A stretch of 64,000 nucleotides of DNA, from positions 310,001 through 374,000 of the forward strand of contig JABCZH010000004.1 in NCBI GenBank assembly GCA_013289795.1, in the 5' to 3' direction. The notes under the pieces were generated by a model, which ran no database searches, was not told the DNA's origin, and saw only the letters and a list, made by a program, of their open reading frames with translations. The position numbers and the translations under genes are program-made. Positions 1 to 64,000 of the stretch are shown in pieces. This DNA is from Acidobacteriota bacterium (GTDB taxonomy: Bacteria > Acidobacteriota > Terriglobia > Terriglobales > Acidobacteriaceae). Position 1 is the stretch's first letter, and every line of letters starts with the position of its first letter.

Positions 1-60
1 GGAGTCTGGTCCAGGAAAACGAAAGCAATGTGGGTGAATTCGGCCGGGAGTTACGTTGAA

Positions 61-1515
61 TCATTCTGAGGACTCATGCGCCTCATCAGCATTACCGTTC
101 GTACGTTCCCGAGATGAGCGCCGGACTAGCCGGATCCAAGCCATATGCGTCATCGCATGCAGGCGCGAACCGTTCGGGGTACTCCAGGGCATCTTGGCGT
201 TGACGGATTGAAAGACTTCCAGTGCCAGTACCTTTCTGGGATCGTTCGAGTCGGTGCGCTGCCACTGCTTTGCCAAGAACACCCAGCACACGCCTCCCGC
301 CAGGGTAACCAACGTGAACAAGGCAGTAACCAGCGCACGCGGAGGGAAGGATTTTTTTTCTGGCAGGTTGGCCGGATCCAGAATTTTTACACTCGGGGTA
401 TCCTTAACTTCCTCGACCTTTTCCATTTCGTACTGTGCTGTCAAAGTTTCGTAAACCGCCTCCTGAACCTTGACGTTGCGATAAAGATCGTAGTAGGTAA
501 CCCCGAGAACGGGGAGTTGGCGGATCGAAGGAGAAAACTCCCCGTTTTGAACCGACTTCCCAGGTTCGCCACCTCCGAGCTTTTCCAGTTGGGCGCGTAA
601 CTCCGCGATACTACTCTTGGTGGACTGCACACGCGGGTTGTTGTCTGTATAAACCTGCTCCAACCCCTTCAAATCCGATTCCATGCCGATCAACTGCCCC
701 TGAACAGCTGCGGCCGCTTCCACCATCGCCTTACCCTGCTCCTCGATGTCAATCGCCGTGTTCTTACTGGCGAATTGGCTGAACGCCAAGGAGGCGTTGT
801 CCAGTTGTTGCTTGACAGCCTGCAGACGCCCTTCAAGAAAGATGCGCTGGCGATGGGCCGCCGAGGTGTCGATTTCTTTCATCAGGCGGTTCAATTCATC
901 GACGTAGCCCTGACCGATTGCGGCAGCCCGTTGTCGGTTCTTGTCCGTAATTTCAATTGTGATGATCCCGCTTTTTCGATCCTCTGAAATCCCACTGTTG
1001 TCCGAGAGGTCCTTGCAAGCGTCCTCCTTATACTTATCCCCGTACACCTTCTGGAGGTCGAATCGATCCACCAATCTCTCCTGGATGGTATGGCTTTTCA
1101 AAACACCGACGTACTCCGCACCCACGTTTTTAAGACCCAGGAGATCACCCGCAATAGCTCCGAGCCCACCACCGCCGCCGCCACCACCCCCGCCACCGCC
1201 TTTTGACTTGCCTCCTCCCGTTCCCCCTCCGGTCATCATCGCTGCCATCATCCCCATGGCCGAGCCTTCTGATTCCGGAGGCATCAGTTGTACGGTGGAT
1301 GCATAGTGGTTTGGAAGCAAGATTGACAGCAAAAGGCCGAGGACGATTCCTATGCCTGTAACCTTCCCGAGGAAGCGGCGCTCTTCCCAGACCAGGCGCC
1401 AACGTTCGATGGACTTATCGCGCGGAGTAACGACGTCGTCCGGGACTCCGACTTCCAGGTGCCCCGTAACGTCTTCGTCTCGCTGCGTTGGAGTCATCTG
1501 CGGCATATCTCTCAT
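61..1515 (-). CDS. Wzz/GumC-like polysaccharide chain-length protein
   Basis: A polysaccharide co-polymerase of the inner membrane, expected to set chain length and link synthesis to the outer-membrane exporter. The 484-aa product has a transmembrane helix near residues 47-67, a periplasmic region with long coiled-coil stretches, and a second helix near residue 400 preceded by the usual Pro-rich stretch (KKSFPPRA). That is the Wzz two-helix topology, but there is no cytoplasmic tyrosine-kinase domain. After the first helix lies a glycine-rich segment with a run of twelve glycines. I place the start at 1515 because ATG overlaps the upstream TGA as ATGA, implying translational coupling to the PAP2-Wzi gene; a longer frame from 1605 would overlap that gene by 94 bases. 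It is the last gene of the export operon seen here. Confidence 0.85.
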   Translation of the reverse strand: MRDMPQMTPTQRDEDVTGHLEVGVPDDVVTPRDKSIERWRLVWEERRFLGKVTGIGIVLGLLLSILLPNHYASTVQLMPPESEGSAMGMMAAMMTGGGTGGGKSKGGGGGGGGGGGGLGAIAGDLLGLKNVGAEYVGVLKSHTIQERLVDRFDLQKVYGDKYKEDACKDLSDNSGISEDRKSGIITIEITDKNRQRAAAIGQGYVDELNRLMKEIDTSAAHRQRIFLEGRLQAVKQQLDNASLAFSQFASKNTAIDIEEQGKAMVEAAAAVQGQLIGMESDLKGLEQVYTDNNPRVQSTKSSIAELRAQLEKLGGGEPGKSVQNGEFSPSIRQLPVLGVTYYDLYRNVKVQEAVYETLTAQYEMEKVEEVKDTPSVKILDPANLPEKKSFPPRALVTALFTLVTLAGGVCWVFLAKQWQRTDSNDPRKVLALEVFQSVNAKMPWSTPNGSRLHAMTHMAWIRLVRRSSRERTNGNADEAHESSE

Positions 1516-4007
1516 TTCTTTAAGCGCCAGTTTGGATACAACGTCAGCTGGACCGATGCAATGAAATTCGATTGCCCGGTGGACGAGAGCACCGGAAACT
1601 TCCACTGCTCTTGTTGGAGCAACCCGGAGACGGAAATGTTATGCCCGACCATGAATTCACCGCGAGCCGAATAGTCAGCCAGCCGGCCGCCCCCAATAAA
1701 AGCGGGGGATACGGTCTGCAGGCGATAGCCTAGCTGTAGCTTATTGCGTGGAGTAAACGAATACGTCAACCAACCTTGCGCACCTCGGCCCTCCCGCCCG
1801 ATCCAACTCGCCATCAAAGTGCCGTCATTGGTATAACCGGAACGATACCGATCACCGTTATAGTATATTGTCCCACGCAACACATGGTTTCGCGATTCGT
1901 TTATTCCCTCAGCGCGAAACTCCATCTTGGGGACTTTCGGTATTTGGGGCATGTAGATGCCAGGATTTACGTTGGCACGCGCGGAACCAATGGGTGAAAT
2001 CTCGTCCCAGACCATGGAGTCCATGTAAAGCGTCAACCAGTTTCTCAGGCCTGGTATGCGATAGCTGAAGTCGGCGGCCGAGACCCGCTTCCCGGGATTT
2101 TTCGCCAGATTCGCGGTGTGCACAAAATAAGAATCAAAGAAATTGCCGAACGTAACCGGCAAACCCGGGCCCCCGAACATTGAGGTGATTGCCATGCCGA
2201 ATTCGAAATTGGGGGTAGGCTGAAAACTGATCTTTTCTCCATGAATGAACGGCTGGGGCGAGATGTCAGGACCAACCACTCCGGGATGTCCGGGAAAAGA
2301 CTGGCAGCTCTGCACCACACATCGTTCCCAGTGTTGGCCCGAGAGTTGCCCAATAAAGAACTCCGAACGGAAGGGGCCCAGCACGCGTGACAAACCCGGT
2401 ATCTCATGCGGCATAACATCGTCAATCTTGACCATCGGAAACGGGGCCGCATTATCGCTCATCAATAGCGGCCCCGACTCCCCGGGACCGAGCCAGAGGC
2501 TTTGGACTCCAGCAGAGATCTGCACGTTATTGATGCTGACCGAAGCCATGCTATTGAGTAGATTGACTTGGTTCATTTCGCTGGTTCCGTTGGCCAAGGG
2601 AGGATTGGCATCGGTCACCGCGATAGCTGCCAGGACCTGGGGGGAACTGGTGGGCATGGCAGGCGCGTGCTGGTATTCCCCCTGGAAGGAAAAGGCCATC
2701 GGTCCCAGCTCGGCATCGGCAGTCACTCCCGTGATGTTATTAAACCCAGTCCAGTAGGGCCGGCCATAATCATTGACCACAGTTTGTCCGAAGTGAAATG
2801 CGTCACGCAGAGGTGTACCAGAGATCCCCATCGATCGCGTGTACAAGGACTCCACGCGCGCTGCGACATTGGATGCACCGTTCAGCCTGCCGATCTCCGG
2901 GGCGAATTCCTGGACCAAGGCTTGATACAGTCTGCCCCCTCGGCCCTCAGCAATCCCCTCGTCCGGAAGTTTGTCGGCCGCGTCGTCCAGAAGACGGGCG
3001 CACTGCATTCGCGTCCAGGGGCGCATCCCAAGAACCGCTGACTTCAGGTACCCCATGGCAATCAGACGTTCGAGCCCGGGATATATCCAACTGTCCAGCG
3101 GAACGTAGGGGGAGGCCATGTAATTCGGATTACGGGCCTTCTCTCCTGTGCTTTCGTCGCGCAAGCTTCCCCAGCCAGATCCGCCGACTTCGGGGTCATG
3201 ATGGGCCCGATAAACCTGGCGTCCGAAGTACCAGCCCAAGGCGCTGCCGACGATGACATCCGACGGAAAGTGTTGCTGGGCGGTGACGCGGGTAACCGTT
3301 ATGGCCGATGCCAGGCTGTAAGCCGCTATCTGGCTCAGGGTACCGGGGTATTCGTGGGCCCATACGCTGGCGATTGACCATGCGATGGCAGAATGTTCGG
3401 ACGGAAAAGAGGCGCCTCCCTGAAAGAAATTCCCGTGCTCATTGCCATCCAGAGGACGTTGCCTTTGGGTGATCGCCTTGAACAAGTATGTGACCGCAGT
3501 GCTGTTGATAGCGGCCTCCCCGCTGAGCAACCCGGCTTCCTGCAAATGATCGTCATGCGTCATGTGGCCGAGCACAAACGAGGCGCCACCAAACCCAATC
3601 ATGGAGTACAAACCGTAGTCCGAGATGTGTAGACTGGTTTGCATGTGATTCGGATTTACCTGCTTCGCCCACCAACTATCGCTCGCAATGAAAGCGCTCA
3701 CCAGAGCGGTTGAGGGGGCAATCCATTTGAGGTCCTTCACCTGGAGCCGGGTTGGCGCCGTCCAGAACTCCTTCTGGTCGCCGGCAAGATGTTTAAGGAA
3801 CGGCCGGAGCAAGCGGTTCTCCGGTTCTTCGCCAGGCTGCAACCAACCGCGATTCTCCTGAGTTGAAGCTGGGTGAACCGGATCTACTCGCGGGGCCACA
3901 CCCGCGTCCGGATTGGTCGCAGCGACATTCCCTTGCGTCTGGCCAGTTAAAGTCACGGCAGTAAGCAAAAGAACTCCCAGGAAACAACGTCCCATCAGAA
4001 AGAGCAT
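1512..4007 (-). CDS. PAP2-family phosphatase fused to a Wzi-like capsule assembly domain
   Basis: An 831-aa two-domain envelope protein. After a signal-like N-terminus (start 4007, a GGGG box close upstream, 13 bases after the SLBB gene stop) comes a PAP2 phosphatase domain. It carries the three family signatures: a lysine/arginine-RP box (KAITQRQRP), a PSEHS box in place of the usual PSGH, and RVTAQQHFPSD with the catalytic histidine. The C-terminal half resembles outer-membrane Wzi-type beta-barrel proteins that anchor capsule. PAP2 enzymes dephosphorylate undecaprenyl pyrophosphate or related lipids, so the fusion could couple lipid-carrier recycling to surface attachment (inference). It lies between the exporter and the chain-length gene and overlaps the latter by 4 bases. 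A longer frame opens at 4130 but would run into the exporter gene. Confidence 0.8.
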   Translation of the reverse strand: MLFLMGRCFLGVLLLTAVTLTGQTQGNVAATNPDAGVAPRVDPVHPASTQENRGWLQPGEEPENRLLRPFLKHLAGDQKEFWTAPTRLQVKDLKWIAPSTALVSAFIASDSWWAKQVNPNHMQTSLHISDYGLYSMIGFGGASFVLGHMTHDDHLQEAGLLSGEAAINSTAVTYLFKAITQRQRPLDGNEHGNFFQGGASFPSEHSAIAWSIASVWAHEYPGTLSQIAAYSLASAITVTRVTAQQHFPSDVIVGSALGWYFGRQVYRAHHDPEVGGSGWGSLRDESTGEKARNPNYMASPYVPLDSWIYPGLERLIAMGYLKSAVLGMRPWTRMQCARLLDDAADKLPDEGIAEGRGGRLYQALVQEFAPEIGRLNGASNVAARVESLYTRSMGISGTPLRDAFHFGQTVVNDYGRPYWTGFNNITGVTADAELGPMAFSFQGEYQHAPAMPTSSPQVLAAIAVTDANPPLANGTSEMNQVNLLNSMASVSINNVQISAGVQSLWLGPGESGPLLMSDNAAPFPMVKIDDVMPHEIPGLSRVLGPFRSEFFIGQLSGQHWERCVVQSCQSFPGHPGVVGPDISPQPFIHGEKISFQPTPNFEFGMAITSMFGGPGLPVTFGNFFDSYFVHTANLAKNPGKRVSAADFSYRIPGLRNWLTLYMDSMVWDEISPIGSARANVNPGIYMPQIPKVPKMEFRAEGINESRNHVLRGTIYYNGDRYRSGYTNDGTLMASWIGREGRGAQGWLTYSFTPRNKLQLGYRLQTVSPAFIGGGRLADYSARGEFMVGHNISVSGLLQQEQWKFPVLSSTGQSNFIASVQLTLYPNWRLKK

Positions 4008-4020
4008 CAGACCCCAAAAA

Positions 4021-7000
4021 TCAGAACTTGGCGAAATAGTAGGTCGCGATGCCTGCTGAAGCCGCGAGTTGGGCGGTTTGTAAGACTGTCTTGAACTTGT
4101 TGCCGAAAGAATAGGTTTGTTCGGGCACAACGATCATGTCCCCCGGCCGCAGTTCCGCGCTTTGAACACCCCCGCCGAACACTCCCCCCGGCCCGCCCGC
4201 GACTGAACCGTCCGCTCGAACCACGAACGTACCCCGCTTATCCGCCAGCTCCGTTGGACCGCCTGCTTGTTTAAGGTACCAACCAGCGTTTCTGCCTGGC
4301 TTGTAAGTGATGGCAGTCGGGTTGTAAACGGCGCCATCCACCAACACGATGCCAGGCCTCTTGGGAATACGTATTACGTCTCCAGCGCGCACCTGGATAT
4401 CGGCTGAGGTGTTGGCCCAACGCTTGACATCGGAAGAGATGTGAATAACCAGGCGCCCCACAGGCGGAGTATTCTGCAACTGCTCGATGACCTTCTGATA
4501 CTGCAGAACTGCGGCTTTGGCTTGAACTTGTTGATCCAGATCCGCTCCGGGGGGAGGCTTCACCAGCCCGACCTCAGCCTGGACTCGTTGGAGCAAGTCG
4601 GCCCGGTTCTTCTCCTCCAATTCCCGAACCTGGACCCGTTCGAACACTGCTCCGTAAGGATAGGAGTTGGGCAAAAAGCCGCCGGCGCGAGCAATGACGG
4701 AACTGAGGCGCTCACCCGGCTGAATACCATAACCACCCGGATGTGCGACCTCGCCCTTGACCTGTATAACTGCACCCAAGTCATCCCAACCAGACAACTG
4801 ACGAATGGTGAGAACGTCGCCGTCGTGCAGACGGACGTCGGTATCGGGTTCGCCAGCGAGAGCTTTGCCAATTTCCACAGTTTGATGATCCGAGACGACT
4901 TTACTGCCGTGCTCGACCATGTAACTTGTAAGGTCGGCCTCTTCCTTATAGGCACCACGCTTAAGGCCGCCGGCAAATTGAACCAAATCGGCAGCGGACA
5001 TCCCAGAGCCCAAGGGATACTTGCCCGGACGCCCGACTTCGCCCTCGATAGTTACTGTGGCGGGATCGACTTTGTTCAGATCACGGTGGATGAAGACGCG
5101 GTCTTTGGGGGCGAGGAGAATATTGTCCTTGGGGTCGCCATCCATTGCCCGCCGCAAGTTGACACTGAATACACGGAGCTTTCCGTCGTCGGTTTTGCGG
5201 AAGACCTGGGCATCTCCGATCAATGCGTCCGAAGTAGTGCCCCCCGCCAGATAGACGGCGTCAAGCAGGTAAGCCGCGCCGTTGGTGATGTGGTCACCAG
5301 GATCTCTCACCTCTCCGGTGACCGTGATGACCGGGGCATCCTCGAAATCGAAGCGTCCGAACACCCGCACCGTGTCGAAGGGCTGCAGAGCCAATTCCTG
5401 GTCTTTGCCGTCAAGAGCATCCCCGAGATTGAAAGCCAGTACCTCGGGAGTGTTATCAGGCTTTTTGAGACGAATAATCTCGGCGTGCTGCTTGTAGGGC
5501 TCGGGCAAGAGATCTTTGTAGGACTTAATCAAATCCGTGACCTTCATGCCATCACGGTAGGCAAATTTCCCCGGCCGGAAAACGTGACCCTCCAGATAAA
5601 CCGTCTTATCGGCGTAGGGCAAGATGGGGGAAACCTTGATCTTGTCGCCATCTTGGATCTGGAAGTCTTGCAGCCCCTTGGTCACGTCGGCGGCGTTGTT
5701 GTTTTCCGGAATGTCCAGTCGCAACATCGAGCGGGAGTCGTGCGCGACCAAGCGTTCCACATCGACGTGTCGAAGGGTGCCGGAAGGCAGCACGCCGCCA
5801 GCAATCTCCAGCATTTCAGCCAGGCTCTTTTCTTGGTTCAATTCGTAGATTGCTGGCCGGCGAACCATGCCCTCAATAGTGACCTGAGGACCCAGCGGAG
5901 GCACCAAAATGGTGTCACCCGCTTCCAATCGGTGCATGCCAGTAGGAACGCCGTGCAACAACAGGTTGTACACATCGACGGTTTCGACTAGCTCTTGGCC
6001 ACGATAGTGCTTGAAAATGCGCAAGCTGCCGCCCGACGTTGGTCCTCCAGCTTGGTAGACGGCATTTAGCGGCGTAGACAGGGCAAGCACGTCATACGGC
6101 CCGGGATGTTCCACGTCGCCCACAACATATACCCGCACGCTACGGACGCGGGCGAGGGAGATGTCTGCTCTTACATCTCGATACTGGGTACGCATCGCCG
6201 TCTGAACAACTTGCTGTGCTTCACCCAGAGTCTTACCTGAAACCTGTATCCCCCCAGCCTCTGGCAAAACCAGCCGACCCGTACGATCCACGGCTCTGGT
6301 CAAGTGGTCGGTGAGACTACCGGTGAAATCTACATTCACGTCATCCCCCGGCCCGAGGACGTACTCAGGCCCGACGGGCATGTCCATGGGAAGATCATCA
6401 AAATTACCTGTGCCGTTTTGAAACAAGTCAATACCAAAACGATCCAGGATCGGCGAACGGCGCGCATACTGCTGATAGAGATCGTAAAGGGAAGGAACAT
6501 CGGCGTACGGGTTGGCCTGATGCTTGATCGGCGGCTGACGGTCAATGTCGAGCGGCGAAAATTGGGACGGATTGCTTGAAGAAGGCCCGGAAAAACCTGG
6601 GAAAGAGTTTACTCCCGGATTCAGGCTAGCCTGTTGGGGCAAAGAAGTGTTTGCACCAAATGGATTGGAACCTCCGCCCATTCCGCCTGGTCCGGAGCCT
6701 TGACCGCCGAAGAGCGATGGCAAGCCGAAGTTCCCACCTCCCCCTGCTCCAGATCCAAAGAGCGAACCTTGCCCGCCCATCCCCGAATTGCCAAAGCCTC
6801 CGCCCGAAGCCCCGCCGAAACCGCCGGAGGAACTGGTGCCGCCAAAGTGGCTGGCCGAGCCACCGCTCGAACCATTCAAGCGCGCTGCGATCAGCGATTG
6901 CACGGAGCCAGATCCCATCGCGGATAGTCCGTTCGCATCGCCCGAGTCGTAGTAGTCAGCAAATGCCCCTGACGACTGTGCCTGCAGCAACGTACGACGC

Positions 7001-7773
7001 GGATCATATATTGGTTGCGGCCATTGCTGGTTGGGTCCAGGACCCATCGGGCCGGAAGAGGGGAGGGAGTTGAGGCTTGGAGCTGACGGAGGCTTCAAAC
7101 CCTGGACGGTCCCAGCCGGGTTCGCCTGAGGAGTACCGGAGGGCTCGGCGAAGTTGGGGTTGGGGGTCCGTTGGAGATCATCCTCGTGACGTAACCAATA
7201 TAGATCTTCCTGCCCCGGGGACTTGAGGTTGGCGATTTGCCCAGCCAACGAGGTGCTCGTCTGACTTGAGGGCGTTGGCACCGGACCGGTGGTCACGGGA
7301 GTCAGTCCCGCCAGCCAACTCCGCTCAAGCTCTTCCTGGGTGGGTTTGGCACGGATGTAGTAGCGATCCTCGATTTCCCGGGTGAACTGGCTCCGAACCT
7401 TCTGGTCGTCCCGAACCAATTGGAACACCGCATCGTCAGTCAACTCTTCCTGACCGATCACTCGTCCTTGCTCGAACGCAGTGCGCACCAACAGTTTCTT
7501 GCATTTCAACAGGAGTCCAGGCTCAGCGGTAAGAAGTGAAATAATCTTGTCCGATGATAGCGAAACCAGTTGGTCAGCCTGCGCTTCGGCGCGAGATTGC
7601 TCGAGAGGAACCGCTCGAGTCCGATCGTAATCTTGGTTGCCGGACGACTTATCGTATGACTTGGTAAACGGCCGATCCTGCTGGGCGGACAGCGACGCCG
7701 CTCCTAGCATGAACAGCAACCCCACTGCCACCAAGAAACCAAGCTCGCGGATCTTTGACAATCGAACTCTCAT
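4021..7773 (-). CDS. Large SLBB-domain polysaccharide export protein (Wza/GumB-like)
   Basis: A 1250-aa outer-membrane polysaccharide export protein. It begins with a signal peptide (hydrophobic to about residue 29, ending ASLSAQ), followed by a Pro/Gln region and a glycine/serine-rich low-complexity region around residues 270-400. The polysaccharide export domain follows (VLGPGDDVNVDFTG), then about seven SLBB-type repeats recognisable by V.GEV..PG and AGG endings (for example VYVVGDVEHPGPY, VTIEGEVGRPGKY, IQVKGEVAHPGGY). Typical Wza has one or two SLBB repeats, so this is a long multi-SLBB form as seen in Acidobacteria and myxobacteria. I chose start 7773 because GGGGAGAG precedes it and the signal peptide follows directly; the frame is open to 7908. 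It is first in the operon. Confidence 0.88.
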   Translation of the reverse strand: MRVRLSKIRELGFLVAVGLLFMLGAASLSAQQDRPFTKSYDKSSGNQDYDRTRAVPLEQSRAEAQADQLVSLSSDKIISLLTAEPGLLLKCKKLLVRTAFEQGRVIGQEELTDDAVFQLVRDDQKVRSQFTREIEDRYYIRAKPTQEELERSWLAGLTPVTTGPVPTPSSQTSTSLAGQIANLKSPGQEDLYWLRHEDDLQRTPNPNFAEPSGTPQANPAGTVQGLKPPSAPSLNSLPSSGPMGPGPNQQWPQPIYDPRRTLLQAQSSGAFADYYDSGDANGLSAMGSGSVQSLIAARLNGSSGGSASHFGGTSSSGGFGGASGGGFGNSGMGGQGSLFGSGAGGGGNFGLPSLFGGQGSGPGGMGGGSNPFGANTSLPQQASLNPGVNSFPGFSGPSSSNPSQFSPLDIDRQPPIKHQANPYADVPSLYDLYQQYARRSPILDRFGIDLFQNGTGNFDDLPMDMPVGPEYVLGPGDDVNVDFTGSLTDHLTRAVDRTGRLVLPEAGGIQVSGKTLGEAQQVVQTAMRTQYRDVRADISLARVRSVRVYVVGDVEHPGPYDVLALSTPLNAVYQAGGPTSGGSLRIFKHYRGQELVETVDVYNLLLHGVPTGMHRLEAGDTILVPPLGPQVTIEGMVRRPAIYELNQEKSLAEMLEIAGGVLPSGTLRHVDVERLVAHDSRSMLRLDIPENNNAADVTKGLQDFQIQDGDKIKVSPILPYADKTVYLEGHVFRPGKFAYRDGMKVTDLIKSYKDLLPEPYKQHAEIIRLKKPDNTPEVLAFNLGDALDGKDQELALQPFDTVRVFGRFDFEDAPVITVTGEVRDPGDHITNGAAYLLDAVYLAGGTTSDALIGDAQVFRKTDDGKLRVFSVNLRRAMDGDPKDNILLAPKDRVFIHRDLNKVDPATVTIEGEVGRPGKYPLGSGMSAADLVQFAGGLKRGAYKEEADLTSYMVEHGSKVVSDHQTVEIGKALAGEPDTDVRLHDGDVLTIRQLSGWDDLGAVIQVKGEVAHPGGYGIQPGERLSSVIARAGGFLPNSYPYGAVFERVQVRELEEKNRADLLQRVQAEVGLVKPPPGADLDQQVQAKAAVLQYQKVIEQLQNTPPVGRLVIHISSDVKRWANTSADIQVRAGDVIRIPKRPGIVLVDGAVYNPTAITYKPGRNAGWYLKQAGGPTELADKRGTFVVRADGSVAGGPGGVFGGGVQSAELRPGDMIVVPEQTYSFGNKFKTVLQTAQLAASAGIATYYFAKF

Positions 7774-8089
7774 AACATCTCTCCCCACTGCAATCGAACA
7801 CAGCCCAAGTAGACTATGGAACCATCTGGAATTTGTTCGCAGCGCACCAGTATCTTCGGACTTCAGCGCCACGTTAGAGTCAGGGTCTCTGTAGCTCCGC
7901 CCTCTCACTTACAGGGCGTTTGTGAGTTAACCCATGACATTTCAGTAATTTCCAAACAAAACGTCGACAGCCTAAAACGACAATCGCGACACGGGCTGGA
8001 GCTATTTCTGTCCCAAACCCGAACACCGACTCAAAGTCGCGCTCCGCACCATGCCCCGGGTTTTGAAATGGAATCGCCACACGCGGACT
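7774..8089. promoter_or_regulatory. Intergenic region, presumed leader of the export operon
   Basis: 316 bases without a convincing gene, between the export operon start and the end of the receiver-like gene, both read on the minus strand. The operon promoter should lie here. I could not identify a reliable -35/-10 pair or operator. Confidence 0.3.
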
Positions 8090-8461
8090 TCACGTGCTCA
8101 CCAACTCCGGTTTGTTTCGCAACACGCTCAGGATGCCTTGTTCCGATGACTCCACGCGCATGGAACGAATATCGACAAAAGCCCAATAAAAAATGCCGCT
8201 ATTACGTTCTGGAGCAACCGCGAGAATCTTCATCTGCGGATACCGCCCCAGCAGAAAACCGCGCAAACCCGGACGCCCCTCCGGCTCCTCGAGCGCGATG
8301 ATCAGATAGTCAGGCCGGGTGCGTTCCACCAGTTCGGTGAGTTCAGCATCGTCCTCAGTTTCGCCCACGATCTCGATATCGGGCTGATCCCCAACGGTGG
8401 CCAGGACTAGGTCCTTCATCAAACGTGGCCGGTTTGCAACCAACACTTTGACCTTTTGCAC
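8090..8461 (-). CDS. Degenerate receiver-like protein
   Basis: A 123-aa protein with the length and beginning of a CheY-type receiver domain (MQKVKVLVANRPRLMKDLV). The acidic pair that binds magnesium is absent near the N-terminus, and the phospho-acceptor aspartate in the beta-3 position is replaced (DYLIIALEEPEG). It is therefore more likely a pseudo-receiver than a phosphorylatable regulator. It sits 175 bases downstream of the NarL-type regulator on the same strand and may be a partner of it or of the export operon it precedes. Function unknown. Confidence 0.65.
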   Translation of the reverse strand: MQKVKVLVANRPRLMKDLVLATVGDQPDIEIVGETEDDAELTELVERTRPDYLIIALEEPEGRPGLRGFLLGRYPQMKILAVAPERNSGIFYWAFVDIRSMRVESSEQGILSVLRNKPELVST

Positions 8462-8636
8462 GATATTCTCCGTGCCGCGCAGTTTCTCCCAGAATCGGAG
8501 AAAAAGTAAGACTCAAATCCGGTCCAGAGAACCTAACTGTGTAGTACCAAGAAGTTTACGTTGACCGACGGCACTCTGTCCGTTCTTTGGACAAACAAGT
8601 ACCCAAAAAGTACCGGGGCTGTTTTCGGATTTTGAC

Positions 8637-9305
8637 TCATGCAAACGCGCCGGGCACGCGGCAACGCTCCACGGCTCCGAGGCGATCGCTGGCACCGAGC
8701 TTGCGCAGCATACGGTGGACGTGGTTTTTTACCGTTTGCTCGGAAAGATTGAGTTGCGCCGCGATCTCCTTGTTGGTAAGGCCGCGGCTGATCATTTGCA
8801 CCAATTGCTGCTCCCGGCGGGTGAGTCCCAGGTCGTGCTTGAGTACGAAGCCCGCGGATTGGGGCGTGGGGTTGGCCAATTGCTGGAACAGCACCATGCA
8901 CAAGCTAGGCGGACACACCGCGTCGTCATTGGCCACCGAGCGCACGCAGGCGGCCACTTCCATGGCTGAGGCCTCCTTCAGCACGTAGCCTACGATCCCG
9001 TCACGCACCGCTCTCAGGAAAGTTCCCGGCTCGGCTTCCATGCCCACCATAACCACCTTGAGACCGGGCATGGCAGCGCGAACCTCAGAAACCAGCCGCA
9101 ACTCGGAAAGTGCAACCGTGGCGGAATCGCAAAGCAAGACATGCGGAGCGGCGGTGGTGATTTGCTGCACAATGTCGGGCGCGAACGCGGATGCGCCCAC
9201 CACTCGTATGTCGCTCTTCTTGTTGAGAATGCGTGCTAGGGCCTCGCGCAACAGACGGTTCTCGGCCAAAATAAAGACCTGCACGACGGCGATGTCACCA
9301 GACAT
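8637..9305 (-). CDS. NarL/LuxR-type response regulator
   Basis: A 222-aa regulator. An N-terminal receiver domain has a plausible phospho-acceptor Asp (HVLLCDSATV). The C-terminal GerE/LuxR helix-turn-helix has its standard start (LTRREQQLVQMISRGLTNKE) and recognition helix (LSEQTVKNHVHRMLRKLGA). The start at 9305 has an AGAGG box six bases upstream; the frame remains open to 9401 with no receiver sequence there. No kinase is adjacent on the same strand, though a histidine kinase lies downstream in the divergent operon. Likely a transcription regulator of the neighbouring exopolysaccharide genes (inference from position). Confidence 0.85.
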   Translation of the reverse strand: MSGDIAVVQVFILAENRLLREALARILNKKSDIRVVGASAFAPDIVQQITTAAPHVLLCDSATVALSELRLVSEVRAAMPGLKVVMVGMEAEPGTFLRAVRDGIVGYVLKEASAMEVAACVRSVANDDAVCPPSLCMVLFQQLANPTPQSAGFVLKHDLGLTRREQQLVQMISRGLTNKEIAAQLNLSEQTVKNHVHRMLRKLGASDRLGAVERCRVPGAFA

Positions 9306-9664
9306 AACAAACCTCTGTACCTCGCATGCGTGCCCCCACACGCCGTGCTTGAGGTGTGATCGGAATCGAACAAGCTTTGGAACTAGTTGTCGGATAAGCA
9401 TATCCGCTTTCGCCGAAAAATGCGAGAGGAACAGAGCAAAACTGGAACGGGCACTCGGGTCTGGAAGGCGAAGGATCAGAGGGGAAACAAGGAAGCAGGC
9501 CTCCGGCAGATGCGGGGCGACCGACAGCTAACCTGGGTGCTACCATGAACGGTTTAGCCGCAATCATGGGATTCCGCAACCAAGCAGCGGTTCCGGTTAT
9601 CTAATCGACTTTGTTAAGGCGGGCCGGAGCGGCCAAAATCTCCACTGGAAGCTGAGACGGGGGC
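9306..9664. promoter_or_regulatory. Divergent intergenic region
   Basis: 359 bases between the minus-strand NarL-type regulator and the plus-strand receiver-reductase operon, so it should hold both promoters. I see no repeat, operator palindrome or small gene that I can support. Confidence 0.3.
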
Positions 9665-11335
9665 ATGGCAAAACCAATTCTGTTGAGTGTGGACGACGAC
9701 TCCGATGTGTTGCGCGCCATTGAGCGCGATTTGCGATCGCACTACGGGGGCGCATATCGTGTGATCGGAAGTGATTCTCCCCAGGGTGCGCTGGATCTGC
9801 TGCAGCAACTGAAGCTGCGGAACGACAGTGTGGCCTTGTTGCTGGCGGACCAGCGCATGCCGCAGATGGATGGAATCGGGTTCCTGCAGGAAGCGATGCA
9901 GATCTATCCCGACGCAAAACGCGCCCTGCTCACCGCCTACGCGGACACCAACGCTGCCATCGGCGCGATCAACCAAGCTAGCATCAACTATTTTTTCATG
10001 AAGCCGTGGGACCCTCCCAGCGAGCATTTGTATCCGCAGCTGGATGATCTGCTCGATGACTGGCAAGCTTCCTACCATCCGGTATTTGAAGGTATTCGGG
10101 TGCTGGGCACGCGCTGGTCGCCACGATCCTACGAACTGCGGGATTTTCTGGCGCGCAATCGTGTTCCCTACCAGTGGATCGACGTTGAGCAAACTGTCAA
10201 CGATCCGGAGACCAAGCGTCTCCTGGATGCCCTCGGCCCGGATGCACCCAGTTTGCCGGTCGTGCTCTTCCCAGATGGTACGAAGCTGCTGAACAGTGTG
10301 CCGGCGGATGTTGCACAAAAAGTTGGACTGCGTACGCGCGCGCAAACTGACTTCTACGATCTGGCGATCGTGGGCGGAGGTCCGGCGGGATTGGCGGCTG
10401 CGGTATATGGGGCATCGGAAGGTCTGCACACAGTGATCATCGAACGGGAGGCACCCGGCGGTCAGGCGGGGATGAGTTCGCGGATTGAGAACTATCTGGG
10501 ATTTCCGACTGGGCTGAGCGGCGGAGATCTGGCGCGACGTGCGGTTGCGCAGGCGATGCGTTTTGGGGTGGAGATATTGTCCCCACAGGAAGCAGTGGGG
10601 GCGCGAACCGAGGGCCCGTACCGCATTCTGAAACTAACGGACGGCAGCGAGATTTCCTGCCACGCGTTGATGATCGCCAGTGGAGTGCAGTGGCGGAAGC
10701 TGGACGCGCCGGGAATCGACCGGTTGCAGGGGGCTGGCGTTTACTATGGCGGCGGGGCGACCGAAGCAATGGCCTGCAAAAACGAGATCGTCTATGTGGT
10801 CGGCGGCGCGAACTCGGCGGGGCAGGCAGCCATGAACTTTGCCCGCTACGCCGAGCGGGTGGTTATTCTGGTGCGCGGAGAGTCGCTCTCGAGCACCATG
10901 TCCCAGTACTTGATCGACCAGATCAAGGCGACTCCCAACATTCAGCTCTGGACCCACGCCAGCGTTGCGGAGGCGCACGGCGAAACCCATTTGGAAGAGA
11001 TGTCTGTACTGTGCTCGGACACAAATACCACGGAACGCGTGCCAGCCAGCTCGATGTTCATTTTTATTGGAGCCTTGCCGCGCACCGACTGGCTGGGAGA
11101 CCTGGTGAAGCGCGACGAACGCGGCTTCTTGATGACCGGGCCGGATCTTATGCAGGACAGGCAGCGGCCCCAGGGCTGGACCCTGGACAGAGATCCGTTT
11201 CTGCTGGAGACCAACGTCCCCGGAATTTTTGCCGTGGGCGACGTGCGGCACGGTTCAGTGAAGCGTGTGGCTTCGGGCGTGGGCGAAGGATCGGTAGCTG
11301 TTCAGTTCATCCATCAATATTTGAGCAAGGTATAA
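9665..11335 (+). CDS. Receiver / thioredoxin-fold / thioredoxin-reductase-like fusion protein
   Basis: A 556-aa cytoplasmic fusion. Residues 1-125 form a receiver with an intact acidic pocket (SVDDDS) and phospho-acceptor (LLADQRMPQMDG). Residues 145-225 look like a glutaredoxin/thioredoxin fold, but the active-site CxxC is absent (GTRWSPRSYE). From about residue 235 there is a thioredoxin-reductase-type FAD/NAD(P)H module with both nucleotide-binding sites (IVGGGPAGLAAAVYG and VYVVGGANSAGQAAMNF) and the C-terminal FAD motif (GIFAVGDVRHG). The redox CxxC between the two nucleotide sites is also missing. The flavoprotein may therefore signal or reduce a non-disulfide acceptor. Its stop is directly followed by the ATG of the next gene, a histidine kinase, so phosphotransfer between them is likely. 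Confidence 0.88.
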   Translation: MAKPILLSVDDDSDVLRAIERDLRSHYGGAYRVIGSDSPQGALDLLQQLKLRNDSVALLLADQRMPQMDGIGFLQEAMQIYPDAKRALLTAYADTNAAIGAINQASINYFFMKPWDPPSEHLYPQLDDLLDDWQASYHPVFEGIRVLGTRWSPRSYELRDFLARNRVPYQWIDVEQTVNDPETKRLLDALGPDAPSLPVVLFPDGTKLLNSVPADVAQKVGLRTRAQTDFYDLAIVGGGPAGLAAAVYGASEGLHTVIIEREAPGGQAGMSSRIENYLGFPTGLSGGDLARRAVAQAMRFGVEILSPQEAVGARTEGPYRILKLTDGSEISCHALMIASGVQWRKLDAPGIDRLQGAGVYYGGGATEAMACKNEIVYVVGGANSAGQAAMNFARYAERVVILVRGESLSSTMSQYLIDQIKATPNIQLWTHASVAEAHGETHLEEMSVLCSDTNTTERVPASSMFIFIGALPRTDWLGDLVKRDERGFLMTGPDLMQDRQRPQGWTLDRDPFLLETNVPGIFAVGDVRHGSVKRVASGVGEGSVAVQFIHQYLSKV

Positions 11336-12727
11336 ATGGCGGAAAAATCCGAACTACTTCGCGTGCCGGTATTTGCCGATCTGCCGGACGACCAGATTGA
11401 CTGGTTCCTCAGCCAATCGCAAGAACTCCATCTCAAGGCCGGTGAAACGTACGCGCGCCAGGGAGATCCTGCCGACGCGATGTTTGTGCTGTTGGAAGGA
11501 GTACTTCAGGGACGAGGCGAACTTGGCGGCGAAACCTTCATCTTTAACCTGGAGCGGGGCGCAGTCACCGGACTGCTGCCTTTTTCGAGGATGAAAGAGT
11601 TTACGGTGAGTGGGCGGGCGGAGACGGACAGCCGCGCGCTGCGATTTCCTGCCTCGCTATTTCCGGATCTCGTGCAAAAGATGCCGGAGCTGACCAAGCG
11701 TCTGGTGGGTCTGATGTCCGACCGTATCCGCGAAACCACGCGGATGGAACAGCAGCGGGACCGGTTGGCTGGCTTGGGGAAACTTTCCGCCGGGCTGGCA
11801 CATGAACTCAACAATCCTGCCTCGGCCGCTACCCGTGCCGCCAGCCAGTTGCGCGGGATTCTGCTACGCATTCGGGACGCCAGTCAAGAGTTGGGGCGGC
11901 GCAACTTAACTCCTGAACAAAAAGATGAAATTGCGAGAATTGAAAATTCCGTGGCGGAATCGAACGATCCCCCGCCCGACGCGTTGACCATCAGCGATTT
12001 GGAAGAGCGGCTGGATTCTCTGCTGCGCAGCCATGGCCAGGAAGATTTATGGCAGTTGGCGGCTGATTTAGCGCACAAGAATTTCAAGCCTGAAATTCTG
12101 GAGCATGTGTTCGCTACTCTCGACGGGCCCACCGCGCGTGCGGCGCTGGTACGAATTGCGGCTTGGACCGAGATTCTCAACTTACTGCACGAGCTTGAAA
12201 GCGCCACTTCGCGAATCTCAGACCTGGTGCGGGCGATCAAGGAATACACCTACATGGACCAGTCGCCAATCCAGAACGTTGATATCGTGAAGGGTCTGGA
12301 GACTACGCTCACCATTCTCAACCACAAATTGAAACGTGGAGTCGTGGTGAAGCGCGACTATCAGCACCTGCCGTTTCTGGTGAATTCGTTTGGGAGCGAA
12401 CTCAACCAGGTTTGGACCAACATTATCGACAATGCCATCGATGCCATGGGCGGCAAGGGCGAGTTGCGGGTGCGGACCTACCGCGATGACAAGTGCGTAG
12501 TGGTGGAGATCGCCGACAACGGTCCGGGGATTCCGCCGGAGGTGCTCCCACACATCTTTGAGCCGTTCTTCACCACCAAGGGAGTCGGACAAGGAACCGG
12601 TCTCGGCCTCGACACGGTGCAGCGCATCGTGAAAAAACATGCCGGCAACATTCAGGTGAAGTCGAAACCCGGCGACACCTGCTTTCAAGTGTGGCTTCCG
12701 CTGGCGGACGCAGCGGCACGAATCTGA
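11336..12727 (+). CDS. Cyclic-nucleotide-binding-domain histidine kinase
   Basis: A 463-aa soluble sensor kinase. The N-terminal cNMP-binding (CRP-like) domain covers about residues 10-130 (GETYARQGDPADAMFVLLEG). It is followed by a dimerisation and phosphoacceptor helix with the H-box (LSAGLAHELNNPASAA) and a HATPase domain with N-box (NQVWTNIIDNAIDAM), G1 (DNGPGIP), F-box (FEPFFTTK) and G2 (GTGLGL). No membrane segment is seen. It starts on the base after the stop of the receiver-reductase gene, so the two form an operon and probably a cognate pair; the reductase state or a nucleotide may be the input (inference). Confidence 0.9.
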   Translation: MAEKSELLRVPVFADLPDDQIDWFLSQSQELHLKAGETYARQGDPADAMFVLLEGVLQGRGELGGETFIFNLERGAVTGLLPFSRMKEFTVSGRAETDSRALRFPASLFPDLVQKMPELTKRLVGLMSDRIRETTRMEQQRDRLAGLGKLSAGLAHELNNPASAATRAASQLRGILLRIRDASQELGRRNLTPEQKDEIARIENSVAESNDPPPDALTISDLEERLDSLLRSHGQEDLWQLAADLAHKNFKPEILEHVFATLDGPTARAALVRIAAWTEILNLLHELESATSRISDLVRAIKEYTYMDQSPIQNVDIVKGLETTLTILNHKLKRGVVVKRDYQHLPFLVNSFGSELNQVWTNIIDNAIDAMGGKGELRVRTYRDDKCVVVEIADNGPGIPPEVLPHIFEPFFTTKGVGQGTGLGLDTVQRIVKKHAGNIQVKSKPGDTCFQVWLPLADAAARI

Positions 12728-12787
12728 GCGGGCATTATTGAATCCGAGGCTCAGCAGTGCTGTAGAATTCGGCTGTTGCCGGTCTTG

Positions 12788-12828
12788 GCCCGGGTGGCGA
12801 AATTGGCAGACGCACGGGACTTAAAATC
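12788..12828 (+). pseudogene. 5' part of the host tRNA-Leu(UAA) gene, split by the element (attL)
   Basis: These bases hold acceptor strand GCCCGGG, a D-arm of Leu type, the 5' anticodon stem CGGGA and the loop CTTAAAA with anticodon TAA, then TC. The expected 3' stem TCCCG is replaced by element sequence (TCGCA), so no tRNA can fold here. The missing 3' part, whose acceptor strand CCCGGGC pairs exactly with this one, is at 48379-48436. Rejoining the parts gives an 89-nt tRNA-Leu with encoded CCA. Confidence 0.92.
12819..12828 (+). repeat. Left attachment core (attL)
   Basis: ACTTAAAATC is the 10-base sequence shared with 48379-48388. It spans the anticodon loop and first stem bases of the split tRNA gene. 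It marks where tyrosine-recombinase strand exchange must have occurred. Confidence 0.85.
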
Positions 12829-12851
12829 GCACATTACACCTTGCTAATATT

Positions 12852-12940
12852 CATTATGTTATTGCTATACAACAACTTATTGACATAATGTCCGTCCGCG
12901 ATATACTTACACATGTCTTTCACACTTTCGTATTTTGAAA
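12852..12940. repeat. Left-end integrase arm region
   Basis: This AT-rich stretch between attL and the integrase gene holds an 8-base inverted repeat (CATTATGT at 12852, ACATAATG at 12883). It also has a CTTACACA motif at 12906-12913 and a CACACTTTC..ATTTTGAAA segment at about 12921-12940. The CTTACACA and CACACTTTC motifs recur near the right end (48299-48337). They are candidate arm-type sites for the integrase or an excision factor. Confidence 0.5.
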
Positions 12941-12959
12941 GACTGCGGAGGTATCCGCG

Positions 12960-14246
12960 ATGGCGGAACAATACGACATCCTGGGCGGCAAGGTTCACGT
13001 CTACAAACGCCCGAACAGCAGCCACTGGCAGTGCTCCAGCTATTTCGCCGGCAAGAACCGCCGGACGAGCACAAAGGAAGACAGCATCTCCAAAGCAAAA
13101 GAGATCGCCGAGGATTGGTATCTGCAACTGCGTGGAAAACTCCGCAGCGGAGAAATCAAAACAGAAAAAACCTTCCGCGAAGCATCAGAACTATTCCTTC
13201 GTGAATACGACATCATCACGCAGGGCCAGCGAAGTAAAGTCTACGTGGAAGGCCAACAGCGGCGCTCGCAGGGGCACCTTGTGCCGTTCTTCGGCCACTT
13301 CGGCCTTTCAGAAATCACCGCAGGCAAGATCCAGGACTACCGCATTCATCGCCACGAAGAGGCTGTAGCCAAACACGGCAAACCGCCGGCACACAACACC
13401 ATGCATCAGGAGATAGTGGCTCTTCGACAGACCCTGAAGACCGCCATCCGCCACGGATGGATCGATCACCTTCCCGATCTTTCCGAGCCGTACAGATCAT
13501 CGCCAAAAATCTCGCACCGGGCGTGGTTTTCTCCCGAGGAGTACAAGAAACTCTACGAGGCTACAAGAAAACGCGCGCATGAACCCAAGCAGGCGCGGTT
13601 CAAATGGGAATGCGAACAGCTTCACGATTACGTACTGTTCTCGGCCAACACGGGCCTCCGTCCTGATGAAGCGCGGCGCCTTCAATTCCGGGACGTGACA
13701 ATCGTTGAGGACGACGCGAGCGGTCAGACGATCCTTGAAATCGAAGTGCGCGGTAAGCGTGGAGTTGGTTACTGCAAAAGCATGAACGGCGCTGTGCGCC
13801 CGTTTGAGAGACTGAAAGCCAGATTACGTCCGCCACGCGCCTACGAAGACGGCAGGGGCGAGAAGGGGCCGAACACCATGAACAACGGCTCCGAAAAATG
13901 GTGCCTTCCGCAACCGACAGACCTCATTTTTCCGAAATGGCAGCGCGAGCTTTTCAAGACGATTCTGGACGAAGAAAATCTCAGGTTCGACCGCGAAGGC
14001 CGGCCGCGAACGGCCTACAGCCTGCGGCATACGTACATCTGTCTGCGCCTGATGGAAGGTGCCGATATCTACCAGATCGCCAAGAACTGCCGCACCAGTG
14101 TCGAGATGATCGAGAAATATTACGCGTCGCACATCAAGACGAATCTTGACGCCGCCGCGATCAACATCATGAGAGCAAAACCAAAAAAGAAGCAAAAACC
14201 ATCCGATCATTCCAGATCGACCAGAACCTCCGACACCGGAGACTAA
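12960..14246 (+). CDS. int: Tyrosine recombinase integrase
   Basis: A 428-aa phage-type integrase that should catalyse site-specific insertion and excision at the tRNA-Leu anticodon region. The N-terminal half carries arm-binding and core-binding SAM-like domains. The catalytic domain shows the first arginine (NTGLRPDEARRL), the H-x-x-R box as YSLRHTY, and the nucleophile tyrosine in MIEKYYASH near the C-terminus. The start has GCGGAGG about eight bases upstream. The gene lies 131 bases from attL, reading inward. The C-terminal 30 residues are Lys/Arg-rich. The intron-bearing tRNA-Leu gene begins 48 bases after the stop. Confidence 0.93.
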   Translation: MAEQYDILGGKVHVYKRPNSSHWQCSSYFAGKNRRTSTKEDSISKAKEIAEDWYLQLRGKLRSGEIKTEKTFREASELFLREYDIITQGQRSKVYVEGQQRRSQGHLVPFFGHFGLSEITAGKIQDYRIHRHEEAVAKHGKPPAHNTMHQEIVALRQTLKTAIRHGWIDHLPDLSEPYRSSPKISHRAWFSPEEYKKLYEATRKRAHEPKQARFKWECEQLHDYVLFSANTGLRPDEARRLQFRDVTIVEDDASGQTILEIEVRGKRGVGYCKSMNGAVRPFERLKARLRPPRAYEDGRGEKGPNTMNNGSEKWCLPQPTDLIFPKWQRELFKTILDEENLRFDREGRPRTAYSLRHTYICLRLMEGADIYQIAKNCRTSVEMIEKYYASHIKTNLDAAAINIMRAKPKKKQKPSDHSRSTRTSDTGD

Positions 14247-14293
14247 CGTGTAAATTCACCCTGCCTGCTCTATGATAGAAAACTGTAAACCGC

Positions 14294-14623
14294 GCGGGCG
14301 TGGCGGAATGGCATACGCAGCGGACTTAAGGAAAACTTGAGTGCTCGCCTGGGAAACCGGCGATGCAGAACTGCTCAAAGTCGGGGAACCCTGAAATGGC
14401 AATCCCGAGCCAAGCCCGGAGAAACACTCCAGCCGGGAAGGTGTAGAGACTAGACGGGCAGCACCTAAGCCCCGGATTCTTCCGGGGGAGGGTGAAGGGA
14501 TAGTCCAGACCGCAAACCTGGCGCGCGCCCTTAAAGGCCGCGTCCGGGCGGCGAAAGCCGTAGACGGCATGAAAATCCGCAGGGCTTCGGCCTGTGTGGG
14601 TTCGACTCCCACCGCCCGCACCA
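14294..14623 (+). tRNA. tRNA-Leu(UAA) interrupted by a group I intron, carried by the element
   Basis: The exons are 14294-14327 and 14572-14623 and splice to an 86-nt tRNA. The acceptor stem is GCGGGCG/CGCCCGC, the anticodon stem GCGGA/TCCGC, the loop CTTAAAA with anticodon TAA, the variable arm long (AGGGCTTCGGCCTGT), the T-arm GTGGG-TTCGACT-CCCAC and CCA is encoded. The intron enters after U34, the position used by the classic tRNA-Leu(UAA) introns of cyanobacteria and plastids. It differs clearly from the split host tRNA-Leu in acceptor, D and variable arms, so it is not a simple duplicate. It probably supplies the UUA-decoding tRNA lost through integration (inference). No promoter was identified; it may be read through from the integrase gene. 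Confidence 0.93.
14328..14571 (+). ncRNA. Group I self-splicing intron in tRNA-Leu(UAA)
   Basis: A 244-nt intron, close in size to the Anabaena tRNA-Leu intron. P1 is perfect: ACTTAAG at 14324-14330 pairs with CTTGAGT at 14336-14342, placing the required U.G pair at the 5' splice site (U14327 with G14339). P2 (TCGCC/GGCGA, 14345-14363) follows. The conserved P element is visible near 14391-14417 (AATCCCGAGCCAAGCCC), R near 14444-14461 (AGAGACTAGACGGGCAGC), a P8 hairpin near 14470-14488 and S near 14494-14508 (AAGGGATAGTCC). The last base is G14571, the omega-G. It encodes no homing endonuclease. Subgroup IC3 is likely from the insertion site and sequence. Confidence 0.92.
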
Positions 14624-14654
14624 CCGTTCATTGGTCCGTACCGGACAGACAAGC

Positions 14655-15815
14655 ATGAGCCTTTTTCCTGACAGTCGCGCGATTGTAGTCGGGCTGCCGA
14701 AGTCGTTTGACCTTCTCTCAGAACTCGCCTCGGCAGACAGGATTCGCCTCGGCACGGCGTTCGCACACTGGTCAGGATGGGAGATCCTCGAAACTGCTAT
14801 CTCCGGTTCAAAAGCGGAGATCTTCTTGCTCACGGGCACGAGTTTTTTCCAGACGGAGCCGAGGGTTCTGCGGGAATGGCAGAAGCTTTCCAGGTCAAAT
14901 AGCGTGAAGGCTGCCCTGCACGCTGAAAAAGGAGTTACGTTTCACCCCAAGGTTTTGATCGTCGAAGGCCGAAGGAACTTCGCGATTGTCGGCTCCGGCA
15001 ATCTCTCGCGGGGCGGCCTCCAAGGAAACGTTGAGTGCGCCGCTTTTGTTGAGTCGGGCGCAGTGTTGAGTGAATTGGTGCTGTGGTTTGATGGCGTTTT
15101 TGACGCTGCGGCCGAGCTGAGAGATGGCGTAATTTCAGATTACGAGCGGAAATGGAAATCGCTTCGCAAACGCGCCAAAGAGCTGCGCGACGAACAGCGA
15201 AAACTTCAAGATGACTTTGCAGCAAAAACTGCTGCGGTCATGCAGCGTTGGGACGATGCCGTCGCCGCTGCCAAGAAATACTTAAAATCGTCGGACTTCG
15301 AGGCGACCTACGAAAGCCGAAAAGCCGGAGGCAAGCGCATCAAGCAATTCCTCGATTACCCGGCGTTCGACTTTGATGTGGACGGGTGGAAGGGGTTCTA
15401 CACGGTCCAGGCGCTCGGCCATCTCATAGCCATTCGCAGGGATCGGGTTTTTCGAAAGAAGGACAAGCTTCAAGACGGTCTGAAAAAGCTCATCGGCGCG
15501 GACGGCCAGGTACCGAAGGTTCTGAACGAATTCCTGGCACCGCGAGGCAAGTATCGGATTGACGGCCTCGGATTGAATGCGATCAGCAAAGTCCTTGCTG
15601 TGCATGCTCCGCAAAAATGGACTGTCCATAACAAGCCCGTCGCGAAAGCCTTGAAGAAGTTCGGCTACATCCCTCCTCGGGGCGCTTCCGAAGCCGAAAA
15701 GTTCATGGCCTTTACGCAGATGATGGATACGTTCAAGGCAGCCACTGGCTTGCCCGACGCGTATGCTCTCGATGCCTTTTTCTATGATGTCTACTCGAAA
15801 TTGAAATCAGACTAA
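14655..15815 (+). CDS. PLD-family nuclease-like protein
   Basis: A 386-aa protein with one phospholipase-D-type HKD signature near residues 95-120: FHPKVLIVEGRRNF followed by AIVGSGNLSRGG, the H-x-K...GSxN pattern of BfiI/NucA-type nucleases, which act as dimers. Residues 165-205 form a charged coiled coil. The C-terminal 130 residues contain a helical segment (LGLNAISKVLAVHAPQKW) that may bind DNA. I use ATG 14655; a TTG at 14631 would extend it by eight residues. It follows the intron-containing tRNA by 31 bases. Proteins of this kind occur in restriction or defence loci, but its target is unknown. Confidence 0.7.
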   Translation: MSLFPDSRAIVVGLPKSFDLLSELASADRIRLGTAFAHWSGWEILETAISGSKAEIFLLTGTSFFQTEPRVLREWQKLSRSNSVKAALHAEKGVTFHPKVLIVEGRRNFAIVGSGNLSRGGLQGNVECAAFVESGAVLSELVLWFDGVFDAAAELRDGVISDYERKWKSLRKRAKELRDEQRKLQDDFAAKTAAVMQRWDDAVAAAKKYLKSSDFEATYESRKAGGKRIKQFLDYPAFDFDVDGWKGFYTVQALGHLIAIRRDRVFRKKDKLQDGLKKLIGADGQVPKVLNEFLAPRGKYRIDGLGLNAISKVLAVHAPQKWTVHNKPVAKALKKFGYIPPRGASEAEKFMAFTQMMDTFKAATGLPDAYALDAFFYDVYSKLKSD

Positions 15816-15882
15816 CGGCTTTGGGACCTATCTTTCCGGCCTCATAGCGAGGCAGGCCCACATCACACTGGAATTCCCGACT

Positions 15883-16197
15883 TTAAGGCTGGAGCCGGTT
15901 CCAGGGTTCCTGCTGCTCAGGCGGCAGTTCGCCAATCGATTTTATTCTTGTGACCTTTGCAATGTCGTCTGCAAACCGCGTTTCTATTTTCCGCATGAAG
16001 GACTCCGTGCAACAGACGCTGACGGCGGGTCTGGATAGAATGTGGTCGATGCATTGCACGTCCGGCAGACAGCCGGTCTCGGAGCCGACCCATTGTTCGA
16101 GCGCCCGTTTGAAACCGCCGGATATGGTCATTTGCTCAAATATCCCGGCATTCTCAGCGCAGGCGAGTTCTATGTGATAGTTGCCCAGTTGTTCCAC
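15883..16197 (-). CDS. Small hypothetical protein
   Basis: A 104-aa frame on the minus strand with a mixed, soluble composition (MEQLGNYHIELACAENAGIF) and no recognised motif. The reverse frame is short and has no better candidate. It sits in a cluster of three small minus-strand genes between the PLD nuclease and the ABC importer. I do not recognise it. Confidence 0.4.
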   Translation of the reverse strand: MEQLGNYHIELACAENAGIFEQMTISGGFKRALEQWVGSETGCLPDVQCIDHILSRPAVSVCCTESFMRKIETRFADDIAKVTRIKSIGELPPEQQEPWNRLQP

Positions 16198-16271
16198 GGA
16201 ATGCGGACCTTTTAAGTTTTAAGCCAATCTGCCCATGATGGAAAAGCGGGGCAGGGGATGACCACAGACAA

Positions 16272-16532
16272 TTACAGCGCTTTCTTTGGCAGGCCGGTGG
16301 TTTCATACACTACTCTGACGCCCTGATGGCGGTCAGGAAGATTTATCTTTTCTTCCGGCGTCGGGGCATGATCGAGGTTAACTTTGATGCCCCATTCAGC
16401 AGTATTGATGCGGGTCAGGCCGATGCCGACGACGGGGCTGGCGACATCAGCAAAATCCCTGGCCAGTTTTCCCTTGAGATCTTCCTTGGCTGCACGTGCC
16501 TGATCGAGAGTAACCGCTGAAAACTGGGACAT
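16272..16532 (-). CDS. Small conserved-looking protein
   Basis: An 86-aa protein beginning MSQFSAVTLDQARAAKED, with a VVGIGLTRI...WGIKVNL segment that looks like a folded beta core. An AGGAAG box precedes the ATG by four bases. It sits in a run of small minus-strand genes. No function assigned. Confidence 0.6.
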   Translation of the reverse strand: MSQFSAVTLDQARAAKEDLKGKLARDFADVASPVVGIGLTRINTAEWGIKVNLDHAPTPEEKINLPDRHQGVRVVYETTGLPKKAL

Positions 16533-16692
16533 GGTTTCTTCCTTTTGTTCCTACCTGTAGGTGAACACTTCTTTGGGTTCGAGTTTCGGCAACTTATGAC
16601 ACCGCTATAACCCAGTCAACAGGTATTCGCACGTTGCAGCAGTGGATGGTCCACCGCGACATCGCCTCAATCACTGTTCGCTTGAATCAATC

Positions 16693-16893
16693 TCAGCGGG
16701 ACACGCGGCCCACGACCGAAATCTTCAGAGCCATTGATCCCGTTGGCTCAAAAGTGACAATCAGGCCCGCCTCGGGCGTGATTGTCGAAGAACCCCAGTC
16801 TGCCTTGGAGAAGTGATACTTCTTCCCGTCGTGGGTTTTTATAACACCCATCTCCATATCGACAGCGTAGGCAAAAACTGTTCCATCGCTCAT
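16693..16893 (-). CDS. Cold-shock-domain-like small protein
   Basis: A 66-aa protein with an order of residues resembling an OB-fold cold-shock domain: MGVIKTHDGKKYHFSKADW, then PEAGLIVTFEP and a closing beta strand (ALKISVVG). The RNP aromatic motif is only partly present, so nucleic-acid binding is a guess. It lies 184 bases from the divergent ABC importer operon. Confidence 0.55.
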   Translation of the reverse strand: MSDGTVFAYAVDMEMGVIKTHDGKKYHFSKADWGSSTITPEAGLIVTFEPTGSMALKISVVGRVSR

Positions 16894-17077
16894 CTTTCAA
16901 TCATGAAAACAAAAAGCCTGCCCCGCAAGACCTTTTCCGGGCCATCTTTATATTGGAGGGCAGGGGCGGGTACCACCATCCTTCAGATAGTCCATCGTCG
17001 ATGAAATCCTTGTCGAATTACCGCACCGCACAAACGAATCTGTTTGACGTTATTCCGAGAATCTTCGAATAAGAATC

Positions 17078-17740
17078 ATGAACGTCTTTGACATTCTGGC
17101 AAACTACTACCCCGCCTTCCTCAAAGGCCTCTCCGTCACTCTACAACTCTGCGCGGTCATCTGGGGCAGCGGGCTAATCCTCGGCAGCCTGCTCGGCCTC
17201 GCTGGCGCGAAAATCGCGCCTGTGGCCTTCGCCAGCCGCAGCATATCCTTCGTCCTCGGCTCTGTCCCGCTGCTGGTCTTCTTGTTCTGGCTGCATTATC
17301 CGGCGCAGGCGATGTTCGATGTGGTCATCGACCCGTTCTATACTGCGGCCTTTACATTTTCCGTCGTCAACATTTTCGGGGTCGCCGATGTTGTGCGCGG
17401 CGCGCTGTTCGATTTTCCCCGCCAGTACCTGACGGCCGCGAAAGTCACCGGCCTTACTCCGCGCCAGACCGTCTTCAAAATCCAGCTACCGTTGATCCTG
17501 CGCGAAATCCTGCCGACCCTGATGCTGCTGCAGGTCAGCATGCTGCACGTGACGCTGTTTGCCAGCTTGATCTCGGTAGAGGAGATCTTCCGCGTCGCCC
17601 AGCGTATCAACGCCCAGATATATCGTCCGGTAGAGATTTACACGGCGCTCGGCGTCTTTTTCCTCGCCGTATGCCTGCCGGTCAACGGATTCGCCTACTG
17701 GCTGAAAAAACGCTATACACGGAATTTATCGGAGCATTAG
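17078..17740 (+). CDS. Amino-acid-type ABC transporter permease
   Basis: A 220-aa inner-membrane permease of the HisM/GlnP type with about five hydrophobic segments. It has the cytoplasmic EAA loop that docks on the ATPase (YLTAAKVTGLTPRQTVFKIQ). Only one permease is encoded, so it would have to homodimerise. It is the first gene of a five-gene importer operon; the next gene begins 11 bases after its stop. Confidence 0.85.
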   Translation: MNVFDILANYYPAFLKGLSVTLQLCAVIWGSGLILGSLLGLAGAKIAPVAFASRSISFVLGSVPLLVFLFWLHYPAQAMFDVVIDPFYTAAFTFSVVNIFGVADVVRGALFDFPRQYLTAAKVTGLTPRQTVFKIQLPLILREILPTLMLLQVSMLHVTLFASLISVEEIFRVAQRINAQIYRPVEIYTALGVFFLAVCLPVNGFAYWLKKRYTRNLSEH

Positions 17741-17751
17741 CAGGGGATTTT

Positions 17752-18591
17752 ATGAAAAGAAGATTCATTCTGACGGCACTTCTAACCCTGACGGCCCTGC
17801 CCGCGTTCGCGGCCGGACCTGCTATCGACCGTGTGAATGGTAGCAATTCCTTGCGCTGCGGCTATGTCGAATATGAACCCGCCTTGACCAAGGACCTGAA
17901 GACCGGCCAGTGGCACGGCTTTGACTACGACATCGTTCAGGCGATCACCAATCGTCTGGACCTCAAGACCGAGTACGCGGCCGCGACCGGTTGGGGCACG
18001 GTCGCAGCGGACCTGAATGCCGGAAAATTCGACATGCTGTGCTCGACTTTCTGGGTGCATCCGAACGTGGCCAAGTTCGCGCTGTTTTCACGGCCCGCCT
18101 ATTTCCAGCCAGTCTTTCTTGTCGCGCGGACGAACGATTCGCGGTTTGACGGGACGCACCTCCTCAACGATCCGACGCTGACGATGGTCGCGGTCGATGG
18201 GGATAATCCGGTCGCCATCGCCAAGGCGGATTTTCCGCAGGCAAAAATTTCCACCCTACCGAACATGACAGATCCATCCCAGGTGCTCCTCGCCATCGCA
18301 GATGGCAAGGGTGATTTTACGATTACGGACGCCATGACGTTCGGCGATTACGCGGAGCATAATCCGGGCAAACTTCACATAGTCAATCCGGACCGGCCCG
18401 TCCGCGTCTATCCGTCAAGCTACGTCTTCCGTTCCGACGACGGCCAGTTGCGCGACGCCGTCAACGCCGCCCTGGACGAGTTGATTCTCGACGGCACGAT
18501 CGACCGCATCATGAATAAATACGATACCCATCCGAATGGCTATTACCGCGCGACCGTGCCGTATCGGAATCCTTATAAGCAGGAAAAATAA
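17752..18591 (+). CDS. Periplasmic solute-binding protein 1 (family 3)
   Basis: A 279-aa secreted binding protein of the polar amino acid class. It begins with a clean signal peptide (MKRRFILTALLTLTALPAFA), then the family opening RCGYVEYEP and a type II periplasmic fold with GTVAADLNAGKFDMLCS. ATG 17752 is preceded by AGGGG; the frame extends upstream but only into the permease. It is the first of three consecutive binding proteins for one permease. Confidence 0.85.
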   Translation: MKRRFILTALLTLTALPAFAAGPAIDRVNGSNSLRCGYVEYEPALTKDLKTGQWHGFDYDIVQAITNRLDLKTEYAAATGWGTVAADLNAGKFDMLCSTFWVHPNVAKFALFSRPAYFQPVFLVARTNDSRFDGTHLLNDPTLTMVAVDGDNPVAIAKADFPQAKISTLPNMTDPSQVLLAIADGKGDFTITDAMTFGDYAEHNPGKLHIVNPDRPVRVYPSSYVFRSDDGQLRDAVNAALDELILDGTIDRIMNKYDTHPNGYYRATVPYRNPYKQEK

Positions 18592-18648
18592 TGCCATGAG
18601 ATGCTGCTGCCCGCGTGATTATCAGCCGGAATAAAAACGGAGAACCCG

Positions 18649-19500
18649 ATGAAAACATTCCTGAACAAATGGGTGCCTGCACTTGTGCTACTGCTTCTGC
18701 TGCCTGGCATTGCCCGAGCGGCCGACGTGGGGAAAGAATCCGTCTATGACCGCGTCATGCGCATCGGCACGATCCGTTGCGGCTATTTTCTGTGGCCGCC
18801 GTTTCTGGAGAAAGATGTCAATACAGGCAAGATGAGCGGCGCGTCCTACGACATTATGGAGGAAATCGGCAAGCAGTTGAGCCTGAAAATCGACTGGGCC
18901 GAGGAAATCAATTTTGCCTCGATGTTCGAAGGCTTCGCGAGCGGCCGCTATGACATGATCTGCGGCCCGATGTCGCCGACGCCGGCTCGGGCGCGGGCTT
19001 CGGATTTTACTATCCCGCTGTTCTACACGACCTATGACTTGTACGTCGGAGGCAAGGACACCCGCTTCGATAAGAACCGTGCGGCGCTGAACGATCCAGC
19101 GCATAAGTTTGCCGGGCTCGACGGCGAATTCACGTCGATCATCGCGCAGGAGGATTACCCGCGCGCGACCTATTTTTCTGTGCCGCAGCTTTCGGACGCC
19201 AGCCAGCTACTGATGACGCTGGCGACCGGCAAGGCCGACGTGACCGTGACCGACCCGATGACCGCCAATAAATTCATGGAGCAGAACCCAGGGAAAATCC
19301 GCCGCCTGCCTGGCCCGTCGGCGCGCGTCCTGGCGGTAACCTTCGCCATCCCACTGGGCGAGGAGCGGTTTAAGACCATGCTCAACCTGGCCAGCCAGAG
19401 CCTGCTCGACAGCGGTTTTGTCGAGCGCATCTTGGAAAAATATCCGACCGCTGACAAAACCATGCTCCGCGTGGCGAAACCCTATGAGGTACAAAAATGA
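18649..19500 (+). CDS. Periplasmic solute-binding protein 2 (family 3)
   Basis: A 283-aa paralogue of the preceding protein, with signal peptide (LLLLLPGIARA) and the same opening pattern RCGYFLWPPFLEKDVNTG. It carries GFASGRYDMICGPMSPTP in the ligand-domain region. It is closer to binding protein 3 (YDRVMRIGTIRCG against FDRVMRTQTLRCG) than to protein 1. Its stop overlaps the next start as ATGA. Separate specificities for the three paralogues are likely but cannot be read from sequence. Confidence 0.85.
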   Translation: MKTFLNKWVPALVLLLLLPGIARAADVGKESVYDRVMRIGTIRCGYFLWPPFLEKDVNTGKMSGASYDIMEEIGKQLSLKIDWAEEINFASMFEGFASGRYDMICGPMSPTPARARASDFTIPLFYTTYDLYVGGKDTRFDKNRAALNDPAHKFAGLDGEFTSIIAQEDYPRATYFSVPQLSDASQLLMTLATGKADVTVTDPMTANKFMEQNPGKIRRLPGPSARVLAVTFAIPLGEERFKTMLNLASQSLLDSGFVERILEKYPTADKTMLRVAKPYEVQK

Positions 19501-20330
19501 AAAAAGTTCTTCTGATTGCTTTCCTTTCCCTGATCGCCGTCCCGGCCTTCGCCGCCGACGCGCCGAAGGAATCCGCCTTTGACCGCGTCATGAGGACGCA
19601 GACCCTGCGCTGCGGCATGATGCTGTGGCCACCCTATTTCGAGAAGGACCCGAACACGGGCGCGATTCATGGCTATGCCAAGGATTTATCGGACGGTGTT
19701 GCCAGCCTGCTCGGTGTCAAGATCGAGTATGTCGAGATCGTGCCGGGACAGCAGGTCGAGGAACTGAAGGATGGCCGTGTCGACGCCGTCTGCGATGATG
19801 GGCCGTATGTCTTTTCGGAGATGAAGTTCCTTGATTACACCAGTCCGCTCTATTACGTGCCGGTCTTCGCCTACGGCCGCGCCGATGAACAGCGGTTCAA
19901 GTCGCAGGGCGATCTCAACCACAAGGATGTGCATTTCATCGGAATGGACGGCGATCTGAGCGTTGCGCTGGTACAGCGGCGGTTTCCGCAGGCGACGCTG
20001 TCTACATTGCCCAGCACAACGGATTCCGGCCAGTTGATGCTGAACGTGAAGGATAAAAAGGCCGACATCACGATCATCGATCCGCCATCGGTTGCGACCT
20101 TCAACGCCAGCAACCCGCCCGGCGTTAAAGCGGTCGCGGGCGGCGAACCCGTCGCCATCTACCCGGTCGGATTCTCCGTGAAGAAGGGGGATGCGGAATT
20201 AGCGCTGATGATCAATTCCGGAATCGCGGCGCTGTGGAATACCGGTGAGGCTGCGTCCATCCTCCATAAATACGATCCCAGAGGGACGATGTTCTATGGC
20301 GTCGCCAACGGCTACCGGCCGATGAAATAG
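19497..20330 (+). CDS. Periplasmic solute-binding protein 3 (family 3)
   Basis: A 277-aa third binding protein with signal peptide (LIAFLSLIAVPAFA) and RCGMMLWPPYFEKDPNTG. The family arginine region is changed here (DAVCDDGPYVFSEMKF). It overlaps protein 2 by four bases and is followed immediately by the ATPase, with no gap. Divergence from protein 2 suggests different ligands for a shared permease. Confidence 0.85.
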   Translation: MKKVLLIAFLSLIAVPAFAADAPKESAFDRVMRTQTLRCGMMLWPPYFEKDPNTGAIHGYAKDLSDGVASLLGVKIEYVEIVPGQQVEELKDGRVDAVCDDGPYVFSEMKFLDYTSPLYYVPVFAYGRADEQRFKSQGDLNHKDVHFIGMDGDLSVALVQRRFPQATLSTLPSTTDSGQLMLNVKDKKADITIIDPPSVATFNASNPPGVKAVAGGEPVAIYPVGFSVKKGDAELALMINSGIAALWNTGEAASILHKYDPRGTMFYGVANGYRPMK

Positions 20331-21062
20331 ATGCTCACTGCCCGTGCCATCCACAAGGCTTTCGGCGAAAAGCAGATCCTGCGAGGCGTCGATGTGGCGG
20401 TGGCACCGGGGCAGATCACTTGCGTGATCGGGCCGTCCGGCACGGGCAAAACGACGCTGCTACGTGCATTGGCGTTTCTCGATTATCCGGATGAGGGGAC
20501 CGTGACGCTTGATGACCGGACCTATGATTTTCCTCGCCAACCCAGACAAGCTATCACGCCACCGCCCTGGCCGCAGGTGACGGCGGTTTTCCAGTCCTTG
20601 TTCCTGTGGCCGCACCTCACCTTGCGCGAAAACATCATGCTACCGGCGCGCAATCATAGCCCGGAACGAGCGGAAAAGGATATCGAAGGTCTGGCTGCGT
20701 TTTTCGAGATGGGCGGTTTTATCGACCGCTATCCTAACGAAGCGTCGGTCGGCCAGCGGCAACGGGCAGCGTTGGCTCGCGCGTTGATCCTCAACCCGCG
20801 CTATCTTCTGCTCGACGAAATCACGTCCGCCCTCGATATTGAACAGACAGCACGCATTCTGACGAAGCTGGAGCACCTGAAAGACCGCAATATCGGCATG
20901 TTGTTGATCACCCATGCAATCGGCTTTGCTCGCCATGCCGCCAACCACATCGTTTTCATGGACGGAGGACAGGTAATGGAACGGGGCCCGCCCGGCATTC
21001 TCGACGCGCCGAAAACGGAACGGCTAAACAATTTTCTTTCCCTTGTCCGCGCAGCACAATGA
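20331..21062 (+). CDS. ABC transporter ATP-binding protein (amino acid type)
   Basis: A 243-aa ATPase that should power the importer. Walker A is GPSGTGKTT. The signature is ASVGQRQRAALARA, a departure from the usual LSGGQ. Walker B is YLLLDEITSALD and the switch histidine is in LLITHAIGFARH. The ATG directly abuts the stop of binding protein 3. It is the last clear transport gene; the synthetase-like gene starts 65 bases on. Confidence 0.9.
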   Translation: MLTARAIHKAFGEKQILRGVDVAVAPGQITCVIGPSGTGKTTLLRALAFLDYPDEGTVTLDDRTYDFPRQPRQAITPPPWPQVTAVFQSLFLWPHLTLRENIMLPARNHSPERAEKDIEGLAAFFEMGGFIDRYPNEASVGQRQRAALARALILNPRYLLLDEITSALDIEQTARILTKLEHLKDRNIGMLLITHAIGFARHAANHIVFMDGGQVMERGPPGILDAPKTERLNNFLSLVRAAQ

Positions 21063-21127
21063 AAATCATCGCCGCATTAGAACGAGAGGATAATTCGCCA
21101 CTTTGTTAATCATGTGATCGGAAAAGA

Positions 21128-21913
21128 ATGGTTGAAAATGTTTCAGGACACTCCTGTCTGACCCGGCAGGCCGCGCTGCTTTCTTCCCTGAAGGATGTAA
21201 CCCCGTTTGAACTCGGAGAAGCGGCAACGCACTTGCGTCGTTTCTTTTCATCGATGCAGTTCCGGGAGATGGTTCTTCACCCTTTCGACGCCTACCCCAT
21301 GGATTATCAGGATGCAGTGTTAGACGTGCCGAGCATCGGACAGCTACGCTTCAACACAGAGCCAGAAATATGGGGTGGAGGCAAGCTGCCCGAGCGTTTT
21401 TACTCCATTAGCAGTTTGTTCCGAAAAGAAAAAGAGAAAAATCTGTTACGTCGTTCGGCTTTTTTTATTGTGGATTTTTACCAGCCTGGTCCACCCGACT
21501 CCATGCTGCCTATTTTTCACGCATTGCTCCAACAATTGGCAGAAGCGGGGTTCGGGGAGCATTTGCATCGCCTGCCATTTGATTATGCCGAATACGATCC
21601 TGTTGCCGACTGTCCGCGACTTTCCTCTTTTGAGACACGATGGGTGGTGACGAAAGGGTATGATGCCGCACATTCTTTCTTTGAAGTCGATGAAAGGGGG
21701 GCGTCCACCCGGAATGAAGTATTCTTGGTGACTCCTTTGGGATACTTGGAAATCGGCGCTTTCGGGATAACCGGCTTGAATAAAAACCCGCGTTATATTT
21801 TTCGCACAGGGGCCGCCAGCTTGCCCATGCCTCCTGTGCATCGCAGTGGCATGGGTTTGGGCTTTGAGCGCTTGCTGCTTGCCGATCGGATTCTCTCCAT
21901 ATTATTGGGGTAA
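21128..21913 (+). CDS. Free-standing class II aminoacyl-tRNA-synthetase-like catalytic domain
   Basis: A 261-aa protein with class II synthetase signatures of the Asp/Asn/Lys group. Motif 2 appears as RFYSISSLFRKEKEK, with the arginine that contacts ATP, followed by FFIVDFYQ. Motif 3 is SGMGLGFERLLLA at the C-terminus. There is no anticodon-binding domain, so it is a paralogue rather than a housekeeping synthetase. Known paralogues of this kind modify proteins (EpmA), make asparagine (AsnA) or charge atypical acceptors. It follows the amino-acid importer on the same strand and may act on the imported compound (inference). Not recognised more precisely. Confidence 0.65.
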   Translation: MVENVSGHSCLTRQAALLSSLKDVTPFELGEAATHLRRFFSSMQFREMVLHPFDAYPMDYQDAVLDVPSIGQLRFNTEPEIWGGGKLPERFYSISSLFRKEKEKNLLRRSAFFIVDFYQPGPPDSMLPIFHALLQQLAEAGFGEHLHRLPFDYAEYDPVADCPRLSSFETRWVVTKGYDAAHSFFEVDERGASTRNEVFLVTPLGYLEIGAFGITGLNKNPRYIFRTGAASLPMPPVHRSGMGLGFERLLLADRILSILLG

Positions 21914-22104
21914 ACCCAACATTTTTGTCACCAGGGGCCATCTTATTTAGGAAAATTAACCCAAATCAGTGCCGTTCCGCCGAGCCCGGTATCAACCCAT
22001 ACAGACGGAAGGAGCCCCTTCCAGTCAGTTCATATATTTATTACGTCGTTGACTGCTTGACTGTTTTGTTTAGGTTAGTTCCTTGAGGGCGAGAGAAAGA
22101 GCGC

Positions 22105-22338
22105 ATGGACGATTACTTACAGCCGCATCGGGCAGCATCCTGGTGCAAAGCAAGAAAACTTCCTGTCATAGAAAACTCACTGCAACGTGAGTTGGTCCGA
22201 ATCGTGACAGTGCTGCAAAAGGCCATCTACGCCGACGAGGAATCCATCCCGCGTGAAGTCAGGGTGTACTACCAGGCGCTCAAGTACATCGCCTCTGTTG
22301 CGGGCGCTCCCGAGGGCCGAGAGTGGTATGGGAACTGA
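22105..22338 (+). CDS. Small hypothetical protein
   Basis: A 77-aa soluble protein (MDDYLQPHRAASWCKARKLP) with a mainly helical look and no known motif. A GAGAGAAAGAG purine stretch precedes the ATG. It stands alone between the synthetase-like gene and the convergent XRE regulator. Unrecognised. Confidence 0.5.
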   Translation: MDDYLQPHRAASWCKARKLPVIENSLQRELVRIVTVLQKAIYADEESIPREVRVYYQALKYIASVAGAPEGREWYGN

Positions 22339-22496
22339 TGCATCCGGTCGGTTCGCTACTTTCACATGATGCCCCTCACCCGCACGATATGTAAATAAAA
22401 CCGCGAACCCGCTCTGAAAACTAGGAATAAATTCCCATAAGATACATTATCACTCTGTGGTTGCGTTATGGATAAGGTGCAATCTTGAGTTGTAAC

Positions 22497-22853
22497 CTAG
22501 CCCCGCTTCTTCCTTAAAAACGCCACGTAATCCTGAACCGCTTGTTTCTGTGGCTCCGGCAACGCATTGTATTTGTTCACAAGGGTAAGTTGTTCCGGTG
22601 CCAGCTTCAGGGCGTCATTGCGAACCGCGCCCTCGATGCCATCATAAAAATCATCAACGTCAATTTTCAGAATTTTCGAGAATTGCCAGAGCCGGGATGC
22701 ACTGATGCGGTTCGTGCTCTTCTCGTATTTTTGAATCTGCTGGAACGTCACGCCCACGGCCTCCGCCAGTTGTACCTGACTCATGCCGCGCAATAGCCGG
22801 AACTTGCAGAGATTTTCCCCTACCTTTTTATCGATGTCAGTCGCTGCACGCAT
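22497..22853 (-). CDS. XRE-family helix-turn-helix regulator
   Basis: A 118-aa DNA-binding protein. The HTH is clear: VGENLCKFRLLRGMSQVQLA, then the recognition helix and VTFQQIQKYEKSTNRISASR, followed by a helical C-terminus ending YVAFLRKKRG. This form is common in Alphaproteobacteria. I use start 22853 because the domain begins there; the frame extends to 22985 with unconvincing sequence. It may control element genes such as excision or transfer (inference). Confidence 0.82.
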   Translation of the reverse strand: MRAATDIDKKVGENLCKFRLLRGMSQVQLAEAVGVTFQQIQKYEKSTNRISASRLWQFSKILKIDVDDFYDGIEGAVRNDALKLAPEQLTLVNKYNALPEPQKQAVQDYVAFLRKKRG

Positions 22854-23158
22854 GACCCTTCCCGTTTGTTGTTTCTTCCTAACATACGGGGCGGCCCTTT
22901 GGTGCCGAGAGGTTTGTACCGCCAGTAACCGGCGAACGACGTATTTCCCTTGCGGGTGTTGCATTCCGCCGTCCTCTCGACCCAAGGGTGCGAGAGGAGC
23001 AAAGCGTAAATACGCGCTCCAAAACGTATGGTTACGAGGGGTACAAATCCCCGTTACAGGGAAAGATTATCAGCAGGATCAGGAAGGGCCAAACGCTATA
23101 TTCATATCAGGAAAGGCCGACGAGTTCCTAAAGCAAGTAGCCCTGAACGTGGACATAA
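22854..23158. other. Intergenic region without a supported gene
   Basis: 305 bases between the XRE regulator start and the end of the nuclease operon. It should contain the XRE promoter. A T-arm-like stretch (GGGGTACAAATCCCC at about 23038) is present, but no tRNA can be built around it. Confidence 0.3.
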
Positions 23159-24094
23159 TCATCCAGGAACTGATTTCTTCAAGCTGTCGTTAGCCCCTAT
23201 GAGCGACGGCCTGAAGTGCACCTCCAAGCCGTAGTTAACAATCTCGACCATGGGTTTGCGGAGGGCCTCCATTACGACCGTGCCGGACAGCTTCGCCGCG
23301 CCCCCGTGGATGAGAATGCCTCTCGGGGTCTGCCCGGTCTCCTCTTGGAGAAGCTTCATGTAGTGCCGAAGCTGCGAGATATCTTGGATCGTTGGCGCGC
23401 TTTGCTTGCACTCAACGATGACTGGCATGTTCGCCTTGTCGATGAGCAGCACGTCTAGCCGAGTCCGATCCTTGAACACCCGCTCACGGATCTTAGAGTT
23501 CGGGTGAGGAAGGAGGCCATCCTCAAGCCGGTTTGGGTAGTTAGCAATGTAGTCAGACAGTGCCTTCTCGTACCTGAAACTCCCGAGCAGGCTCACCCAG
23601 TTCGTCGGGTCGTTCATGTCGGTGCGCACGGCTTCAAGAGTCTGGGACTGAACACGTGACACCGTTGGTCGCAGTTCGCCGTTGGAAAACGTTCTCCCAG
23701 GTGGTAGCTGGACCACCAGATCTTGACTCTCCGGCCCTGTCGTCAGGTCCCATCGAACAAGAATCCTCCTTCCCATTTCACCGTCAGGCAAGCCGGGACC
23801 AGGGGGGACCAAGGGGTTCCAGTCGGTGTCCTCAATGGCCTTCGCCGTAATCTCGCCGAGGCGGCCAACCTTGTGACCTCGTAGTGCCACGACAACGTAG
23901 TCGCCGGGCCGCATTTCCTGGATTGCATTCCGTGCGGCACTCCAACCGCGTCCGCCATCAGTCTTGCCCTGGAGTTTGAAGCCCCACTGCGCCGCCCACC
24001 CGACAGCAACACACTGGTTCTTGTACCAGCGCTGCCACATGCCTGGGTACACGTCCTCTTGGCACGCCACCTTCCACAGGACTGGTATCGTCAT
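23159..24094 (-). CDS. EVE-like / PD-(D/E)XK nuclease, candidate modification-dependent restriction enzyme
   Basis: A 311-aa protein. The N-terminal 110 residues look like an EVE/PUA-type domain (MWQRWYKNQCVAVGW, RPGDYVVVALRGHKVGRLGE), a fold that binds modified bases. The C-terminal part has a PD-(D/E)XK core of the NucS/DUF91 type: RLDVLLIDKANMPVIVECKQ, with D and E-x-K, then a helix with QLRHYM. This layout matches type IV, modification-dependent restriction enzymes. It is the last gene of a three-gene minus-strand operon, four bases after the GGCT-like gene. Confidence 0.75.
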   Translation of the reverse strand: MTIPVLWKVACQEDVYPGMWQRWYKNQCVAVGWAAQWGFKLQGKTDGGRGWSAARNAIQEMRPGDYVVVALRGHKVGRLGEITAKAIEDTDWNPLVPPGPGLPDGEMGRRILVRWDLTTGPESQDLVVQLPPGRTFSNGELRPTVSRVQSQTLEAVRTDMNDPTNWVSLLGSFRYEKALSDYIANYPNRLEDGLLPHPNSKIRERVFKDRTRLDVLLIDKANMPVIVECKQSAPTIQDISQLRHYMKLLQEETGQTPRGILIHGGAAKLSGTVVMEALRKPMVEIVNYGLEVHFRPSLIGANDSLKKSVPG

Positions 24095-24097
24095 CGG

Positions 24098-24718
24098 CTA
24101 ACCTCCCTGCTGCCGGGTCTTCAGGCGCGGCGTTTTTTTGCGCCGCCTGTTAACCGGCTTTGAGAACCACGGTTCGTGTTGCAACGCAGACCGTACTGCC
24201 GTCTGCACGAACTCGGGTGCTCTCCACACGTACTCCGCAGCCTTCGCTTTTCCGGCAGGGCTCAGGGTCTTTACGTAGGCGACGACCGCCTTCACGGAGA
24301 ATGTTTTTTTAACCTTCTCCTTGAAGTTGCTCTTTAGTGCTGTCCAAACGACGGCGTCGAGCTTCCTTTCCCTCGCCCACGCGACAATTGGGTCTTCTTT
24401 TTCGATAGTATTCGGCAGCGCAGGTTTGTCGTCAACGCGAACGTAACCTATGTTCGCCTTCGTCGTACCCTCACGGCATTGGAGGTCCGCGACTGCATCC
24501 TCAAGCTTCGCCCGCTTGCTGAGGCACCAAGCCACTGGCGTGGAGAATCCATGCTCAGTATCGATCACGAGAGTCAAGGCGCCGAACCGTTTTTCGGAAA
24601 CTCTGGAGAATTCAATCTTGAAGGTGGGTCCATCGTATTGCCACGGTTCGATCCAATTGTCGAACTCCGGGCCGCCCTCCCACAGAAGGGAACCCCAACC
24701 GAGGATGGCGATTTTCAT
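24098..24718 (-). CDS. GGCT-like protein of the nuclease operon
   Basis: A 206-aa protein opening with MKIAILGWGSLLWEGG. This resembles the YGSL signature of gamma-glutamylcyclotransferase (AIG2-like) folds, where the loop binds a gamma-glutamyl or related amine; the tyrosine is replaced by tryptophan here. The C-terminal 35 residues are very basic (NRRRKKTPRLKTR), suggesting nucleic-acid contact. Start 24718 fits the fold, but ATG 24784, overlapping the ATPase gene by 20 bases, is also possible. It lies between the ATPase and the EVE-like nuclease. Function in this operon is unknown. Confidence 0.6.
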   Translation of the reverse strand: MKIAILGWGSLLWEGGPEFDNWIEPWQYDGPTFKIEFSRVSEKRFGALTLVIDTEHGFSTPVAWCLSKRAKLEDAVADLQCREGTTKANIGYVRVDDKPALPNTIEKEDPIVAWARERKLDAVVWTALKSNFKEKVKKTFSVKAVVAYVKTLSPAGKAKAAEYVWRAPEFVQTAVRSALQHEPWFSKPVNRRRKKTPRLKTRQQGG

Positions 24719-24764
24719 TTTTTTCTTTTTCACGTTTTCTGCCGGTTTTCGTTGCGCATAGTCG

Positions 24765-27320
24765 CTACGCCTTGTGGGGCTCACGCGCCTTGAGAACTAT
24801 TTCGTAGTCAGCCTTCAGTTCATCGAGTGTAGGCCGAATGCCCTGTGTTTCGGGGGGCTGAGAATGGGACGCTATGTAACGACAGCTCTTCTCGAAAACA
24901 GGCATTATCGCGGCCATGCTTTCCTGCAGCTTGCCCACATTTATCTTGTCCAGCTTCGTCATCATCACGTTCGGCGCGTATCTTTGGACGACGCCCTTGA
25001 GCATTTCGTGCTCCACTACGATTTCGGAAAGTCCTCGGAGTTCTTCATATCCTTTCTCGACCAAGGCTGCTTTGATTTCGCCCTCCTGTTTCTCAGCGCC
25101 ATCAATCATCTTCTTAACCCTGGCGCTGACCTGCGCGATGGTGTCCACGCGGGGATGGGACGCCGCCGTCACCACGCCGGCATCGCCGCCTTCCAGTCTG
25201 ATGTCGTAGTACTTCCAGTTCTTCTTGTCGGCTTTACCGAGCAACTCGGCTGCGAACCAGATATTGTGGGTGAAGACGATAATCTGATGGTCTTCGGCAA
25301 GAGCGACGATGCGGTCGCAGACCTCATGAATGCGTCGATAATCCATGCTCGTTATTGGGTCATCAAAGACCACCGGCGAGGACGCAGGCACTGACGTGAC
25401 TTCTGCCAGAAAATCAGCTAACGCAAGAGCCTTCTGCTCGCCTTCCGAGAGAACCTCACTCGGTTTGTATGAGGCGACCAGCTTCCGCCGTGTCACTTGC
25501 CCCTGACGGCCGGGGAAGTTCAATGTCACGTTCGGCGCGCGCAGCCGCTTGCACTCGTCTTCAAAGCGTCTCCCGAAGTCCTTATTAAGAAGTTCCTCGC
25601 TCGCCTCCTTGGCGGCGTCAGTCAGGGACCGGAGAACACCTGTCAGATTGCTTTTGACAATTGTCGCCCTGCCGACCCATTTGGCATCCGACACCCGCTT
25701 CTCGATTTGCGGCAGCAGAGTATTTGCCGTCTTCTTCCCCTGCAACTCGGTCAATTCCGTCTGTTTCGCCTTCAGGGCTGCCTGCCGCTCTTCAACAGAT
25801 CTCTGAAGACCGGTAATAAGCGCGGTCAGCCTGGTCTCCTCCCCGGACACGACGGTTTCAGCCGCAGCGAGGGAGGGATCTTTGTCCTTCCAGTCAATCG
25901 CTGAGCGAGCTGCAACAGTGAGGTTGAGCCTCTTCATCTGGTCTACAACGGCTTTGACCGGGTCCAGAATATCCGCTCCGCCGTTCGTTTCAGCGGTAAG
26001 CTGCTGCTGAAGCGTGTCCGCCTCGATGTCGACGACGGGCGCGACGTAGTCGCGAAGCTGACGTTCAGCGGTATCGAGAGCCGCCTTGATCTCGTTATTT
26101 GAGAAATCGCGATACTTCTTGATCAGTTCCACGGCCTTGGCGGTCAGCGGTTGCTGGCAGTAGGCGCAGGGATCGTCTGTGCCTGGATATTTTCCGGTCG
26201 TGTTTTTCTTGAGATATTCCTCGCCGGCTTGTATGAACTGTCGCCATTCCCCGCTCAGAATGCCGGGGATTCCAAGCCCCTCGAAAGCCTTGTTGCCCGC
26301 CTCATCGTGCCGCCGGGATGCCTGATCCCGTGCCTGCACGCGAGAGGCGTATGTCGTGATATCAAATGCCTTCGCTGTCTCGATCGCTGACTTGAGCGCT
26401 TTCACAACGACCGCCCGGTCGCGCGAACGCTTCAATTCGTTCTGTCTGTTCGACGACTTGAGGGCGTCGACCTCGATTGCCAAGGATTCAATGGCAGCGT
26501 CGATCTTCTCGGGCAGAGCGGCGTATTTCCTTATCTCGTCCAGGTCAGTCGCCGCTCCCAGAGTCTCGATGATGGGGTAGATGGAACAAGAGCGGTCGAA
26601 CGAGACCAGAATCGTATTCGGTCCTGGAGTCCTGGCTATTATTGCTGCCTCAAAAGCCGTACGCACCCGCTCTATTCCGTTCTGGACCAAAGGGAAGAGC
26701 GTAAGCTCGCCAGGAGTGTAGACGTATGTGAGATCGTCCTCTACATGAAGGCGCGCGCCCCTCGCATCGAAGATGCTCATACGATTGAGTGGCGTAATGC
26801 CAAATTCGTTTTTCCACGGAATCGTCTGGCCCGTGCTCCCAACCATGACCGTAAAACCCGCACTCGGCGTCGGCCGCTTGTCAGCACGAACATTGTGAAG
26901 AATGTCCTCGGCGGTTCTGAGGCCAGCCGCGCGTTTCAAAACACGGACGAAACCGGACTTTCCGGAACCATTCTCTCCAAAGATCACTGTCACGCCCGGA
27001 GCGAAATCAATTTGCGCGCCGGGCTTGAGCGCATTCACGCCGTCGCCAACCTTTAGCGAATCCAAGCGGACCGCGTCGAGCGGGTTCCCAGCGAGTTGCT
27101 TTTCCTCAATTTTCGGAACGGCTTGGAAAGGCTCTGGCGAGAGCTTTTTCTCCGATAGCAGCAGTTTTAGATAGCGGTCAACGTCGAGATCGGACGGCTG
27201 GAGCCTGTTCTTGAGAACATCGCCCGCAATTGCGCGGGACCATCCATCTTGGTCGTTTGCCCACCGGGGCAGGAGCGCGCGCGACGCCTGGGCGCCAGCC
27301 TGTTCTTGTTGATTTGGCAT
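24765..27320 (-). CDS. SMC-like AAA ATPase with C-terminal HEPN ribonuclease motif (RloC/PrrC-like)
   Basis: An 851-aa ATPase. Walker A is GENGSGKS at residues 115-122. A long coiled coil is interrupted by a CAYCQQPL zinc-hook-like turn. The ABC signature is LSEGEQKALALADF, Walker B is SPVVFDDPITSMD, and a switch motif FTHN follows. The C-terminal domain has an R-x4-H pattern (RYIASH at 814-819) and an upstream RGLSE, as in HEPN nucleases. Zinc-hook ATPases with such a tail include RloC, an anticodon nuclease activated by DNA damage or restriction alleviation. A GGAAGGA box precedes the ATG. tRNA cleavage is plausible but not shown. Confidence 0.75.
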   Translation of the reverse strand: MPNQQEQAGAQASRALLPRWANDQDGWSRAIAGDVLKNRLQPSDLDVDRYLKLLLSEKKLSPEPFQAVPKIEEKQLAGNPLDAVRLDSLKVGDGVNALKPGAQIDFAPGVTVIFGENGSGKSGFVRVLKRAAGLRTAEDILHNVRADKRPTPSAGFTVMVGSTGQTIPWKNEFGITPLNRMSIFDARGARLHVEDDLTYVYTPGELTLFPLVQNGIERVRTAFEAAIIARTPGPNTILVSFDRSCSIYPIIETLGAATDLDEIRKYAALPEKIDAAIESLAIEVDALKSSNRQNELKRSRDRAVVVKALKSAIETAKAFDITTYASRVQARDQASRRHDEAGNKAFEGLGIPGILSGEWRQFIQAGEEYLKKNTTGKYPGTDDPCAYCQQPLTAKAVELIKKYRDFSNNEIKAALDTAERQLRDYVAPVVDIEADTLQQQLTAETNGGADILDPVKAVVDQMKRLNLTVAARSAIDWKDKDPSLAAAETVVSGEETRLTALITGLQRSVEERQAALKAKQTELTELQGKKTANTLLPQIEKRVSDAKWVGRATIVKSNLTGVLRSLTDAAKEASEELLNKDFGRRFEDECKRLRAPNVTLNFPGRQGQVTRRKLVASYKPSEVLSEGEQKALALADFLAEVTSVPASSPVVFDDPITSMDYRRIHEVCDRIVALAEDHQIIVFTHNIWFAAELLGKADKKNWKYYDIRLEGGDAGVVTAASHPRVDTIAQVSARVKKMIDGAEKQEGEIKAALVEKGYEELRGLSEIVVEHEMLKGVVQRYAPNVMMTKLDKINVGKLQESMAAIMPVFEKSCRYIASHSQPPETQGIRPTLDELKADYEIVLKAREPHKA

Positions 27321-27452
27321 TAACCAGATCCTTCCAAAGGGACATCGTACTCTGTTAGAAACTCCCTGACCTGTCCACTCAGATCGCGCCCGTTCCGTGC
27401 GGGGGCCGCGTACTTTCGCCTTATATTCGCCTCATGGTATACAATTCTACTG

Positions 27453-27752
27453 ATGCCGGATCGTTGGTGCACAGTCACAGTCACGGAGGCCGCGGGGCGA
27501 CGCTATAGTCTTGACCTCCTCGCCTCCAGCACCTACGACGCGGCGCATCTGTACGTGGCCCACGTTAAGGAACAACCGCGCGGGCGCTCGTCATTTCCGA
27601 TCCCCACCGTCGCGACGGTTTTCGAGGTCGCCACAAATGGCGCCGTCTACCGCGTCACGGGAAAGGCCCTGCAGCAATGGATCGAGCGCCGCCGCCATGC
27701 ATGGAATGGCCCAAAGGGTGCCATCTTTCGTAAACGTCCAGGTCTGGAGTAG
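27453..27752 (+). CDS. Small conserved protein of acidobacterial type
   Basis: A 99-aa soluble protein (MPDRWCTVTVTEAAGRRYSL, then STYDAAHLYVAHVK). The pattern resembles a small protein I associate with Acidobacteria; this was not checked by search. It is divergent from the ATPase operon, 132 bases away. If truly acidobacterial, it is host-derived cargo inside an element whose transfer genes look proteobacterial. Function unknown. Confidence 0.6.
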   Translation: MPDRWCTVTVTEAAGRRYSLDLLASSTYDAAHLYVAHVKEQPRGRSSFPIPTVATVFEVATNGAVYRVTGKALQQWIERRRHAWNGPKGAIFRKRPGLE

Positions 27753-27847
27753 CCGATCATGTCACGATTGCACCATTTATTGTCTATTGCTTCCGTGCAG
27801 CACGGTGGTGTAACGTGGTGCAACACACAAAACCGGGGTTTGTTTCC

Positions 27848-28051
27848 ATGCCTGGACCAAAACGCAAGCCGCAGAAAACCAGGATATCCCGTTCTCCCCG
27901 GACATCTGTTACGTTCCCCCCTGATATTTACCAGACCCTTGAAGATCTGGCCAAGAAAAAGAAGGTTTCCGTCGCCTGGGTTGTCCGTGACGCAGCCGAA
28001 AAATACATTGCCGAGCAATGGCCGTTGTTTGCGGGGTCGAAAAATGGCTAG
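27848..28051 (+). CDS. Ribbon-helix-helix regulator of the restriction cassette
   Basis: A 67-aa CopG/Arc-type protein: basic N-terminus, a beta strand (RTSVTFPPDIYQTLEDLAKK) and second helix (VSVAWVVRDAAEKYIAEQW). It overlaps the methylase start by eight bases, so it probably controls expression of the restriction-modification cassette. Start taken at ATG 27848; the frame opens earlier at 27815. Confidence 0.7.
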   Translation: MPGPKRKPQKTRISRSPRTSVTFPPDIYQTLEDLAKKKKVSVAWVVRDAAEKYIAEQWPLFAGSKNG

Positions 28052-29216
28052 AAACCGTCAGGTATCCGCAGGAAAATTCTACGAATTCTTCGCAGGCGGC
28101 GGCATGGCCCGCGCCGGCCTTGGCTCCTCCTGGACCTGCCTTGTCTCAAACGACATTGACGAGAAGAAAGGCGCCGCCTACAAGCAGAACTGGGGCGCCA
28201 AGGAACTCAAGATCGAGGACGTGGCCCGCCTCTCGACAAGTGATTTGCCCGGCATCGCCGATCTGGCTTGGGCTTCATTCCCGTGCCAGGACCTTTCTCT
28301 CGCCGGCAATGGCGCGGGCCTGAAGGGGGCCAGGTCCGGCACATTCTGGCCGTTCTGGCGCCTTATGAAAGACCTCGGTCAACAGGGGCGTGCGCCTGCG
28401 CTTATTGTTCTTGAGAATGTGTGCGGCGCTATAACCTCGCACCGGGGCAAGGATTTTGCGGCGCTCACCAGCGCACTGGCGGACGAAGGCTATAATTTTG
28501 GCGCCCTTGTGATCGATGCCGTCCATTTCGTTCCGCAGTCCCGGCCCCGTCTGTTCATCGTCGCCGTAAAAGAAGACATCGCCATTCCGCCAGATCTTGT
28601 GCGCAAGGCGCCAGACCCGCGATGGACAACGGCTACTCTTGTCCAGTCGCAAAAAGACCTTAATAAAGAATTGCGAGACCGCTGGGTTTGGTGGAGTCTC
28701 CCCGCACCCGCTGCACGCACGGTTGCGTTCTCCGACCTCATCGAAGATGATCCCGAAGGAGTGTCCTGGCATACAAAGGCCGAAACCAAGAAATTGCTCG
28801 ACATGATGAGCCCGCTCAATCGCAAGAAGGTTCTGAATGCGCGCAAGGCAGGCAAAAGAATAATAGGAACGATATACAAACGCACGCGCCCGGATGAGAC
28901 GGGCCGCCGTGTTCAGAGGGCTGAAATTCGATTTGACGACATTGCCGGCTGTCTGCGCACGCCCGTCGGCGGCTCCAGCCGTCAGGTTCTCATGTTTGTG
29001 GAGGGCGACCGGGTCCGCTCGCGCTTGCTCTCACCCCGCGAGGCCGCTCGTCTCATGGGGCTTTCAGATAATTACAAGCTTCCAAAGAACTACAACGAAG
29101 CCTATCATCTGGCTGGCGACGGGCTTGTCGTGCCAGCGGTACGCCACCTCGCTCAGCACATTCTTGAACCCGCCCTTGCAGCCGTCCGGGCCGAGGGTAA
29201 GGCAACGGCGGCCTGA
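28044..29216 (+). CDS. DNA (cytosine-5) methyltransferase
   Basis: A 390-aa C5 methylase. Motif I is FYEFFAGGGMARAGLG. Motif IV holds the catalytic cysteine (SFPCQDLSLAG). The motif VI ENV is in VLENVCGAI, motif VIII is QSRPRLFIVAV, and motifs IX-X are at the C-terminus (LSPREAARLMGL). The start at 28044 follows the RHH frame; upstream extension in this frame is not protein-like. The next gene begins two bases after its stop. Recognition sequence unknown. Confidence 0.92.
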   Translation: MARNRQVSAGKFYEFFAGGGMARAGLGSSWTCLVSNDIDEKKGAAYKQNWGAKELKIEDVARLSTSDLPGIADLAWASFPCQDLSLAGNGAGLKGARSGTFWPFWRLMKDLGQQGRAPALIVLENVCGAITSHRGKDFAALTSALADEGYNFGALVIDAVHFVPQSRPRLFIVAVKEDIAIPPDLVRKAPDPRWTTATLVQSQKDLNKELRDRWVWWSLPAPAARTVAFSDLIEDDPEGVSWHTKAETKKLLDMMSPLNRKKVLNARKAGKRIIGTIYKRTRPDETGRRVQRAEIRFDDIAGCLRTPVGGSSRQVLMFVEGDRVRSRLLSPREAARLMGLSDNYKLPKNYNEAYHLAGDGLVVPAVRHLAQHILEPALAAVRAEGKATAA

Positions 29217-29217
29217 C

Positions 29218-30153
29218 ATGGACCCGCGCCTCCGCGAAACGCTGATTGCGTTCACAGCCGAAAAGAAATTCAGAGGCAAAGGCCCGCTTTCAGTCGCGCT
29301 CATCGTCACCGATCACGCGCGAAAGCGAGGTCTGCCGCTCAGTGCAGACGAACTGATAACCGAAGGCGGCGGCCAAGTGCTCGGACTTGGAAAAGGCGCG
29401 ATCCAAAAAATTCTGGCAAAGCACGACATTACCCGCGTTCTCGCCGCCGAAGGCGGCCGAACCAGCCGTGGAAGCCTGAACAACATGCGCCAGTGCGTCG
29501 CGCTGCTGAACAGTCTTCACGAACAAGGCCTCTCCGATCTCGACGCTATCGAGCAATTCTGGATTGAAAAAATCCAGGAATTTTTCGCCGGGAAACCGTT
29601 CAAAATCAAACTTGACGCTTCGCGCAGTCTGCGGACTGTCGTGCGTGATGTCATCGCCCAGGCCGAAGAACGGCAGAGGACATCTCAAGGCACTAATTAT
29701 GCGGGCGCCGTCCTGCAGTATCTTGTCGGCGCCAAGCTGGATTGCGCACTCGGAAAGGGGCACATCGAGCACAACAGCTTTTCCACCGCCGATGCGCCCG
29801 GTGAGCGCGCCGGTGATTTCTTCATCGGCGACGTTGCGATCCACGTCACCACGTCCCCAGGCGAGTCGGTGATTGAAAGATGCCGCGAAAATCTCAATGA
29901 CGGCTACCGGCCCATTCTGGTGACATTGCAGCGCGGCCTCACGGTCGCCGAAGAACTTGCGCGCAATGTCCACCTGGCCGAACGTATCGACTTCTTTGAG
30001 ATTGAACAATTCGTGGCGTTAAACCTGTACGAATTGGGCAAGTTCGCAGCCGAGGGCCGGAAAGTCGCAGTCAACGACCTTGTGGCCCGCTACAATGAGG
30101 TTGTCGAAGAAATCGATACTGACCCCAGCCTCAAGATCGAGCTAAAGCGGTGA
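29218..30153 (+). CDS. DUF4928-like putative restriction endonuclease
   Basis: A 311-aa protein that fits the DUF4928 family found beside C5 methylases, where it is presumed to be the restriction nuclease. A candidate nuclease core is GERAGDFFIGDVAIHVTTSP (D and following beta strand), then ERCRENLNDGYRPILVT. The N-terminal 130 residues are helical. ATG 29218 starts two bases after the methylase stop, and its own stop overlaps the vsr start. The family assignment is from memory and the cleavage site is unknown. Confidence 0.7.
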   Translation: MDPRLRETLIAFTAEKKFRGKGPLSVALIVTDHARKRGLPLSADELITEGGGQVLGLGKGAIQKILAKHDITRVLAAEGGRTSRGSLNNMRQCVALLNSLHEQGLSDLDAIEQFWIEKIQEFFAGKPFKIKLDASRSLRTVVRDVIAQAEERQRTSQGTNYAGAVLQYLVGAKLDCALGKGHIEHNSFSTADAPGERAGDFFIGDVAIHVTTSPGESVIERCRENLNDGYRPILVTLQRGLTVAEELARNVHLAERIDFFEIEQFVALNLYELGKFAAEGRKVAVNDLVARYNEVVEEIDTDPSLKIELKR

Positions 30154-30551
30154 AGGAAGCAGCAGAAGACCGCAGCCGCATTATGCGCGCGGTCAAGAGC
30201 CGCGATACGTACCCAGAGTTGGTAGTACGACGTTTGCTCCACGCAATGGGCTACCGCTTCCGCTTGCACCGCTCTGATCTGCCCGGAAAACCCGACATCG
30301 TGCTACCAGGGCGCCAAAAAGTTATATTTGTCCACGGCTGTTTCTGGCACGGTCATCCCTGTGCTCGCGGTGCACGCGAGCCAAAAAACAACGCTCGCTA
30401 CTGGCGCGACAAAATTGCCAGGAATCGAGCGCGAGATTCCTCTTGCCTCCGGCAGCTTCAAACTGTCGGATGGAAGACACTGGTCATCTGGGAATGCCAG
30501 CTAAAAGGCGAAACGCGCCTAACAACGCGTCTCCGCCGTTTTCTGAGATAA
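30150..30551 (+). CDS. vsr: Very short patch repair endonuclease
   Basis: A 133-aa Vsr homologue, which nicks beside T:G mismatches left by deamination of 5-methylcytosine. The family core is complete: MRAVKSRDTYPELVVRRLL, then the metal-binding aspartate in LPGKPDIVLPG, and VIFVHGCFWHGHPC with the catalytic histidine and zinc ligands. It starts with GTG overlapping the preceding stop (GTGA). It closes the methylase, DUF4928, Vsr cassette. Confidence 0.93.
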   Translation: MKEAAEDRSRIMRAVKSRDTYPELVVRRLLHAMGYRFRLHRSDLPGKPDIVLPGRQKVIFVHGCFWHGHPCARGAREPKNNARYWRDKIARNRARDSSCLRQLQTVGWKTLVIWECQLKGETRLTTRLRRFLR

Positions 30552-30690
30552 CGTGGAATGAGCAGCAACTATAAAACGACTTCGGGCAAGACTCTCGATC
30601 AGCGGCGAATACCAACGCGATCCGTCAAGTCGCCCTGTCGCTCTGGCATGAATCGTGATAATACAAGAAGATTCACAAGGGAGATCATTG

Positions 30691-32388
30691 ATGGATGGCG
30701 CTGATCAGCTTGGGCAACTAAACATTGAGCTCGTCGGAATAGGCAAACTAATTGGAAGCAAGCATGCCGTTCCTAAAAACCAGCGTGAGTTCGCCTGGGA
30801 AGATAAACACGTCAACGAATTCATTAATGACGTAACTGCCGCCCAAGCTGAGGATAAGAGCGAGTATTTTTTGGGAACTATTGTGTTAACGGATGCCGGA
30901 AAAGGCGCTGAAGTGGTTGATGGCCAGCAGCGCATGGCCACCGCCTGCATCCTTGTTGCCGCAGCGCGCGACTATCTAATCAACACGAAAGATGCGGATA
31001 ATATTGAAAGCGGTAGCTTGCTCAGCCGTGAGTATCTACTTCACAAAGATCCCAAGACCCTGGAGATCAATCCGTTTTTTGAATTGAATGAGATCGATAA
31101 CGAGTATTTCAGGAAACACATAATTGAAGAGCCAAAGGATAAAAGCGCGACTTCCTTTCAAAAGGGCATTCCTTCGCATGTCCGGCTGAAAAAAGCATAT
31201 GAAATAGCATACGAGGCGGTCAAGAGAATCGCCGAAGCGCCTCCCAGCAAGCCCCGTGACCAGTTAAACGATCTCATAGCGTATCTCAAGAAAAATGTAA
31301 AAGTTATCGCCCTCGTCGCACGCGACGAAGCCAGCGCCTTTACCCTCTTTGAGACGTTGAATGACAGAGGGTTAGAACTCGCCATTTCCGACCTCTTGAA
31401 AAACTTCCTTCTAGGCAGGTCGAAAACACGACTCGACGAGGTGCGGGCCAAATGGTTGTCAATGAAAACAACTTTGGAGAGCGCAGACGCCGGCGATAAA
31501 GTTGTCATGTACATACGCCAGCTCTGGTGTTCTCAAAATGGCTTGGTGCGAGATAAAGACCTCTACAGCACGATCAAAAAGACGATCGGCAATCCCGCTA
31601 AAGCCGTTGCGTTTGCTGACACCTTGGCGAAAAATGCCAAGACTTATTCTGCTCTATTGAATGCCGATCAGGATTTTTGGAAACAATACGGTTTCAATAC
31701 GTACAAAAGCATCAGAGCTCTCAATATTTTGGCCCATACGCAGCCCCGCCCTCTCTTGCTCGCGATACTGGGTAACTTTGCCAATGCCGAAATCACCAAG
31801 GCGATAAAAGTCATTGAGTCATGGTCGTTTCGTTTCTCGATTACCAACAGGCTTGGTGGGGAAGGAATGGAACGAGAATACTCGAAACTCGCAAAAGAGA
31901 TACATGAAGGAACAATAAAAAACACGAAGCAATTAGTTGCCACCATGAAACTGGTTCCCAACGATGCGGACTTTAAAGACGCGTTTCAGAAATACGCGCT
32001 GAAGAAATCTGTTCTTGCTCGCTATGTTCTCATCGAGCTCGAAAGAACCAGAAACGGAGATCAGAAGCTTGAGTACATCCCGAATGATAACCCCGAGGAC
32101 GTTAACCTGGAGCACGTCTTGCCCCAGACCTTCCCGACAGCCGGCTGGGGAAGCTTTGACCAAGAGACGCACGCTGCATACGCGAGCAGACTGGGAAATC
32201 TAACGATAATGAACAGTGACGACAACGTTGCTGCCGATCAAGCAGAATTTGCCGAGAAGAAAAAGTTCTACGCTAAATCTGAAATCAAAATTACAAAGGA
32301 AATAAATACTTTTAAGCAGTGGACGACCACGGAGATCGAGAAAAGACAAGACAGTCTCGCCAATCTCGCTGTCACGAGATGGCCCTAG
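30691..32388 (+). CDS. DUF262/DUF1524 GmrSD-like type IV restriction protein
   Basis: A 565-aa protein in the GmrS-GmrD single-chain class. The DUF262 domain is at the N-terminus (VPKNQREFAWEDKHVNEFIN and VVDGQQRMATAC, the DGQQR motif typical for this ParB-related nucleotide-dependent fold). The C-terminal DUF1524 HNH domain shows LEHVLPQTFP and RLGNLTIMN. Such enzymes cut DNA with modified cytosines or act against phage. AAGGGAG precedes ATG 30691; a GTG at 30655 is a weaker start. It stands alone after vsr. Confidence 0.88.
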   Translation: MDGADQLGQLNIELVGIGKLIGSKHAVPKNQREFAWEDKHVNEFINDVTAAQAEDKSEYFLGTIVLTDAGKGAEVVDGQQRMATACILVAAARDYLINTKDADNIESGSLLSREYLLHKDPKTLEINPFFELNEIDNEYFRKHIIEEPKDKSATSFQKGIPSHVRLKKAYEIAYEAVKRIAEAPPSKPRDQLNDLIAYLKKNVKVIALVARDEASAFTLFETLNDRGLELAISDLLKNFLLGRSKTRLDEVRAKWLSMKTTLESADAGDKVVMYIRQLWCSQNGLVRDKDLYSTIKKTIGNPAKAVAFADTLAKNAKTYSALLNADQDFWKQYGFNTYKSIRALNILAHTQPRPLLLAILGNFANAEITKAIKVIESWSFRFSITNRLGGEGMEREYSKLAKEIHEGTIKNTKQLVATMKLVPNDADFKDAFQKYALKKSVLARYVLIELERTRNGDQKLEYIPNDNPEDVNLEHVLPQTFPTAGWGSFDQETHAAYASRLGNLTIMNSDDNVAADQAEFAEKKKFYAKSEIKITKEINTFKQWTTTEIEKRQDSLANLAVTRWP

Positions 32389-32738
32389 CTATATATAAGC
32401 CGGTTAACATAGCCCGCAAAAGCTCGCGACGGGCATTCCCTCAGCCCGCCGAGCGCGCATTCTGTCCCACGGCGCGCAGCGTCGGTTAGCAGCCCTCATC
32501 ACATCCGGCGGACGGGGCCGATCTTGGCCCACGCTCACCTGCTGGTAATTTCGCGTTACCTCATCGGTCCTTTATCCGGTTGCCCTCAACAATCATGGGA
32601 CCCTGACCGTGCGCGCCGGGAAGTCAACGGCCAGCCCGCTCCGAGATTCCGTGTAAGCCGTGTGACTTTCCGGCTTTTCCGCCCGGTCCTGTCGACTCCC
32701 ATGTTGAGGACAACCCAAGCAGAAAAGGACTAAAGACC
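32389..32738. other. Intergenic region between cargo and transfer module
   Basis: 350 bases separating the GmrSD-like gene from the first transfer-region gene. High G+C with no frame I can support on either strand. The leader of the zinc-ribbon gene is at its right end (AAAAGGAC box near 32727). Confidence 0.3.
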
Positions 32739-33176
32739 ATGACAAACACAAACTGCCTAGCGGGCTTTGAATGCCCGAAATGTAAATCGGACGGCCCCTT
32801 CAGAATCACGGTGCAGCACATCGTCCTTATGTACGACGACGGCACCGATATCGACGAGGCCCCCGACTGCTCGGCCGAATTTGGTAATCATGACCCTTGC
32901 GAGTGCCCCAAGTGCGGCCATCATTGCACCGTTATCGACTTCAAACCCGAGGAGCGCGGGAACGGCCAGGATTTCGAGATCGAGGACCGCAGCACGGCGG
33001 ACCTGGTTTACATGATCCTCGACACCCTCGGGGACGCTGATATGACCACTGACGACATTATCGATAACACCAGGTTTTATGCCGAGGAACTGCAAAGGCG
33101 TTTTCCGGTGCGGGACCCCATGATCGAGACCCTCATGGCCGCGCTGGCAAAGATCAAGGAAGAACAAACCATTTAA
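32739..33176 (+). CDS. Zinc-ribbon protein of the transfer region
   Basis: A 145-aa acidic protein with two CxxC pairs near the N-terminus (ECPKCKSD and CECPKCGHH), expected to bind one zinc ion. The rest is helical with no catalytic motif. The ATG has an AAAGGAC box 11 bases upstream. Similar small zinc-ribbon proteins accompany mobilisation genes of alphaproteobacterial elements (recalled, not searched). A strong hairpin follows the stop. Confidence 0.7.
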   Translation: MTNTNCLAGFECPKCKSDGPFRITVQHIVLMYDDGTDIDEAPDCSAEFGNHDPCECPKCGHHCTVIDFKPEERGNGQDFEIEDRSTADLVYMILDTLGDADMTTDDIIDNTRFYAEELQRRFPVRDPMIETLMAALAKIKEEQTI

Positions 33177-33189
33177 CCGCGTTGACTGT

Positions 33190-33223
33190 GCCGCCGGACA
33201 AACTGGACATGCCGTCCGGCGGC
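33190..33223 (+). terminator. Strong hairpin after the zinc-ribbon gene
   Basis: GCCGCCGGAC at 33190-33199 is the exact complement of GTCCGGCGGC at 33214-33223, giving a 10-bp stem with a 14-base loop, followed by CTTTAAAA. The T tract is weak, so it may be a terminator, or a structure upstream of the truncated relaxase. Confidence 0.55.
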
Positions 33224-33281
33224 CTTTAAAAGAAGAGGGCATGACGAAGCAGAAATTCCGAATTCTTATCCCTGTGCCCCC

Positions 33282-33773
33282 GTGATCCTTAAGGGCAACC
33301 GGCGCGACGGCGGGCAAGAGCTCGCCACCCAACTCCTCAACGAGGACAACAATCAACGCATCGATATCCTCGAAGTGCGGGGCGCCATCGCGGACGACCT
33401 GCACGGCGCCTTTGAGGAATGGGAGGCGCAGTCGATGGCGACGAAATGCATCAAATATCTCTACAGCCTGTCCATCAATCCCGATCCCTCGCAGCGCAGC
33501 CTCACCCCCGCGCAATATTTCGATTTGATCGAGCGCGCCGGGGAAAAACTGGGACTTTCCGCGCAGCCGCGCGCTGTCGTCTTTCACGTCCACAGCGACG
33601 GTCGCGAGCACTGCCATGTCGTCTGGTCGCGTATCGATTTGAGCGGCGCCAGGATCAAGGCCGTTGACATTGCCCACGATCGGCTCAAGCTGCGCGCGGT
33701 CGCCCAGGAATTCGCCCGCGATCACGGCATCACCCTGCCCGCCGGCATGAAGAACATGAAATCTGACTTCTGA
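33282..33773 (+). pseudogene. Truncated relaxase, N-terminal nuclease part only
   Basis: A 163-aa frame that matches the first 155 residues of the full relaxase at 37748 (KGNRRDGGQELATQLLN against KGNQRGGGRQLATHLMN; HCHVVWSRID against HCHAVWSRII). It then stops after RDHGITLPAGMKNMKSDF. The C-terminal 400 residues are missing, and the following 384 bases hold no continuation. It begins with GTG. It could still be expressed as an isolated HUH-like domain, but I take it as a decayed second relaxase. Confidence 0.75.
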
Positions 33774-34157
33774 CCGAGCTTGCCCGGCTTTGCCCCATCT
33801 GGTTGCTACACGGTCCCCACTGGGATTTCCCTGATGGATACGCGCTGAAAAGGGTCCGCGCCCGCACTGCGTCCAAACGATTGCCAGTTTGCGCCTGACC
33901 CGCAAACCGATCTTTTCTGCCCAATCGCGAAGCCCGTCCGCTGCCCTCAGCAGCGCGGAGGTTCAGCCCCGAACACTGCGCCGCGATTCCTCCTTTGCCC
34001 CTTCCCTTGGCTTGTTGTCAGTTTCAGGCTCATCTTGCCGGGCCTGCCGCCGTCATCAACGGGCGCCCGCGCCAGTGACCGTGTAACCCGTTGACCCCGG
34101 CGTCATACCGGCCCGCCCTTTCCTCGCCATCGACAACAACCAAGGGAAGGAAAAGCC
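33774..34157. other. Intergenic region after the truncated relaxase
   Basis: 384 bases without a supported gene. I found no residual relaxase C-terminal sequence in any frame I could read. AAGGGAAGGAAAAG at the right end is the ribosome binding region of the next small gene. Confidence 0.3.
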
Positions 34158-34367
34158 ATGACCACTACGGAACCTCTACCGTTCATCGATTACTGGGATG
34201 CACTTGATGCTGCGATGCTCAAATTCTTCGGGATAGACACCGGCGATGCAGGCATCGAGGCTGACCTCATCGCCGCAGCGCAGGAGGAAGGCGACACGCC
34301 CGAGGACTTCGCCCTCTGGTTCGGCGAAAAATACGGCCTCACCCTCATTTCACAGTGGGGATACTGA
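34158..34367 (+). CDS. Small acidic transfer-region protein
   Basis: A 69-aa acidic protein (MTTTEPLPFIDYWDALDAAM, ending LISQWGY) with a strong GGAAGGA box. It lies two bases before the DNA methylase start, so the two are probably co-translated. No known motif. Confidence 0.65.
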   Translation: MTTTEPLPFIDYWDALDAAMLKFFGIDTGDAGIEADLIAAAQEEGDTPEDFALWFGEKYGLTLISQWGY

Positions 34368-34369
34368 CC

Positions 34370-35038
34370 ATGAGCAACAGATTATTCGCACAGATGCTGA
34401 ACAGCGTCACCTGCGGGGACTGCATCGATGTCATGGCCCACATGCCCGCACGCAGCGTCGATTTCGTGCTGACCGATCCGCCCTATCTGGTCCGCTATCA
34501 CGACCGTTCCGGCCGCCGTATCATCAACGATGACAATGACGCCTGGCTCAAGCCCGCCTTCGCGCAGATCCACCGCGTCCTGAAACCGGATACGTTATGT
34601 GCGAGTTTCTATGGTTGGAATAAAACCGATATATTCATTACCGCGTGGCGCGAAGCCGGTTTCCGCATCGTCGGTCACATCGTCTTTCGCAAGCCCTACG
34701 CGTCAAAGGCCCGGCATCTGTCCTACACGCACGAATCCGCCTATCTACTGGCCAAGGGGTTTCCGCCCGTTCCCGAACGCGCGCCGCCCGATGTCATTGA
34801 CTGGCACTATTCCGGCAACCGCCTGCACCCGACGCAAAAGCCGGTGCAATCCCTCAAACCGCTGATCTCCGCCTTCACGAAGCCGGGAGAAATTGTGCTC
34901 GATTGCTTCGCAGGCTCCGGTTCCACCCTTGTCGCCGCGTACGAGCTGGGGCGTCGGTTCATCGGCATCGATCTCGATTCCGATCATCACCGCACCGCCC
35001 GCCAGCGCCTGTCTGAGCTGATCGCGTCGTCCGCCTGA
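34370..35038 (+). CDS. Orphan DNA methyltransferase, N4/N6 amino type
   Basis: A 222-aa methylase. The catalytic motif IV is LTDPPYLVRYH near residue 35, and the S-adenosylmethionine-binding motif I is LDCFAGSGST near residue 180. This is the beta-group order of adenine-N6 or cytosine-N4 enzymes. DPPY favours N6-adenine. No restriction partner is adjacent, so it is probably protective during transfer or regulatory. ATG 34370 follows the small upstream gene's stop directly. Confidence 0.88.
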   Translation: MSNRLFAQMLNSVTCGDCIDVMAHMPARSVDFVLTDPPYLVRYHDRSGRRIINDDNDAWLKPAFAQIHRVLKPDTLCASFYGWNKTDIFITAWREAGFRIVGHIVFRKPYASKARHLSYTHESAYLLAKGFPPVPERAPPDVIDWHYSGNRLHPTQKPVQSLKPLISAFTKPGEIVLDCFAGSGSTLVAAYELGRRFIGIDLDSDHHRTARQRLSELIASSA

Positions 35039-35360
35039 CGCGCCCTGTCAACCTACGAAAGTTCGTAGGGTACTTTCGGTACTTTCCCATCCCCTTGCTA
35101 CCGCAGGGCTATTCGGGCACACTGGCGCGATGGCCGCGATTCAAGCCAGCCTTTACCACGTTTTCAAGCAACTGAGGAACCGATGACGCCCAAATAGAAA
35201 ACCCGCCGGAGGCGGGCTTAGTAAAAACAAAAACTGCGGGTGTGGCGATGTGAACAATCCCACCCTCGCAGAATTCAGAACCGGATGCAAGCGCTTTTTG
35301 CATGCGGTTGCATGCGCCTTTTTTCCGGCTGGTTTTCCCGTAATAATTATGGAGGAAACC
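35039..35360. other. Intergenic region with a minus-strand terminator-like hairpin
   Basis: 322 bases. CCCGCC-GGA-GGCGGG at 35202-35216 forms a 6-bp stem; read on the minus strand it is followed by TTTT, so it would end leftward transcription, although no minus-strand gene lies near. TATGGAGGAAACC at the right end is the ribosome binding site of the next gene. Nothing else is supported. Confidence 0.4.
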
Positions 35361-35924
35361 ATGCACGACAAAGACCTTGCCCGGCAATTGCGTTCGCTGC
35401 GCTGCTGCCACCTTCCCGCTGAGCAAAAACCTCAGCACGCAAAGCCGCGTGACAGCGGCGCCTACGTGCCGGAGATGGCCGCGCGGATCGAGGATGACCC
35501 CAACCTCACGGACGGCGCCCGCCGCTGCGCGCGCAAGCTGGCGGAATACATCTATTGCCGCAACCGCGAAACCCGCAGTGCCGAAATCACCGTCACCTAC
35601 CTGATGCGCGCCTTGCGACGAGATCGGCGCTCTGTGCAGCGTTACCTCCGGCAGCTCGAACACGCAGGCTACATCAGCGTCGAAGTCATCCACGCGGCGA
35701 CGCGCATGTGCGCCGGATTGCTGGTCGAGCTGCTCGCCCCGCTGTTTGCAAGGCATCACCGCCGCCAATGGCCGCAGAAGCTAATAAAGAAGGATGCGGC
35801 ACGAAAGTCACAGAACCATAGACTCAGGATTAAATACAGCCGTGAGTCCTGGGCGCTACGCTGCATGGACGGTGTTTTCCGAGCCCTTATGAAAACGCGC
35901 CCGCCTCTACCCGCTATCGTCTGA
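35361..35924 (+). CDS. Helix-turn-helix protein of the transfer region
   Basis: A 187-aa basic protein with a winged-helix-like segment: AEITVTYLMRALRRDRRSVQ, then RYLRQLEHAGYI. Such domains occur in plasmid replication initiators and in transcription regulators; I cannot tell which applies. I chose ATG 35361 because TATGGAGGAAACC stands directly before it, although the frame is open from 35250. The C-terminus is very basic. Confidence 0.65.
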   Translation: MHDKDLARQLRSLRCCHLPAEQKPQHAKPRDSGAYVPEMAARIEDDPNLTDGARRCARKLAEYIYCRNRETRSAEITVTYLMRALRRDRRSVQRYLRQLEHAGYISVEVIHAATRMCAGLLVELLAPLFARHHRRQWPQKLIKKDAARKSQNHRLRIKYSRESWALRCMDGVFRALMKTRPPLPAIV

Positions 35925-36274
35925 CCATAAATCGAGCCCGGACGTTCCGAGAATTGCTTGGCGAGGGGAGCCAATGGGACGGTCTGTGCCCAACGTCCCG
36001 CAATCATGCTTGAAGCAGCCAGCTTCTTAAGTCTCCCCCCTCACCTCTAATTCTCCCCTGCGGTGTTCTTGGCCGAAGCCGTTTTTCTTTCTCCATTTTT
36101 TTCCCCACTTCACCCGCGCCTTTCAAAGACGGCGTTATTCCAGCGGTGCTCCCCGTCAAGGGTCTCCGATGAACGCGGACGTACCGCGCCCTTGACTGGT
36201 CCGCGCCGCTGAACGCCCGGCAAACCGTCGCGGGTTTCGCGAAGAAAAAAATTGTTATTAAAGGAGAAAATGAA
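35925..36274. other. Intergenic region containing copy 1 of a 56-bp repeat
   Basis: 350 bases before ardC. It includes a repeat at 35937-35991 that also occurs before the relaxase. The right part holds the ardC leader, with AAAGGAGAAAA as its ribosome binding site. No gene supported. Confidence 0.4.
35937..35991 (+). repeat. 56-bp direct repeat, copy 1 (candidate oriT-related)
   Basis: CCCGGACG...TTGGCGAGGGGAG...GGGAC...TGCCC aligns with 37641-37696, with about three quarters of positions shared and CTTGGCGAGGGGAG identical. Both copies are intergenic and on the same strand. Confidence 0.6.
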
Positions 36275-37204
36275 ATGAAAAACGAAACAACCAACACCAG
36301 CCGTCAGGACGTTTATAGTCGTATCACCGCGCAAATCGTGGCCGAACTCGAAAAGGGTGTCCGCCCTTGGGTCAAGCCGTGGAATGCCGAACATGCCGCC
36401 GGACGCATTACGCGCCCGCTGCGTCACAATGGCCAGCCCTATTCCGGAATCAATGTCTTGTCCCTGTGGATGTCAGCAACCGCGCAGAATTTCGCCGCCC
36501 CTATCTGGATGACCTACCGTCAGGCCAGCGAATTGAAAGCGCACGTCCGCAAGGACGAAAAAGGCTCTCTGGTCGTCTATGCCAACGCGCTCACGCGCAA
36601 GGAAACCGACGAAAAGACCGGCGACCAGATCGACCGCGAAATCCCTTACATGCGGGCCTATTCCGTTTTCAACGTCGAGCAGATTGAAGGCTTGCCGGAA
36701 ATCTACTACGCGAAAGTTGCGCCGGCACTGGACCCTGTCGCCCGAATCGAGATCGCGGAAAGGTTCTTCGCAGCCACCGGCGCGAACATCGGCCACGGCG
36801 GAAACCGCGCCTTCTACAGCCACAGCGCCGACGCTGTGCAGATGCCACCGTTTGAATCTTTCCGCGATGCTGATTCTTATTACGGCACTCTGGCGCATGA
36901 GCTGACGCACTGGACGAGCGCAAAGCACCGCCTTGACCGCAACTTCGGCGGACACCGTTTCGGCAGCAATGCTTACGCCCAGGAGGAACTGGTCGCCGAG
37001 CTTGGCTCTGCATTTCTCTGCGCTGATCTGGAAATTGCGCTTGAGCCGCGCGAGGAGAACGCTGCCTATCTCGCCAACTGGCTTGAGGTTTTGCAGAATG
37101 ACAGCCGCGCGATTTTCACGGCAGCCGCGCACGCGCAACGAGCCGCCGACTTCATTCATAAATTCAGCGCCGCCGCGCAGGTCACCCAGACCTGCGCGGC
37201 GTAG
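36275..37204 (+). CDS. ArdC-like antirestriction protein
   Basis: A 309-aa protein of the ArdC/DUF1738 group, thought to coat and protect entering single-stranded DNA. The N-terminal single-strand-binding region begins RQDVYSRITAQIVAELEKG and PWVKPWNAE. The C-terminal zincin-like domain has the metal-binding HExxH in YGTLAHELTHWTSAKHRLD. An AGGAG box lies upstream of the second ATG of an ATGAAATGAAA start region. It fits an element that must evade restriction when entering a new host. Confidence 0.9.
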   Translation: MKNETTNTSRQDVYSRITAQIVAELEKGVRPWVKPWNAEHAAGRITRPLRHNGQPYSGINVLSLWMSATAQNFAAPIWMTYRQASELKAHVRKDEKGSLVVYANALTRKETDEKTGDQIDREIPYMRAYSVFNVEQIEGLPEIYYAKVAPALDPVARIEIAERFFAATGANIGHGGNRAFYSHSADAVQMPPFESFRDADSYYGTLAHELTHWTSAKHRLDRNFGGHRFGSNAYAQEELVAELGSAFLCADLEIALEPREENAAYLANWLEVLQNDSRAIFTAAAHAQRAADFIHKFSAAAQVTQTCAA

Positions 37205-37301
37205 ATGCGCGAGCGATCATATGCAACCGTGTCTGTCTGAAAGGTTCTATGCGGGACAGCGGAGGAATGCCGCATCGAGAGTCTGAGCGGTAGGAATTGA
37301 A

Positions 37302-37544
37302 ATGAATTTCGTTACCCGTTTTCCCGTGCCGTACAATGTAGAAACCATGCCGGAAGACGACGTTGATAGATTCCTCACCGAGCAGAAGGCCGTCGAGAGC
37401 AAACGCCACGAATTGATCAAGGAAGTGCTGCGGCAGAAGGAAGCCGCGATCAAGGCGTTTGATGAGAAGCTGGCGAAGCTGGGCTACGATCCCGACCACG
37501 CGAAGCGCAGCCATCACAAGCCCGAGGACAAGAAATCCGCATAG
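37302..37544 (+). CDS. Small coiled-coil transfer-region protein
   Basis: An 80-aa charged, helical protein (FLTEQKAVESKRHELIKEVL and RQKEAAIKAFDEKLAKLGYD) with a His/Lys-rich C-terminus. It lies between ardC and the relaxase and may be a relaxosome accessory (inference). No family recognised. Confidence 0.6.
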   Translation: MNFVTRFPVPYNVETMPEDDVDRFLTEQKAVESKRHELIKEVLRQKEAAIKAFDEKLAKLGYDPDHAKRSHHKPEDKKSA

Positions 37545-37640
37545 CCCGGTGACACAGGCGGAACCCTCGCAGCGGCCACGATCACGACTTCCCGGTGATA
37601 ATCCAAACCCTTGCCCCCGATAAACTGGTTGGCATAAGCA

Positions 37641-37696
37641 CCCGGACGATCACAGAAAGTGGCTTGGCGAGGGGAGATGACGGGACCACTGCGCCC
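37641..37696 (+). repeat. 56-bp direct repeat, copy 2 (candidate oriT-related)
   Basis: The second copy of the repeat seen at 35937, 51 bases before the relaxase start. Position next to the relaxase makes it the better candidate for the nic region. An ACCATTCGTTAACCGG segment follows. Confidence 0.6.
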
Positions 37697-37747
37697 GGTT
37701 TTCGGCCGGAAACCATTCGTTAACCGGCGTATCCTATCTTCATTTGT

Positions 37748-39445
37748 ATGATCCCCAAGGGCAATCAACGGGGCGGCGGTCGTCAGCTCGCCACACATCT
37801 GATGAACCAGTTCGACAACGACAATGTCGAAATCGCCGACCTGCGCGGCGCTGTCGCGCAAGACCTGCACGGCGCCTTTCATGAATGGTTCGCGCAGTCG
37901 AAGGCGACGAAGTGCACTAAATATCTCTATTCCCTATCCGTCAACCCGGACCTGGCCAAGTACGACCTGACCCGCGAACAGTACCTCGATTTTGTGGCGC
38001 GGACAGAGCGCAGCCTGGAATTGGTCGGCCAGCCCCGCGCCGTCGTGTTCCACGTCAAGAACGGACGGCAGCACTGCCATGCCGTATGGTCCCGCATCAT
38101 CCCCGACGCCAGCAGAGCCGTCCACATGGATCATGACAGGTTAAAGCTGCAGGACGTGGCGCGGGAATTCGCCCGCGATCACGGCCTGCCGCTGCCGCCC
38201 GGCATGGAGAAGAAGGGCAGCAACAGGCAAAAGCAGTCGGACCATAAGGAGAAACAGCAGCAGGAACGCTCCGGCATATCGAAGGAAGAACGCATGGCGG
38301 CGATCACCGCCGTCTGGTACGAACACAGCGAAGACCCGCACGCCTTCGTCAAGGCTCTTGAGAAAGCGGGCTATCACCTCGCCCGCAGCGCGTCCGAGCG
38401 GTATGAAGGCGATAAAGGCCGCTATGTCGTCATCGACCATGCGGGCGAGGTTCACCCCCTTGCCCGCCAGATAGAAGGCGTGCGGACAAAACAGATCAAG
38501 GCGTTTCTCGGCGCTGATTATCCCCTCGAAAAATTGCGCGACATTGAAACCGCGCGCGCAGCGGCGCAGCAAGCCCGGAACGAGCGGGCGGCAGAAAAAG
38601 AAGCGGCGAAGGCGCGGCCCGAAGATGCACCGGCCCGGCGGGAACAGGATGCGAAGGAAAGACGCGAGGAGCTTTCCCGCCATCATGCGGACCGCCGATT
38701 ACAGCTTGACGTAAAAAGCACGGAGCTGGAAAAACGCATTGACACCGAGCGCCGGGCCTTGCTCGATCTTCAGACGGCGGAGAAAGACGGCGTGCTGCAC
38801 GCCCGCGCGGCAAAACAGCCGCGCGGGATGCTCGCGTTTCTCGCCCGCATCACCGGCATCCAGGCCTACGTGGCCGCGCGGCACATCCGGCAGGACGCCG
38901 CACGCGAAAAGACGCACAAGGCCGAACAGGAAGCCCTTGACCGCCGGCATGGCCGCGAGCGTCACGAAATGGGGCGCCGGTATGCGGGCCTTGCCGCCGT
39001 TGAAACCCGCGAGCGCCAGTCCCTGGAGATCGCGCTCAAGCGGCGCGAATTCCAGATTCTTGCACCGAAGAAACCGCCGCAGCGTGTCCTCAAGCCTGAA
39101 TTCGACCGCGCCGTCAACCTCGCCGTGGCCATGCAGGGAGGCGGCGACAGCATGGCCGCTAAGAAAGAACAGCTCATGCGCGACTTCGCCAACGCCACCG
39201 ATCCGCACAGGACCGCCCAAAAAGGCGACACCGGAAAATCGCCCACGTTCACAAAAGCCGACCTGCAGCGTGCTTTCGAGTTGGCGAAAGATCCCGCGCG
39301 CAAGCCCGCCACCAGCACCGGCCAGCAGGAACACACGGAGGAAATCCATCCGGAGAAGCTGGAGCAGGCCCGCGAGAAGAAGGACGATCTGGAAAAGCGC
39401 CAGCGCGGCCATGAAAAGGACCGCGATCCCGACCGGGAGCGCTGA
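37748..39445 (+). CDS. Relaxase (alphaproteobacterial mobilisation type)
   Basis: A 565-aa DNA-nicking relaxase that would start conjugal transfer. The N-terminal nuclease domain shows KGNQRGGGRQLATHLMN, TKCTKYLYSLSVNPD and the histidine motif FHVKNGRQHCHAVWSRI. From residue 160 to the end it is a highly charged coiled-coil region rich in Arg, Glu and Ala. The C-terminus is basic-acidic and ends DRDPDRER, a tail shared with three other proteins nearby. A truncated paralogue lies at 33282. The N-terminal Tyr of standard MOB families is not obvious, so the nucleophile is uncertain. Confidence 0.85.
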   Translation: MIPKGNQRGGGRQLATHLMNQFDNDNVEIADLRGAVAQDLHGAFHEWFAQSKATKCTKYLYSLSVNPDLAKYDLTREQYLDFVARTERSLELVGQPRAVVFHVKNGRQHCHAVWSRIIPDASRAVHMDHDRLKLQDVAREFARDHGLPLPPGMEKKGSNRQKQSDHKEKQQQERSGISKEERMAAITAVWYEHSEDPHAFVKALEKAGYHLARSASERYEGDKGRYVVIDHAGEVHPLARQIEGVRTKQIKAFLGADYPLEKLRDIETARAAAQQARNERAAEKEAAKARPEDAPARREQDAKERREELSRHHADRRLQLDVKSTELEKRIDTERRALLDLQTAEKDGVLHARAAKQPRGMLAFLARITGIQAYVAARHIRQDAAREKTHKAEQEALDRRHGRERHEMGRRYAGLAAVETRERQSLEIALKRREFQILAPKKPPQRVLKPEFDRAVNLAVAMQGGGDSMAAKKEQLMRDFANATDPHRTAQKGDTGKSPTFTKADLQRAFELAKDPARKPATSTGQQEHTEEIHPEKLEQAREKKDDLEKRQRGHEKDRDPDRER

Positions 39446-39457
39446 GGTCTAGGCCCC

Positions 39458-39640
39458 TCACGGCCCGCATGCCATGCGTACGGCGCGCGCCCGGCTGATA
39501 TTTTCAAGAGAAGCGAGAGCGTTTCTGCGCTCGGGCGATTCTCTCCTTGTGCGAACCAGACCTTTCGACACCGTGCAGAACAACGCGGACAATTCGCTGT
39601 CACTCCGTTTCAACAGTTCGTGATTTGATATCAGTCTCAT
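39458..39640 (-). CDS. Small conserved-looking protein
   Basis: A 60-aa helical protein (MRLISNHELLKRSDSELSAL, then SPERRNALASLENI) with a strong GGAGGG box before its ATG. A frame opens upstream to 39826 but lacks such a signal. It is convergent with the relaxase gene. Function unknown. Confidence 0.7.
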   Translation of the reverse strand: MRLISNHELLKRSDSELSALFCTVSKGLVRTRRESPERRNALASLENISRARAVRMACGP

Positions 39641-39907
39641 GTATTCCCTCCTGTGTTGCGGCCCCGCCATGGGGTTTTTCATGGCAAGCGACCGCCGGAC
39701 GAATAGCCTGCGCGTGTCCCAAGCTTGTCTGTCGTTCAGGGTCCATGAACGCAACAAGCTCTGGACGGGACACGAAAGGCGCGTCCGGCAGCGTCCATTT
39801 TGAAAAACAAATGCGGGGCAAGACACTGGAAGAAAACGATTTTACTGATTATTAACGCAAAGGTTGTAGGCTGGAAAAATCACGCGGAGTGAAACAGGGG
39901 GATGGGC

Positions 39908-40240
39908 ATGACGATCCAGCTTGTACGGAAACCGCCGATAGGCATCACCAGAAGCGACCGCCTGAAGATCACGCTCGGCGGCAATCACACCCTCAAGCAG
40001 AAAACCTGCATGCTGCTGCAGGTCAAATTCTGGCTTTGCCACGAGCAGGGCATCGAGACCGCCGGTCCCAGCGATATTTATCTTTCCCTGCTCGATCCGA
40101 ACGGCTACCCGCTGACCGCCTTCCGCGATGGCAAGGCCATCTCCGACTACAACCTCCTTATCGAAAGCCCCTACCACAGTGCCGCCGACGAATACGACAG
40201 GCGTCAGACTCCGCCTCCGCCTGTCCCCCGCCCCTTCTGA
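39908..40240 (+). CDS. Hypothetical transfer-region protein
   Basis: A 110-aa protein (MTIQLVRKPPIGITRSDRLK) with a central beta-rich segment containing DIYLSLLDPNGYPLTAFRDG and a proline-rich end. GGGGG upstream supports ATG 39908. Unrecognised. Confidence 0.55.
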   Translation: MTIQLVRKPPIGITRSDRLKITLGGNHTLKQKTCMLLQVKFWLCHEQGIETAGPSDIYLSLLDPNGYPLTAFRDGKAISDYNLLIESPYHSAADEYDRRQTPPPPVPRPF

Positions 40241-40391
40241 CCGACAATCCACACAACTGAGTGTACCGATCCGGGGTGGGCATTTTCACCGCGTTTTCAG
40301 GCCAGCGCGCTCAACCAATATTCCCTCACGCAAGAAAGAAAACAGCCGCCAGCCTGCCGGGCTTAGAATGTCTCCATAACAGGAGGCCGCC

Positions 40392-40868
40392 ATGAGCAGC
40401 CCCGGCAGCAAGCCCGACCCCGGCCCCAGAAAGTTTTTCGAGGGCGCGGAGCATCGCCCCGCCCCGAAAACAAAAGAGGAAGCCGGACAGCTCGCCATCG
40501 ACTTACGCCATGACGAGCTCGACAGGATCGCTGACCCCAAGCAGCGCGAGAGGGCAGAGAATGACCTGCGTTCGCACGCCGAAAAGACATTCGGCACCAC
40601 GGGCAAGGTTATTGAAAGAGCCAAGGCCACTCAGGCCCGATGGGAACAGAAGATCAACTCGATGAGCGAGAAAAATCCGCTCAGGGCCGCCGCCGCGCCT
40701 GTCTTGCGCGCCGTCCAGAACCAGCAGCGCCAGAAGATCAGCCGCATGGTCTTGAAGGACGCCAGGAAAGATGCCACGATCATCACCCGAGCGCAAAAGG
40801 CTTCCGCGACGTTCCGCCAGCGTCAGGCGCAGAACCAGCCCGGCAAGGACATCGACCGCGAGCGTTAA
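40392..40868 (+). CDS. DRER-tailed helical protein A
   Basis: A 158-aa helical, charged protein. It opens with SPGSKPDPGPRKFFEGAEHR, has a long central helix and ends GKDIDRER. An AGGAGG box precedes the ATG. It is a tandem paralogue of the next gene (KTKEEAGQLAIDLRHDELDR against KTKEEAAQRTVEAYREDLAK). No known domain. The tail suggests a protein handled by the coupling protein (inference). Confidence 0.65.
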   Translation: MSSPGSKPDPGPRKFFEGAEHRPAPKTKEEAGQLAIDLRHDELDRIADPKQRERAENDLRSHAEKTFGTTGKVIERAKATQARWEQKINSMSEKNPLRAAAAPVLRAVQNQQRQKISRMVLKDARKDATIITRAQKASATFRQRQAQNQPGKDIDRER

Positions 40869-40899
40869 AGGACGAAATATCACATAAACGGGGGCGACC

Positions 40900-41388
40900 A
40901 TGACGGACAACACCTTAAAGCCGGCAGACAACCCGATGAAATTCTTTGAAGGATCACGGGGCTTGCAGGCAAGCGAAGCTCCCAAAACAAAAGAGGAAGC
41001 CGCACAGCGAACCGTCGAGGCGTACCGCGAGGATTTGGCCAAAATCGCAGACCCGCAGCAGCGTGGCAAGGCCGAAGCCGCCCTGCGCGCCTACGCCCAA
41101 GAAACTTTCGGCGCGACCGATAAATACGTTGACAAAATCAAGGCTAGTCAAGAGCGTTGGCAAAAGACCCTGAATTCACTGGGTGAAAAAAACCCAATCC
41201 GAATTGCCGGTGAACACGCTTATTCTGCCCTGCAACGCCGTAACCGGGGAAAGCTCGGGGGCATGATTCTCAGTGAGGGCCAGAAACCTGCCAATATCAT
41301 AGCGAGCGCCCAGAAAGCCTCCGCTGCCTATAAGCAGCGTCAGCACAGCCAGCGCCAGCCAGAAAAGGATAACGACCGCGAGCGGTAA
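40900..41388 (+). CDS. DRER-tailed helical protein B, paralogue of A
   Basis: A 162-aa paralogue of the preceding gene, with the same order of segments: NPMKFFEGS, a KTKEEAA helix, IADPQQRGKAEAALRAYAQE, ETFGATDKYV and a basic end closing EKDNDRER. Identity looks moderate, so the duplication is not recent. GGGGGCGACC precedes the ATG. Function unknown. Confidence 0.65.
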   Translation: MTDNTLKPADNPMKFFEGSRGLQASEAPKTKEEAAQRTVEAYREDLAKIADPQQRGKAEAALRAYAQETFGATDKYVDKIKASQERWQKTLNSLGEKNPIRIAGEHAYSALQRRNRGKLGGMILSEGQKPANIIASAQKASAAYKQRQHSQRQPEKDNDRER

Positions 41389-41445
41389 TTCAATGTCTCG
41401 ATTTCCAGATATCGCCGACTACAGCGTCCTCATCCGGAACTCACA

Positions 41446-41679
41446 TCACTGCGCGGCGGACGAACACGAGGCCTGATCACTTTTCTGGTTTCCGCGTCCC
41501 CGGTGTCGCCTTGCATCCCCCGCCGCCCTGCATTTCAACGCCTTGTCCCGCGCGTTCTCGAAGGCGGGGCCATGTACGCCCGCCTTCACTTCGGCCTCAA
41601 GTTTCATCCCCGCGTCGTAGGCTGTGCGTCCGACCACCACCGGCCCCGGCGCCTCGTCATCGTCGTCGAAGCGTGACAC
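41446..41679 (-). CDS. Small hypothetical protein
   Basis: A 77-aa protein starting with GTG, preceded by AAGGAACC. It begins MSRFDDDDEAPGPVVVGRTA, continues AGMKLEAEVKAGVHGPAFEN and has a basic end. Composition and the ribosome binding site support expression. Unrecognised. Confidence 0.5.
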   Translation of the reverse strand: MSRFDDDDEAPGPVVVGRTAYDAGMKLEAEVKAGVHGPAFENARDKALKCRAAGDARRHRGRGNQKSDQASCSSAAQ

Positions 41680-42007
41680 AGCAGGTTCCTTTTCCGGTTT
41701 TCCGAATGCGCGTTATTTTGACCGAAGCGCGCAGGCGACCGGCTTTCTGTAATCGTTGCGGCCTTTCATCCGCGTTCATTCGTTTCCTTCGTCGCCCCGG
41801 ATCGATATTGCCAGCCTTTATTGTGAATTTGACGTGAAGCCGTCCCTCGATGGACGTGCGCGCTATGCGCCAAGTAAAAAAACGGCTGTCCCCGGCGGGC
41901 GCATCCCCTCCGTTTTGTTTTCTTGCGTCCCGGTCCGGCCCCACTCCCTGCGGGCCATTTCACAAGGCTGGCAATGATGCCGGGCCGAACAGAAAAGGAA
42001 AACGAAA
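41680..42007. other. Intergenic region, divergent
   Basis: 328 bases between a minus-strand small gene and a plus-strand gene. It should hold both promoters. No repeat or gene that I can support; the plus-strand leader ends AAAAGGAAAACGAAA. Confidence 0.3.
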
Positions 42008-42268
42008 ATGACGAACACGAATCAAGCCGCAGAAACCAAAAAGCCGGTCGCCAAAGTCCGCGTCGATCTGATCAACGCCAGCATCTGGAAAAACCAGACG
42101 GACAAGGGCACCTTCTACAACGTCACCTTCGAGAGTCGCTACCGCGACGGCGAAGGCAACTGGAAGTCATCGCACAGCTACTCGGCGGGCGACCTCCTGG
42201 CACTGGCCAAGGCCGCCGACCTGGCCCACACGAAAATCATCGAGCTGCGCAACGGCGAGACGGAATAA
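42008..42268 (+). CDS. Conserved transfer-region protein, possibly OB-fold
   Basis: An 86-aa protein with a beta-rich central part (VRVDLINASIWKNQTDKGTF, then YNVTFESRYRDGEGNW) and a C-terminal helix (LLALAKAADLAHTKI). The AGGAAAA box is good. The pattern suggests a small single-strand-binding-like fold, and similar short proteins travel with mobile elements. Function inferred only. Confidence 0.65.
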   Translation: MTNTNQAAETKKPVAKVRVDLINASIWKNQTDKGTFYNVTFESRYRDGEGNWKSSHSYSAGDLLALAKAADLAHTKIIELRNGETE

Positions 42269-42330
42269 CCCCGAGGCGGCGGCTCGCAAGGGTCGCCGCC
42301 TTCAACCCTCAACCAATGGAGAACAAATCA

Positions 42331-42432
42331 ATGACAACAACGGACACGATCCGCTGCATCGTCATCATGACGGACGAGGACGAAAACATGGTCCCGCACT
42401 TCGTCGAGCTGCATGAAGCCATCGCCGGTTAA
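42331..42432 (+). CDS. Very small protein downstream of the OB-like gene
   Basis: A 33-aa frame (MTTTDTIRCIVIMTDEDENM, ending LHEAIAG) with GGAG nine bases before the ATG. Composition is protein-like, but the length makes it uncertain. It follows the preceding gene by 62 bases on the same strand. Confidence 0.4.
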   Translation: MTTTDTIRCIVIMTDEDENMVPHFVELHEAIAG

Positions 42433-42567
42433 TCAGCCAGGGAAACAGCCTCACCAGGGCTGTTTTCCGCTTTTCCGTCCCGCCCACCCGCTCGGAATTT
42501 CATCCTCGCACCCTGAAGCGCGGCGCACAGCGCCGTGTCTTGTGAGCAGGGATATAATTCATAACGC

Positions 42568-42954
42568 ATGGCGGATCGGCCCACATCCATCGCCAAGAGC
42601 GTCGATGGCCTGCACCACGAGGAATCGGCTCTCGACCGCGCCCGCGCCCTGCGGGACCAGTTCGTTCACGCTCAGGAACAGAACAACGAAAAGCAGAAAC
42701 CGCGCGAAGCCGAAAAGCCCCACGGCGAAAGCGAAAAATCCGGCTCGCAGATGGTGAAGGACGATGCGCCGGTCCTGCGGCCCACGCCCAGCGGCCCGAT
42801 GCGACAGGCGCCCGACCGGCAGATCGCCTCAGCGAAGCTGGCCAAGGAACACAACGACGCCGCCGAGAAACTTCAGCAGGCGGAAAAAATGCGGGAAGCC
42901 TTCAAGGCCCAGCAGCAGCGCACCCACGATCACGAGCGCGACAGGGAACGCTAG
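42568..42954 (+). CDS. DRER-tailed protein C
   Basis: A 128-aa hydrophilic, mostly disordered or coiled-coil protein (HEESALDRARALRDQFVHAQ) with a C-terminus of the form THDHERDRER. It shares the tail, but not the body, of the relaxase and of proteins A and B. It faces the coupling protein gene, with 6 bases between the convergent stops. Unknown function. Confidence 0.6.
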   Translation: MADRPTSIAKSVDGLHHEESALDRARALRDQFVHAQEQNNEKQKPREAEKPHGESEKSGSQMVKDDAPVLRPTPSGPMRQAPDRQIASAKLAKEHNDAAEKLQQAEKMREAFKAQQQRTHDHERDRER

Positions 42955-42960
42955 CTTTTC

Positions 42961-45900
42961 TCACCAACTTACCCGGATCCAGTTACATCCGTAACCCGGC
43001 TTTAAGTTTAGTACGAGAGCCTTGTGCGCCCAGGGGTCCGAGCCATCACGGCCATCCTTCTTGACGACGGACGGGAAAGACCAGTAGACGAGATTCCTGT
43101 CTTCACTCGAATCCCGCCCGGTCGGCGCACCAAGGACGGCCACAGCGTCGGCTTCGGAGCGGCCGAACAGGTCAAGCAAGGGATCATTGCCGACATGTGA
43201 TCGCACACACTCCAGCGCACCGATCATAAGTGCCACCGATTCCACTCTGCTGTCTTCGTAACTCACCACCATCACGCTCGCGCCTCGCACGCAAAAGCCC
43301 TGCGAGCCGTTGCTGCTAGTCAGAGCGCTCGCAGATGGTCCATACAAAGAGACAACCTGCGCCACTGTGTCACCGGCTTTCAGCCCGGCGAAGTGCGAGA
43401 CATCGATGCTGCCGATCGTCAGCGGCGCCGGAGCGCGCTGCGCCGCCCCTGGCGGCGTGATGAAGCCGCCGCCGCCGATGGGGTCGTCATCGGGCGCTGG
43501 CGTAGGTCCGGCGGTGGCGGAATTGGAGCCATTCTTCGTATCGGTCGCATTAGCGCCCGTGTTTCCCGGTGGCTTCCCCGGATCGCGGTTTTGCCGGTAG
43601 TATGCGTCCCATGCAGCCTGCGTACGGGCTTCTTTCTCCGCCTTGTCCCTCAGCGTGCTTCTGATCGCGGCACCGATGGCGATAACGACAACCAGCAGCA
43701 GGCAGGCAATTGCAAAAATGATTGCGCGCCTCTTGCTTTTGCCTTTCTGGTCAGCGGCCCGCTGTCCGGCTTCCACCGAGGCTTTCACCCGTTCGCAAAA
43801 CGCCCTCAGTTCCGCAAACGGGTCCGCCGGTTGCGCGCCGTCTTCGTAGTACAGCAGAGAAAAGAGCCGGCCCTCCGGAACGTCGCCGCCGGTAGCCCCC
43901 TCAACCGCTGTTATCTTCCCGCCACGGGGAACCCGGATCGGCGCCGCCGCCGTTCCGTTCGCCGTGACGACCAGCGCGCTTTCATCCCCCGGCCTCGCGA
44001 TCTCTCCCGCCGTGATCGACCAGGAGCCGAGGTGCAACCCGAAAGCGGCCAGAGAAAAACCGAGTGTCCGCCCCTCGACCGTCAGTTCCTTCGGCGCCGC
44101 GTAAGGATAGTCCGGGTGGGGATCGAACAGCCCCATGAACTGAAAATCCTCGTAGTAATGGACGCGGCGCAGCAGGACAGGACGCGCCCCGGAGATTACG
44201 GCAAGCGCCAGCCCCGGATAGGCGACACGCGCCCTGTCATCGATGCGCGCGAAGACCTGGCCGATTTCATCGGGCGTGATCAGGGCGCGCTTCTGAATGG
44301 TCTCACTCGTCCCCGCCGTGCGTGACTTCGAGGTGCCGCGCGTTGTCCCTTCTGTCTCGCTCGTGCCCGTAGTGCGGCTTTCGGACGTGCCGTCCGTGCG
44401 CGAGCGCGATGTGCCGTGCGACACCCCATGCGAACTCCCCTCGCTCCAGCCCTTCGATTTTCCCTCCGATTGGCTCCGGCCCTCCGAGATGTGGTCCCAA
44501 TCGTACGTGTTCCAAAAAAAACCCTGCGCATAGTTGTAAGTTTTCGAACGGCTTTGGCTACTGTTCACGCCCCATGAGCGGCCCTTGTTAACAGAACTGT
44601 TCGTCCCCTCCGTCTCCGACGTTCCCGTCGACGACGACCGCCCGCTCGTTTCAGACTCGGACCGCGAGACGCTGTGCGAAACGCTTTCGGATTCGGATGT
44701 GCTGTCGCTCGCCGAATGCACTTCACGGATCACTTCGGTATCGCCGATCAGCTTGGACACATATTCGCGCGAGAAATTATCCTCAAGATTGAAAAACACC
44801 TTGAGGCCGGAGTTGGCGAGGAAGGTTTCCCAGTTGTCCTTGTAGACCGCCTTGAGCTGCTCAAGACTTTGCAGAACGAAGAACAGTTTTACCCCGTAAC
44901 CGGCGATCTGGGCGACGGCGGATTCAATAATCTCCATCCGTTTTAGCCCCGCGAATTCGTCGAGCACCATCAGCACCGGAAAGCCCGCAGCGGGTTGCCC
45001 CCTCACCTTTTCCATCTCTGTCACCGTGAGAGAGATCATCATCCGCAGCCACCGGTAATGTGTGCTCATGAACCTTTGCGGAAGGCACAGATAAACACTC
45101 AGCCCCTCGGGGCGGGTCTTCAGTTCGGAAAGCTGGAAATCGGACGCCTCCAGGCACCGCTGCATCGCCGGGGAATCGATGAACTCGGTGTTCCGGTTTG
45201 CCACCTGCAGAACGCTTTCAAACTGCTTCGGGGAATTCAGCAGCATGTTGGTGAAGGAATCGCCCATGCCGGCAACCAGACCGTCGAAAACCGGGTTGTT
45301 GGCCAGCCCCGTCCACAGCAGTCCATGAGCCGGGGGAATATCGTTTTCTCCGGCAGCCTTCAGCGCCTCGACCGATTCCCAGTCGCCCCGCGTGATGAGT
45401 TTCCGCAACGTGATCAGGTTTCTTCGGCCTTCGTATCCCGGCGCTGTCAGGATGTGGAGGATGAGCCCCTTGACCATGGCGCGGGCTGATTCATCCCAGA
45501 AAGGATCGTTGCCCTCATGGATGACCACGAGCGCGTCGGCAATCCGCCCCGCTTCGTCGATGGTCTCTTCGTCTTCAGGGTTGAGGGCATCGAGGGGATT
45601 GAACCGCCCGCGCAGGGAATCATCCACCTGGGAGGCCTTGAAAGGGTCGAGAACCCTGACCGCCTGTCCCATGCCTTTGGCGTACTGGGAGCCCCCTCCC
45701 CGTCTGGCGGCAGTAACGGTCGCGTTCTCGCCTTTGGGATCGACGACGCAGAGTGAACCCGGCCACAGGACCAAATTATTAACGATTGAACAGGCGCCCT
45801 TGCCTCCCCTCGATCCGCTGACAAGGCAGACATGACGGTCATCACGGTAGCCGACCGCAACCTGGTTCTCACTGGCAGAACGCCCCAGCCACACGGTTCC

Positions 45901-45996
45901 GTCACGGTAGGCATACGTCTCCTCAACAAGCGACGGATCGGCCCATTCGGCGGTGGCAATGCGCATGGCCATAACTCGCCATCCATCGCCGATCAT
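42961..45996 (-). CDS. VirD4/TraG-type coupling protein with Ser/Thr-repeat insert
   Basis: A 1011-aa type IV coupling ATPase that would bring the relaxosome to a secretion channel. Walker A is SGSRGGKGACS (residues 60-70) and Walker B is FPVLMVLDEFAGL. Three features are unusual. There are no N-terminal membrane helices. Residues about 430-590 are a low-complexity Ser/Thr/Gly/Glu segment with repeats such as GTSETEGT and SRSES. A membrane helix follows only near residues 755-780 (FAIACLLLVVVIAIGAAI), followed by a Pro/Gly linker and a C-terminal domain with cysteines. It is read opposite to the other transfer genes. Start uncertain among three nearby ATGs. Confidence 0.82.
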   Translation of the reverse strand: MIGDGWRVMAMRIATAEWADPSLVEETYAYRDGTVWLGRSASENQVAVGYRDDRHVCLVSGSRGGKGACSIVNNLVLWPGSLCVVDPKGENATVTAARRGGGSQYAKGMGQAVRVLDPFKASQVDDSLRGRFNPLDALNPEDEETIDEAGRIADALVVIHEGNDPFWDESARAMVKGLILHILTAPGYEGRRNLITLRKLITRGDWESVEALKAAGENDIPPAHGLLWTGLANNPVFDGLVAGMGDSFTNMLLNSPKQFESVLQVANRNTEFIDSPAMQRCLEASDFQLSELKTRPEGLSVYLCLPQRFMSTHYRWLRMMISLTVTEMEKVRGQPAAGFPVLMVLDEFAGLKRMEIIESAVAQIAGYGVKLFFVLQSLEQLKAVYKDNWETFLANSGLKVFFNLEDNFSREYVSKLIGDTEVIREVHSASDSTSESESVSHSVSRSESETSGRSSSTGTSETEGTNSSVNKGRSWGVNSSQSRSKTYNYAQGFFWNTYDWDHISEGRSQSEGKSKGWSEGSSHGVSHGTSRSRTDGTSESRTTGTSETEGTTRGTSKSRTAGTSETIQKRALITPDEIGQVFARIDDRARVAYPGLALAVISGARPVLLRRVHYYEDFQFMGLFDPHPDYPYAAPKELTVEGRTLGFSLAAFGLHLGSWSITAGEIARPGDESALVVTANGTAAAPIRVPRGGKITAVEGATGGDVPEGRLFSLLYYEDGAQPADPFAELRAFCERVKASVEAGQRAADQKGKSKRRAIIFAIACLLLVVVIAIGAAIRSTLRDKAEKEARTQAAWDAYYRQNRDPGKPPGNTGANATDTKNGSNSATAGPTPAPDDDPIGGGGFITPPGAAQRAPAPLTIGSIDVSHFAGLKAGDTVAQVVSLYGPSASALTSSNGSQGFCVRGASVMVVSYEDSRVESVALMIGALECVRSHVGNDPLLDLFGRSEADAVAVLGAPTGRDSSEDRNLVYWSFPSVVKKDGRDGSDPWAHKALVLNLKPGYGCNWIRVSW

Positions 45997-46605
45997 ACGC
46001 GCGGGAACAAAGACGGAACAATGGCCTTCCCATAAACAGGGCCGTCCGCTCTCCCCTCTTGCCTTTTCCTCTGCTCCGGTTTAAGGCTTTTTGACCGGCC
46101 CCGACTGGCAGGTACTTGTCGCATTCGGGAATCAAATTGGCTATTATCCGGGGCAAGGTTCTATGGTAAGAAAAGTAAATGTGCCGGGCTCCTCCGGCGG
46201 TAAAAAAGGAACTTCGCTGCGCTCGCAAGTTGTGCGCGTGTTCCACGCGCCACCGTTCGCTGACGCTCTCTCAACTTGGCAGGGGGCTCTTCCGGCCCCC
46301 CTTGCATTCCCCCCGGTTCAAGGGCTCCGCCCTATGAAAATCCCGCCACCCTCAACGCGGGGTGGACGCGCGCATAGCCCCTTGGCCGGGGCTGGCACCT
46401 TGGCCGGTGCCTTATGCGTATCTGGGGATACGCCCGCTGCCTGGAGCAGCTCCCGGCTGACCTTGGCCGGTCAGCCAGCGCGCCCTCTGGACGAGGCGCT
46501 TGCGGAGGCCCTGACGGTCTGGCGACCTCGGCTTGCGCCCATGGCCCCCGCTTTCACCCGCCCGGTGTGTCCGGCCTGGACGGCCCGCCCTTGGGAGGCG
46601 CACAC
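45997..46605. other. 609-bp non-coding region with hairpin array
   Basis: This is the largest gap in the transfer module, between the coupling protein and mobC, which are divergent. A frame of 175 codons runs through it on the plus strand, but its composition is that of a chance high-G+C frame. From 46282 on it is packed with short inverted repeats (separate entry). It is a candidate transfer origin or leader. Confidence 0.5.
46282..46500. repeat. Array of short hairpins before mobC
   Basis: At least eight consecutive inverted repeats: 46282-46300 (GGGGGC/GCCCCC), 46321-46333 (AGGGC/GCCCT), 46346-46365 (CCACC/GGTGG), 46376-46393 (AGCCCC-TTGGCC-GGGGCT), 46394-46411 (GGCACC-TTGGCC-GGTGCC), 46416-46433 (GCGTATC/GATACGC), 46436-46450 (GCTGC/GCAGC) and 46455-46476 (GGCTGACC-TTGGCC-GGTCAGCC). 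A bulged one lies at 46477-46500. Three share the loop TTGGCC while their stems differ with compensating changes. Confidence 0.75.
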
Positions 46606-47091
46606 ATGGGCAAGGTGAAAAGCCGCAGCGGCAGTCAACGGCGCAGGACCACGAAGCGGATCAATGTCAACTGTACGCCCGAACGCTATGCCGCCATCAG
46701 CAAGCTGACCGAAGCGTACGGCCAGTCCCCATCCGCCCTCACCCTCCATACCCTGCTTGGCATTCCCCTGCCCCGCGTCCGCCGTCCGCGCGTCGATGAC
46801 GAGCTGATGCGGCAATTCTTCACCGAAATCGCCCGCGCCCGTGACGCCGTGAAGGCCGCAGAGGCCGAGCTGGGAAAGTCCGGGTCCAACCTCAACCAGA
46901 TCACTCATGTTCTCAATACCGACCGCGCCCCGGAGAGCGTCATGAATATTCTGGAAAGCACCCTGCAAGATCACCGTGAAGTGCTCCAACACGTTGCCCA
47001 GGTCATCAGGGATCTGGAGGAACTACGCCTCGCCGGCATGAATACCATGGGGCTGGAGCTGAGGCCCGGCACCGACGACGGCGACAAATAA
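46606..47091 (+). CDS. mobC: MobC-like relaxosome protein
   Basis: A 161-aa mobilisation accessory protein. The N-terminus is basic with a ribbon-helix-helix-like start (RRRTTKRINVNCTPERYAAI). The C-terminal part carries the MobC signature (GSNLNQITHVLNT) that in this family precedes a helix contacting the relaxase. A GGGAGG box lies before ATG 46606; the frame is open upstream but through the hairpin array. parA follows 173 bases later. Confidence 0.85.
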   Translation: MGKVKSRSGSQRRRTTKRINVNCTPERYAAISKLTEAYGQSPSALTLHTLLGIPLPRVRRPRVDDELMRQFFTEIARARDAVKAAEAELGKSGSNLNQITHVLNTDRAPESVMNILESTLQDHREVLQHVAQVIRDLEELRLAGMNTMGLELRPGTDDGDK

Positions 47092-47264
47092 TCTTTCTTC
47101 CGCAAATCCCGATGCCCCGCAAGTAGTCCTTCCATCCTGACACGCCGTCATGACAGTTCATACTGACAGCCCATCAGGGCAACACATCACCACCCCTTGA
47201 CCTTTCGCCCCGTCATGCCATAGTGACATCACGTCCTGCCCTTCCAACCACACCAGGCTTACCC

Positions 47265-47879
47265 ATGATCATCACAGTAGCTTCCTACAAAGGCGGCGTC
47301 GGCAAGACCACCACAGCCATTCACATTGCCGCCTACCTGCAGAAAAAAGCGCCCACGTTGCTGATCGACGGCGACATTATCCGCGCATCGACTCACTGGA
47401 TGCAGCGCTCGGAAGGGCGGGGGCTCCCCTTCAAAGTCGTCGATGAAACGCAGGGTATCAAGGCCGCCCGCGAATACATCAAGGGTCACGTTGTCATCGA
47501 CACGGAGGCCAACCCGTCCCGCGTCGATTTCAAGGCTGTAGCCGAAGGATGCGACCTTCTCATCATCCCCACCGTTGCCGAAACCACCGCCACCGACGGG
47601 CTTATTTACACCCTGAAAGCGCTCCGCGATATCGGCACAGCGCGCTACAAAATCCTCATCAACAAGGTGCGCCCGAAGCCCAATCGTGACGCCCACAAGC
47701 TCCGCAGCGAACTGGAGAACACCGGCATCTCCGCTGTCTTCGACACCGAAATCCCGAACCTGATCGCGTTTGACAAGGCGTCTGCGGCGGGTGTGCCTGT
47801 TTATGACGTGAAGGACGACGACAACGCGATGCGGGCATGGGCTGCGTACCAAGCCGCCGGAAAGGAAATCCTCAAATGA
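47265..47879 (+). CDS. parA: ParA-family partition ATPase
   Basis: A 204-aa deviant-Walker ATPase of small ParA/Soj type. KGGVGKTTTAIHIAAYL is the deviant Walker A with its signature lysine. The Walker A' aspartate is in LLIDGD, and Walker B follows (HVVIDTEANP). There is no N-terminal HTH, so DNA repression would rest with the partner. It may stabilise the excised circular form. Its stop overlaps the next start as ATGA. Confidence 0.92.
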   Translation: MIITVASYKGGVGKTTTAIHIAAYLQKKAPTLLIDGDIIRASTHWMQRSEGRGLPFKVVDETQGIKAAREYIKGHVVIDTEANPSRVDFKAVAEGCDLLIIPTVAETTATDGLIYTLKALRDIGTARYKILINKVRPKPNRDAHKLRSELENTGISAVFDTEIPNLIAFDKASAAGVPVYDVKDDDNAMRAWAAYQAAGKEILK

Positions 47880-48172
47880 ATGAATCGAAGTTCGCAGGTC
47901 TGAAGGATCTGAAAAGCGAGAAAGGGCAGGGGGCGAAAGCTCCACGGCCAGCCCCCGCCAAAGCCGTGTCCACTGCCGTTCTCACGCCCAAGGAGCGCAA
48001 TCTTACCGGCAAGCGCAGTCACCCCGACTGGAAACAGCGCAGCGTTCTGCTGAAGAACGGCAGCTTCGATGAAGCCCACGACATTCTCAAACGCAAATAC
48101 AACGGGCGTGATTTCTCGGAACTGATGCAGGCGTTGCTCGATCAGTGGTTACATACTGAAAGGGCGCAATGA
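47876..48172 (+). CDS. Small ParA partner protein
   Basis: A 98-aa basic protein translationally coupled to parA (ATGA). The C-terminal half looks like a ribbon-helix-helix or small helical DNA-binding domain (KQRSVLLKNGSFDEAHDILK). Position and size suggest a ParB/ParG-type centromere-binding partner (inference). Confidence 0.65.
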   Translation: MNESKFAGLKDLKSEKGQGAKAPRPAPAKAVSTAVLTPKERNLTGKRSHPDWKQRSVLLKNGSFDEAHDILKRKYNGRDFSELMQALLDQWLHTERAQ

Positions 48173-48298
48173 CAGGGCGTAATGACGGTATATAAGGACA
48201 ACTCGAAATCGCGCCGAAGCTTTCGCCCGCTGTCCGTTCAGAGTAAACTTTTCTTCGCGGCAGGTGGTCAGGCAGCCGAAGAGCGACATTTCCTAAGA

Positions 48299-48366
48299 CT
48301 TACACAGAAGCTTACACACTTTCACATTTGTTGAAAATAAGCACCATACTATCAATAACTTACAAT
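48299..48366. repeat. Right-end integrase arm region
   Basis: CTTACACA occurs at 48299-48306 and 48311-48318, with a variant CTTACAAT at 48359-48366. CACACTTTCACATTT...TTGAAAA at about 48315-48337 resembles the left-end stretch at 12921-12940. These are likely integrase arm-type sites. Confidence 0.5.
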
Positions 48367-48378
48367 CAAACGCATAGC

Positions 48379-48436
48379 ACTTAAAATCCCGAGTTCCGAA
48401 AGGGACGTGCCGGTTCAATTCCGGCCCCGGGCACCA
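48379..48436 (+). pseudogene. 3' part of the split host tRNA-Leu(UAA) (attR)
   Basis: It begins with the core ACTTAAAATC, then completes the anticodon stem (TCCCG), variable arm (GTTCC-GAAA-GGGAC), T-arm (GCCGG-TTCAATT-CCGGC), acceptor strand CCCGGGC, A and encoded CCA. It pairs with the 5' part at 12788. No 5' part precedes it here, so it is not expressed as a tRNA. Confidence 0.92.
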
Positions 48437-48506
48437 CGAATACTTTAGATCCCTCGACTGCGCTCGGGATTTCGCCTGCGGGCTCAGACGCCCGCAAAGC
48501 GGCTCA

Positions 48507-48562
48507 ACTTAAAATCCCGAGTTCCGAAAGGGGCGTGCCGGTTCAATTCCGGCCCCGGGCAC
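48507..48562 (+). repeat. Second copy of the tRNA-Leu 3' part
   Basis: A repeat of the first 56 bases of the preceding 3' part with one change (A to G in the variable arm), 128 bases downstream. It lacks encoded CCA (GGGCACAATCC). It has no 5' part. The intervening 70 bases look like host sequence. It marks an earlier integration or a duplication at the site. Confidence 0.85.
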
Positions 48563-48668
48563 AATCCAACCTATTCACGAAGGACAGCGGTACGCGCCGG
48601 GCCTGCACCGTAATTCGTTGCGCGGGTCGAGCCGAATCGAGTCATGACCTATTGCTGCCGTTGACTTC

Positions 48669-49943
48669 TCAGCGTGGCTTCACCACGCCCGTGGCTGCAC
48701 GGTGCAACTCCACTTCTACCTTGTCTTCTTCTTCCAGCGTGTCGTAGTACTGCTTCAGAACCGCGATCACTTCGGGCTTGGAGAACTCCGCGGGAACCGG
48801 CTTGCCTTCGCTCATCAGCTTGCGAAGCAGTGAACCGGAAAGCAGGAGTCTGGCGCCGCCCTTGTAGTTACCATTGTCGTCAATCACCGCGTTGCTCTCA
48901 TGGGGACAGGTCTTCATCGAAGCCATACGACCGCACTCATAGCAGTAGAAGGTCCAGTCCATGCAAAGCGGCTGGACGGCCAGCGCCCCCCGCGGGATTT
49001 CGTTGAAGATCTTCTGCGAATCAAACGGTCCGTAATAATCGCCCACGCCGGCGTGGTCGCGTCCTACGATCAGGTGCGAACAACCGTAGTTCTGGCGGAA
49101 CGTGGCGTGGAGCAAGGCTTCGCGCGGGCCTGCGTAGCGCATCTCCAGCGGGTGGCCGCCTTGGATTACGCGTTCCTTGCGGAAGTAGTTGGTGACCAGC
49201 GCATCGATTGCTTTCACCCGGACATCGGCGGGAATGTCGCCGGGCTTGAGTTTGCCCAACGATTGATGCACGTAAACTCCGTTGCAGATTTCGATCGCAA
49301 TCCATGCCAGATAAGCGTGTGAGTTGTGCATCGGGTTACGGAGTTGCAGAACCGCCACCGTGCTCCAGCCGCGATCGTCAAACAGCCTGCGGGCTTCCGC
49401 AGGCCGCTGATAAATCCCTTTGAACTCCTCCGGGAAATACGACTCTGACAGCGCTTTCACCGGGCCGGCCAGATTCACGGGCCCTTGTTGCATGATCTTC
49501 TGCACGCCGGGATGTTTCGGGTCGTTGGTGCGGAACACCTGCTTGCACTCATGCTCCTTATCGATCATGTACTTCTCGTTCACTTTCATAGTGCCCACAA
49601 GCGCGTCGGTGCCTGCGTCCCACAGGGCCACTTGTTCGCCTGGGCGGATGGATTTCGCCAGGGCCTCGGCGGCCGAGAGCGTGATCGGGATGGGCCAGAA
49701 CAGGCCGTTCTTGCTGGGGAGTTGGTAGTCGTCGCAGCAGCTTTTCCAATCGTCCCTGCCCATGAAGCCATCGAGCGGAGTGAAAGCGCCGATGCCCATC
49801 ATGATCAGATCGCCGGTCTCGCGGCTGGTCAGGGAAATCTTCTTCAGCTCTTGGGCTTTCCTGGTCTCTTCGCGGTTGGCTTGGCCTTCCAGCAAGAGCG
49901 GTTTCAGTTCAGAACTGCCGTGCGGTGGAAGGAGTTTGCTCAT
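48669..49943 (-). CDS. sat: Sulfate adenylyltransferase (ATP sulfurylase)
   Basis: A 424-aa enzyme that makes adenosine 5'-phosphosulfate from ATP and sulfate, the first step of sulfate assimilation. The ATP-binding motifs are present: [12 protein letters not shown] (QxRNPxHxxH) and [15 protein letters not shown] four-cysteine/histidine zinc segment follows ([18 protein letters not shown]). It is the single-chain Sat form, not the CysDN pair. No kinase or reductase genes are adjacent. It is the first host gene beyond attR. Confidence 0.95.
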
Positions 49944-50001
49944 ATCGGTTCAAAGTGTAAAAGATGGTTCCTGTGATCCTAGTCGTCTTCGGCGGGTGTA
50001 T

Positions 50002-50754
50002 TTACTTCCCTTGCCAACGAGCAATGATTCGTCTCTCCAGGGCGTCGGGTGAGTTCTGCTTCGTATAGAGCGGTTCCCACATGCTTCCCATGAATTTCTG
50101 TGCTGCGTCCAGCCATCTTTCGACTTGCGGTACGTCGATAGGCTGGAGTTTGTAGGAATCTGAGTCGGGGGACTTAACCCAGTCAGCTCGATGGACGATG
50201 TCATGCCTTCGTGCCATCATCTCCCCTAACGCTGGAAACCACTCGCTGTGGTCCTCAATTTTGCACCTAAGTCTTTTCAGCACGGCCTCGAATTGGCCGA
50301 CCTTGCTAAAAGTGGCACGGCCCATTTCCTCACGTACTGACTCAGCGAGAACCTCATTGACCGTCTTACCCCTGTGTTTAGCAAGATGCCCAAGGGAAAA
50401 TTTGTCGGACGGCTTCTCCATATCGGCAAGCGGAGTTCCGCTCAAACTCTCGCTGTCGGCCAGGGGAAGAAGTGCCACCACGACAGTCCGAATGAACTCT
50501 TCGAGATAGGCGTGCTGTAGAACGACAACCGACCTCAGAATGTCTGCTGCAACATCTCGGTCCTCAAGTTCGGAGGCGAGCCTTATAAGTGGGAGCAGCC
50601 TCTGAAAGTTTTCGACCATGCGTTCATGCCACGGCCGCAACTCTAGCATCACCTCTGTCAAAAACCGGTTTTGGGCATCCAGTTCGACTGTCGAGAGTTC
50701 GGGTGGTGCATCTTCATTGTCCACAGCGTGATTATAGGCCCGAAGGCGGGCCAA
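50002..50754 (-). CDS. HEPN-like domain protein
   Basis: A 250-aa soluble helical protein. Near residue 190 it has MMARRHDIVHRAD, an R-x4-H pattern typical of the RiboL-PSP/HEPN group, in which these residues cut RNA or serve as binding scaffold. The N-terminal part contains helices with LQHAYLEEFIRTVVVALLPL, common in such proteins. There is no adjacent nucleotidyltransferase antitoxin. A defence role is possible but unproven. Confidence 0.6.
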   Translation of the reverse strand: MARLRAYNHAVDNEDAPPELSTVELDAQNRFLTEVMLELRPWHERMVENFQRLLPLIRLASELEDRDVAADILRSVVVLQHAYLEEFIRTVVVALLPLADSESLSGTPLADMEKPSDKFSLGHLAKHRGKTVNEVLAESVREEMGRATFSKVGQFEAVLKRLRCKIEDHSEWFPALGEMMARRHDIVHRADWVKSPDSDSYKLQPIDVPQVERWLDAAQKFMGSMWEPLYTKQNSPDALERRIIARWQGK

Positions 50755-50823
50755 CCCCCGGGTGCGGGCGTTAAGGGAAAAGTGGCGAGGGACCAGAATT
50801 CGTCTGCACGACGACGCTGCCGA

Positions 50824-51126
50824 TTAGACACCTTGCATCCGAATCGCGGCCATTCCGGGGGCACATCTATTGTCTTTTTCCGTGAGCGCCGCGTGGTATT
50901 CCCTGAAACATGCCGCGATGGACGCCCACGACGTCCAGTCAGGATCTGGGTGCACCCATTTGAGATCGTAGCTGGTTTGAAGATGGGGGTCGGCGAGGAC
51001 ACCAGGTTCTTTTCTTTTATCCCAAAGAGACTTCAACTCTTCTAGGTCAGCCTCGCTTGGCCACCCACTCTTCTTTTTCGCTGTATCCGCCCAAAGCCCC
51101 ACTACGGAACGCAAACTATGTGCCAT
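50824..51126 (-). CDS. Small hypothetical protein
   Basis: A 100-aa soluble protein rich in Trp (GLWADTAKKKSGWPSEADLE, YDLKWVHPDPDWTSWASIAA). No known domain. It precedes the HEPN-like gene on the same strand by 69 bases. Confidence 0.5.
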   Translation of the reverse strand: MAHSLRSVVGLWADTAKKKSGWPSEADLEELKSLWDKRKEPGVLADPHLQTSYDLKWVHPDPDWTSWASIAACFREYHAALTEKDNRCAPGMAAIRMQGV

Positions 51127-51152
51127 CCCCGAATCTTACACCCGACGCGGGG

Positions 51153-51488
51153 TCAACGCTTGCCCGCTGCGTCTTCCTCCTCAAACTGCTTCCACAGTTG
51201 ATGCCGCTGAATGAACTTGCTTAATCGCGCCGCCATTGCTGCAGAGGCCTCCGACATAGTGCCGTAATATTTTCGTTGATTGGGCGGGTCAACTTCGTAA
51301 CACTTATCCATCTCACCTGCCATTTGACGGAGAACGTCGAACGACAGCTTTGAATTGTCCCCCTCGATTTGAGAAAGCCAGAGGCGTTGGTCGGCTTGGC
51401 ACTCGTCAGCTGTCGGCGCGTGCGTGACCTGACCAGCCACCGAAGCCGTAAGGATCAAACAGCCGAGAAACAGACAATGCTTCATCAC
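51153..51488 (-). CDS. Secreted small protein
   Basis: A 111-aa protein with a signal peptide (MMKHCLFLGCLILTASVAGQ; the cysteine before the hydrophobic end may or may not be a lipobox) and a helical mature part containing two cysteines. It resembles small exported proteins of Acidobacteria. Function unknown. Confidence 0.6.
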   Translation of the reverse strand: MMKHCLFLGCLILTASVAGQVTHAPTADECQADQRLWLSQIEGDNSKLSFDVLRQMAGEMDKCYEVDPPNQRKYYGTMSEASAAMAARLSKFIQRHQLWKQFEEEDAAGKR

Positions 51489-51539
51489 TCGCCTCCTGCC
51501 GAAATCGGCTCAATGCATCCCATCCAATAGATGCGCATC

Positions 51540-52295
51540 CTATGATGCTAATACTCGCTTATCGTTTGGTGTATCCCAGTCGATGATTCTGAGTTGCGAT
51601 GCAACGATCTTGTATTCGAGGCTATAGGCCTTGAAAGAGAACGAATCGAGAAATGTGCAAAACGCCGCGATCTTTTCACTTTCTTGCTCGATACAGCGCA
51701 TGGAATAGCCAAATTCAGATTGCAGCTGCAAATGGCTGAGTGCCGATTTCTGGGGAAGATGAACATGCTCAATTGCGTATGGCCAACCCCAGGAATATCG
51801 TGATGCCCTTACATAGGGAAACGCAAAATCATCAGAATACGTCTCCAGCAGTCGAGGGCTGCCTCGCCACAGTTGTTCAACCAGTTGGGTTCTTCCAGTG
51901 TTGGCCGCGCTGAAGACGATGCGGCCGGCAACACTGAAGATTTCAGAATCAATACGAGTACGGCAATACCACGCTTCGACGTAATTCACTCCGCGGTGAG
52001 CCGTTAGAAACGCAACCAGCTGTTTCAACTGAGAACTCCGTTCGACCCTGAAGTTAGGAAGCTGACCCTGGAGATCAGCCGGCACCAACTTCACCACGTA
52101 CAGGCTACGGCGAGCTCGCCGGGACTCGTGCCGAATGTCGGACCTGATATCACTGACTAAACGATGCACTTTGTTTCTTGGATAGCGCCGAATCTCCGCG
52201 GCTAGCTCGTCCGCGGACTGGAAACCAAAATCTACAAGCGCAAGATACTTCCTCCATTTCACTGGCACTACCGGGGCGAGGTCTGGCCTGCTCAT
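51540..52295 (-). CDS. Unknown protein, last gene of the HIT/HD operon
   Basis: A 251-aa protein I do not recognise. It starts with a basic-acidic helical part (ELAAEIRRYPRNKVHRLVSD) and has a middle part with aromatic residues (YVRASRYSWGWPYAIEHVHL). The C-terminus ends IIDWDTPNDKRVLAS, a D-W-D segment of the kind seen at ATP-grasp metal sites, but no other ATP-grasp motif is clear. It overlaps the HD gene by four bases, so it is co-translated with it. Confidence 0.6.
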   Translation of the reverse strand: MSRPDLAPVVPVKWRKYLALVDFGFQSADELAAEIRRYPRNKVHRLVSDIRSDIRHESRRARRSLYVVKLVPADLQGQLPNFRVERSSQLKQLVAFLTAHRGVNYVEAWYCRTRIDSEIFSVAGRIVFSAANTGRTQLVEQLWRGSPRLLETYSDDFAFPYVRASRYSWGWPYAIEHVHLPQKSALSHLQLQSEFGYSMRCIEQESEKIAAFCTFLDSFSFKAYSLEYKIVASQLRIIDWDTPNDKRVLAS

Positions 52296-53008
52296 CCGAG
52301 GCGAGATTTCTCCTGCATGTGGCCCGCAACCAATTGCAACGCGTCCTCGTGATCGCGCATGCGCCCCTGTCTAAAAGATGACAGGAATTCGCTGCAGTAG
52401 AACTCATGCTGCTTTTGTTTCGCTGAGGAATTGCTGCGGGCAAGAGTAGTCATCAGACGTTGAGGAAGCGATTCTAGGTAGCGTACATAATCCATGGTGA
52501 AGCCGCTAAGGTCGGGCGTTCGTTCGCGGCACAGAGGGTCGGTTGGATGACACAGTGGCCTTCCGATCCAGACACCATACTGGAGTGTCATTCGTATTCC
52601 GGTGAAACCGAGCCGGTCGAGAGTATCACTATCACGGACACAGGCTGCCTCCATCGGCAGCGGAGCCGGGAAGGCAATCTCCGCCTCGTGGTAGCGAATC
52701 GCAGTGAAGAGAAGATCCCGGACGCTGGCCAGTTCCGGCATCTCCTCGCATAATGCCGAGGCCATCTGCAAAGATCGCTCGATGTGTCCTTCTCTGCCGA
52801 CATCGGGACGCATTCCGGCGTCATGGATGTAACAGGCGGCGCCTACGACGAGGGGGTCAGCTCCTTCCGCCGCAGCAAGCTGGAGTCCCATCGAATATAC
52901 GCGCAAAGCGTGATCGGGACCGTGGCCATGAATCTTGTTGGGCTCCCAATGGTGACAGACTGCCTGCCAGACGCGCTGATGAACGGCCTCAACTTCAGCA
53001 GCTAGCAT
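52292..53008 (-). CDS. HD-domain phosphohydrolase
   Basis: A 238-aa metal-dependent phosphohydrolase of the HD type. The metal ligands appear in order: the first histidine in GHGPDHALRVY, the HD pair in CYIHDAGMRP, and further acidic residues in ACVRDSDTLDRLG. Substrates in this family are nucleotides or phosphate esters. It overlaps the HIT gene upstream by 14 bases and the gene downstream by four. Confidence 0.85.
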   Translation of the reverse strand: MLAAEVEAVHQRVWQAVCHHWEPNKIHGHGPDHALRVYSMGLQLAAAEGADPLVVGAACYIHDAGMRPDVGREGHIERSLQMASALCEEMPELASVRDLLFTAIRYHEAEIAFPAPLPMEAACVRDSDTLDRLGFTGIRMTLQYGVWIGRPLCHPTDPLCRERTPDLSGFTMDYVRYLESLPQRLMTTLARSNSSAKQKQHEFYCSEFLSSFRQGRMRDHEDALQLVAGHMQEKSRLG

Positions 53009-53642
53009 AGCTCTTCCAATTCGCGCGTCTTAGCGTCTCTACGGTTGAACGAAGATTGTCGCTCAGGATGTGACGGCGCCAATCCCAAAGCGGATCAGGA
53101 AGTCCGACCCGTTTCGCTACTTCAGACCTGATGAATAGTCTTGGAATATTGACAATTCGATCGGCAACAACGCGTTCGCCAGCGCAACTCTCGAAGTAGA
53201 CGTACTCTTCATCGCGAGCGGCCCAGTAGGAGAGATCGGAGAGACCCGCAATCGTGGTTGTGTTGAAGTTCAGGAGGGAGTCACGAATGTCGATAGTGGC
53301 GGGGACGATGTGCAAGTGCGCATGTGTTACATGATCAGCGACAGGAGCGAGCGAACTGGTGCCATGCTCAAGCATGACGGATGGGCCATAGTGCTCACTT
53401 AGGATCGCGCGCGTGGCATTCACAATGCCTGAAAACTCGTCCCGTGCGGTGTCTTCAACCGCGCCGTAGCAGAGAATGTGGGCTTTGGGCACGATCATCA
53501 CATGGCCAGGCACAAGCGGGCTGATATCTGCCATAACGACGAATCGGTTGGTTTCATGCAAGATGCGGGAATCGATATCCGCATCAACAAAGTCGGGCAG
53601 CCTGCCAGTCTGGAGTTCTCGACAAAATGGGCAATTTACCAT
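52995..53642 (-). CDS. HIT-family protein with C-terminal WDWR extension (copy 2)
   Basis: A 215-aa nucleotide-binding protein. An N-terminal CPFC zinc pair is followed by VPGHVMIVPKAHIL, typical of HIT proteins, and the histidine triad is THAHLHIVP. The C-terminal 70 residues (RSEVAKRVGLPDPLWDWR) resemble the end of the neighbouring HIT protein at 53769. HIT enzymes hydrolyse or transfer nucleotides (Hint, Fhit, GalT). It overlaps a 62-aa frame upstream and the HD gene downstream. Confidence 0.85.
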   Translation of the reverse strand: MVNCPFCRELQTGRLPDFVDADIDSRILHETNRFVVMADISPLVPGHVMIVPKAHILCYGAVEDTARDEFSGIVNATRAILSEHYGPSVMLEHGTSSLAPVADHVTHAHLHIVPATIDIRDSLLNFNTTTIAGLSDLSYWAARDEEYVYFESCAGERVVADRIVNIPRLFIRSEVAKRVGLPDPLWDWRRHILSDNLRSTVETLRRANWKSYASC

Positions 53643-53772
53643 TGGAATCTTCGCCGACTGCTAGCGCGATCAGTTCGGAAAGCAGCGATCCATTCAGGGT
53701 TTCAAGCGCCCACGGCAGGTGCTCAATAACATCCAGTTTTAGGTCGCGTCCCAGCAGCAGCACTGTCCTCAT
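53584..53772 (-). CDS. Small protein between two HIT genes
   Basis: A 62-aa frame (MRTVLLLGRDLKLDVIEHLP). Its ATG overlaps the stop of the upstream HIT gene as ATGA, and it overlaps the next HIT start by 59 bases. The coupling favours a real gene. It may also be the surviving start of a longer gene whose remainder was lost. No motif known. Confidence 0.45.
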   Translation of the reverse strand: MRTVLLLGRDLKLDVIEHLPWALETLNGSLLSELIALAVGEDSNGKLPILSRTPDWQAARLC

Positions 53773-54422
53773 CCATTTGTGCCGTTCCGACTACCTTCGG
53801 GTGCAGCGACTGCGAGACGCTTATATTCACTCTTGAACCGTTGAAGAACGTCTCGCAGCGGCTTGTCGCGCCAATCCCACAACTCAGGCTCACCCAACGC
53901 TTCACAAGCAATTCGCCTCAACAGCTGGCTGGGCACATCCTCGGCTAGTTGGACAGCGTGACTTCGGAGCCCTTCCCTCTGGTAGTAGAGATAGGGAACC
54001 TGTGCGTCTCTGAAGCGTCGCACGGCGCTGATGGACCCCAACTCACCGAACGAGAATCTCTCGCTTAAAACAGGGTATAAATCTGGGGCAAGGGGCATCA
54101 GGTGCAGGTGAGCATGATCGATGCATGAACCCCCTCGCTGACAACGATCCAGGGCACCATGTTCCATTATGGTAATCGGGTGCTGGCAAAAGTTGTGCAG
54201 TTTGTCGAGGACACTGTCTCTGAAGGCTTCCAGTTCGGGGAATAGGTGCTCGGGCACGTACGCAAAGCTGAGAAAGTGTTCTTTGGGGATAATCAGCGTG
54301 TACCCAAAGACAAAGTGGCCCAAAGCTGCCTTGGCGTAGAAATTTTCGGATTCATCGATGATTTCGTCCTCCGGATTAGAAGGGTTAGACATCTCTGGTA
54401 TAGAACAAAACAAACAATCCAT
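53769..54422 (-). CDS. HIT-family protein with C-terminal WDWR extension (copy 1)
   Basis: A 217-aa HIT protein with CLFC zinc pair, FGYTLIIPKEHFLS and triad DHAHLHLMP. The C-terminal extension (LLRRIACEALGEPELWDWR) matches that of copy 2, showing that the two share a common two-domain ancestor rather than only the HIT core. It is 106 bases downstream of the third HIT gene. Substrate unknown. Confidence 0.85.
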   Translation of the reverse strand: MDCLFCSIPEMSNPSNPEDEIIDESENFYAKAALGHFVFGYTLIIPKEHFLSFAYVPEHLFPELEAFRDSVLDKLHNFCQHPITIMEHGALDRCQRGGSCIDHAHLHLMPLAPDLYPVLSERFSFGELGSISAVRRFRDAQVPYLYYQREGLRSHAVQLAEDVPSQLLRRIACEALGEPELWDWRDKPLRDVLQRFKSEYKRLAVAAPEGSRNGTNG

Positions 54423-54528
54423 TCCGAAATCTCCTTCTTGACCGCAAAAACCGCACTATCATACACCCATCTCGCGCGATCCCGACATTTGCGAAGCGCT
54501 CATAGTACGTTGTCTTTGCGTCGACGAA

Positions 54529-54954
54529 TCACGGGTATGGAACCAACGGCATCTTGAGGTTTCGAATTCCACCTCGCGGTTCCAACACGTCTCCCACATA
54601 ACGAGGAATCACGTGTAGATGAAGATGAAAGATCGTCTGGCCAGCTGCTTGTCCATCGTTGACACCGAGGTTGTACCCGGCAGGATGAAATCGATCGTCG
54701 AGAACCACCTTCACTGTCAGCAACATGCGGTGAAGATCAATCCATTCAGACACCGTCAGCTCAAATACACTAGACACATGTCTCCTGGGGGCGATAAGAG
54801 TATGGCCGGGGTTAACAGGAAACTTGTCAAGCAACGCCACAAAAGTGTTGTCAGACGTCAGAATTTCGGAATCGGGGCTCTGTAATACACGACACAATAC
54901 GCAACCTAAGAAAGTCTGCGCGAGTGAAGCTGCATCTTCTTTTTGCGTCAGCAA
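54529..54954 (-). CDS. Short HIT-family hydrolase (Hint/Fhit-like)
   Basis: A 141-aa HIT protein without the extension. It has CVLC, VNPGHTLIAPRRHVSSVFEL, VNDGQAAGQTIFHLHLHVIP and a C-terminal RYVGDV. The QxxxHxHxHxxPR form is that of diadenosine polyphosphate or nucleoside phosphoramidate hydrolases. It is the first gene of the HIT/HD operon. Confidence 0.9.
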   Translation of the reverse strand: MLTQKEDAASLAQTFLGCVLCRVLQSPDSEILTSDNTFVALLDKFPVNPGHTLIAPRRHVSSVFELTVSEWIDLHRMLLTVKVVLDDRFHPAGYNLGVNDGQAAGQTIFHLHLHVIPRYVGDVLEPRGGIRNLKMPLVPYP

Positions 54955-55060
54955 ATCTTCGCTCCTTGGGGAATGGTCACCCTGTGAATAGCATTACTTC
55001 CGCATAGCCAGCATCCGTTCAGAACTCGCTTACTCCTGCACATTGGACTCACCCCCCGAG

Positions 55061-55088
55061 CGAAAAAAGCCGCCCCCGAAGGGCGGCT
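55061..55088 (-). terminator. Rho-independent terminator of the GloVer-repeat gene
   Basis: On the minus strand, an AGCCGCCC stem with TTCG-type loop is followed by GGGCGGCT and six T residues (55061-55088 on the plus strand). It lies 23 bases after the stop of the GloVer-repeat gene. Confidence 0.85.
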
Positions 55089-55110
55089 TCCACACATTTC
55101 CGAAATACTT

Positions 55111-56463
55111 CTACTCGGAGAACTTGTAGACGACACCGTCTCCCCGCTTGCCGCCCAATGCAGTGCCATAGAGCCAGTTGCCGATGGAAATCAAGTTGCC
55201 CTCGGGTACGCACCCATCCGCTGCGCAGGTGAAGTTGTAGGTAACAGTTTCAGTCCAGGGATCGCCTTGTCCTGCAGGAGAAAGTTTGAAGAGTTGGCCA
55301 CCGCCCATGGTACCGAAGAAGTTGGTCCCGTATAGGTTGCCTGCTTTGTCGAACACGACGCCAGAATCAGGCCGGAACCCGCCGATGTTGCGATCAAACT
55401 GAAACAAAGTAGCTTCGGTCCAACCCTTGCCCGGCTTGGGCGGGGTAAGTGAAAACACGGTCCCATCTCCCAGGTCATTCCCTCCGTACGCGGTCGTCCC
55501 GTAGAGCACGCCTCCGTGAATGATCAGCCCCGCCTGGGGAATGCCACCGTCTCCGTTGAGTCCGGTGAAGTTGTACAAAACCTTCTCGGTCCATGCGCCT
55601 GCCGAAGCTGGCTTGACTAGCTCGAACACGAGACCGCACGGGTCGCCGCCGCACCCCCCGCCGTTGCCGGTGCCCCCGCCAGCGGTCGTTCCATATAGAT
55701 TCCCCTGCGCGTCGGACACCAGTCCGCCCGACGGATCCAAGCCATGGATTCCATCGAAAGCGAGGAGTTGCGAGTAGGTCCAAGCGCCGCCCTGCACTGC
55801 GGGTGGGCTCAATTCATACACTGAACCATCGCCATTGGGATACCCATCAGACTCGCCATAAAGATTGCCTTGCGCATCGATAACGAAACTGCTGGATCCC
55901 ACGGCAGAAGGGGTAAAGTTGTAGAGAACAGATTCGGTCCAGGGACCGGTCCCTTGCGGCGGACTCAACTCGAAGGCCACGCCCACGTCCGACGTGCCTC
56001 CGCCAGAGGTTACGCCGTAAAGATTGCCAGAGGCGTCGAAAACCAGCGATGTCGAGGGAAAGGATCCACTCGACCCGCCCGGAAAGACATACAGCATGGT
56101 TTCGGTCGCGTGTCCGCCGACCAAAGGCGGTCCCAGTTCGAACACTGTACCGCAACCTGTGATTCCCCTACTAGTGCGGCCGCAGGCCGGATTGCCTCCA
56201 CCGTCCGAGGTTGTGCCGAACAGATGTCCCTTGCCGTCGGTTATCAGACCGGCAACGGGATTGGAGCCGTCGGCGCCAGCTTCGAAGCCGTAAATTACCA
56301 CTTCCTGCTGGGCCGCAGCGAGACCGCTGCTGGCTAGCATCATCAGCACCACGATAATTGCCATCGGCCAATTCCCCGCAAGCGAGGAATTCTTTGAACG
56401 AGCTCCTGACAGCAGCCGAGAGACAAACGATTCACTAATTCTTGATCTGGTCATGGGGAACAA
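55111..56463 (-). CDS. Secreted GloVer-type tandem-repeat protein
   Basis: A 450-aa exported protein with about seven tandem repeats of the GloVer (TIGR03803) type. Each has a G.LYG.T..GG segment (GGVLYGTTAYGGNDLGDG, NLYGTTAGGGTGNGGGCGG) and a GTVFxLxPP segment. Such repeats form a beta-propeller-like surface protein, abundant in Acidobacteria and Verrucomicrobia. The N-terminus has a basic stretch and a signal helix (IIVVLMMLASSGLAAAQQ). A second ATG lies three codons on. Role on the cell surface is unknown. Confidence 0.85.
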   Translation of the reverse strand: MFPMTRSRISESFVSRLLSGARSKNSSLAGNWPMAIIVVLMMLASSGLAAAQQEVVIYGFEAGADGSNPVAGLITDGKGHLFGTTSDGGGNPACGRTSRGITGCGTVFELGPPLVGGHATETMLYVFPGGSSGSFPSTSLVFDASGNLYGVTSGGGTSDVGVAFELSPPQGTGPWTESVLYNFTPSAVGSSSFVIDAQGNLYGESDGYPNGDGSVYELSPPAVQGGAWTYSQLLAFDGIHGLDPSGGLVSDAQGNLYGTTAGGGTGNGGGCGGDPCGLVFELVKPASAGAWTEKVLYNFTGLNGDGGIPQAGLIIHGGVLYGTTAYGGNDLGDGTVFSLTPPKPGKGWTEATLFQFDRNIGGFRPDSGVVFDKAGNLYGTNFFGTMGGGQLFKLSPAGQGDPWTETVTYNFTCAADGCVPEGNLISIGNWLYGTALGGKRGDGVVYKFSE

Positions 56464-56722
56464 CTCCTGATTTGCGGCCTGAAAGCGAACCCCATGCTAC
56501 TCCCGTTTCGTCTGCCTGAGAAGAGTGAAAATGTTTTCATCTTTAGCCGGCCGCGGCCTCGGTTGAGCGACCTGGGTCCTGACCGGGGAGTCCAAATCGC
56601 TGGCAGGGAAAACCCCACTCTAAGGGGTGCAGCGGCAGGCCAGCGCGCTCACTCGTCCGCAGATGGACGAACCCGAAAATAGTCTTATAATCTGTCTTCT
56701 CAATTCACTATGGAGGAATCAA

Positions 56723-57229
56723 ATGGCTGAAACCAAATCCACGGCAAACGAAAACGGCATTTCCCGCGACCGCCTGGCGGAACTGTTGAACGAAGACCTT
56801 TCGCGCGAATATCAAGCCATCATCGCCTACGTAGTCTATTCCCAGGTGCTCAGCGGCGCCCAATACATGGACATCGCGGCCCAGCTCGAGATCCACGCCA
56901 AGCAGGAGCTCGATCATGCCCTGATCCTCTCGCGGCAGATCGACTATCTCGGAAAAATGCCGGTGGTCACTCCGCAACCGGTACGCACCTCGAAAAATGC
57001 GAAAGACATGCTGCGCTACGATCTGGAGAATGAAAACGAGACCATCCGCAATTACCGCGACCGCATCCGGCAATGTGAAACGCTGGGGGAATATGCGATG
57101 GCGGAACAGATTCGCCAGATCCTCATGCAGGAGCAGGACCATCAAATCGATTTAGCCACTGCCCTGGGCGAAAAAGTTCCAGACATTAGCGGTGGCCCCA
57201 AAGTTCGCAGCCTGCGCAAGCGCCGCTAA
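56723..57229 (+). CDS. Ferritin-like protein (bacterioferritin/Dps type)
   Basis: A 168-aa four-helix protein with di-iron ligands: EDLSREYQAIIAYVVY, then AAQLEIHAKQELDHALIL with E-x-x-H, and MQEQDHQIDLATAL with the second E/H pair. It would store or detoxify iron. GGAGG before ATG 56723 fixes the start, although the frame is open from 56627. A basic tail ends VRSLRKRR. Confidence 0.85.
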   Translation: MAETKSTANENGISRDRLAELLNEDLSREYQAIIAYVVYSQVLSGAQYMDIAAQLEIHAKQELDHALILSRQIDYLGKMPVVTPQPVRTSKNAKDMLRYDLENENETIRNYRDRIRQCETLGEYAMAEQIRQILMQEQDHQIDLATALGEKVPDISGGPKVRSLRKRR

Positions 57230-57303
57230 CCTGCTGGCATGTCCGGCAAGGAGACTGCAGGGGGATTCGCCGCGCAGTCCGACGCGAGTGTGGAGACAGA
57301 CAA

Positions 57304-58131
57304 ATGGACGCTTCGGCAGGAGCCGGACAGAGGGCTGCGCTCAGCGATTATCTGGCGGCGGAGCGGACTCTGCTGGCATGGATTCGAACCGGTCTGGCCC
57401 TCATGGGATTCGGCTTTGTGGTGGCGCGCTTTGGCCTCTTCCTGCAACAACTGCAGCTCATGCAGCACACCCCTGCTGCGCATTCTTACGGATTGTCGCT
57501 TTGGTTCGGCACGGTGCTGATCGCAGTTGGAGTGATCGTGAATGGATTTGCCGGATGGCATCACCTCCGATTGGTCCGGGAGTTGGATCGTGGCGAAACC
57601 GAACACTCACGCCCCGCGAGGCAAGCGGTCGCGATTGCTTTCTTCCTGGCACTGGTGGGGCTGGCAATGGCGATATATCTCTTGTTGGTACCACGCTCGG
57701 TGCATTCACAGTTTGAACAAAACGAGGAGACATCCATGACGACAACCACAGATAGTGGGATCATCGACACGCCCAGCAGTCACTCAGTCGATGAAACCGT
57801 AGAGAAGCTCAAGAGCATTCTGCGAGACAAGGGGATCAGCCTGTTCGTCCTGGTTGACCATAGCGGTGAAGCGGAGAAAGCTGGGATGAAAATGCCTCCC
57901 ACCAAGCTGTTAGTGTTTGGCAATCCCAAGGGCGGAACTCCGGTGATGCTGGCAGCTCCGAGCATCGCCATCGATCTGCCGCTCAAGGTTCTGGTCTGGG
58001 AGGATGGCCGGGGAAAGACGTGGCTTTCCTACAACAGCCCCGAGTACTTGCAGAAACGGCATGGTGTCCCGGATGACTTGGTAAAGAACATCGCCGTAGT
58101 CGGGGCTCTGGTGCAAAAGGTCGCGGAATAG
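57304..58131 (+). CDS. DUF202-DUF302 membrane fusion protein
   Basis: A 275-aa protein. The N-terminal half is a DUF202 (YidH-like) module with three membrane helices (ERTLLAWIRTGLALMGFGFV is the family start). The C-terminal half is a soluble DUF302 domain (SVDETVEKLKSILRDKGISL, NPKGGTPVMLAAPSIAIDLP). The two families are usually separate genes. It lies 74 bases after the ferritin-like gene and may be co-expressed. Biochemical role unknown. Confidence 0.85.
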   Translation: MDASAGAGQRAALSDYLAAERTLLAWIRTGLALMGFGFVVARFGLFLQQLQLMQHTPAAHSYGLSLWFGTVLIAVGVIVNGFAGWHHLRLVRELDRGETEHSRPARQAVAIAFFLALVGLAMAIYLLLVPRSVHSQFEQNEETSMTTTTDSGIIDTPSSHSVDETVEKLKSILRDKGISLFVLVDHSGEAEKAGMKMPPTKLLVFGNPKGGTPVMLAAPSIAIDLPLKVLVWEDGRGKTWLSYNSPEYLQKRHGVPDDLVKNIAVVGALVQKVAE

Positions 58132-58394
58132 CTGCTCGTCGACTACCGCGCGGGTGTCAGGAGGAGTTCGGGCTCTATACGGACGAAAGTCCCTAGCCGC
58201 AGTAAGGACGAACGATGCCTCGGTGAAATGGTCGTCCAGAATTTACAAATCCATGACACAATGGCGGCCGAGAAACAGGAGAATGCCGGGGGTTCGGGAT
58301 CAGAGGTCGATTTGGTTCTGAGCCGCGCTGAAGTTTCGCATTTCACGGCATACGACATTACCTTCACTCTTGTACAGGATAAGGAGAAGCACCA

Positions 58395-59411
58395 ATGCTT
58401 GCTCAAAGTAGGATGGGCCGGATCATGGTATTCGTAGCCCTGCTAGTGGCCGCGCTGGGTATGATTTCGAACTCCGCTTTCGCGCAGTATACCGTCACCA
58501 ATCTAGTCTCCGACCTGCCGGGAAAGGCCCAGCATCAGGACACTTCGCTGATCAACGCCTGGGGAATCTCTTACGCTCCCGGCGGCTACTTCTGGGTCAG
58601 TGACAATGGAACCGGCTTGTCCACCCTCTACAACTCCACGGGCCTGAAGCAAGCGCTGGTGGTGACGATTCCTTCGTCCTCCGGCAGCGGCACCGGATCA
58701 CCCACCGGGCAGGCTTACAACGGCACGACAGATTTTGTAGTCTCGCAGAACGGGCACTCCGGAGCGGCCCAGTTTATCTTTGCCACATTTGACGGCACCA
58801 TCAGCGGCTGGAACCCGGGAGTCAATGCGAACACTGCCGTTATTGCGGTCAACAATACTGGCGCATGGTATACCGGTCTGACCATGGGAGTCAGCAACAG
58901 CGCCAACTTCCTCTTTGCCGCCGACAACCTCAACGGCAAAGTGGACATCTATGACGGCACTTTCAAACTAGTGTCATCCTTCACCGACACCAGCCTTCCG
59001 GCGGGATCGGCCCCGTACAACGTGCGCAACATCAACGGCCAGCTCTATGTAACCTTCACCAACAGCACGGGTGGGGGCGTGGTAGACATTTTTGACACTG
59101 CCGGGAACAAGATCAAGACCCTGATTTCAGGCGGCAATTTGCATTCCCCGTGGGGATTGGCGATGGCGCCGGCAAACTTCGGCAAGGCGAGCAACACGCT
59201 TCTGGTTGGGAACCTGGGCGATGGCTTCATCAATGCCTTCAATCCCAGCACTGGGAAATTGGTCGGAAAATCGGCGATCTCCTTCCCCGACCTGTGGTCG
59301 CTCATCTATGGCGATGGAAGGGGATTCAACGGGAAAACCAACCAACTCTTCCTGACCTCAGGGCCGGGAGGGTACTCGGAAGGTCTGTTCAGTGTAGTCA
59401 ACGTGAAGTAG
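58395..59411 (+). CDS. Secreted TIGR03118-type beta-propeller protein
   Basis: A 338-aa exported protein with signal peptide (GMISNSAFAQ) and the opening seen in the TIGR03118 family (VSDLPGKAQHQDTSLINAWG). Repeated segments with NLNGKVDIYDG and NLGDGFINAFNPSTGKLVG suggest a beta-propeller. AAGGAG precedes the ATG. Common in Acidobacteria; function unknown. Confidence 0.82.
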   Translation: MLAQSRMGRIMVFVALLVAALGMISNSAFAQYTVTNLVSDLPGKAQHQDTSLINAWGISYAPGGYFWVSDNGTGLSTLYNSTGLKQALVVTIPSSSGSGTGSPTGQAYNGTTDFVVSQNGHSGAAQFIFATFDGTISGWNPGVNANTAVIAVNNTGAWYTGLTMGVSNSANFLFAADNLNGKVDIYDGTFKLVSSFTDTSLPAGSAPYNVRNINGQLYVTFTNSTGGGVVDIFDTAGNKIKTLISGGNLHSPWGLAMAPANFGKASNTLLVGNLGDGFINAFNPSTGKLVGKSAISFPDLWSLIYGDGRGFNGKTNQLFLTSGPGGYSEGLFSVVNVK

Positions 59412-59555
59412 AAGATCGCAAGAGAAACTTAGGAATCGGGCTCCGGGCAAGCGGGGGCCTGATTTCATGACCGCCGCTGCTGGACTTCGGGCCGACTTAT
59501 CGGGGCAACGTTGTTTAGAAGAAGTCCCTCCGCAGGAGACTTGCTCGGGGAAAAA

Positions 59556-60692
59556 TCAGACCACAGCCGACATAGCCTGTGCGGACGAGGCGGCGCGGCG
59601 TTGCGCGCGCAACTCTTCGCGGAAGGATTCGCCGGTGAATTCCGCGCTGCGAGCGAACAGGCTCAACAACGGGTCTTTGATCTCCGATGGTGGTTCCACC
59701 GCAGTGTCTGACCCATCTTCATCGTCCATACCTTCGGGCAGGACGGTGAATTCCAGCGGCGTCTTTCCTGCCTTCACTGCCTGAACGAACTTCTCAGTTT
59801 GGGCACGCTGTTCGTCAGTGGGTTGAGTAAATTCGACTCCCATGCCGGCTTCGGGATGCATGACGCGGACTACGCCCTCGACCGGGATGCGCACGCCGCC
59901 GGCTTGCGTGGTCAGTACCACTCTGGTGCGAGCGGGGAAAGGTGAACTCGTCTCCAGGTAGCAAGCGGCAGCGCTTGCGTCGGTAAGCTTGCAACTGATG
60001 GGAGGATCATCCGGCTCGATTTCGGGGGAATGCCGGGCCAGCCATATCTTGAGCTGTTGACGAGGTTCGCGTGAGAGTTCGAGGAAGCGCACTCCGGTAT
60101 GTGAGCCCGGGTTCTTCCACGCCACTTCGGCCGCGCAGTTTATAACGTAATCAACACCGGGCAGGGTGAACTGGATGCGCACGCCACGACTCCTGGGGAC
60201 AAAGCGGGGAACCCGGACCGCCATTCCTCCCTCGCTGATGTCCAGGGTTGTAATCCGCTGCTGGTCGGCCCCGGCGATGAGCGTGACGGGAAACTCGATA
60301 GGTACGCGGACGTTGCGGCGGCGTTCGCACTTCATCAGCGCCCGGGCGGCGCGGAAACTGCTCCGGGCACGCTCGAAGTTGACCGGTTTATAGAGGACAA
60401 AGTGCGCGCCCAGAGCGAAGGCACTTCGTACCGTCGTCTGGCCGTCGATCATGGCGACGGCAATGGCGCGTTTGTTGCATGGAGCGGATCGAACGCTGCT
60501 CAGAACCCTGGCCGCCAGGTCCTCATCGGCGCAGTCCACCACGACGGCTTCGAATCTGGAGCGAGTCAAGCGGCGGACGGCAGAGTCGGCATCGGTACAG
60601 GTTTCAATGTCGACTTCAAGATCGCTCAGCACGCGGCGTAATACCCGCATGATCTTGTCGTCGGTACAAAGAACCAGTGCCTTCAAGTCCAT
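59556..60692 (-). CDS. Receiver-like and double PilZ domain protein
   Basis: A 378-aa protein. The N-terminal 120 residues form a receiver fold with the aspartate displaced (AVVVDCADEDLAAR) and the conserved lysine (VLYKPVNFE). A PilZ domain follows, with the c-di-GMP motif parts ERRRNVRVP and LDISEGGMAV. A second PilZ-like domain near 220-310 lacks those residues. It probably reports c-di-GMP to a partner. The last 70 residues are acidic and disordered. Confidence 0.82.
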   Translation of the reverse strand: MDLKALVLCTDDKIMRVLRRVLSDLEVDIETCTDADSAVRRLTRSRFEAVVVDCADEDLAARVLSSVRSAPCNKRAIAVAMIDGQTTVRSAFALGAHFVLYKPVNFERARSSFRAARALMKCERRRNVRVPIEFPVTLIAGADQQRITTLDISEGGMAVRVPRFVPRSRGVRIQFTLPGVDYVINCAAEVAWKNPGSHTGVRFLELSREPRQQLKIWLARHSPEIEPDDPPISCKLTDASAAACYLETSSPFPARTRVVLTTQAGGVRIPVEGVVRVMHPEAGMGVEFTQPTDEQRAQTEKFVQAVKAGKTPLEFTVLPEGMDDEDGSDTAVEPPSEIKDPLLSLFARSAEFTGESFREELRAQRRAASSAQAMSAVV

Positions 60693-60713
60693 ACGGTGGC
60701 AGCCTGGTGGGGA

Positions 60714-60872
60714 CTAATCAACCCCGCCGGCTTCTCGCTCTCCTTCTTCTTCGTTCAGCAGGTGGGCAACGCCGCGAATCTGTTCCGCCGCGGCCTGCAG
60801 AGCTTCGATCTGTTTGCCCAGTTGCGCCTGCTGGGCCTGCTTCTGGCGCAGCACTTCATGGATGTCCTTCAC
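60714..60872 (-). CDS. Small coiled-coil protein
   Basis: A 52-aa protein starting with GTG and preceded by AGGGGG. The sequence (KDIHEVLRQKQAQQAQLGKQ, then IEALQAAAEQIRGVAHLL) is a regular amphipathic helix with an acidic end. It lies 21 bases upstream of the receiver-PilZ gene on the same strand and may be its first operon partner. Similar short proteins appear in acidobacterial genomes (recalled). Confidence 0.65.
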   Translation of the reverse strand: MKDIHEVLRQKQAQQAQLGKQIEALQAAAEQIRGVAHLLNEEEGEREAGGVD

Positions 60873-61248
60873 GTTAAACCCCCTAAAGGCAATGTAGGTT
60901 CCGCCAGCGGTGTGGTCAATGAAGCGCGGCTGCAGCGGGTTACGGGCGTAATCCAGCCCTGACTAGACAACTCGACCTCAACTGGGACGGGAACCCGTTT
61001 GTGCAGGGCGGTTCCAATGTGGGAACAGGTTTGTTCTCATGTGTTTACCAATAGATCATTCAATTTAAGGTGTGGATTATTGTTGACTTTGATGGCAAAC
61101 GCCCATAGAATCATTGACTTCCGGCCAGCTTTAGGGTTGCGGGATCACCCTGAGTTCCAGGGTGACAGGAATTGTACGAAACCACGGCAACGCCGGAGGA
61201 ATCTAAGGCTTATAGTTCGCACTTAAACAGTAAAGGACGTCATCCTCT
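60873..61248. other. Intergenic region with a perfect inverted repeat
   Basis: 376 bases between divergent genes. TCACCCTG at 61145-61152 is the exact complement of CAGGGTGA at 61158-61165, giving an 8-bp hairpin with a 5-base loop. No gene supported. Confidence 0.5.
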
Positions 61249-61476
61249 ATGGCTAAACGACGCGGAAATCCCAACTGGGGGAAACCAGAGCCGATTGGCC
61301 CTATTGTCCCCACCATCACTGAGTTTGAGCAGGTCGTAAAGGAATACAAGCTCTCCCCCGATCAATACCTGCGTTCCACCCGGCTGCGCGAGTGGGCGCG
61401 ACGCAACAAGAACTCAAAGTACATCCCGGAACCGCTGCTTGAGGCGTGGGGATTTGAAATCGAATCCACGCTGTAA
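61249..61476 (+). CDS. Small conserved acidobacterial-type protein
   Basis: A 75-aa basic protein (MAKRRGNPNWGKPEPIGPIV, then RLREWARRNKNSKYIPEPLL). The character is of a small nucleic-acid-associated protein; no domain is known to me. A clear terminator follows its stop. Confidence 0.7.
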   Translation: MAKRRGNPNWGKPEPIGPIVPTITEFEQVVKEYKLSPDQYLRSTRLREWARRNKNSKYIPEPLLEAWGFEIESTL

Positions 61477-61498
61477 GGCAAGCACGAGCTAGATTGAA

Positions 61499-61522
61499 GG
61501 GTCGCCTCACGGCGACCCTTTT
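61499..61522 (+). terminator. Rho-independent terminator
   Basis: A GGGTCGCC stem with TCAC loop, then GGCGACCC and TTTT, 22 bases after the stop of the 75-aa gene. Confidence 0.85.
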
Positions 61523-61529
61523 GCTTTCG

Positions 61530-61584
61530 AGCTCCAGGCTTCTAGCTAGTCAAACTGTGGTTTGGGGGCTAGAAGCCAGGAGCT
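61530..61584. repeat. Imperfect inverted repeat before ribBA
   Basis: AGCTCCAGGCTTCTAGC at 61530-61546 matches the complement of GCTAGAAGCCAGGAGCT at 61568-61584 with one mismatch. A third related element (CTAGCGGCTGGAAGCC) follows. It looks like a dispersed intergenic palindrome; transcription would give a long hairpin. Confidence 0.65.
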
Positions 61585-61619
61585 AGCGGCTGGAAGCCCT
61601 TTTGCTACAATTTCGAGAT

Positions 61620-62780
61620 ATGGCTCCCCAATCCTCATTCACCGACGTGCCCACCGCGGTTGAGGAAATTCGCACCGGACGCATGATCGTGGTGGTGGAC
61701 GACGAAGATCGCGAGAACGAAGGCGATCTGACCCTGGCCGCTGAAAAGGTCACCCCCGAAGCAATCAACTTCATGGCCAAGTACGGCCGCGGACTGGTTT
61801 GTCTGGCCATGACCGAAGAGCGGCTGGACCACCTGCGCCTCGGCCCCATGACCGCTGAGAATACTTCGAACTACGGCACTGCATTCTGCGAAGCGATTGA
61901 CGCTCGCGATGGAGTCACCACCGGCATTTCTGCCTACGATCGCGCTCGGACGATTCAGGTTGCGATTGACCCGGCCACACGGCCTTCGGACTTGGCACGT
62001 CCCGGACATGTCTTTCCGCTGCGCGCCCGCAAGGGTGGAGTTCTGGTGCGGGCCGGCCAGACGGAAGCTTCGGTGGATCTTGCCCGGCTGGCGGGATTGG
62101 TCCCTGCGGGCGTGATCTGCGAAATCATGCGCGATGACGGCACCATGGCCCGCGTTCCCGACCTGGTGGGGTTCTGCAAAGAGCACGACTTGAAAATGTT
62201 GACGGTGGCGGAACTCATCCGCTACCGCATGCAGCACGAGCGCTATGTGAATCGAGTGGGAGAGGCGCTGATCGGGACACGCTATGGAGAATTTCGCTTG
62301 ATCGCTTATGAGAGTGCGATTGACGGCGGCGAATCACACGTGGCTCTGGTGCGCGGCGACGTCGAAAGTGGAGGCGAGCCGGTGCTGGTACGCATGCATT
62401 CGCACTGCGTCATGGGCGATGTTTTCGGCTCGACTGCCTGCGACTGTCACGCTACCGTCGAAGGTTCGATGCAAGCCATCGCGCGTGAAGGCAGGGGCGC
62501 GCTGATTTACTTGCATCAGAGTTCGAAGGGATTTTCCGTCGAACGCACGGGAGAGCGTAATGCTCTAATGTTTCATCGTGACAAGCGTCTGCCTTCGCTT
62601 CCGGAGAGCGAGCGCAAGACCCAGCGCGAGATCGGCATTGGCGCGCAAATTCTTTCTGACTTGAATCTGCGGCGCATCCGGCTGCTGACCAATCATCCCC
62701 GAAAAGTCGCGGCACTCGAAGGATTCGATATCGAGATTGTGGAGCAGGTGCCGGTGGTCCTGGAAAAGGCGTCGTTGTAG
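61620..62780 (+). CDS. ribBA: RibBA-type riboflavin biosynthesis protein
   Basis: A 386-aa bifunctional-type protein. The N-terminal 3,4-dihydroxy-2-butanone-4-phosphate synthase is intact ([41 protein letters not shown]). The C-terminal GTP cyclohydrolase II domain keeps the zinc cysteines ([18 protein letters not shown]). The usual RQEGRGIGL catalytic segment is replaced by [10 protein letters not shown], so GTP cyclohydrolase activity may be lost or changed. ATG 61620 is used; an upstream in-frame start adds six residues. Confidence 0.9.
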
Positions 62781-62801
62781 CGCCGACAGTCTGCTGGCCA
62801 T

Positions 62802-63374
62802 TCACCGAGTTGACGAACTGCGTTGGCGATAAAGTGACGAGTCAACCTGCCCCGCCATGGCGTCGAGGTCGAGAGTGTGTCCCAAGAAGGTCTGTACCCT
62901 CTCTGAGCTCAAGCGTGCGTTTTCTAGCACCTCATGGTATGGCACGCGGCATACCGAGAGGCCGGTCTTATCGCGGAGCCAGGCGTTCACTTGGTTCAAG
63001 TGAGCTTGCAATCCTGCGATCAACGCTGCATCACTTAACTTTGGACCTGAAGTGCCACGGCGGCGAATCATCTCCGCCTGGGACGCGACTACTTCCGCCA
63101 ATGGACGCTCCATGAAGATGATTCGATAGTCGCGTCCGGGCGGGAGCGCGAAGAGTAATTGCGAGATGACCTTCACCGCCTTGTCTTCGGCTTCCGCGAT
63201 GCATTCCGGCTCTCGCGGCAGCAACTTGATCCGCTCCCACTCGCAGTATCCGCGGGGATTGTCGGTGTCGGCGGCGCGTTCGCCGTCGGTCAGGACGGGC
63301 ATTCCCCCGGCGGCGAGCATCTGCATCATGAGCGAGGTGCCGGAACGCGGCAGCCCGGAAACAATGGTGATCAC
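62802..63374 (-). CDS. Sulfotransferase-family protein
   Basis: A 190-aa P-loop protein of the sulfotransferase group. The PAPS-binding 5' phosphosulfate loop is SGLPRSGTSLMMQM at the N-terminus, and a later segment has FMERPLAEVVASQAEM, the usual R/S pair for the 3' phosphate. It starts with GTG overlapping the upstream stop (GTGA), so I do not use the open frame to 63425. Acceptor substrate unknown. Confidence 0.8.
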   Translation of the reverse strand: MITIVSGLPRSGTSLMMQMLAAGGMPVLTDGERAADTDNPRGYCEWERIKLLPREPECIAEAEDKAVKVISQLLFALPPGRDYRIIFMERPLAEVVASQAEMIRRRGTSGPKLSDAALIAGLQAHLNQVNAWLRDKTGLSVCRVPYHEVLENARLSSERVQTFLGHTLDLDAMAGQVDSSLYRQRSSSTR

Positions 63375-64000
63375 TTGCCGGCAGCGGACGCAGCATTTTG
63401 CGCGACCGCCTGACTGACGCGCCATGCCGCCAGACCCGTTGCCCCCTGCGCCAGCCGGCCTAAGCTCGCGGCATCGCGGGCCGGCGCCTCGCTGAGCGCT
63501 GCCGTATCCATTTCCGCAGAAGCGTCAAACGTGCCGTGGGTTAAGCCGGTGATAATCGGACGATTGGGTATGGTCTCGTAGGCGTAGCCCGTCAACGTGG
63601 CCTTAATATCTGTTCCGTTAGCATGGACGGTCAAACGGGCCCAGCCGTAGTGTACTTCGCCGCCAACCGTGAACTTCAATCCCAGATAAGGACCCGCAAT
63701 CTGCCGGCCTTTGCCCCACGCACCAATCGAGGTGGTGGAGAAGTGGTTACTGTAGCTAAAGTGGAAGTTATAGGAATCCAGAAGCAGGGCGGCAGAATCG
63801 AGCTTTCGTTCGGGCCCCACGATTGCGCCCCAGAACACCGGGGCGGCCACGTCCTTGACGCTGTTCTTTTTCTTTTGGTTCTTCTGGCGTGCTTGTCCCG
63901 GATGGTGGGTAGCGGAGTGGAAGGCCCAGATCGCATTTCCTGCCTGCGCTGGCTTTGCCACCAGTGAAGCATGCCGGAAGGAGCTACACACAGTGCAGGA
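63371..64000 (-). CDS. Partial protein continuing past the right edge
   Basis: The C-terminal 209 residues of a longer protein whose start lies outside the window; the frame is open to the last base. A Gly/Tyr-rich beta segment (IAGPYLGLKFTVGGEVHYGW) followed by YAYETIPNRPIITG resembles exported proteins common in Acidobacteria. It overlaps the sulfotransferase start by four bases. Confidence 0.7.
   Translation of the reverse strand, partial: SCTVCSSFRHASLVAKPAQAGNAIWAFHSATHHPGQARQKNQKKKNSVKDVAAPVFWGAIVGPERKLDSAALLLDSYNFHFSYSNHFSTTSIGAWGKGRQIAGPYLGLKFTVGGEVHYGWARLTVHANGTDIKATLTGYAYETIPNRPIITGLTHGTFDASAEMDTAALSEAPARDAASLGRLAQGATGLAAWRVSQAVAQNAASAAGK

Follow-up and report, generated by a model that had tools for sequence, protein, structure and literature searches.

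Structure of the element and the split tRNA gene

The window, i.e., the whole 64,000-nucleotide stretch of DNA that was analysed, contains an element of 35.6 kb that cuts the host tRNA-Leu(UAA) gene in the anticodon loop at the 10-bp core ACTTAAAATC (Table 1). The two halves of the gene pair perfectly, and joined through the core they yield an 89-nt tRNA-Leu(taa) that is intact according to ARAGORN. Neither junction as it stands was detected as a tRNA by ARAGORN in the window. A split host gene restored at no junction had been stated in the preliminary description and was confirmed by the sequence and by ARAGORN. The locus presents characteristics of tRNA-dependent integration: a tyrosine integrase with a tRNA gene as its target, a short common core, and a target gene rebuilt at neither attL nor attR. 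The motif TTACACA occurs in the window at the element ends only. A second partial 3' half is located at 48507-48563, just outside the element.

The arrangement could also reflect an assembly error that joined two loci at the repeated core, and in several relatives the contig breaks off at the intron-bearing tRNA gene, as it would at a repeat. Such a mis-join is unlikely to the point of being negligible, because dozens of assemblies made independently, some of them single-contig genomes, show this architecture at the two ends.

Table 1 Features of the element and of the split host gene (positions in the window)
Feature	Position	Strand	Basis
5' half of host tRNA-Leu(UAA), ending in the att core (attL)	12788..12828	+	sequence; ARAGORN on joined halves
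att core ACTTAAAATC at attL	12819..12828	+	identical to 48379-48388
putative arm-type integrase sites, left end (CTTACACA...TTTCACACTTT)	12906..12931	+	same layout in relatives
tyrosine integrase, 428 aa	12960..14246	+	family-wide alignment; weak Pfam match
exon 1 of replacement tRNA-Leu(UAA), positions 1-34	14294..14327	+	ARAGORN with introns
group I intron, 244 nt, between U34 and A35	14328..14571	+	Rfam, ARAGORN, 38-sequence alignment
exon 2 of replacement tRNA-Leu(UAA), with encoded CCA	14572..14623	+	ARAGORN
amino-acid ABC transporter genes (permease, three binding proteins, ATPase), cargo	17078..21062	+	Pfam
defence region, cargo	24765..32388	.	Pfam and PADLOC
defence region: AAA protein like PDC-S06	within 24765..32388	-	
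defence region: C5-methylase, DUF4928 restriction enzyme, Vsr, GmrSD	within 24765..32388	+	
ArdC-like antirestriction protein	36275..37204	+	Pfam
relaxase (MobA/VirD2-like)	37748..39445	+	Pfam
VirD4/TraG-like coupling protein	42961..45996	-	Pfam
NikA-like mobilization protein and ParA-like ATPase	46414..47879	+	Pfam
putative arm-type integrase sites, right end (CTTACACA twice, TTTCACA)	48299..48330	+	relatives' right ends alike
att core and 3' half of host tRNA-Leu(UAA) with CCA (attR)	48379..48436	+	sequence; ARAGORN

The integrase had a single match in Pfam, a weak one to the SAM-like family PF13102 just under its cut-off; the invariant arginine and LRHT motifs became visible in the family-wide alignment. 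A viral-contig scan with the integrase as query revealed no relative, and the phage records searched contained no such integrase, only distant matches of 22-28 %. Among the 30 element ORFs scanned were neither phage genes nor mating-pair genes. By gene content, i.e., its own integrase, a relaxase, a NikA-like and a coupling protein together with restriction systems, the element looks like an integrative mobilizable element and not a phage.

The replacement tRNA and its intron

Just behind the integrase gene, the element carries a complete tRNA-Leu(UAA) gene at 14294-14623, the spliced form of which is a canonical tRNA-Leu(taa) in ARAGORN. The program missed this gene when run without the intron option, and Rfam at the gathering threshold gave no match on the whole window. 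In a focused search, the intron matched the full Rfam model Intron_gpI with 41.6 bits (E-value 2.5e-9), short of the curated cut-off of 50; introns of several relatives score above this cut-off. Compensatory changes were present at 21 pairs in an alignment of 38 intron sequences, and the compensatory pairs, the intron position and the terminal G are conserved among the relatives. The full-model matches and the compensatory pairs establish a group I core structure. The insertion between positions 34 and 35, with a U before the intron and a G at its end, is as expected for this intron type; the intron of the cyanobacterial tRNA-Leu(UAA) has the same insertion point. ARAGORN and Rfam bear out the earlier reading of a full tRNA-Leu(UAA) gene with a group I intron. 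The intron is predicted to self-splice, giving a mature tRNA that reads UUA. Its insertion point in the replacement gene lies within the very stretch that serves as att core in the host gene.

Integrase relatives and their target genes

About 90 relatives of the integrase were surveyed in Acidobacteriota, Alpha- and Gammaproteobacteria, Planctomycetota and others. The preliminary description had proposed a search for related integrases accompanied by an intron-bearing tRNA-Leu, and these were found: every judgeable locus with a split UAA gene carried an intron-bearing UAA tRNA (44 of 44). Isolates with such an element include Granulicella aggregans (L171) and Maricaulis alexandrii (L215). Nearly all of the examined integrases that split a tRNA-Leu(CAA) gene were accompanied by a tRNA-Leu(CAA) without an intron; an initial impression that CAA elements of Acidobacteriota lack a replacement was wrong, since it sits at their far end. 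One exception was L133, which splits a CAA gene and carries an intron-bearing UAA tRNA. On the integrase tree the replacement tracks the target in five of six independent pairs and never goes the opposite way. Four relatives adjoin intact Arg, Phe or Met tRNA genes without any replacement tRNA; these may belong to classical islands that restore their tRNA.

Intact intronless UAA genes were present in all 20 element-free genomes, and in three of these the gene is very close to the joined host halves. Nineteen of the 22 genomes with an intron-bearing tRNA, among them three single-contig assemblies, had no intact UAA gene; the other three (G091, G165, G019) had one. Orphan intron-bearing tRNAs were also observed, with the integrase lost or decayed and an intact UAA gene absent. 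The genomes G047, G078 and G224 were considered as carriers of the exact empty site, but their flanks are not syntenic with the window; they demonstrate intact genes of the same lineage and not the empty site itself.

These distributions bear on whether the intron-bearing tRNA is native to the host lineage, with the split gene as an unimportant second copy. Cyanobacteria have intron-bearing tRNA-Leu(UAA) genes of their own (PMC4476775), and the class studied here includes orphans that lack an integrase. Against this origin, the intronless gene stands alone in the element-free genomes, three times in a form very close to the joined halves, and the intron-bearing tRNA lies 50-170 bp behind the integrase gene in nearly all intact loci of several phyla. 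We consider a resident origin very improbable. The preliminary description had read the locus as replacement instead of restoration, and this is strongly supported at the locus and across the integrase family.

Probable dependence of the cell on the replacement tRNA

A second intact tRNA-Leu(UAA) gene was not found in the 4.67-Mb genome, which is 99.9 % complete; tRNA-Leu(UAG), tRNA-Ile(GAU) and tRNA-Ala(UGC) were not found either. The disrupted tRNA is not redundant on this not fully complete inventory. The host genes adjoining the element contain 19 UUA codons in 7607 codons.

In the sequence of events that we propose, the integrase would act on ACTTAAAATC, the short core of attP, and recombine it with the host gene for tRNA-Leu(UAA) in the anticodon loop. 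As attP has no copy of the 3' part of the tRNA, insertion destroys the host gene, which is apparent in the sequence. The tRNA gene behind the integrase gene would be transcribed, and its intron, whose anatomy and conservation are documented above, would splice itself out to leave a mature UUA-reading tRNA. Integration is presumably viable because the element supplies this tRNA, and as no other UAA gene was found, the cell should live on the element's tRNA alone. A later loss of the element would then be tolerated only by a precise excision that re-forms the host gene, while loss of the replacement tRNA would be lethal. Where the element decays, the replacement stays behind as the only UAA gene of the cell, a pattern visible in the orphans. 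The exchange of the host gene for an intron-bearing tRNA in dozens of relatives from several phyla also suggests that a cell cannot do without the replacement once it has it. Dependence of the cell on the element's tRNA, claimed in the preliminary description, gained support from the gene inventory and from replacement tRNAs that outlasted a decayed integrase; the lethality of its loss is an inference. The account as a whole, destruction of tRNA-Leu(UAA) by the insertion, its replacement by the intron-bearing tRNA and a cell living on that tRNA, is very probably correct.

The two host halves, which pair perfectly, might instead be trans-spliced into a tRNA as in archaeal split tRNAs, leaving the element's copy as a spare. 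Their element-side flanks were no more complementary than shuffled sequences (-7.5 kcal/mol versus a shuffled median of -5.4 and a 5 % level of -9.5), and the halves are 35 kb apart. We know of no tRNA trans-splicing endonuclease in bacteria. Trans-splicing is unsupported and extremely unlikely.

A possible role of the intron

In the replacement gene the core is interrupted by the intron, so that the integrase and incoming relatives should find no att site there. This step is less certain than the other steps of the replacement account, although a role of the intron as a shield is plausible from its position. Further-reaching, and advanced here tentatively at somewhat below even chances, is the view that the intron is an immunity device hiding the only UAA tRNA of the cell from this integrase and from competing relatives, and that the integrase family has in this way been one of the main agents in the spread and fixation of intron-bearing tRNA-Leu(UAA) among non-cyanobacterial bacteria.

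It is nearly an even question whether the intron is of no use to the element at all: the cassette may have been acquired with its intron, so that the tRNA replacement is real and the shield role is not. A functionless intron could persist because group I introns are seldom lost precisely. The intron-bearing tRNAs share a common splice position and, in nearly all cases, the acceptor strand GCGGGCG or GCGGACG, as expected if they descend from a single cassette. Moreover, several intronless CAA replacements retain an intact core (L185, L219 and one Acidobacteriota clade), and the replacement of L178 has the same core as its target; a general rule that every replacement lacks the intact core was dropped because of the CAA cases. 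On the other side, the integrase tree requires 12 or more changes between the intron-bearing and the intronless state, but hardly any UAA replacement lacks the intron; the only one, in L197, has altered loop-closing bases. In addition, the core GACTCAAAATC is missing in 16 of 22 CAA replacements and present in 15 of 16 native genes, counts that ignore relatedness.

Whatever the role of the intron, the four relatives beside intact tRNAs provide a natural experiment: a replacement accompanies the related integrases that split a tRNA gene and is absent from those next to intact tRNAs. The intron in the replacement gene suggests how selection could favour a self-splicing intron within a tRNA gene. 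The replacement is also a route by which a foreign gene can take the place of an essential tRNA gene, a point relevant to the patchy occurrence of tRNA-Leu introns in bacteria other than cyanobacteria. Such cases are easily overlooked in standard searches, because an intron-aware tRNA search is needed and the ends share only 10 bp.

Comparison with known systems

In classical tRNA islands, a tyrosine integrase likewise lies beside attL in a tRNA gene, but these islands restore the tRNA with a copied 3' end, whereas the element restores nothing. Closer is the tRNA-dependent lysogeny of the actinobacteriophages Fionnbharth, LeBron and Gaia, demonstrated by experiment in 2024 (PMC10865867). These phages share with the element a tyrosine integrase, a core of 8-17 bp in a tRNA gene without reconstruction at attL or attR, and a cognate tRNA encoded by the mobile DNA; in Gaia, an intronless tRNA-Leu(CAA) downstream of the integrase gene is combined with an 8-bp core. 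They differ in being phages, in their intronless replacement tRNAs and in lacking an integrase of the element's family, which spans several phyla. With a relaxase, a coupling protein and no phage genes detected, the element would work like tRNA-dependent lysogeny without being a lysogeny system itself. In Sinorhizobium prophages, an inactivated host tRNA is replaced by a prophage isoacceptor gene resembling genes of unrelated species; these are again prophages, and no intron is mentioned in the text searched (PMC11476347).

The cyanobacterial tRNA-Leu(UAA) gene corresponds in gene and intron kind (PMC4476775), but it is a resident gene, whereas the one described here travels on a mobile element in other phyla. 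For archaeal tRNA introns, Randau and Soell proposed a blocking of integrases at att sites, and an element already integrated might profit from such introns if they exclude competitors (PMC3293823, PMC4390854). Those introns are protein-spliced and the proposal came from comparison; the present intron is of a predicted self-splicing type and lies in the replacement gene.

The preliminary description had considered the arrangement undescribed. The principle has been published, for actinophages (PMC10865867) and for rhizobial prophages (PMC11476347); an att core interrupted by a group I intron, the mobilizable context and the family-wide switching were unreported in the literature searched, and the open-licence literature contained no earlier report of an intron-bearing tRNA with an integrase. 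Replacement of a tRNA upon integration is hereby extended from phages to mobilizable elements of several phyla. New are the non-phage element, the self-splicing-type intron in the att core, the target-matched swaps across phyla, and the orphan intron-bearing tRNAs that outlive their integrases.

Split host gene and element ends

The nearest named relatives of the window integrase belong to the class Terriglobia (Acidobacteriota). Fused at the shared ACTTAAAATC, the two halves of the host gene gave an 89-nt tRNA called as tRNA-Leu(taa) by ARAGORN. In the window sequence a tRNA continuation on the element side was absent at both junctions, in agreement with the preliminary description of a split gene rebuilt at neither end. 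The element's own site before insertion (attP), as deduced from the sequence, must have read ...CATAGC-ACTTAAAATC-GCACATT.... The motif TTACACA, likely an arm-type site, has three copies in the window, every one at the element ends (12907, 48300 and 48312), and the same layout was seen in integrase relatives. A further partial tRNA-Leu(UAA) 3' half without CCA (48507-48563) lies immediately beyond the right junction (attR); it probably predates the element, because G047, G078 and G224 have tandem 3'-half repeats of like kind close to their intact UAA genes.

Features of the split gene and the inserted element
Feature	Position	Remarks
tRNA-Leu(UAA) 5' half	12788-12828	contains ACTTAAAATC
Tyrosine integrase gene (int)	12960-14246	upstream of replacement tRNA
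tRNA-Leu(taa) of element (replacement)	14294-14623	between int and cargo; 244-nt intron between positions 34 and 35
Second relaxase nuclease domain	33282-33773	short ORF
Full relaxase	37748-39445	
tRNA-Leu(UAA) 3' half	48379-48436	contains ACTTAAAATC

Replacement tRNA and its intron

The element-borne tRNA-Leu(UAA) with a group I intron, as first described, was recovered: the intron aligns to the full length of the Rfam group I model with 41.6 bits (E 2.5e-9), a score short of the curated cut-off (50) that introns of several relatives exceed. All 55 intron tRNA genes delimited have a common splice position, with a U preceding and a G ending the intron, and their exons fold into a tRNA. RNAalifold of 38 introns gave 53 pairs, 21 of them with compensatory changes, besides long invariant stretches, and hence the ribozyme is under selection.

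On each of two contigs (L139 in G013, L142 in G165), a pair of intron-bearing tRNA-Leu(UAA) genes or of group I matches was separated by a few kb, possibly the outcome of repeated integration or duplication. In L140 (G029) an intact intronless tRNA-Leu(UAA) at about 3099-3420 was immediately followed by a weak group I match. Group I matches of ~650 nt without tRNA assignment by ARAGORN (G224, G166, G138, G253, G259, G146) would belong to other host genes, perhaps with an endonuclease ORF.

Target and replacement in the integrase family

Close int relatives (59-87 % identical) occurred in about 18 of the 299 genomes of the class, and a scan of 85,462 species yielded 392 relatives. The best 80 of these, mostly in metagenome-assembled genomes, came from Acidobacteriota, Alpha- and Gammaproteobacteria, Planctomycetota, Binatota and Gemmatimonadota; family counts are drawn from such best-scoring, non-independent entries. 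In most relatives a tRNA-Leu 5' half, cut at the anticodon loop, lay about 150-240 bp upstream of int. The suggested link of related integrases with an intron-bearing tRNA-Leu was found: among 46 relatives splitting a UAA gene, an intron-bearing tRNA-Leu(UAA) stood directly behind int in 42 (including loci in which a contig end or gap cuts it off after the start, and loci at a contig end where just its beginning can be seen) and 2-5 kb away in two, while two more cannot be judged. Relatives splitting tRNA-Leu(CAA) carried an intronless tRNA-Leu(CAA) adjoining int (seven by pattern, five with a GATTCAAAA loop) or, in one Acidobacteriota clade, at the element's far end (7/7, the members traced that far in a larger clade). 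L133 was a mismatch, a CAA gene being split, yet an intron UAA tRNA following int. In L186, L192, L207 and L218 int lay 107-113 bp past an intact tRNA-Met, -Arg, -Phe and -Arg, respectively, and no replacement was found in the int-proximal part of these elements. The integrase tree contains at least eight target changes. Of six independent pairs with good branch support, five showed the replacement tracking the target and none the opposite direction (sign test p 0.06).

Five contigs (L183, L185, L194, L197, L222) had TTACACA-like arm sites also beyond the core, about 200 bp upstream of int. With arm sites on both sides they resemble attP, as circular, tandem or extrachromosomal copies would, rather than split tRNA genes. 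In L222 (Planctomycetaceae) an intronless tRNA-Leu(UAG) comes after the int relative, which may point to a third target type.

The intron lies within the att core, the short sequence common to both junctions. The sole UAA replacement that lacks an intron (L197) shows changed loop-closing bases instead, and 16 of 22 CAA replacements depart from the GACTCAAAATC core versus 1 of 16 native genes (hand count, relatedness uncorrected). Several CAA replacements retain the core (L185, L219 and one Acidobacteriota clade), and the L178 replacement has the same core as its own target. Shielding from the integrase would account well for the UAA intron, yet it does not hold as a rule for all replacements.

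Probable dependence of the host

UUA occurs 19 times among 7607 codons of host genes in the window, which argues that the host needs a tRNA reading it. The source genome (4.67 Mb, 33 contigs, 99.9 % complete) was searched with a 3'-half pattern, a tRNA covariance model with ARAGORN anticodons, a Leu D-arm pattern with three mismatches and the group I model. None of these searches found the second UAA gene whose existence the preliminary description had left to be checked; the leucine tRNAs obtained were CAA, CAG, GAG and the element gene. Leu(UAG), Ile(GAU) and Ala(UGC) are missing from the inventory, which is therefore incomplete, so comparing genomes gives the stronger evidence on whether another UAA gene exists. 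Genes for Ile(GAU) and Ala(UGC) usually sit in rRNA operons, which collapse in draft assemblies.

An intact intronless UAA gene was present in 20/20 element-free genomes and in only 3 of 22 genomes with an intron tRNA (G091, G165, G019; Fisher p 3e-9, relatedness uncorrected). Matches in G179, G242, G266 and G111 were rejected as intact genes, being attR partials that lack the 5' acceptor strand. Three genomes with an intron tRNA and no intact UAA gene are single-contig assemblies (G215, G290, G292). Intron tRNAs were orphans, with no int detectable nearby, in G248, G292, G011, G041, G098 and G126, and accompanied by int remnants in G215, G009 and G111; an intact UAA gene was found in none of these genomes. 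The orphan pattern matches what host dependence would predict, namely that the integrase may decay and the tRNA may not.

Element type and relation to known systems

The element encodes a relaxase, a NikA-like protein, a VirD4/TraG-like coupling protein, ParA, ArdC, an amino-acid ABC transporter and, for defence, a C5-methylase/DUF4928/Vsr restriction system, GmrSD and a PDC-S06-like AAA protein. No phage genes were found in it. Judged by the gene content of the window copy, its best description is that of an integrative mobilizable element carrying defence cargo. The short ORF with the second relaxase nuclease domain may be left over from an older or composite element.

Tool-based comparison partly corrects the earlier view that the arrangement is undescribed. 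Its principle is published: tRNA-dependent lysogeny has been shown experimentally in actinobacteriophages, including an intronless tRNA-Leu(CAA) case (PMC10865867), and a like principle was noted in Sinorhizobium prophages (PMC11476347). For archaea, an intron was proposed to be able to shield a tRNA from integrases (PMC3293823, PMC4390854). The novelty stands for three parts unreported in the open-licence literature searched: the intron-bearing replacement, a non-phage element of the tRNA-replacing kind, and a cross-phylum integrase family with matched switching. The element is hence a variant of a known principle, and has in common with actinobacteriophage tRNA-dependent lysogeny a short core, no reconstruction of the target and a cognate tRNA on the element.

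Follow-up and report, generated by a model that had tools for sequence, protein, structure and literature searches.

The 64-kb stretch of an Acidobacteriota genome analyzed here (the window, whose positions serve as coordinates throughout) contains a mobile element with a tRNA-Leu(UAA) gene directly behind its integrase. A group I intron splits this gene within the sequence that the integrase is predicted to use as its target in the host. The question raised by this locus is why an element should bring along a tRNA gene that is interrupted in that very place. The best explanation is probably tRNA-dependent integration with a replacement tRNA to which the element's own integrase is blind.

The element and its target in a host tRNA-Leu(UAA) gene

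The element and its boundaries comprise the following features.

12829 to 48388, no strand: mobile element of ~35.6 kb, integrative and mobilizable with defence cargo, recognized by its att sites, its relaxase, coupling and ArdC genes and its restriction and defence genes
12788 to 12828, plus strand: attL, the 5' half of the host tRNA-Leu(UAA), terminating in the core ACTTAAAATC (12819-12828)
12960 to 14246, plus strand: integrase (predicted tyrosine recombinase) of 428 aa, with the attL core ending ~130 bp upstream of its start
36275 to 37204: ArdC
37748 to 39445: relaxase
42961 to 45996, minus strand: coupling protein
46414 to 47091: NikA-like protein
48379 to 48437, plus strand: attR, the core (48379-48388) and the displaced 3' half of the host tRNA-Leu(UAA)
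48507 to 48562, plus strand: second core and tRNA-Leu 3' half, 128 bp past attR

The core ACTTAAAATC is found four times in the window (at 12819, 48379, 48507 and 15280), against 0.08 expected. When the attL and attR halves were joined in silico, ARAGORN called a canonical tRNA-Leu(taa), and neither half alone was called as a tRNA. The locus thus combines a 10-bp core with a target tRNA that is rebuilt at neither junction, the pattern that defines tRNA-dependent integration. Since only ~10 bp are common to the host site and attP, the host gene is cut into two dead halves. We conclude from these sequences that the element entered the host tRNA-Leu(UAA) gene at its anticodon loop, leaving two non-functional halves. 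No empty site with matching flanking genes was found in three related genomes. The third copy of the core, with its 3' half at 48507-48562, is best read as the trace of an older insertion into the same attB. The fourth, at 15280-15289, is intact but lies within the element's PLD-domain gene, without tRNA or stem context, and is probably there by chance. Because this copy is tolerated inside the element, 10 bp alone are probably insufficient for recognition.

The integrase has only a weak SAM-like match in Pfam (PF13102) and no sequence relative in the PDB. Its AlphaFold model (pLDDT 80) matches Tn1549 Int, XerH, lambda Int, XerA and Cre (E 4e-8 to 1e-4, probability 1.00), and R234, R356-H357 and Y388 are invariant in 33 relatives. 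The closest integrase relatives come from Terriglobia and Acidobacteriaceae. From the predicted fold and the invariant catalytic residues we assign the window's integrase to the tyrosine recombinases. Across 83 attL sites the host side reads G30-A31 ahead of the loop without exception, positions 39-40, which derive from attP, vary (TC in 60, GC in 12, others in the remainder), and across relatives the common core is reduced to about (A)CTTAAAA, which corresponds to the 7-nt anticodon loop. This pattern would fit an overlap region that coincides with the loop and is flanked by integrase half-sites, one in each strand of the stem. In a first step, shown by the sequence, the recombinase inserts the element into this 7-nt loop of the only tRNA-Leu(UAA) gene of the host.

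Phage structural genes were absent from the element ORFs scanned, which instead include the relaxase, coupling protein and ArdC. The integrase has no relatives in IMG/VR, nor a close one among phages, and we therefore abandoned the idea of a phage origin. The element does not qualify as a temperate phage; the mechanism is common to both, but it is not 'lysogeny' in the strict sense. Defence cargo occupies window positions 23159-32388:

23159 to 24094, minus strand: NucS-like nuclease
24765 to 27320, minus strand: ATPase of candidate defence system PDC-S06
27759 to 30153: C5 methylase with a DUF4928 restriction enzyme
30655 to 32388: GmrSD/HEC-06

The replacement tRNA and its group I intron

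The tRNA gene behind the integrase consists of three parts.

14294 to 14623, plus strand: element-borne tRNA-Leu(UAA) gene, starting 47 bp after the integrase end
14294 to 14327, plus strand: 5' exon, ending ...GGACTT, through U34
14328 to 14571, plus strand: group I intron of 244 nt between positions 34 and 35, within the att core
14572 to 14623, plus strand: 3' exon, AAAATCC...CACCA

With introns allowed, ARAGORN identified 14294-14623 as tRNA-Leu(taa) with a 244-nt intron at 34-35 ('gactt-Intron-aaaat'), and the spliced 86-nt form folds as tRNA-Leu(taa). Neither ARAGORN without introns nor Rfam at its gathering threshold reported anything in the window, and matches to tmRNA and RAGATH-28 over the gene are sub-threshold. 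The intron matches the whole Rfam model RF00028 with 41.6 bits (E 1.8e-9), under the gathering score of 50 that is passed by the relatives L069, L021, L066 and L077 (51-62 bits). In an alignment of 25 relatives all 25 have the U.G wobble in P1 at the 5' splice site, and 36 of the 85 predicted intron pairs show compensatory change. The last base of the intron is G, before AAAAT. Based on the covariance match, the wobble pair and the covarying structure we classify it as a group I intron that is predicted to self-splice. Its length across relatives (204-281 nt) leaves no room for a homing endonuclease. None is encoded, and we do not class the intron as a mobile (homing) group I intron.

The element tRNA appears to be the only gene of its kind left. 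In a search of its own genome (99.9% complete) with sequence patterns and RF00005, no other UAA tRNA gene was found; the other leucine tRNAs read CAA, CAG and GAG, which makes the element gene the only remaining UAA gene. The UUA codon is readable only by a UAA tRNA. In a second step, whose sequence is seen and whose function we infer, the complete tRNA-Leu(UAA) behind int would keep UUA codons readable. A sigma-70-like promoter was not found ahead of the gene, which says little in this phylum. Two parts of the original prediction hold up well. That a 244-nt group I intron interrupts the 10-base core after ACTT is confirmed by ARAGORN, by RF00028 and by the spliced fold, which restores ACTTAAAATC. 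That the gene replaces the host copy is strongly supported, as it is the sole UAA gene left and the host gene lies in two halves. Among the tRNAs called in this genome there is also no tRNA-Leu(UAG), which may be absent from the draft or intron-bearing.

A replacement must have the same anticodon and hence the same loop, so that it would itself offer the element's own integrase a new attB; this third step has the support of the comparison below. An exposed replacement would risk self-insertion, excision of a partial element or integration of a second copy, and any of these events would destroy the last UAA gene. The intron would part the two integrase half-sites by 244 bp at the DNA level, with self-splicing of the RNA restoring the tRNA, and we infer that the split gene is unusable by the integrase.

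The position of the intron also allows a simpler account, in which the captured tRNA-Leu(UAA) already had an ancient intron, intron and integrase both favour the anticodon loop, and their overlap is coincidental and the intron neutral. In tRNA-Leu(UAA) genes, position 34/35 is where group I introns are classically found, as in cyanobacteria and plastids, and the presence of the intron in UAA genes is ancient. The exact coincidence with the att core is thus less improbable than it appears. The intron sequence is moreover conserved across relatives, which suggests few origins, and almost all introns are in UAA genes. We nevertheless consider this account unlikely, for reasons that come from the wider family.

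Introns and stem swaps across the integrase family

We surveyed 122 distinct integrase loci from Acidobacteriota, Alpha- and Gammaproteobacteria, Planctomycetota and others (80 integrase relatives plus wider samples), with 72 readable UAA or CAA replacement genes. As a rule, int is directly followed by a replacement tRNA-Leu, which most UAA-target elements possess. In 52 of the 72 replacements there is an intron in the att core (51 UAA, 1 CAA), and in 20 there is none (3 UAA, 17 CAA). The core-flanking stem, at pair 30:40 or 31:39, is altered in 0 of the 52 genes with an intron vs 13 of the 20 without (Fisher p 1.1e-9). The alterations are C30-G40 swaps in L042, L050, L056, L057, L062 and L149, T31-A39 swaps in L049, L061, L162 and L164, and G31.T39 swaps in L038-L040. 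Similarly, positions 30-38 are the same as in the element's own attL in 45/47 replacements with an intron vs 3/14 without (p 6e-8). When intron genes were retrieved with a pattern that does not assume GA in the stem, 50/50 had GA.

Seven intronless replacements keep the stem. Two of them, L080 and L151, have a loop base 32 other than that of their own attL, and the other five have no demonstrable core mismatch: L153, a UAA gene, and the CAA genes L045, L142 and L051/L052, the last pair with a decayed attL. The existence of these genes implies at least temporary tolerance of an exposed replacement. As a fourth step, the comparison shows that relatives whose replacement has no intron mostly change pair 30:40, pair 31:39 or loop base 32, and intron and stem swap look like alternative ways of making the replacement unrecognisable. 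This pattern suggests that the integrase must not be able to recognize a replacement gene.

The expectation that replacements always carry an intron in the att core is false, since seven intronless copies keep the stem, and the case named beforehand as speaking against a hiding role, an intronless replacement with an intact core, exists in these five genes. As a strict rule the hiding role fails; by comparison it gains support from the altered stems, from the intron frequency in UAA genes, from the separate intron of L077 and from the shortness of the introns. The interpretation is partly supported, more strongly in its general form, in which the replacement is unrecognisable, than in the strict form, in which it always has an intron. 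In this general form, we lean towards the view that elements that destroy and replace tRNAs share a self-targeting problem that has been solved repeatedly by at least two independent means (an intron in the core; a swap of a stem pair or loop base), and that tRNA-Leu group I introns are kept on mobile elements as integrase blockers, in a role unrelated to homing.

The survey bears directly on the account of a neutral, captured intron. That account does not predict changed core-flanking pairs in genes without an intron, which are frequent on elements and, by a count of rows by eye, found in about 5 of about 295 tRNA-Leu genes of hosts in these phyla (a few of these rows may be element-borne). 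Nor does it predict the intron frequency on elements: 51 of 54 element-borne UAA genes have one, whereas introns are lacking from many of the host UAA genes sampled in these phyla, which amounts to an enrichment of the intron on elements. It also leaves unpredicted the CAA replacement of L077 (7463-7783), whose own group I intron lies between 33 and 34 and differs from the UAA intron in both site and sequence. Intron presence is confounded with the anticodon, as 51 of 52 introns are in UAA genes, but L077 speaks against anticodon history as the only cause.

Shared ancestry of the loci was evaluated on the integrase tree. The intron label needs 21 changes, at least 13 of them on well-supported branches, and the stem-swap label 9 changes, at least 4 on such branches. 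Independent contrasts on well-supported branches number 2-4, none against the prediction and too few for significance. The association of intron and stem swap thus appears to be repeated, but it is not proven free of ancestry effects.

Two other roles for the intron were weighed against hiding from the element's own integrase. The element tRNA differs from the host gene throughout, including a different acceptor stem, and intron and divergent stems might together keep the two genes from recombining homologously or undergoing gene conversion. We give this very little credence, because ~86 nt of tRNA offer little for homologous recombination to act on and because changes in the core-adjacent pairs are frequent in intronless copies and absent in intron-bearing ones. 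Alternatively, the intron could guard mainly against other elements or phages that aim at tRNA-Leu anticodon loops. Reuse of attB, seen in the second core and 3' half at 48507 and in tandem 5' halves 16 kb apart in another genome (G345), points in this direction, and protection of this kind has been proposed for archaea in the excerpted text of PMC3293823. Stem swaps, which were measured against each element's own att core, fit self-avoidance equally, and both effects may act together. As the main role of the intron we consider such a guard quite improbable.

The tandem halves in G345 are two tRNA-Leu(CAA) 5' halves on one strand of contig C12 (G345:C12 53335 and 69552), which we read as probable tandem insertions at one attB.

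An altered stem was also considered as a marker of element-borne genes and fails for five host genes, none of which is beside an integrase of the family. Two host tRNA-Leu(CAA) genes of Acidobacteriaceae, L186 (G036:C13:106172) and L187 (G007:C15:18593), read T31-A39, not A31-T39. Such genes may represent attB alleles that resist integration, given how common CAA-targeting elements are in this family.

Known systems and other targets of the family

The closest known system is tRNA-dependent lysogeny in actinobacteriophages, including mycobacteriophages, where deletion proved that the phage tRNA is needed, according to the excerpts of Guerrero-Bustamante and Hatfull 2024 (PMC10865867). There, phage Gaia has a tRNA-Leu(CAA) directly behind int, as the element does here. 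The present case differs in that the element is mobilizable, belongs to Acidobacteriota, is not a phage and uses another integrase family; the target is mostly tRNA-Leu(UAA), and the replacement has a group I intron in the core. tRNA-dependent integration is thereby extended from actinobacteriophages to an element family spread over several phyla.

In three unrelated phages the tRNA differs from attP in the core or a flanking pair, which agrees with the hiding reading. Fionnbharth tRNA-Lys (L195 4844-4919) has G31-C39 and the LeBron phage tRNA (L194 301-375) C31-G39 where attP reads A..T, and Gaia tRNA-Leu(CAA) (L191 9121-9203) has C32 vs T32 in attP. The excerpts of PMC10865867 contain no remark on these differences and no discussion of how a phage tRNA escapes its own integrase. 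In phages Unicorn and Vendetta the tRNA keeps an intact core, a comparison that is partly biased because the BLAST query that found them contained the intact core.

The cyanobacterial and plastid tRNA-Leu(UAA) introns are in the same gene and at the same position after U34, and likewise have no ORF. The cyanobacterial intron, however, is in a chromosomal gene, whereas the one described here is on a mobile element and coincides with the integrase target. PMC4476775 describes the cyanobacterial and plastid intron. Islander islands (PMC4383910) also use a tyrosine integrase to enter a tRNA gene, but they restore the tRNA, unlike this element.

Intron-as-protection is not new in principle. Randau and Soll proposed in 2008 that tRNA introns guard archaeal tRNA genes against integration (as cited in the excerpts of PMC4390854 and PMC3293823), and the latter suggests that an intron brought by an archaeal element may protect or benefit the integrated element. 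The idea common to both settings is that an intron in the tRNA gene does away with a target for integration. In archaea, splicing of the introns is the work of protein enzymes, and these excerpts describe neither a replacement tRNA nor a stem swap as an alternative. Within the open-licence literature, the combination of a replacement tRNA, an intron in the att core and an alternative stem swap appears to be new. If true, the mechanism would mean that introns in the anticodon loops of bacterial tRNAs have a concrete function. It would also open the 2008 proposal to a direct test in an easy bacterial system and identify a problem to be solved by every tRNA-replacing element and phage.

Not all arrangements in the family follow the pattern of this locus. 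Members inserted in tRNA-Met, -Arg and -Phe rebuild the interrupted gene at the junction, and a replacement Leu tRNA is absent from them. There is also no tRNA behind int in 14 acidobacterial elements in tRNA-Leu(CAA). UUG is readable by the UAA tRNA through wobble, so one would expect the host to manage without the CAA tRNA. In L078 and L083 the intron-bearing tRNA is elsewhere on the element or nearby. L025 (6001-7594) and L126 are inserted in tRNA-Leu(CAA), yet carry a UAA replacement with an intron; here the target may have been switched and the tRNA kept.
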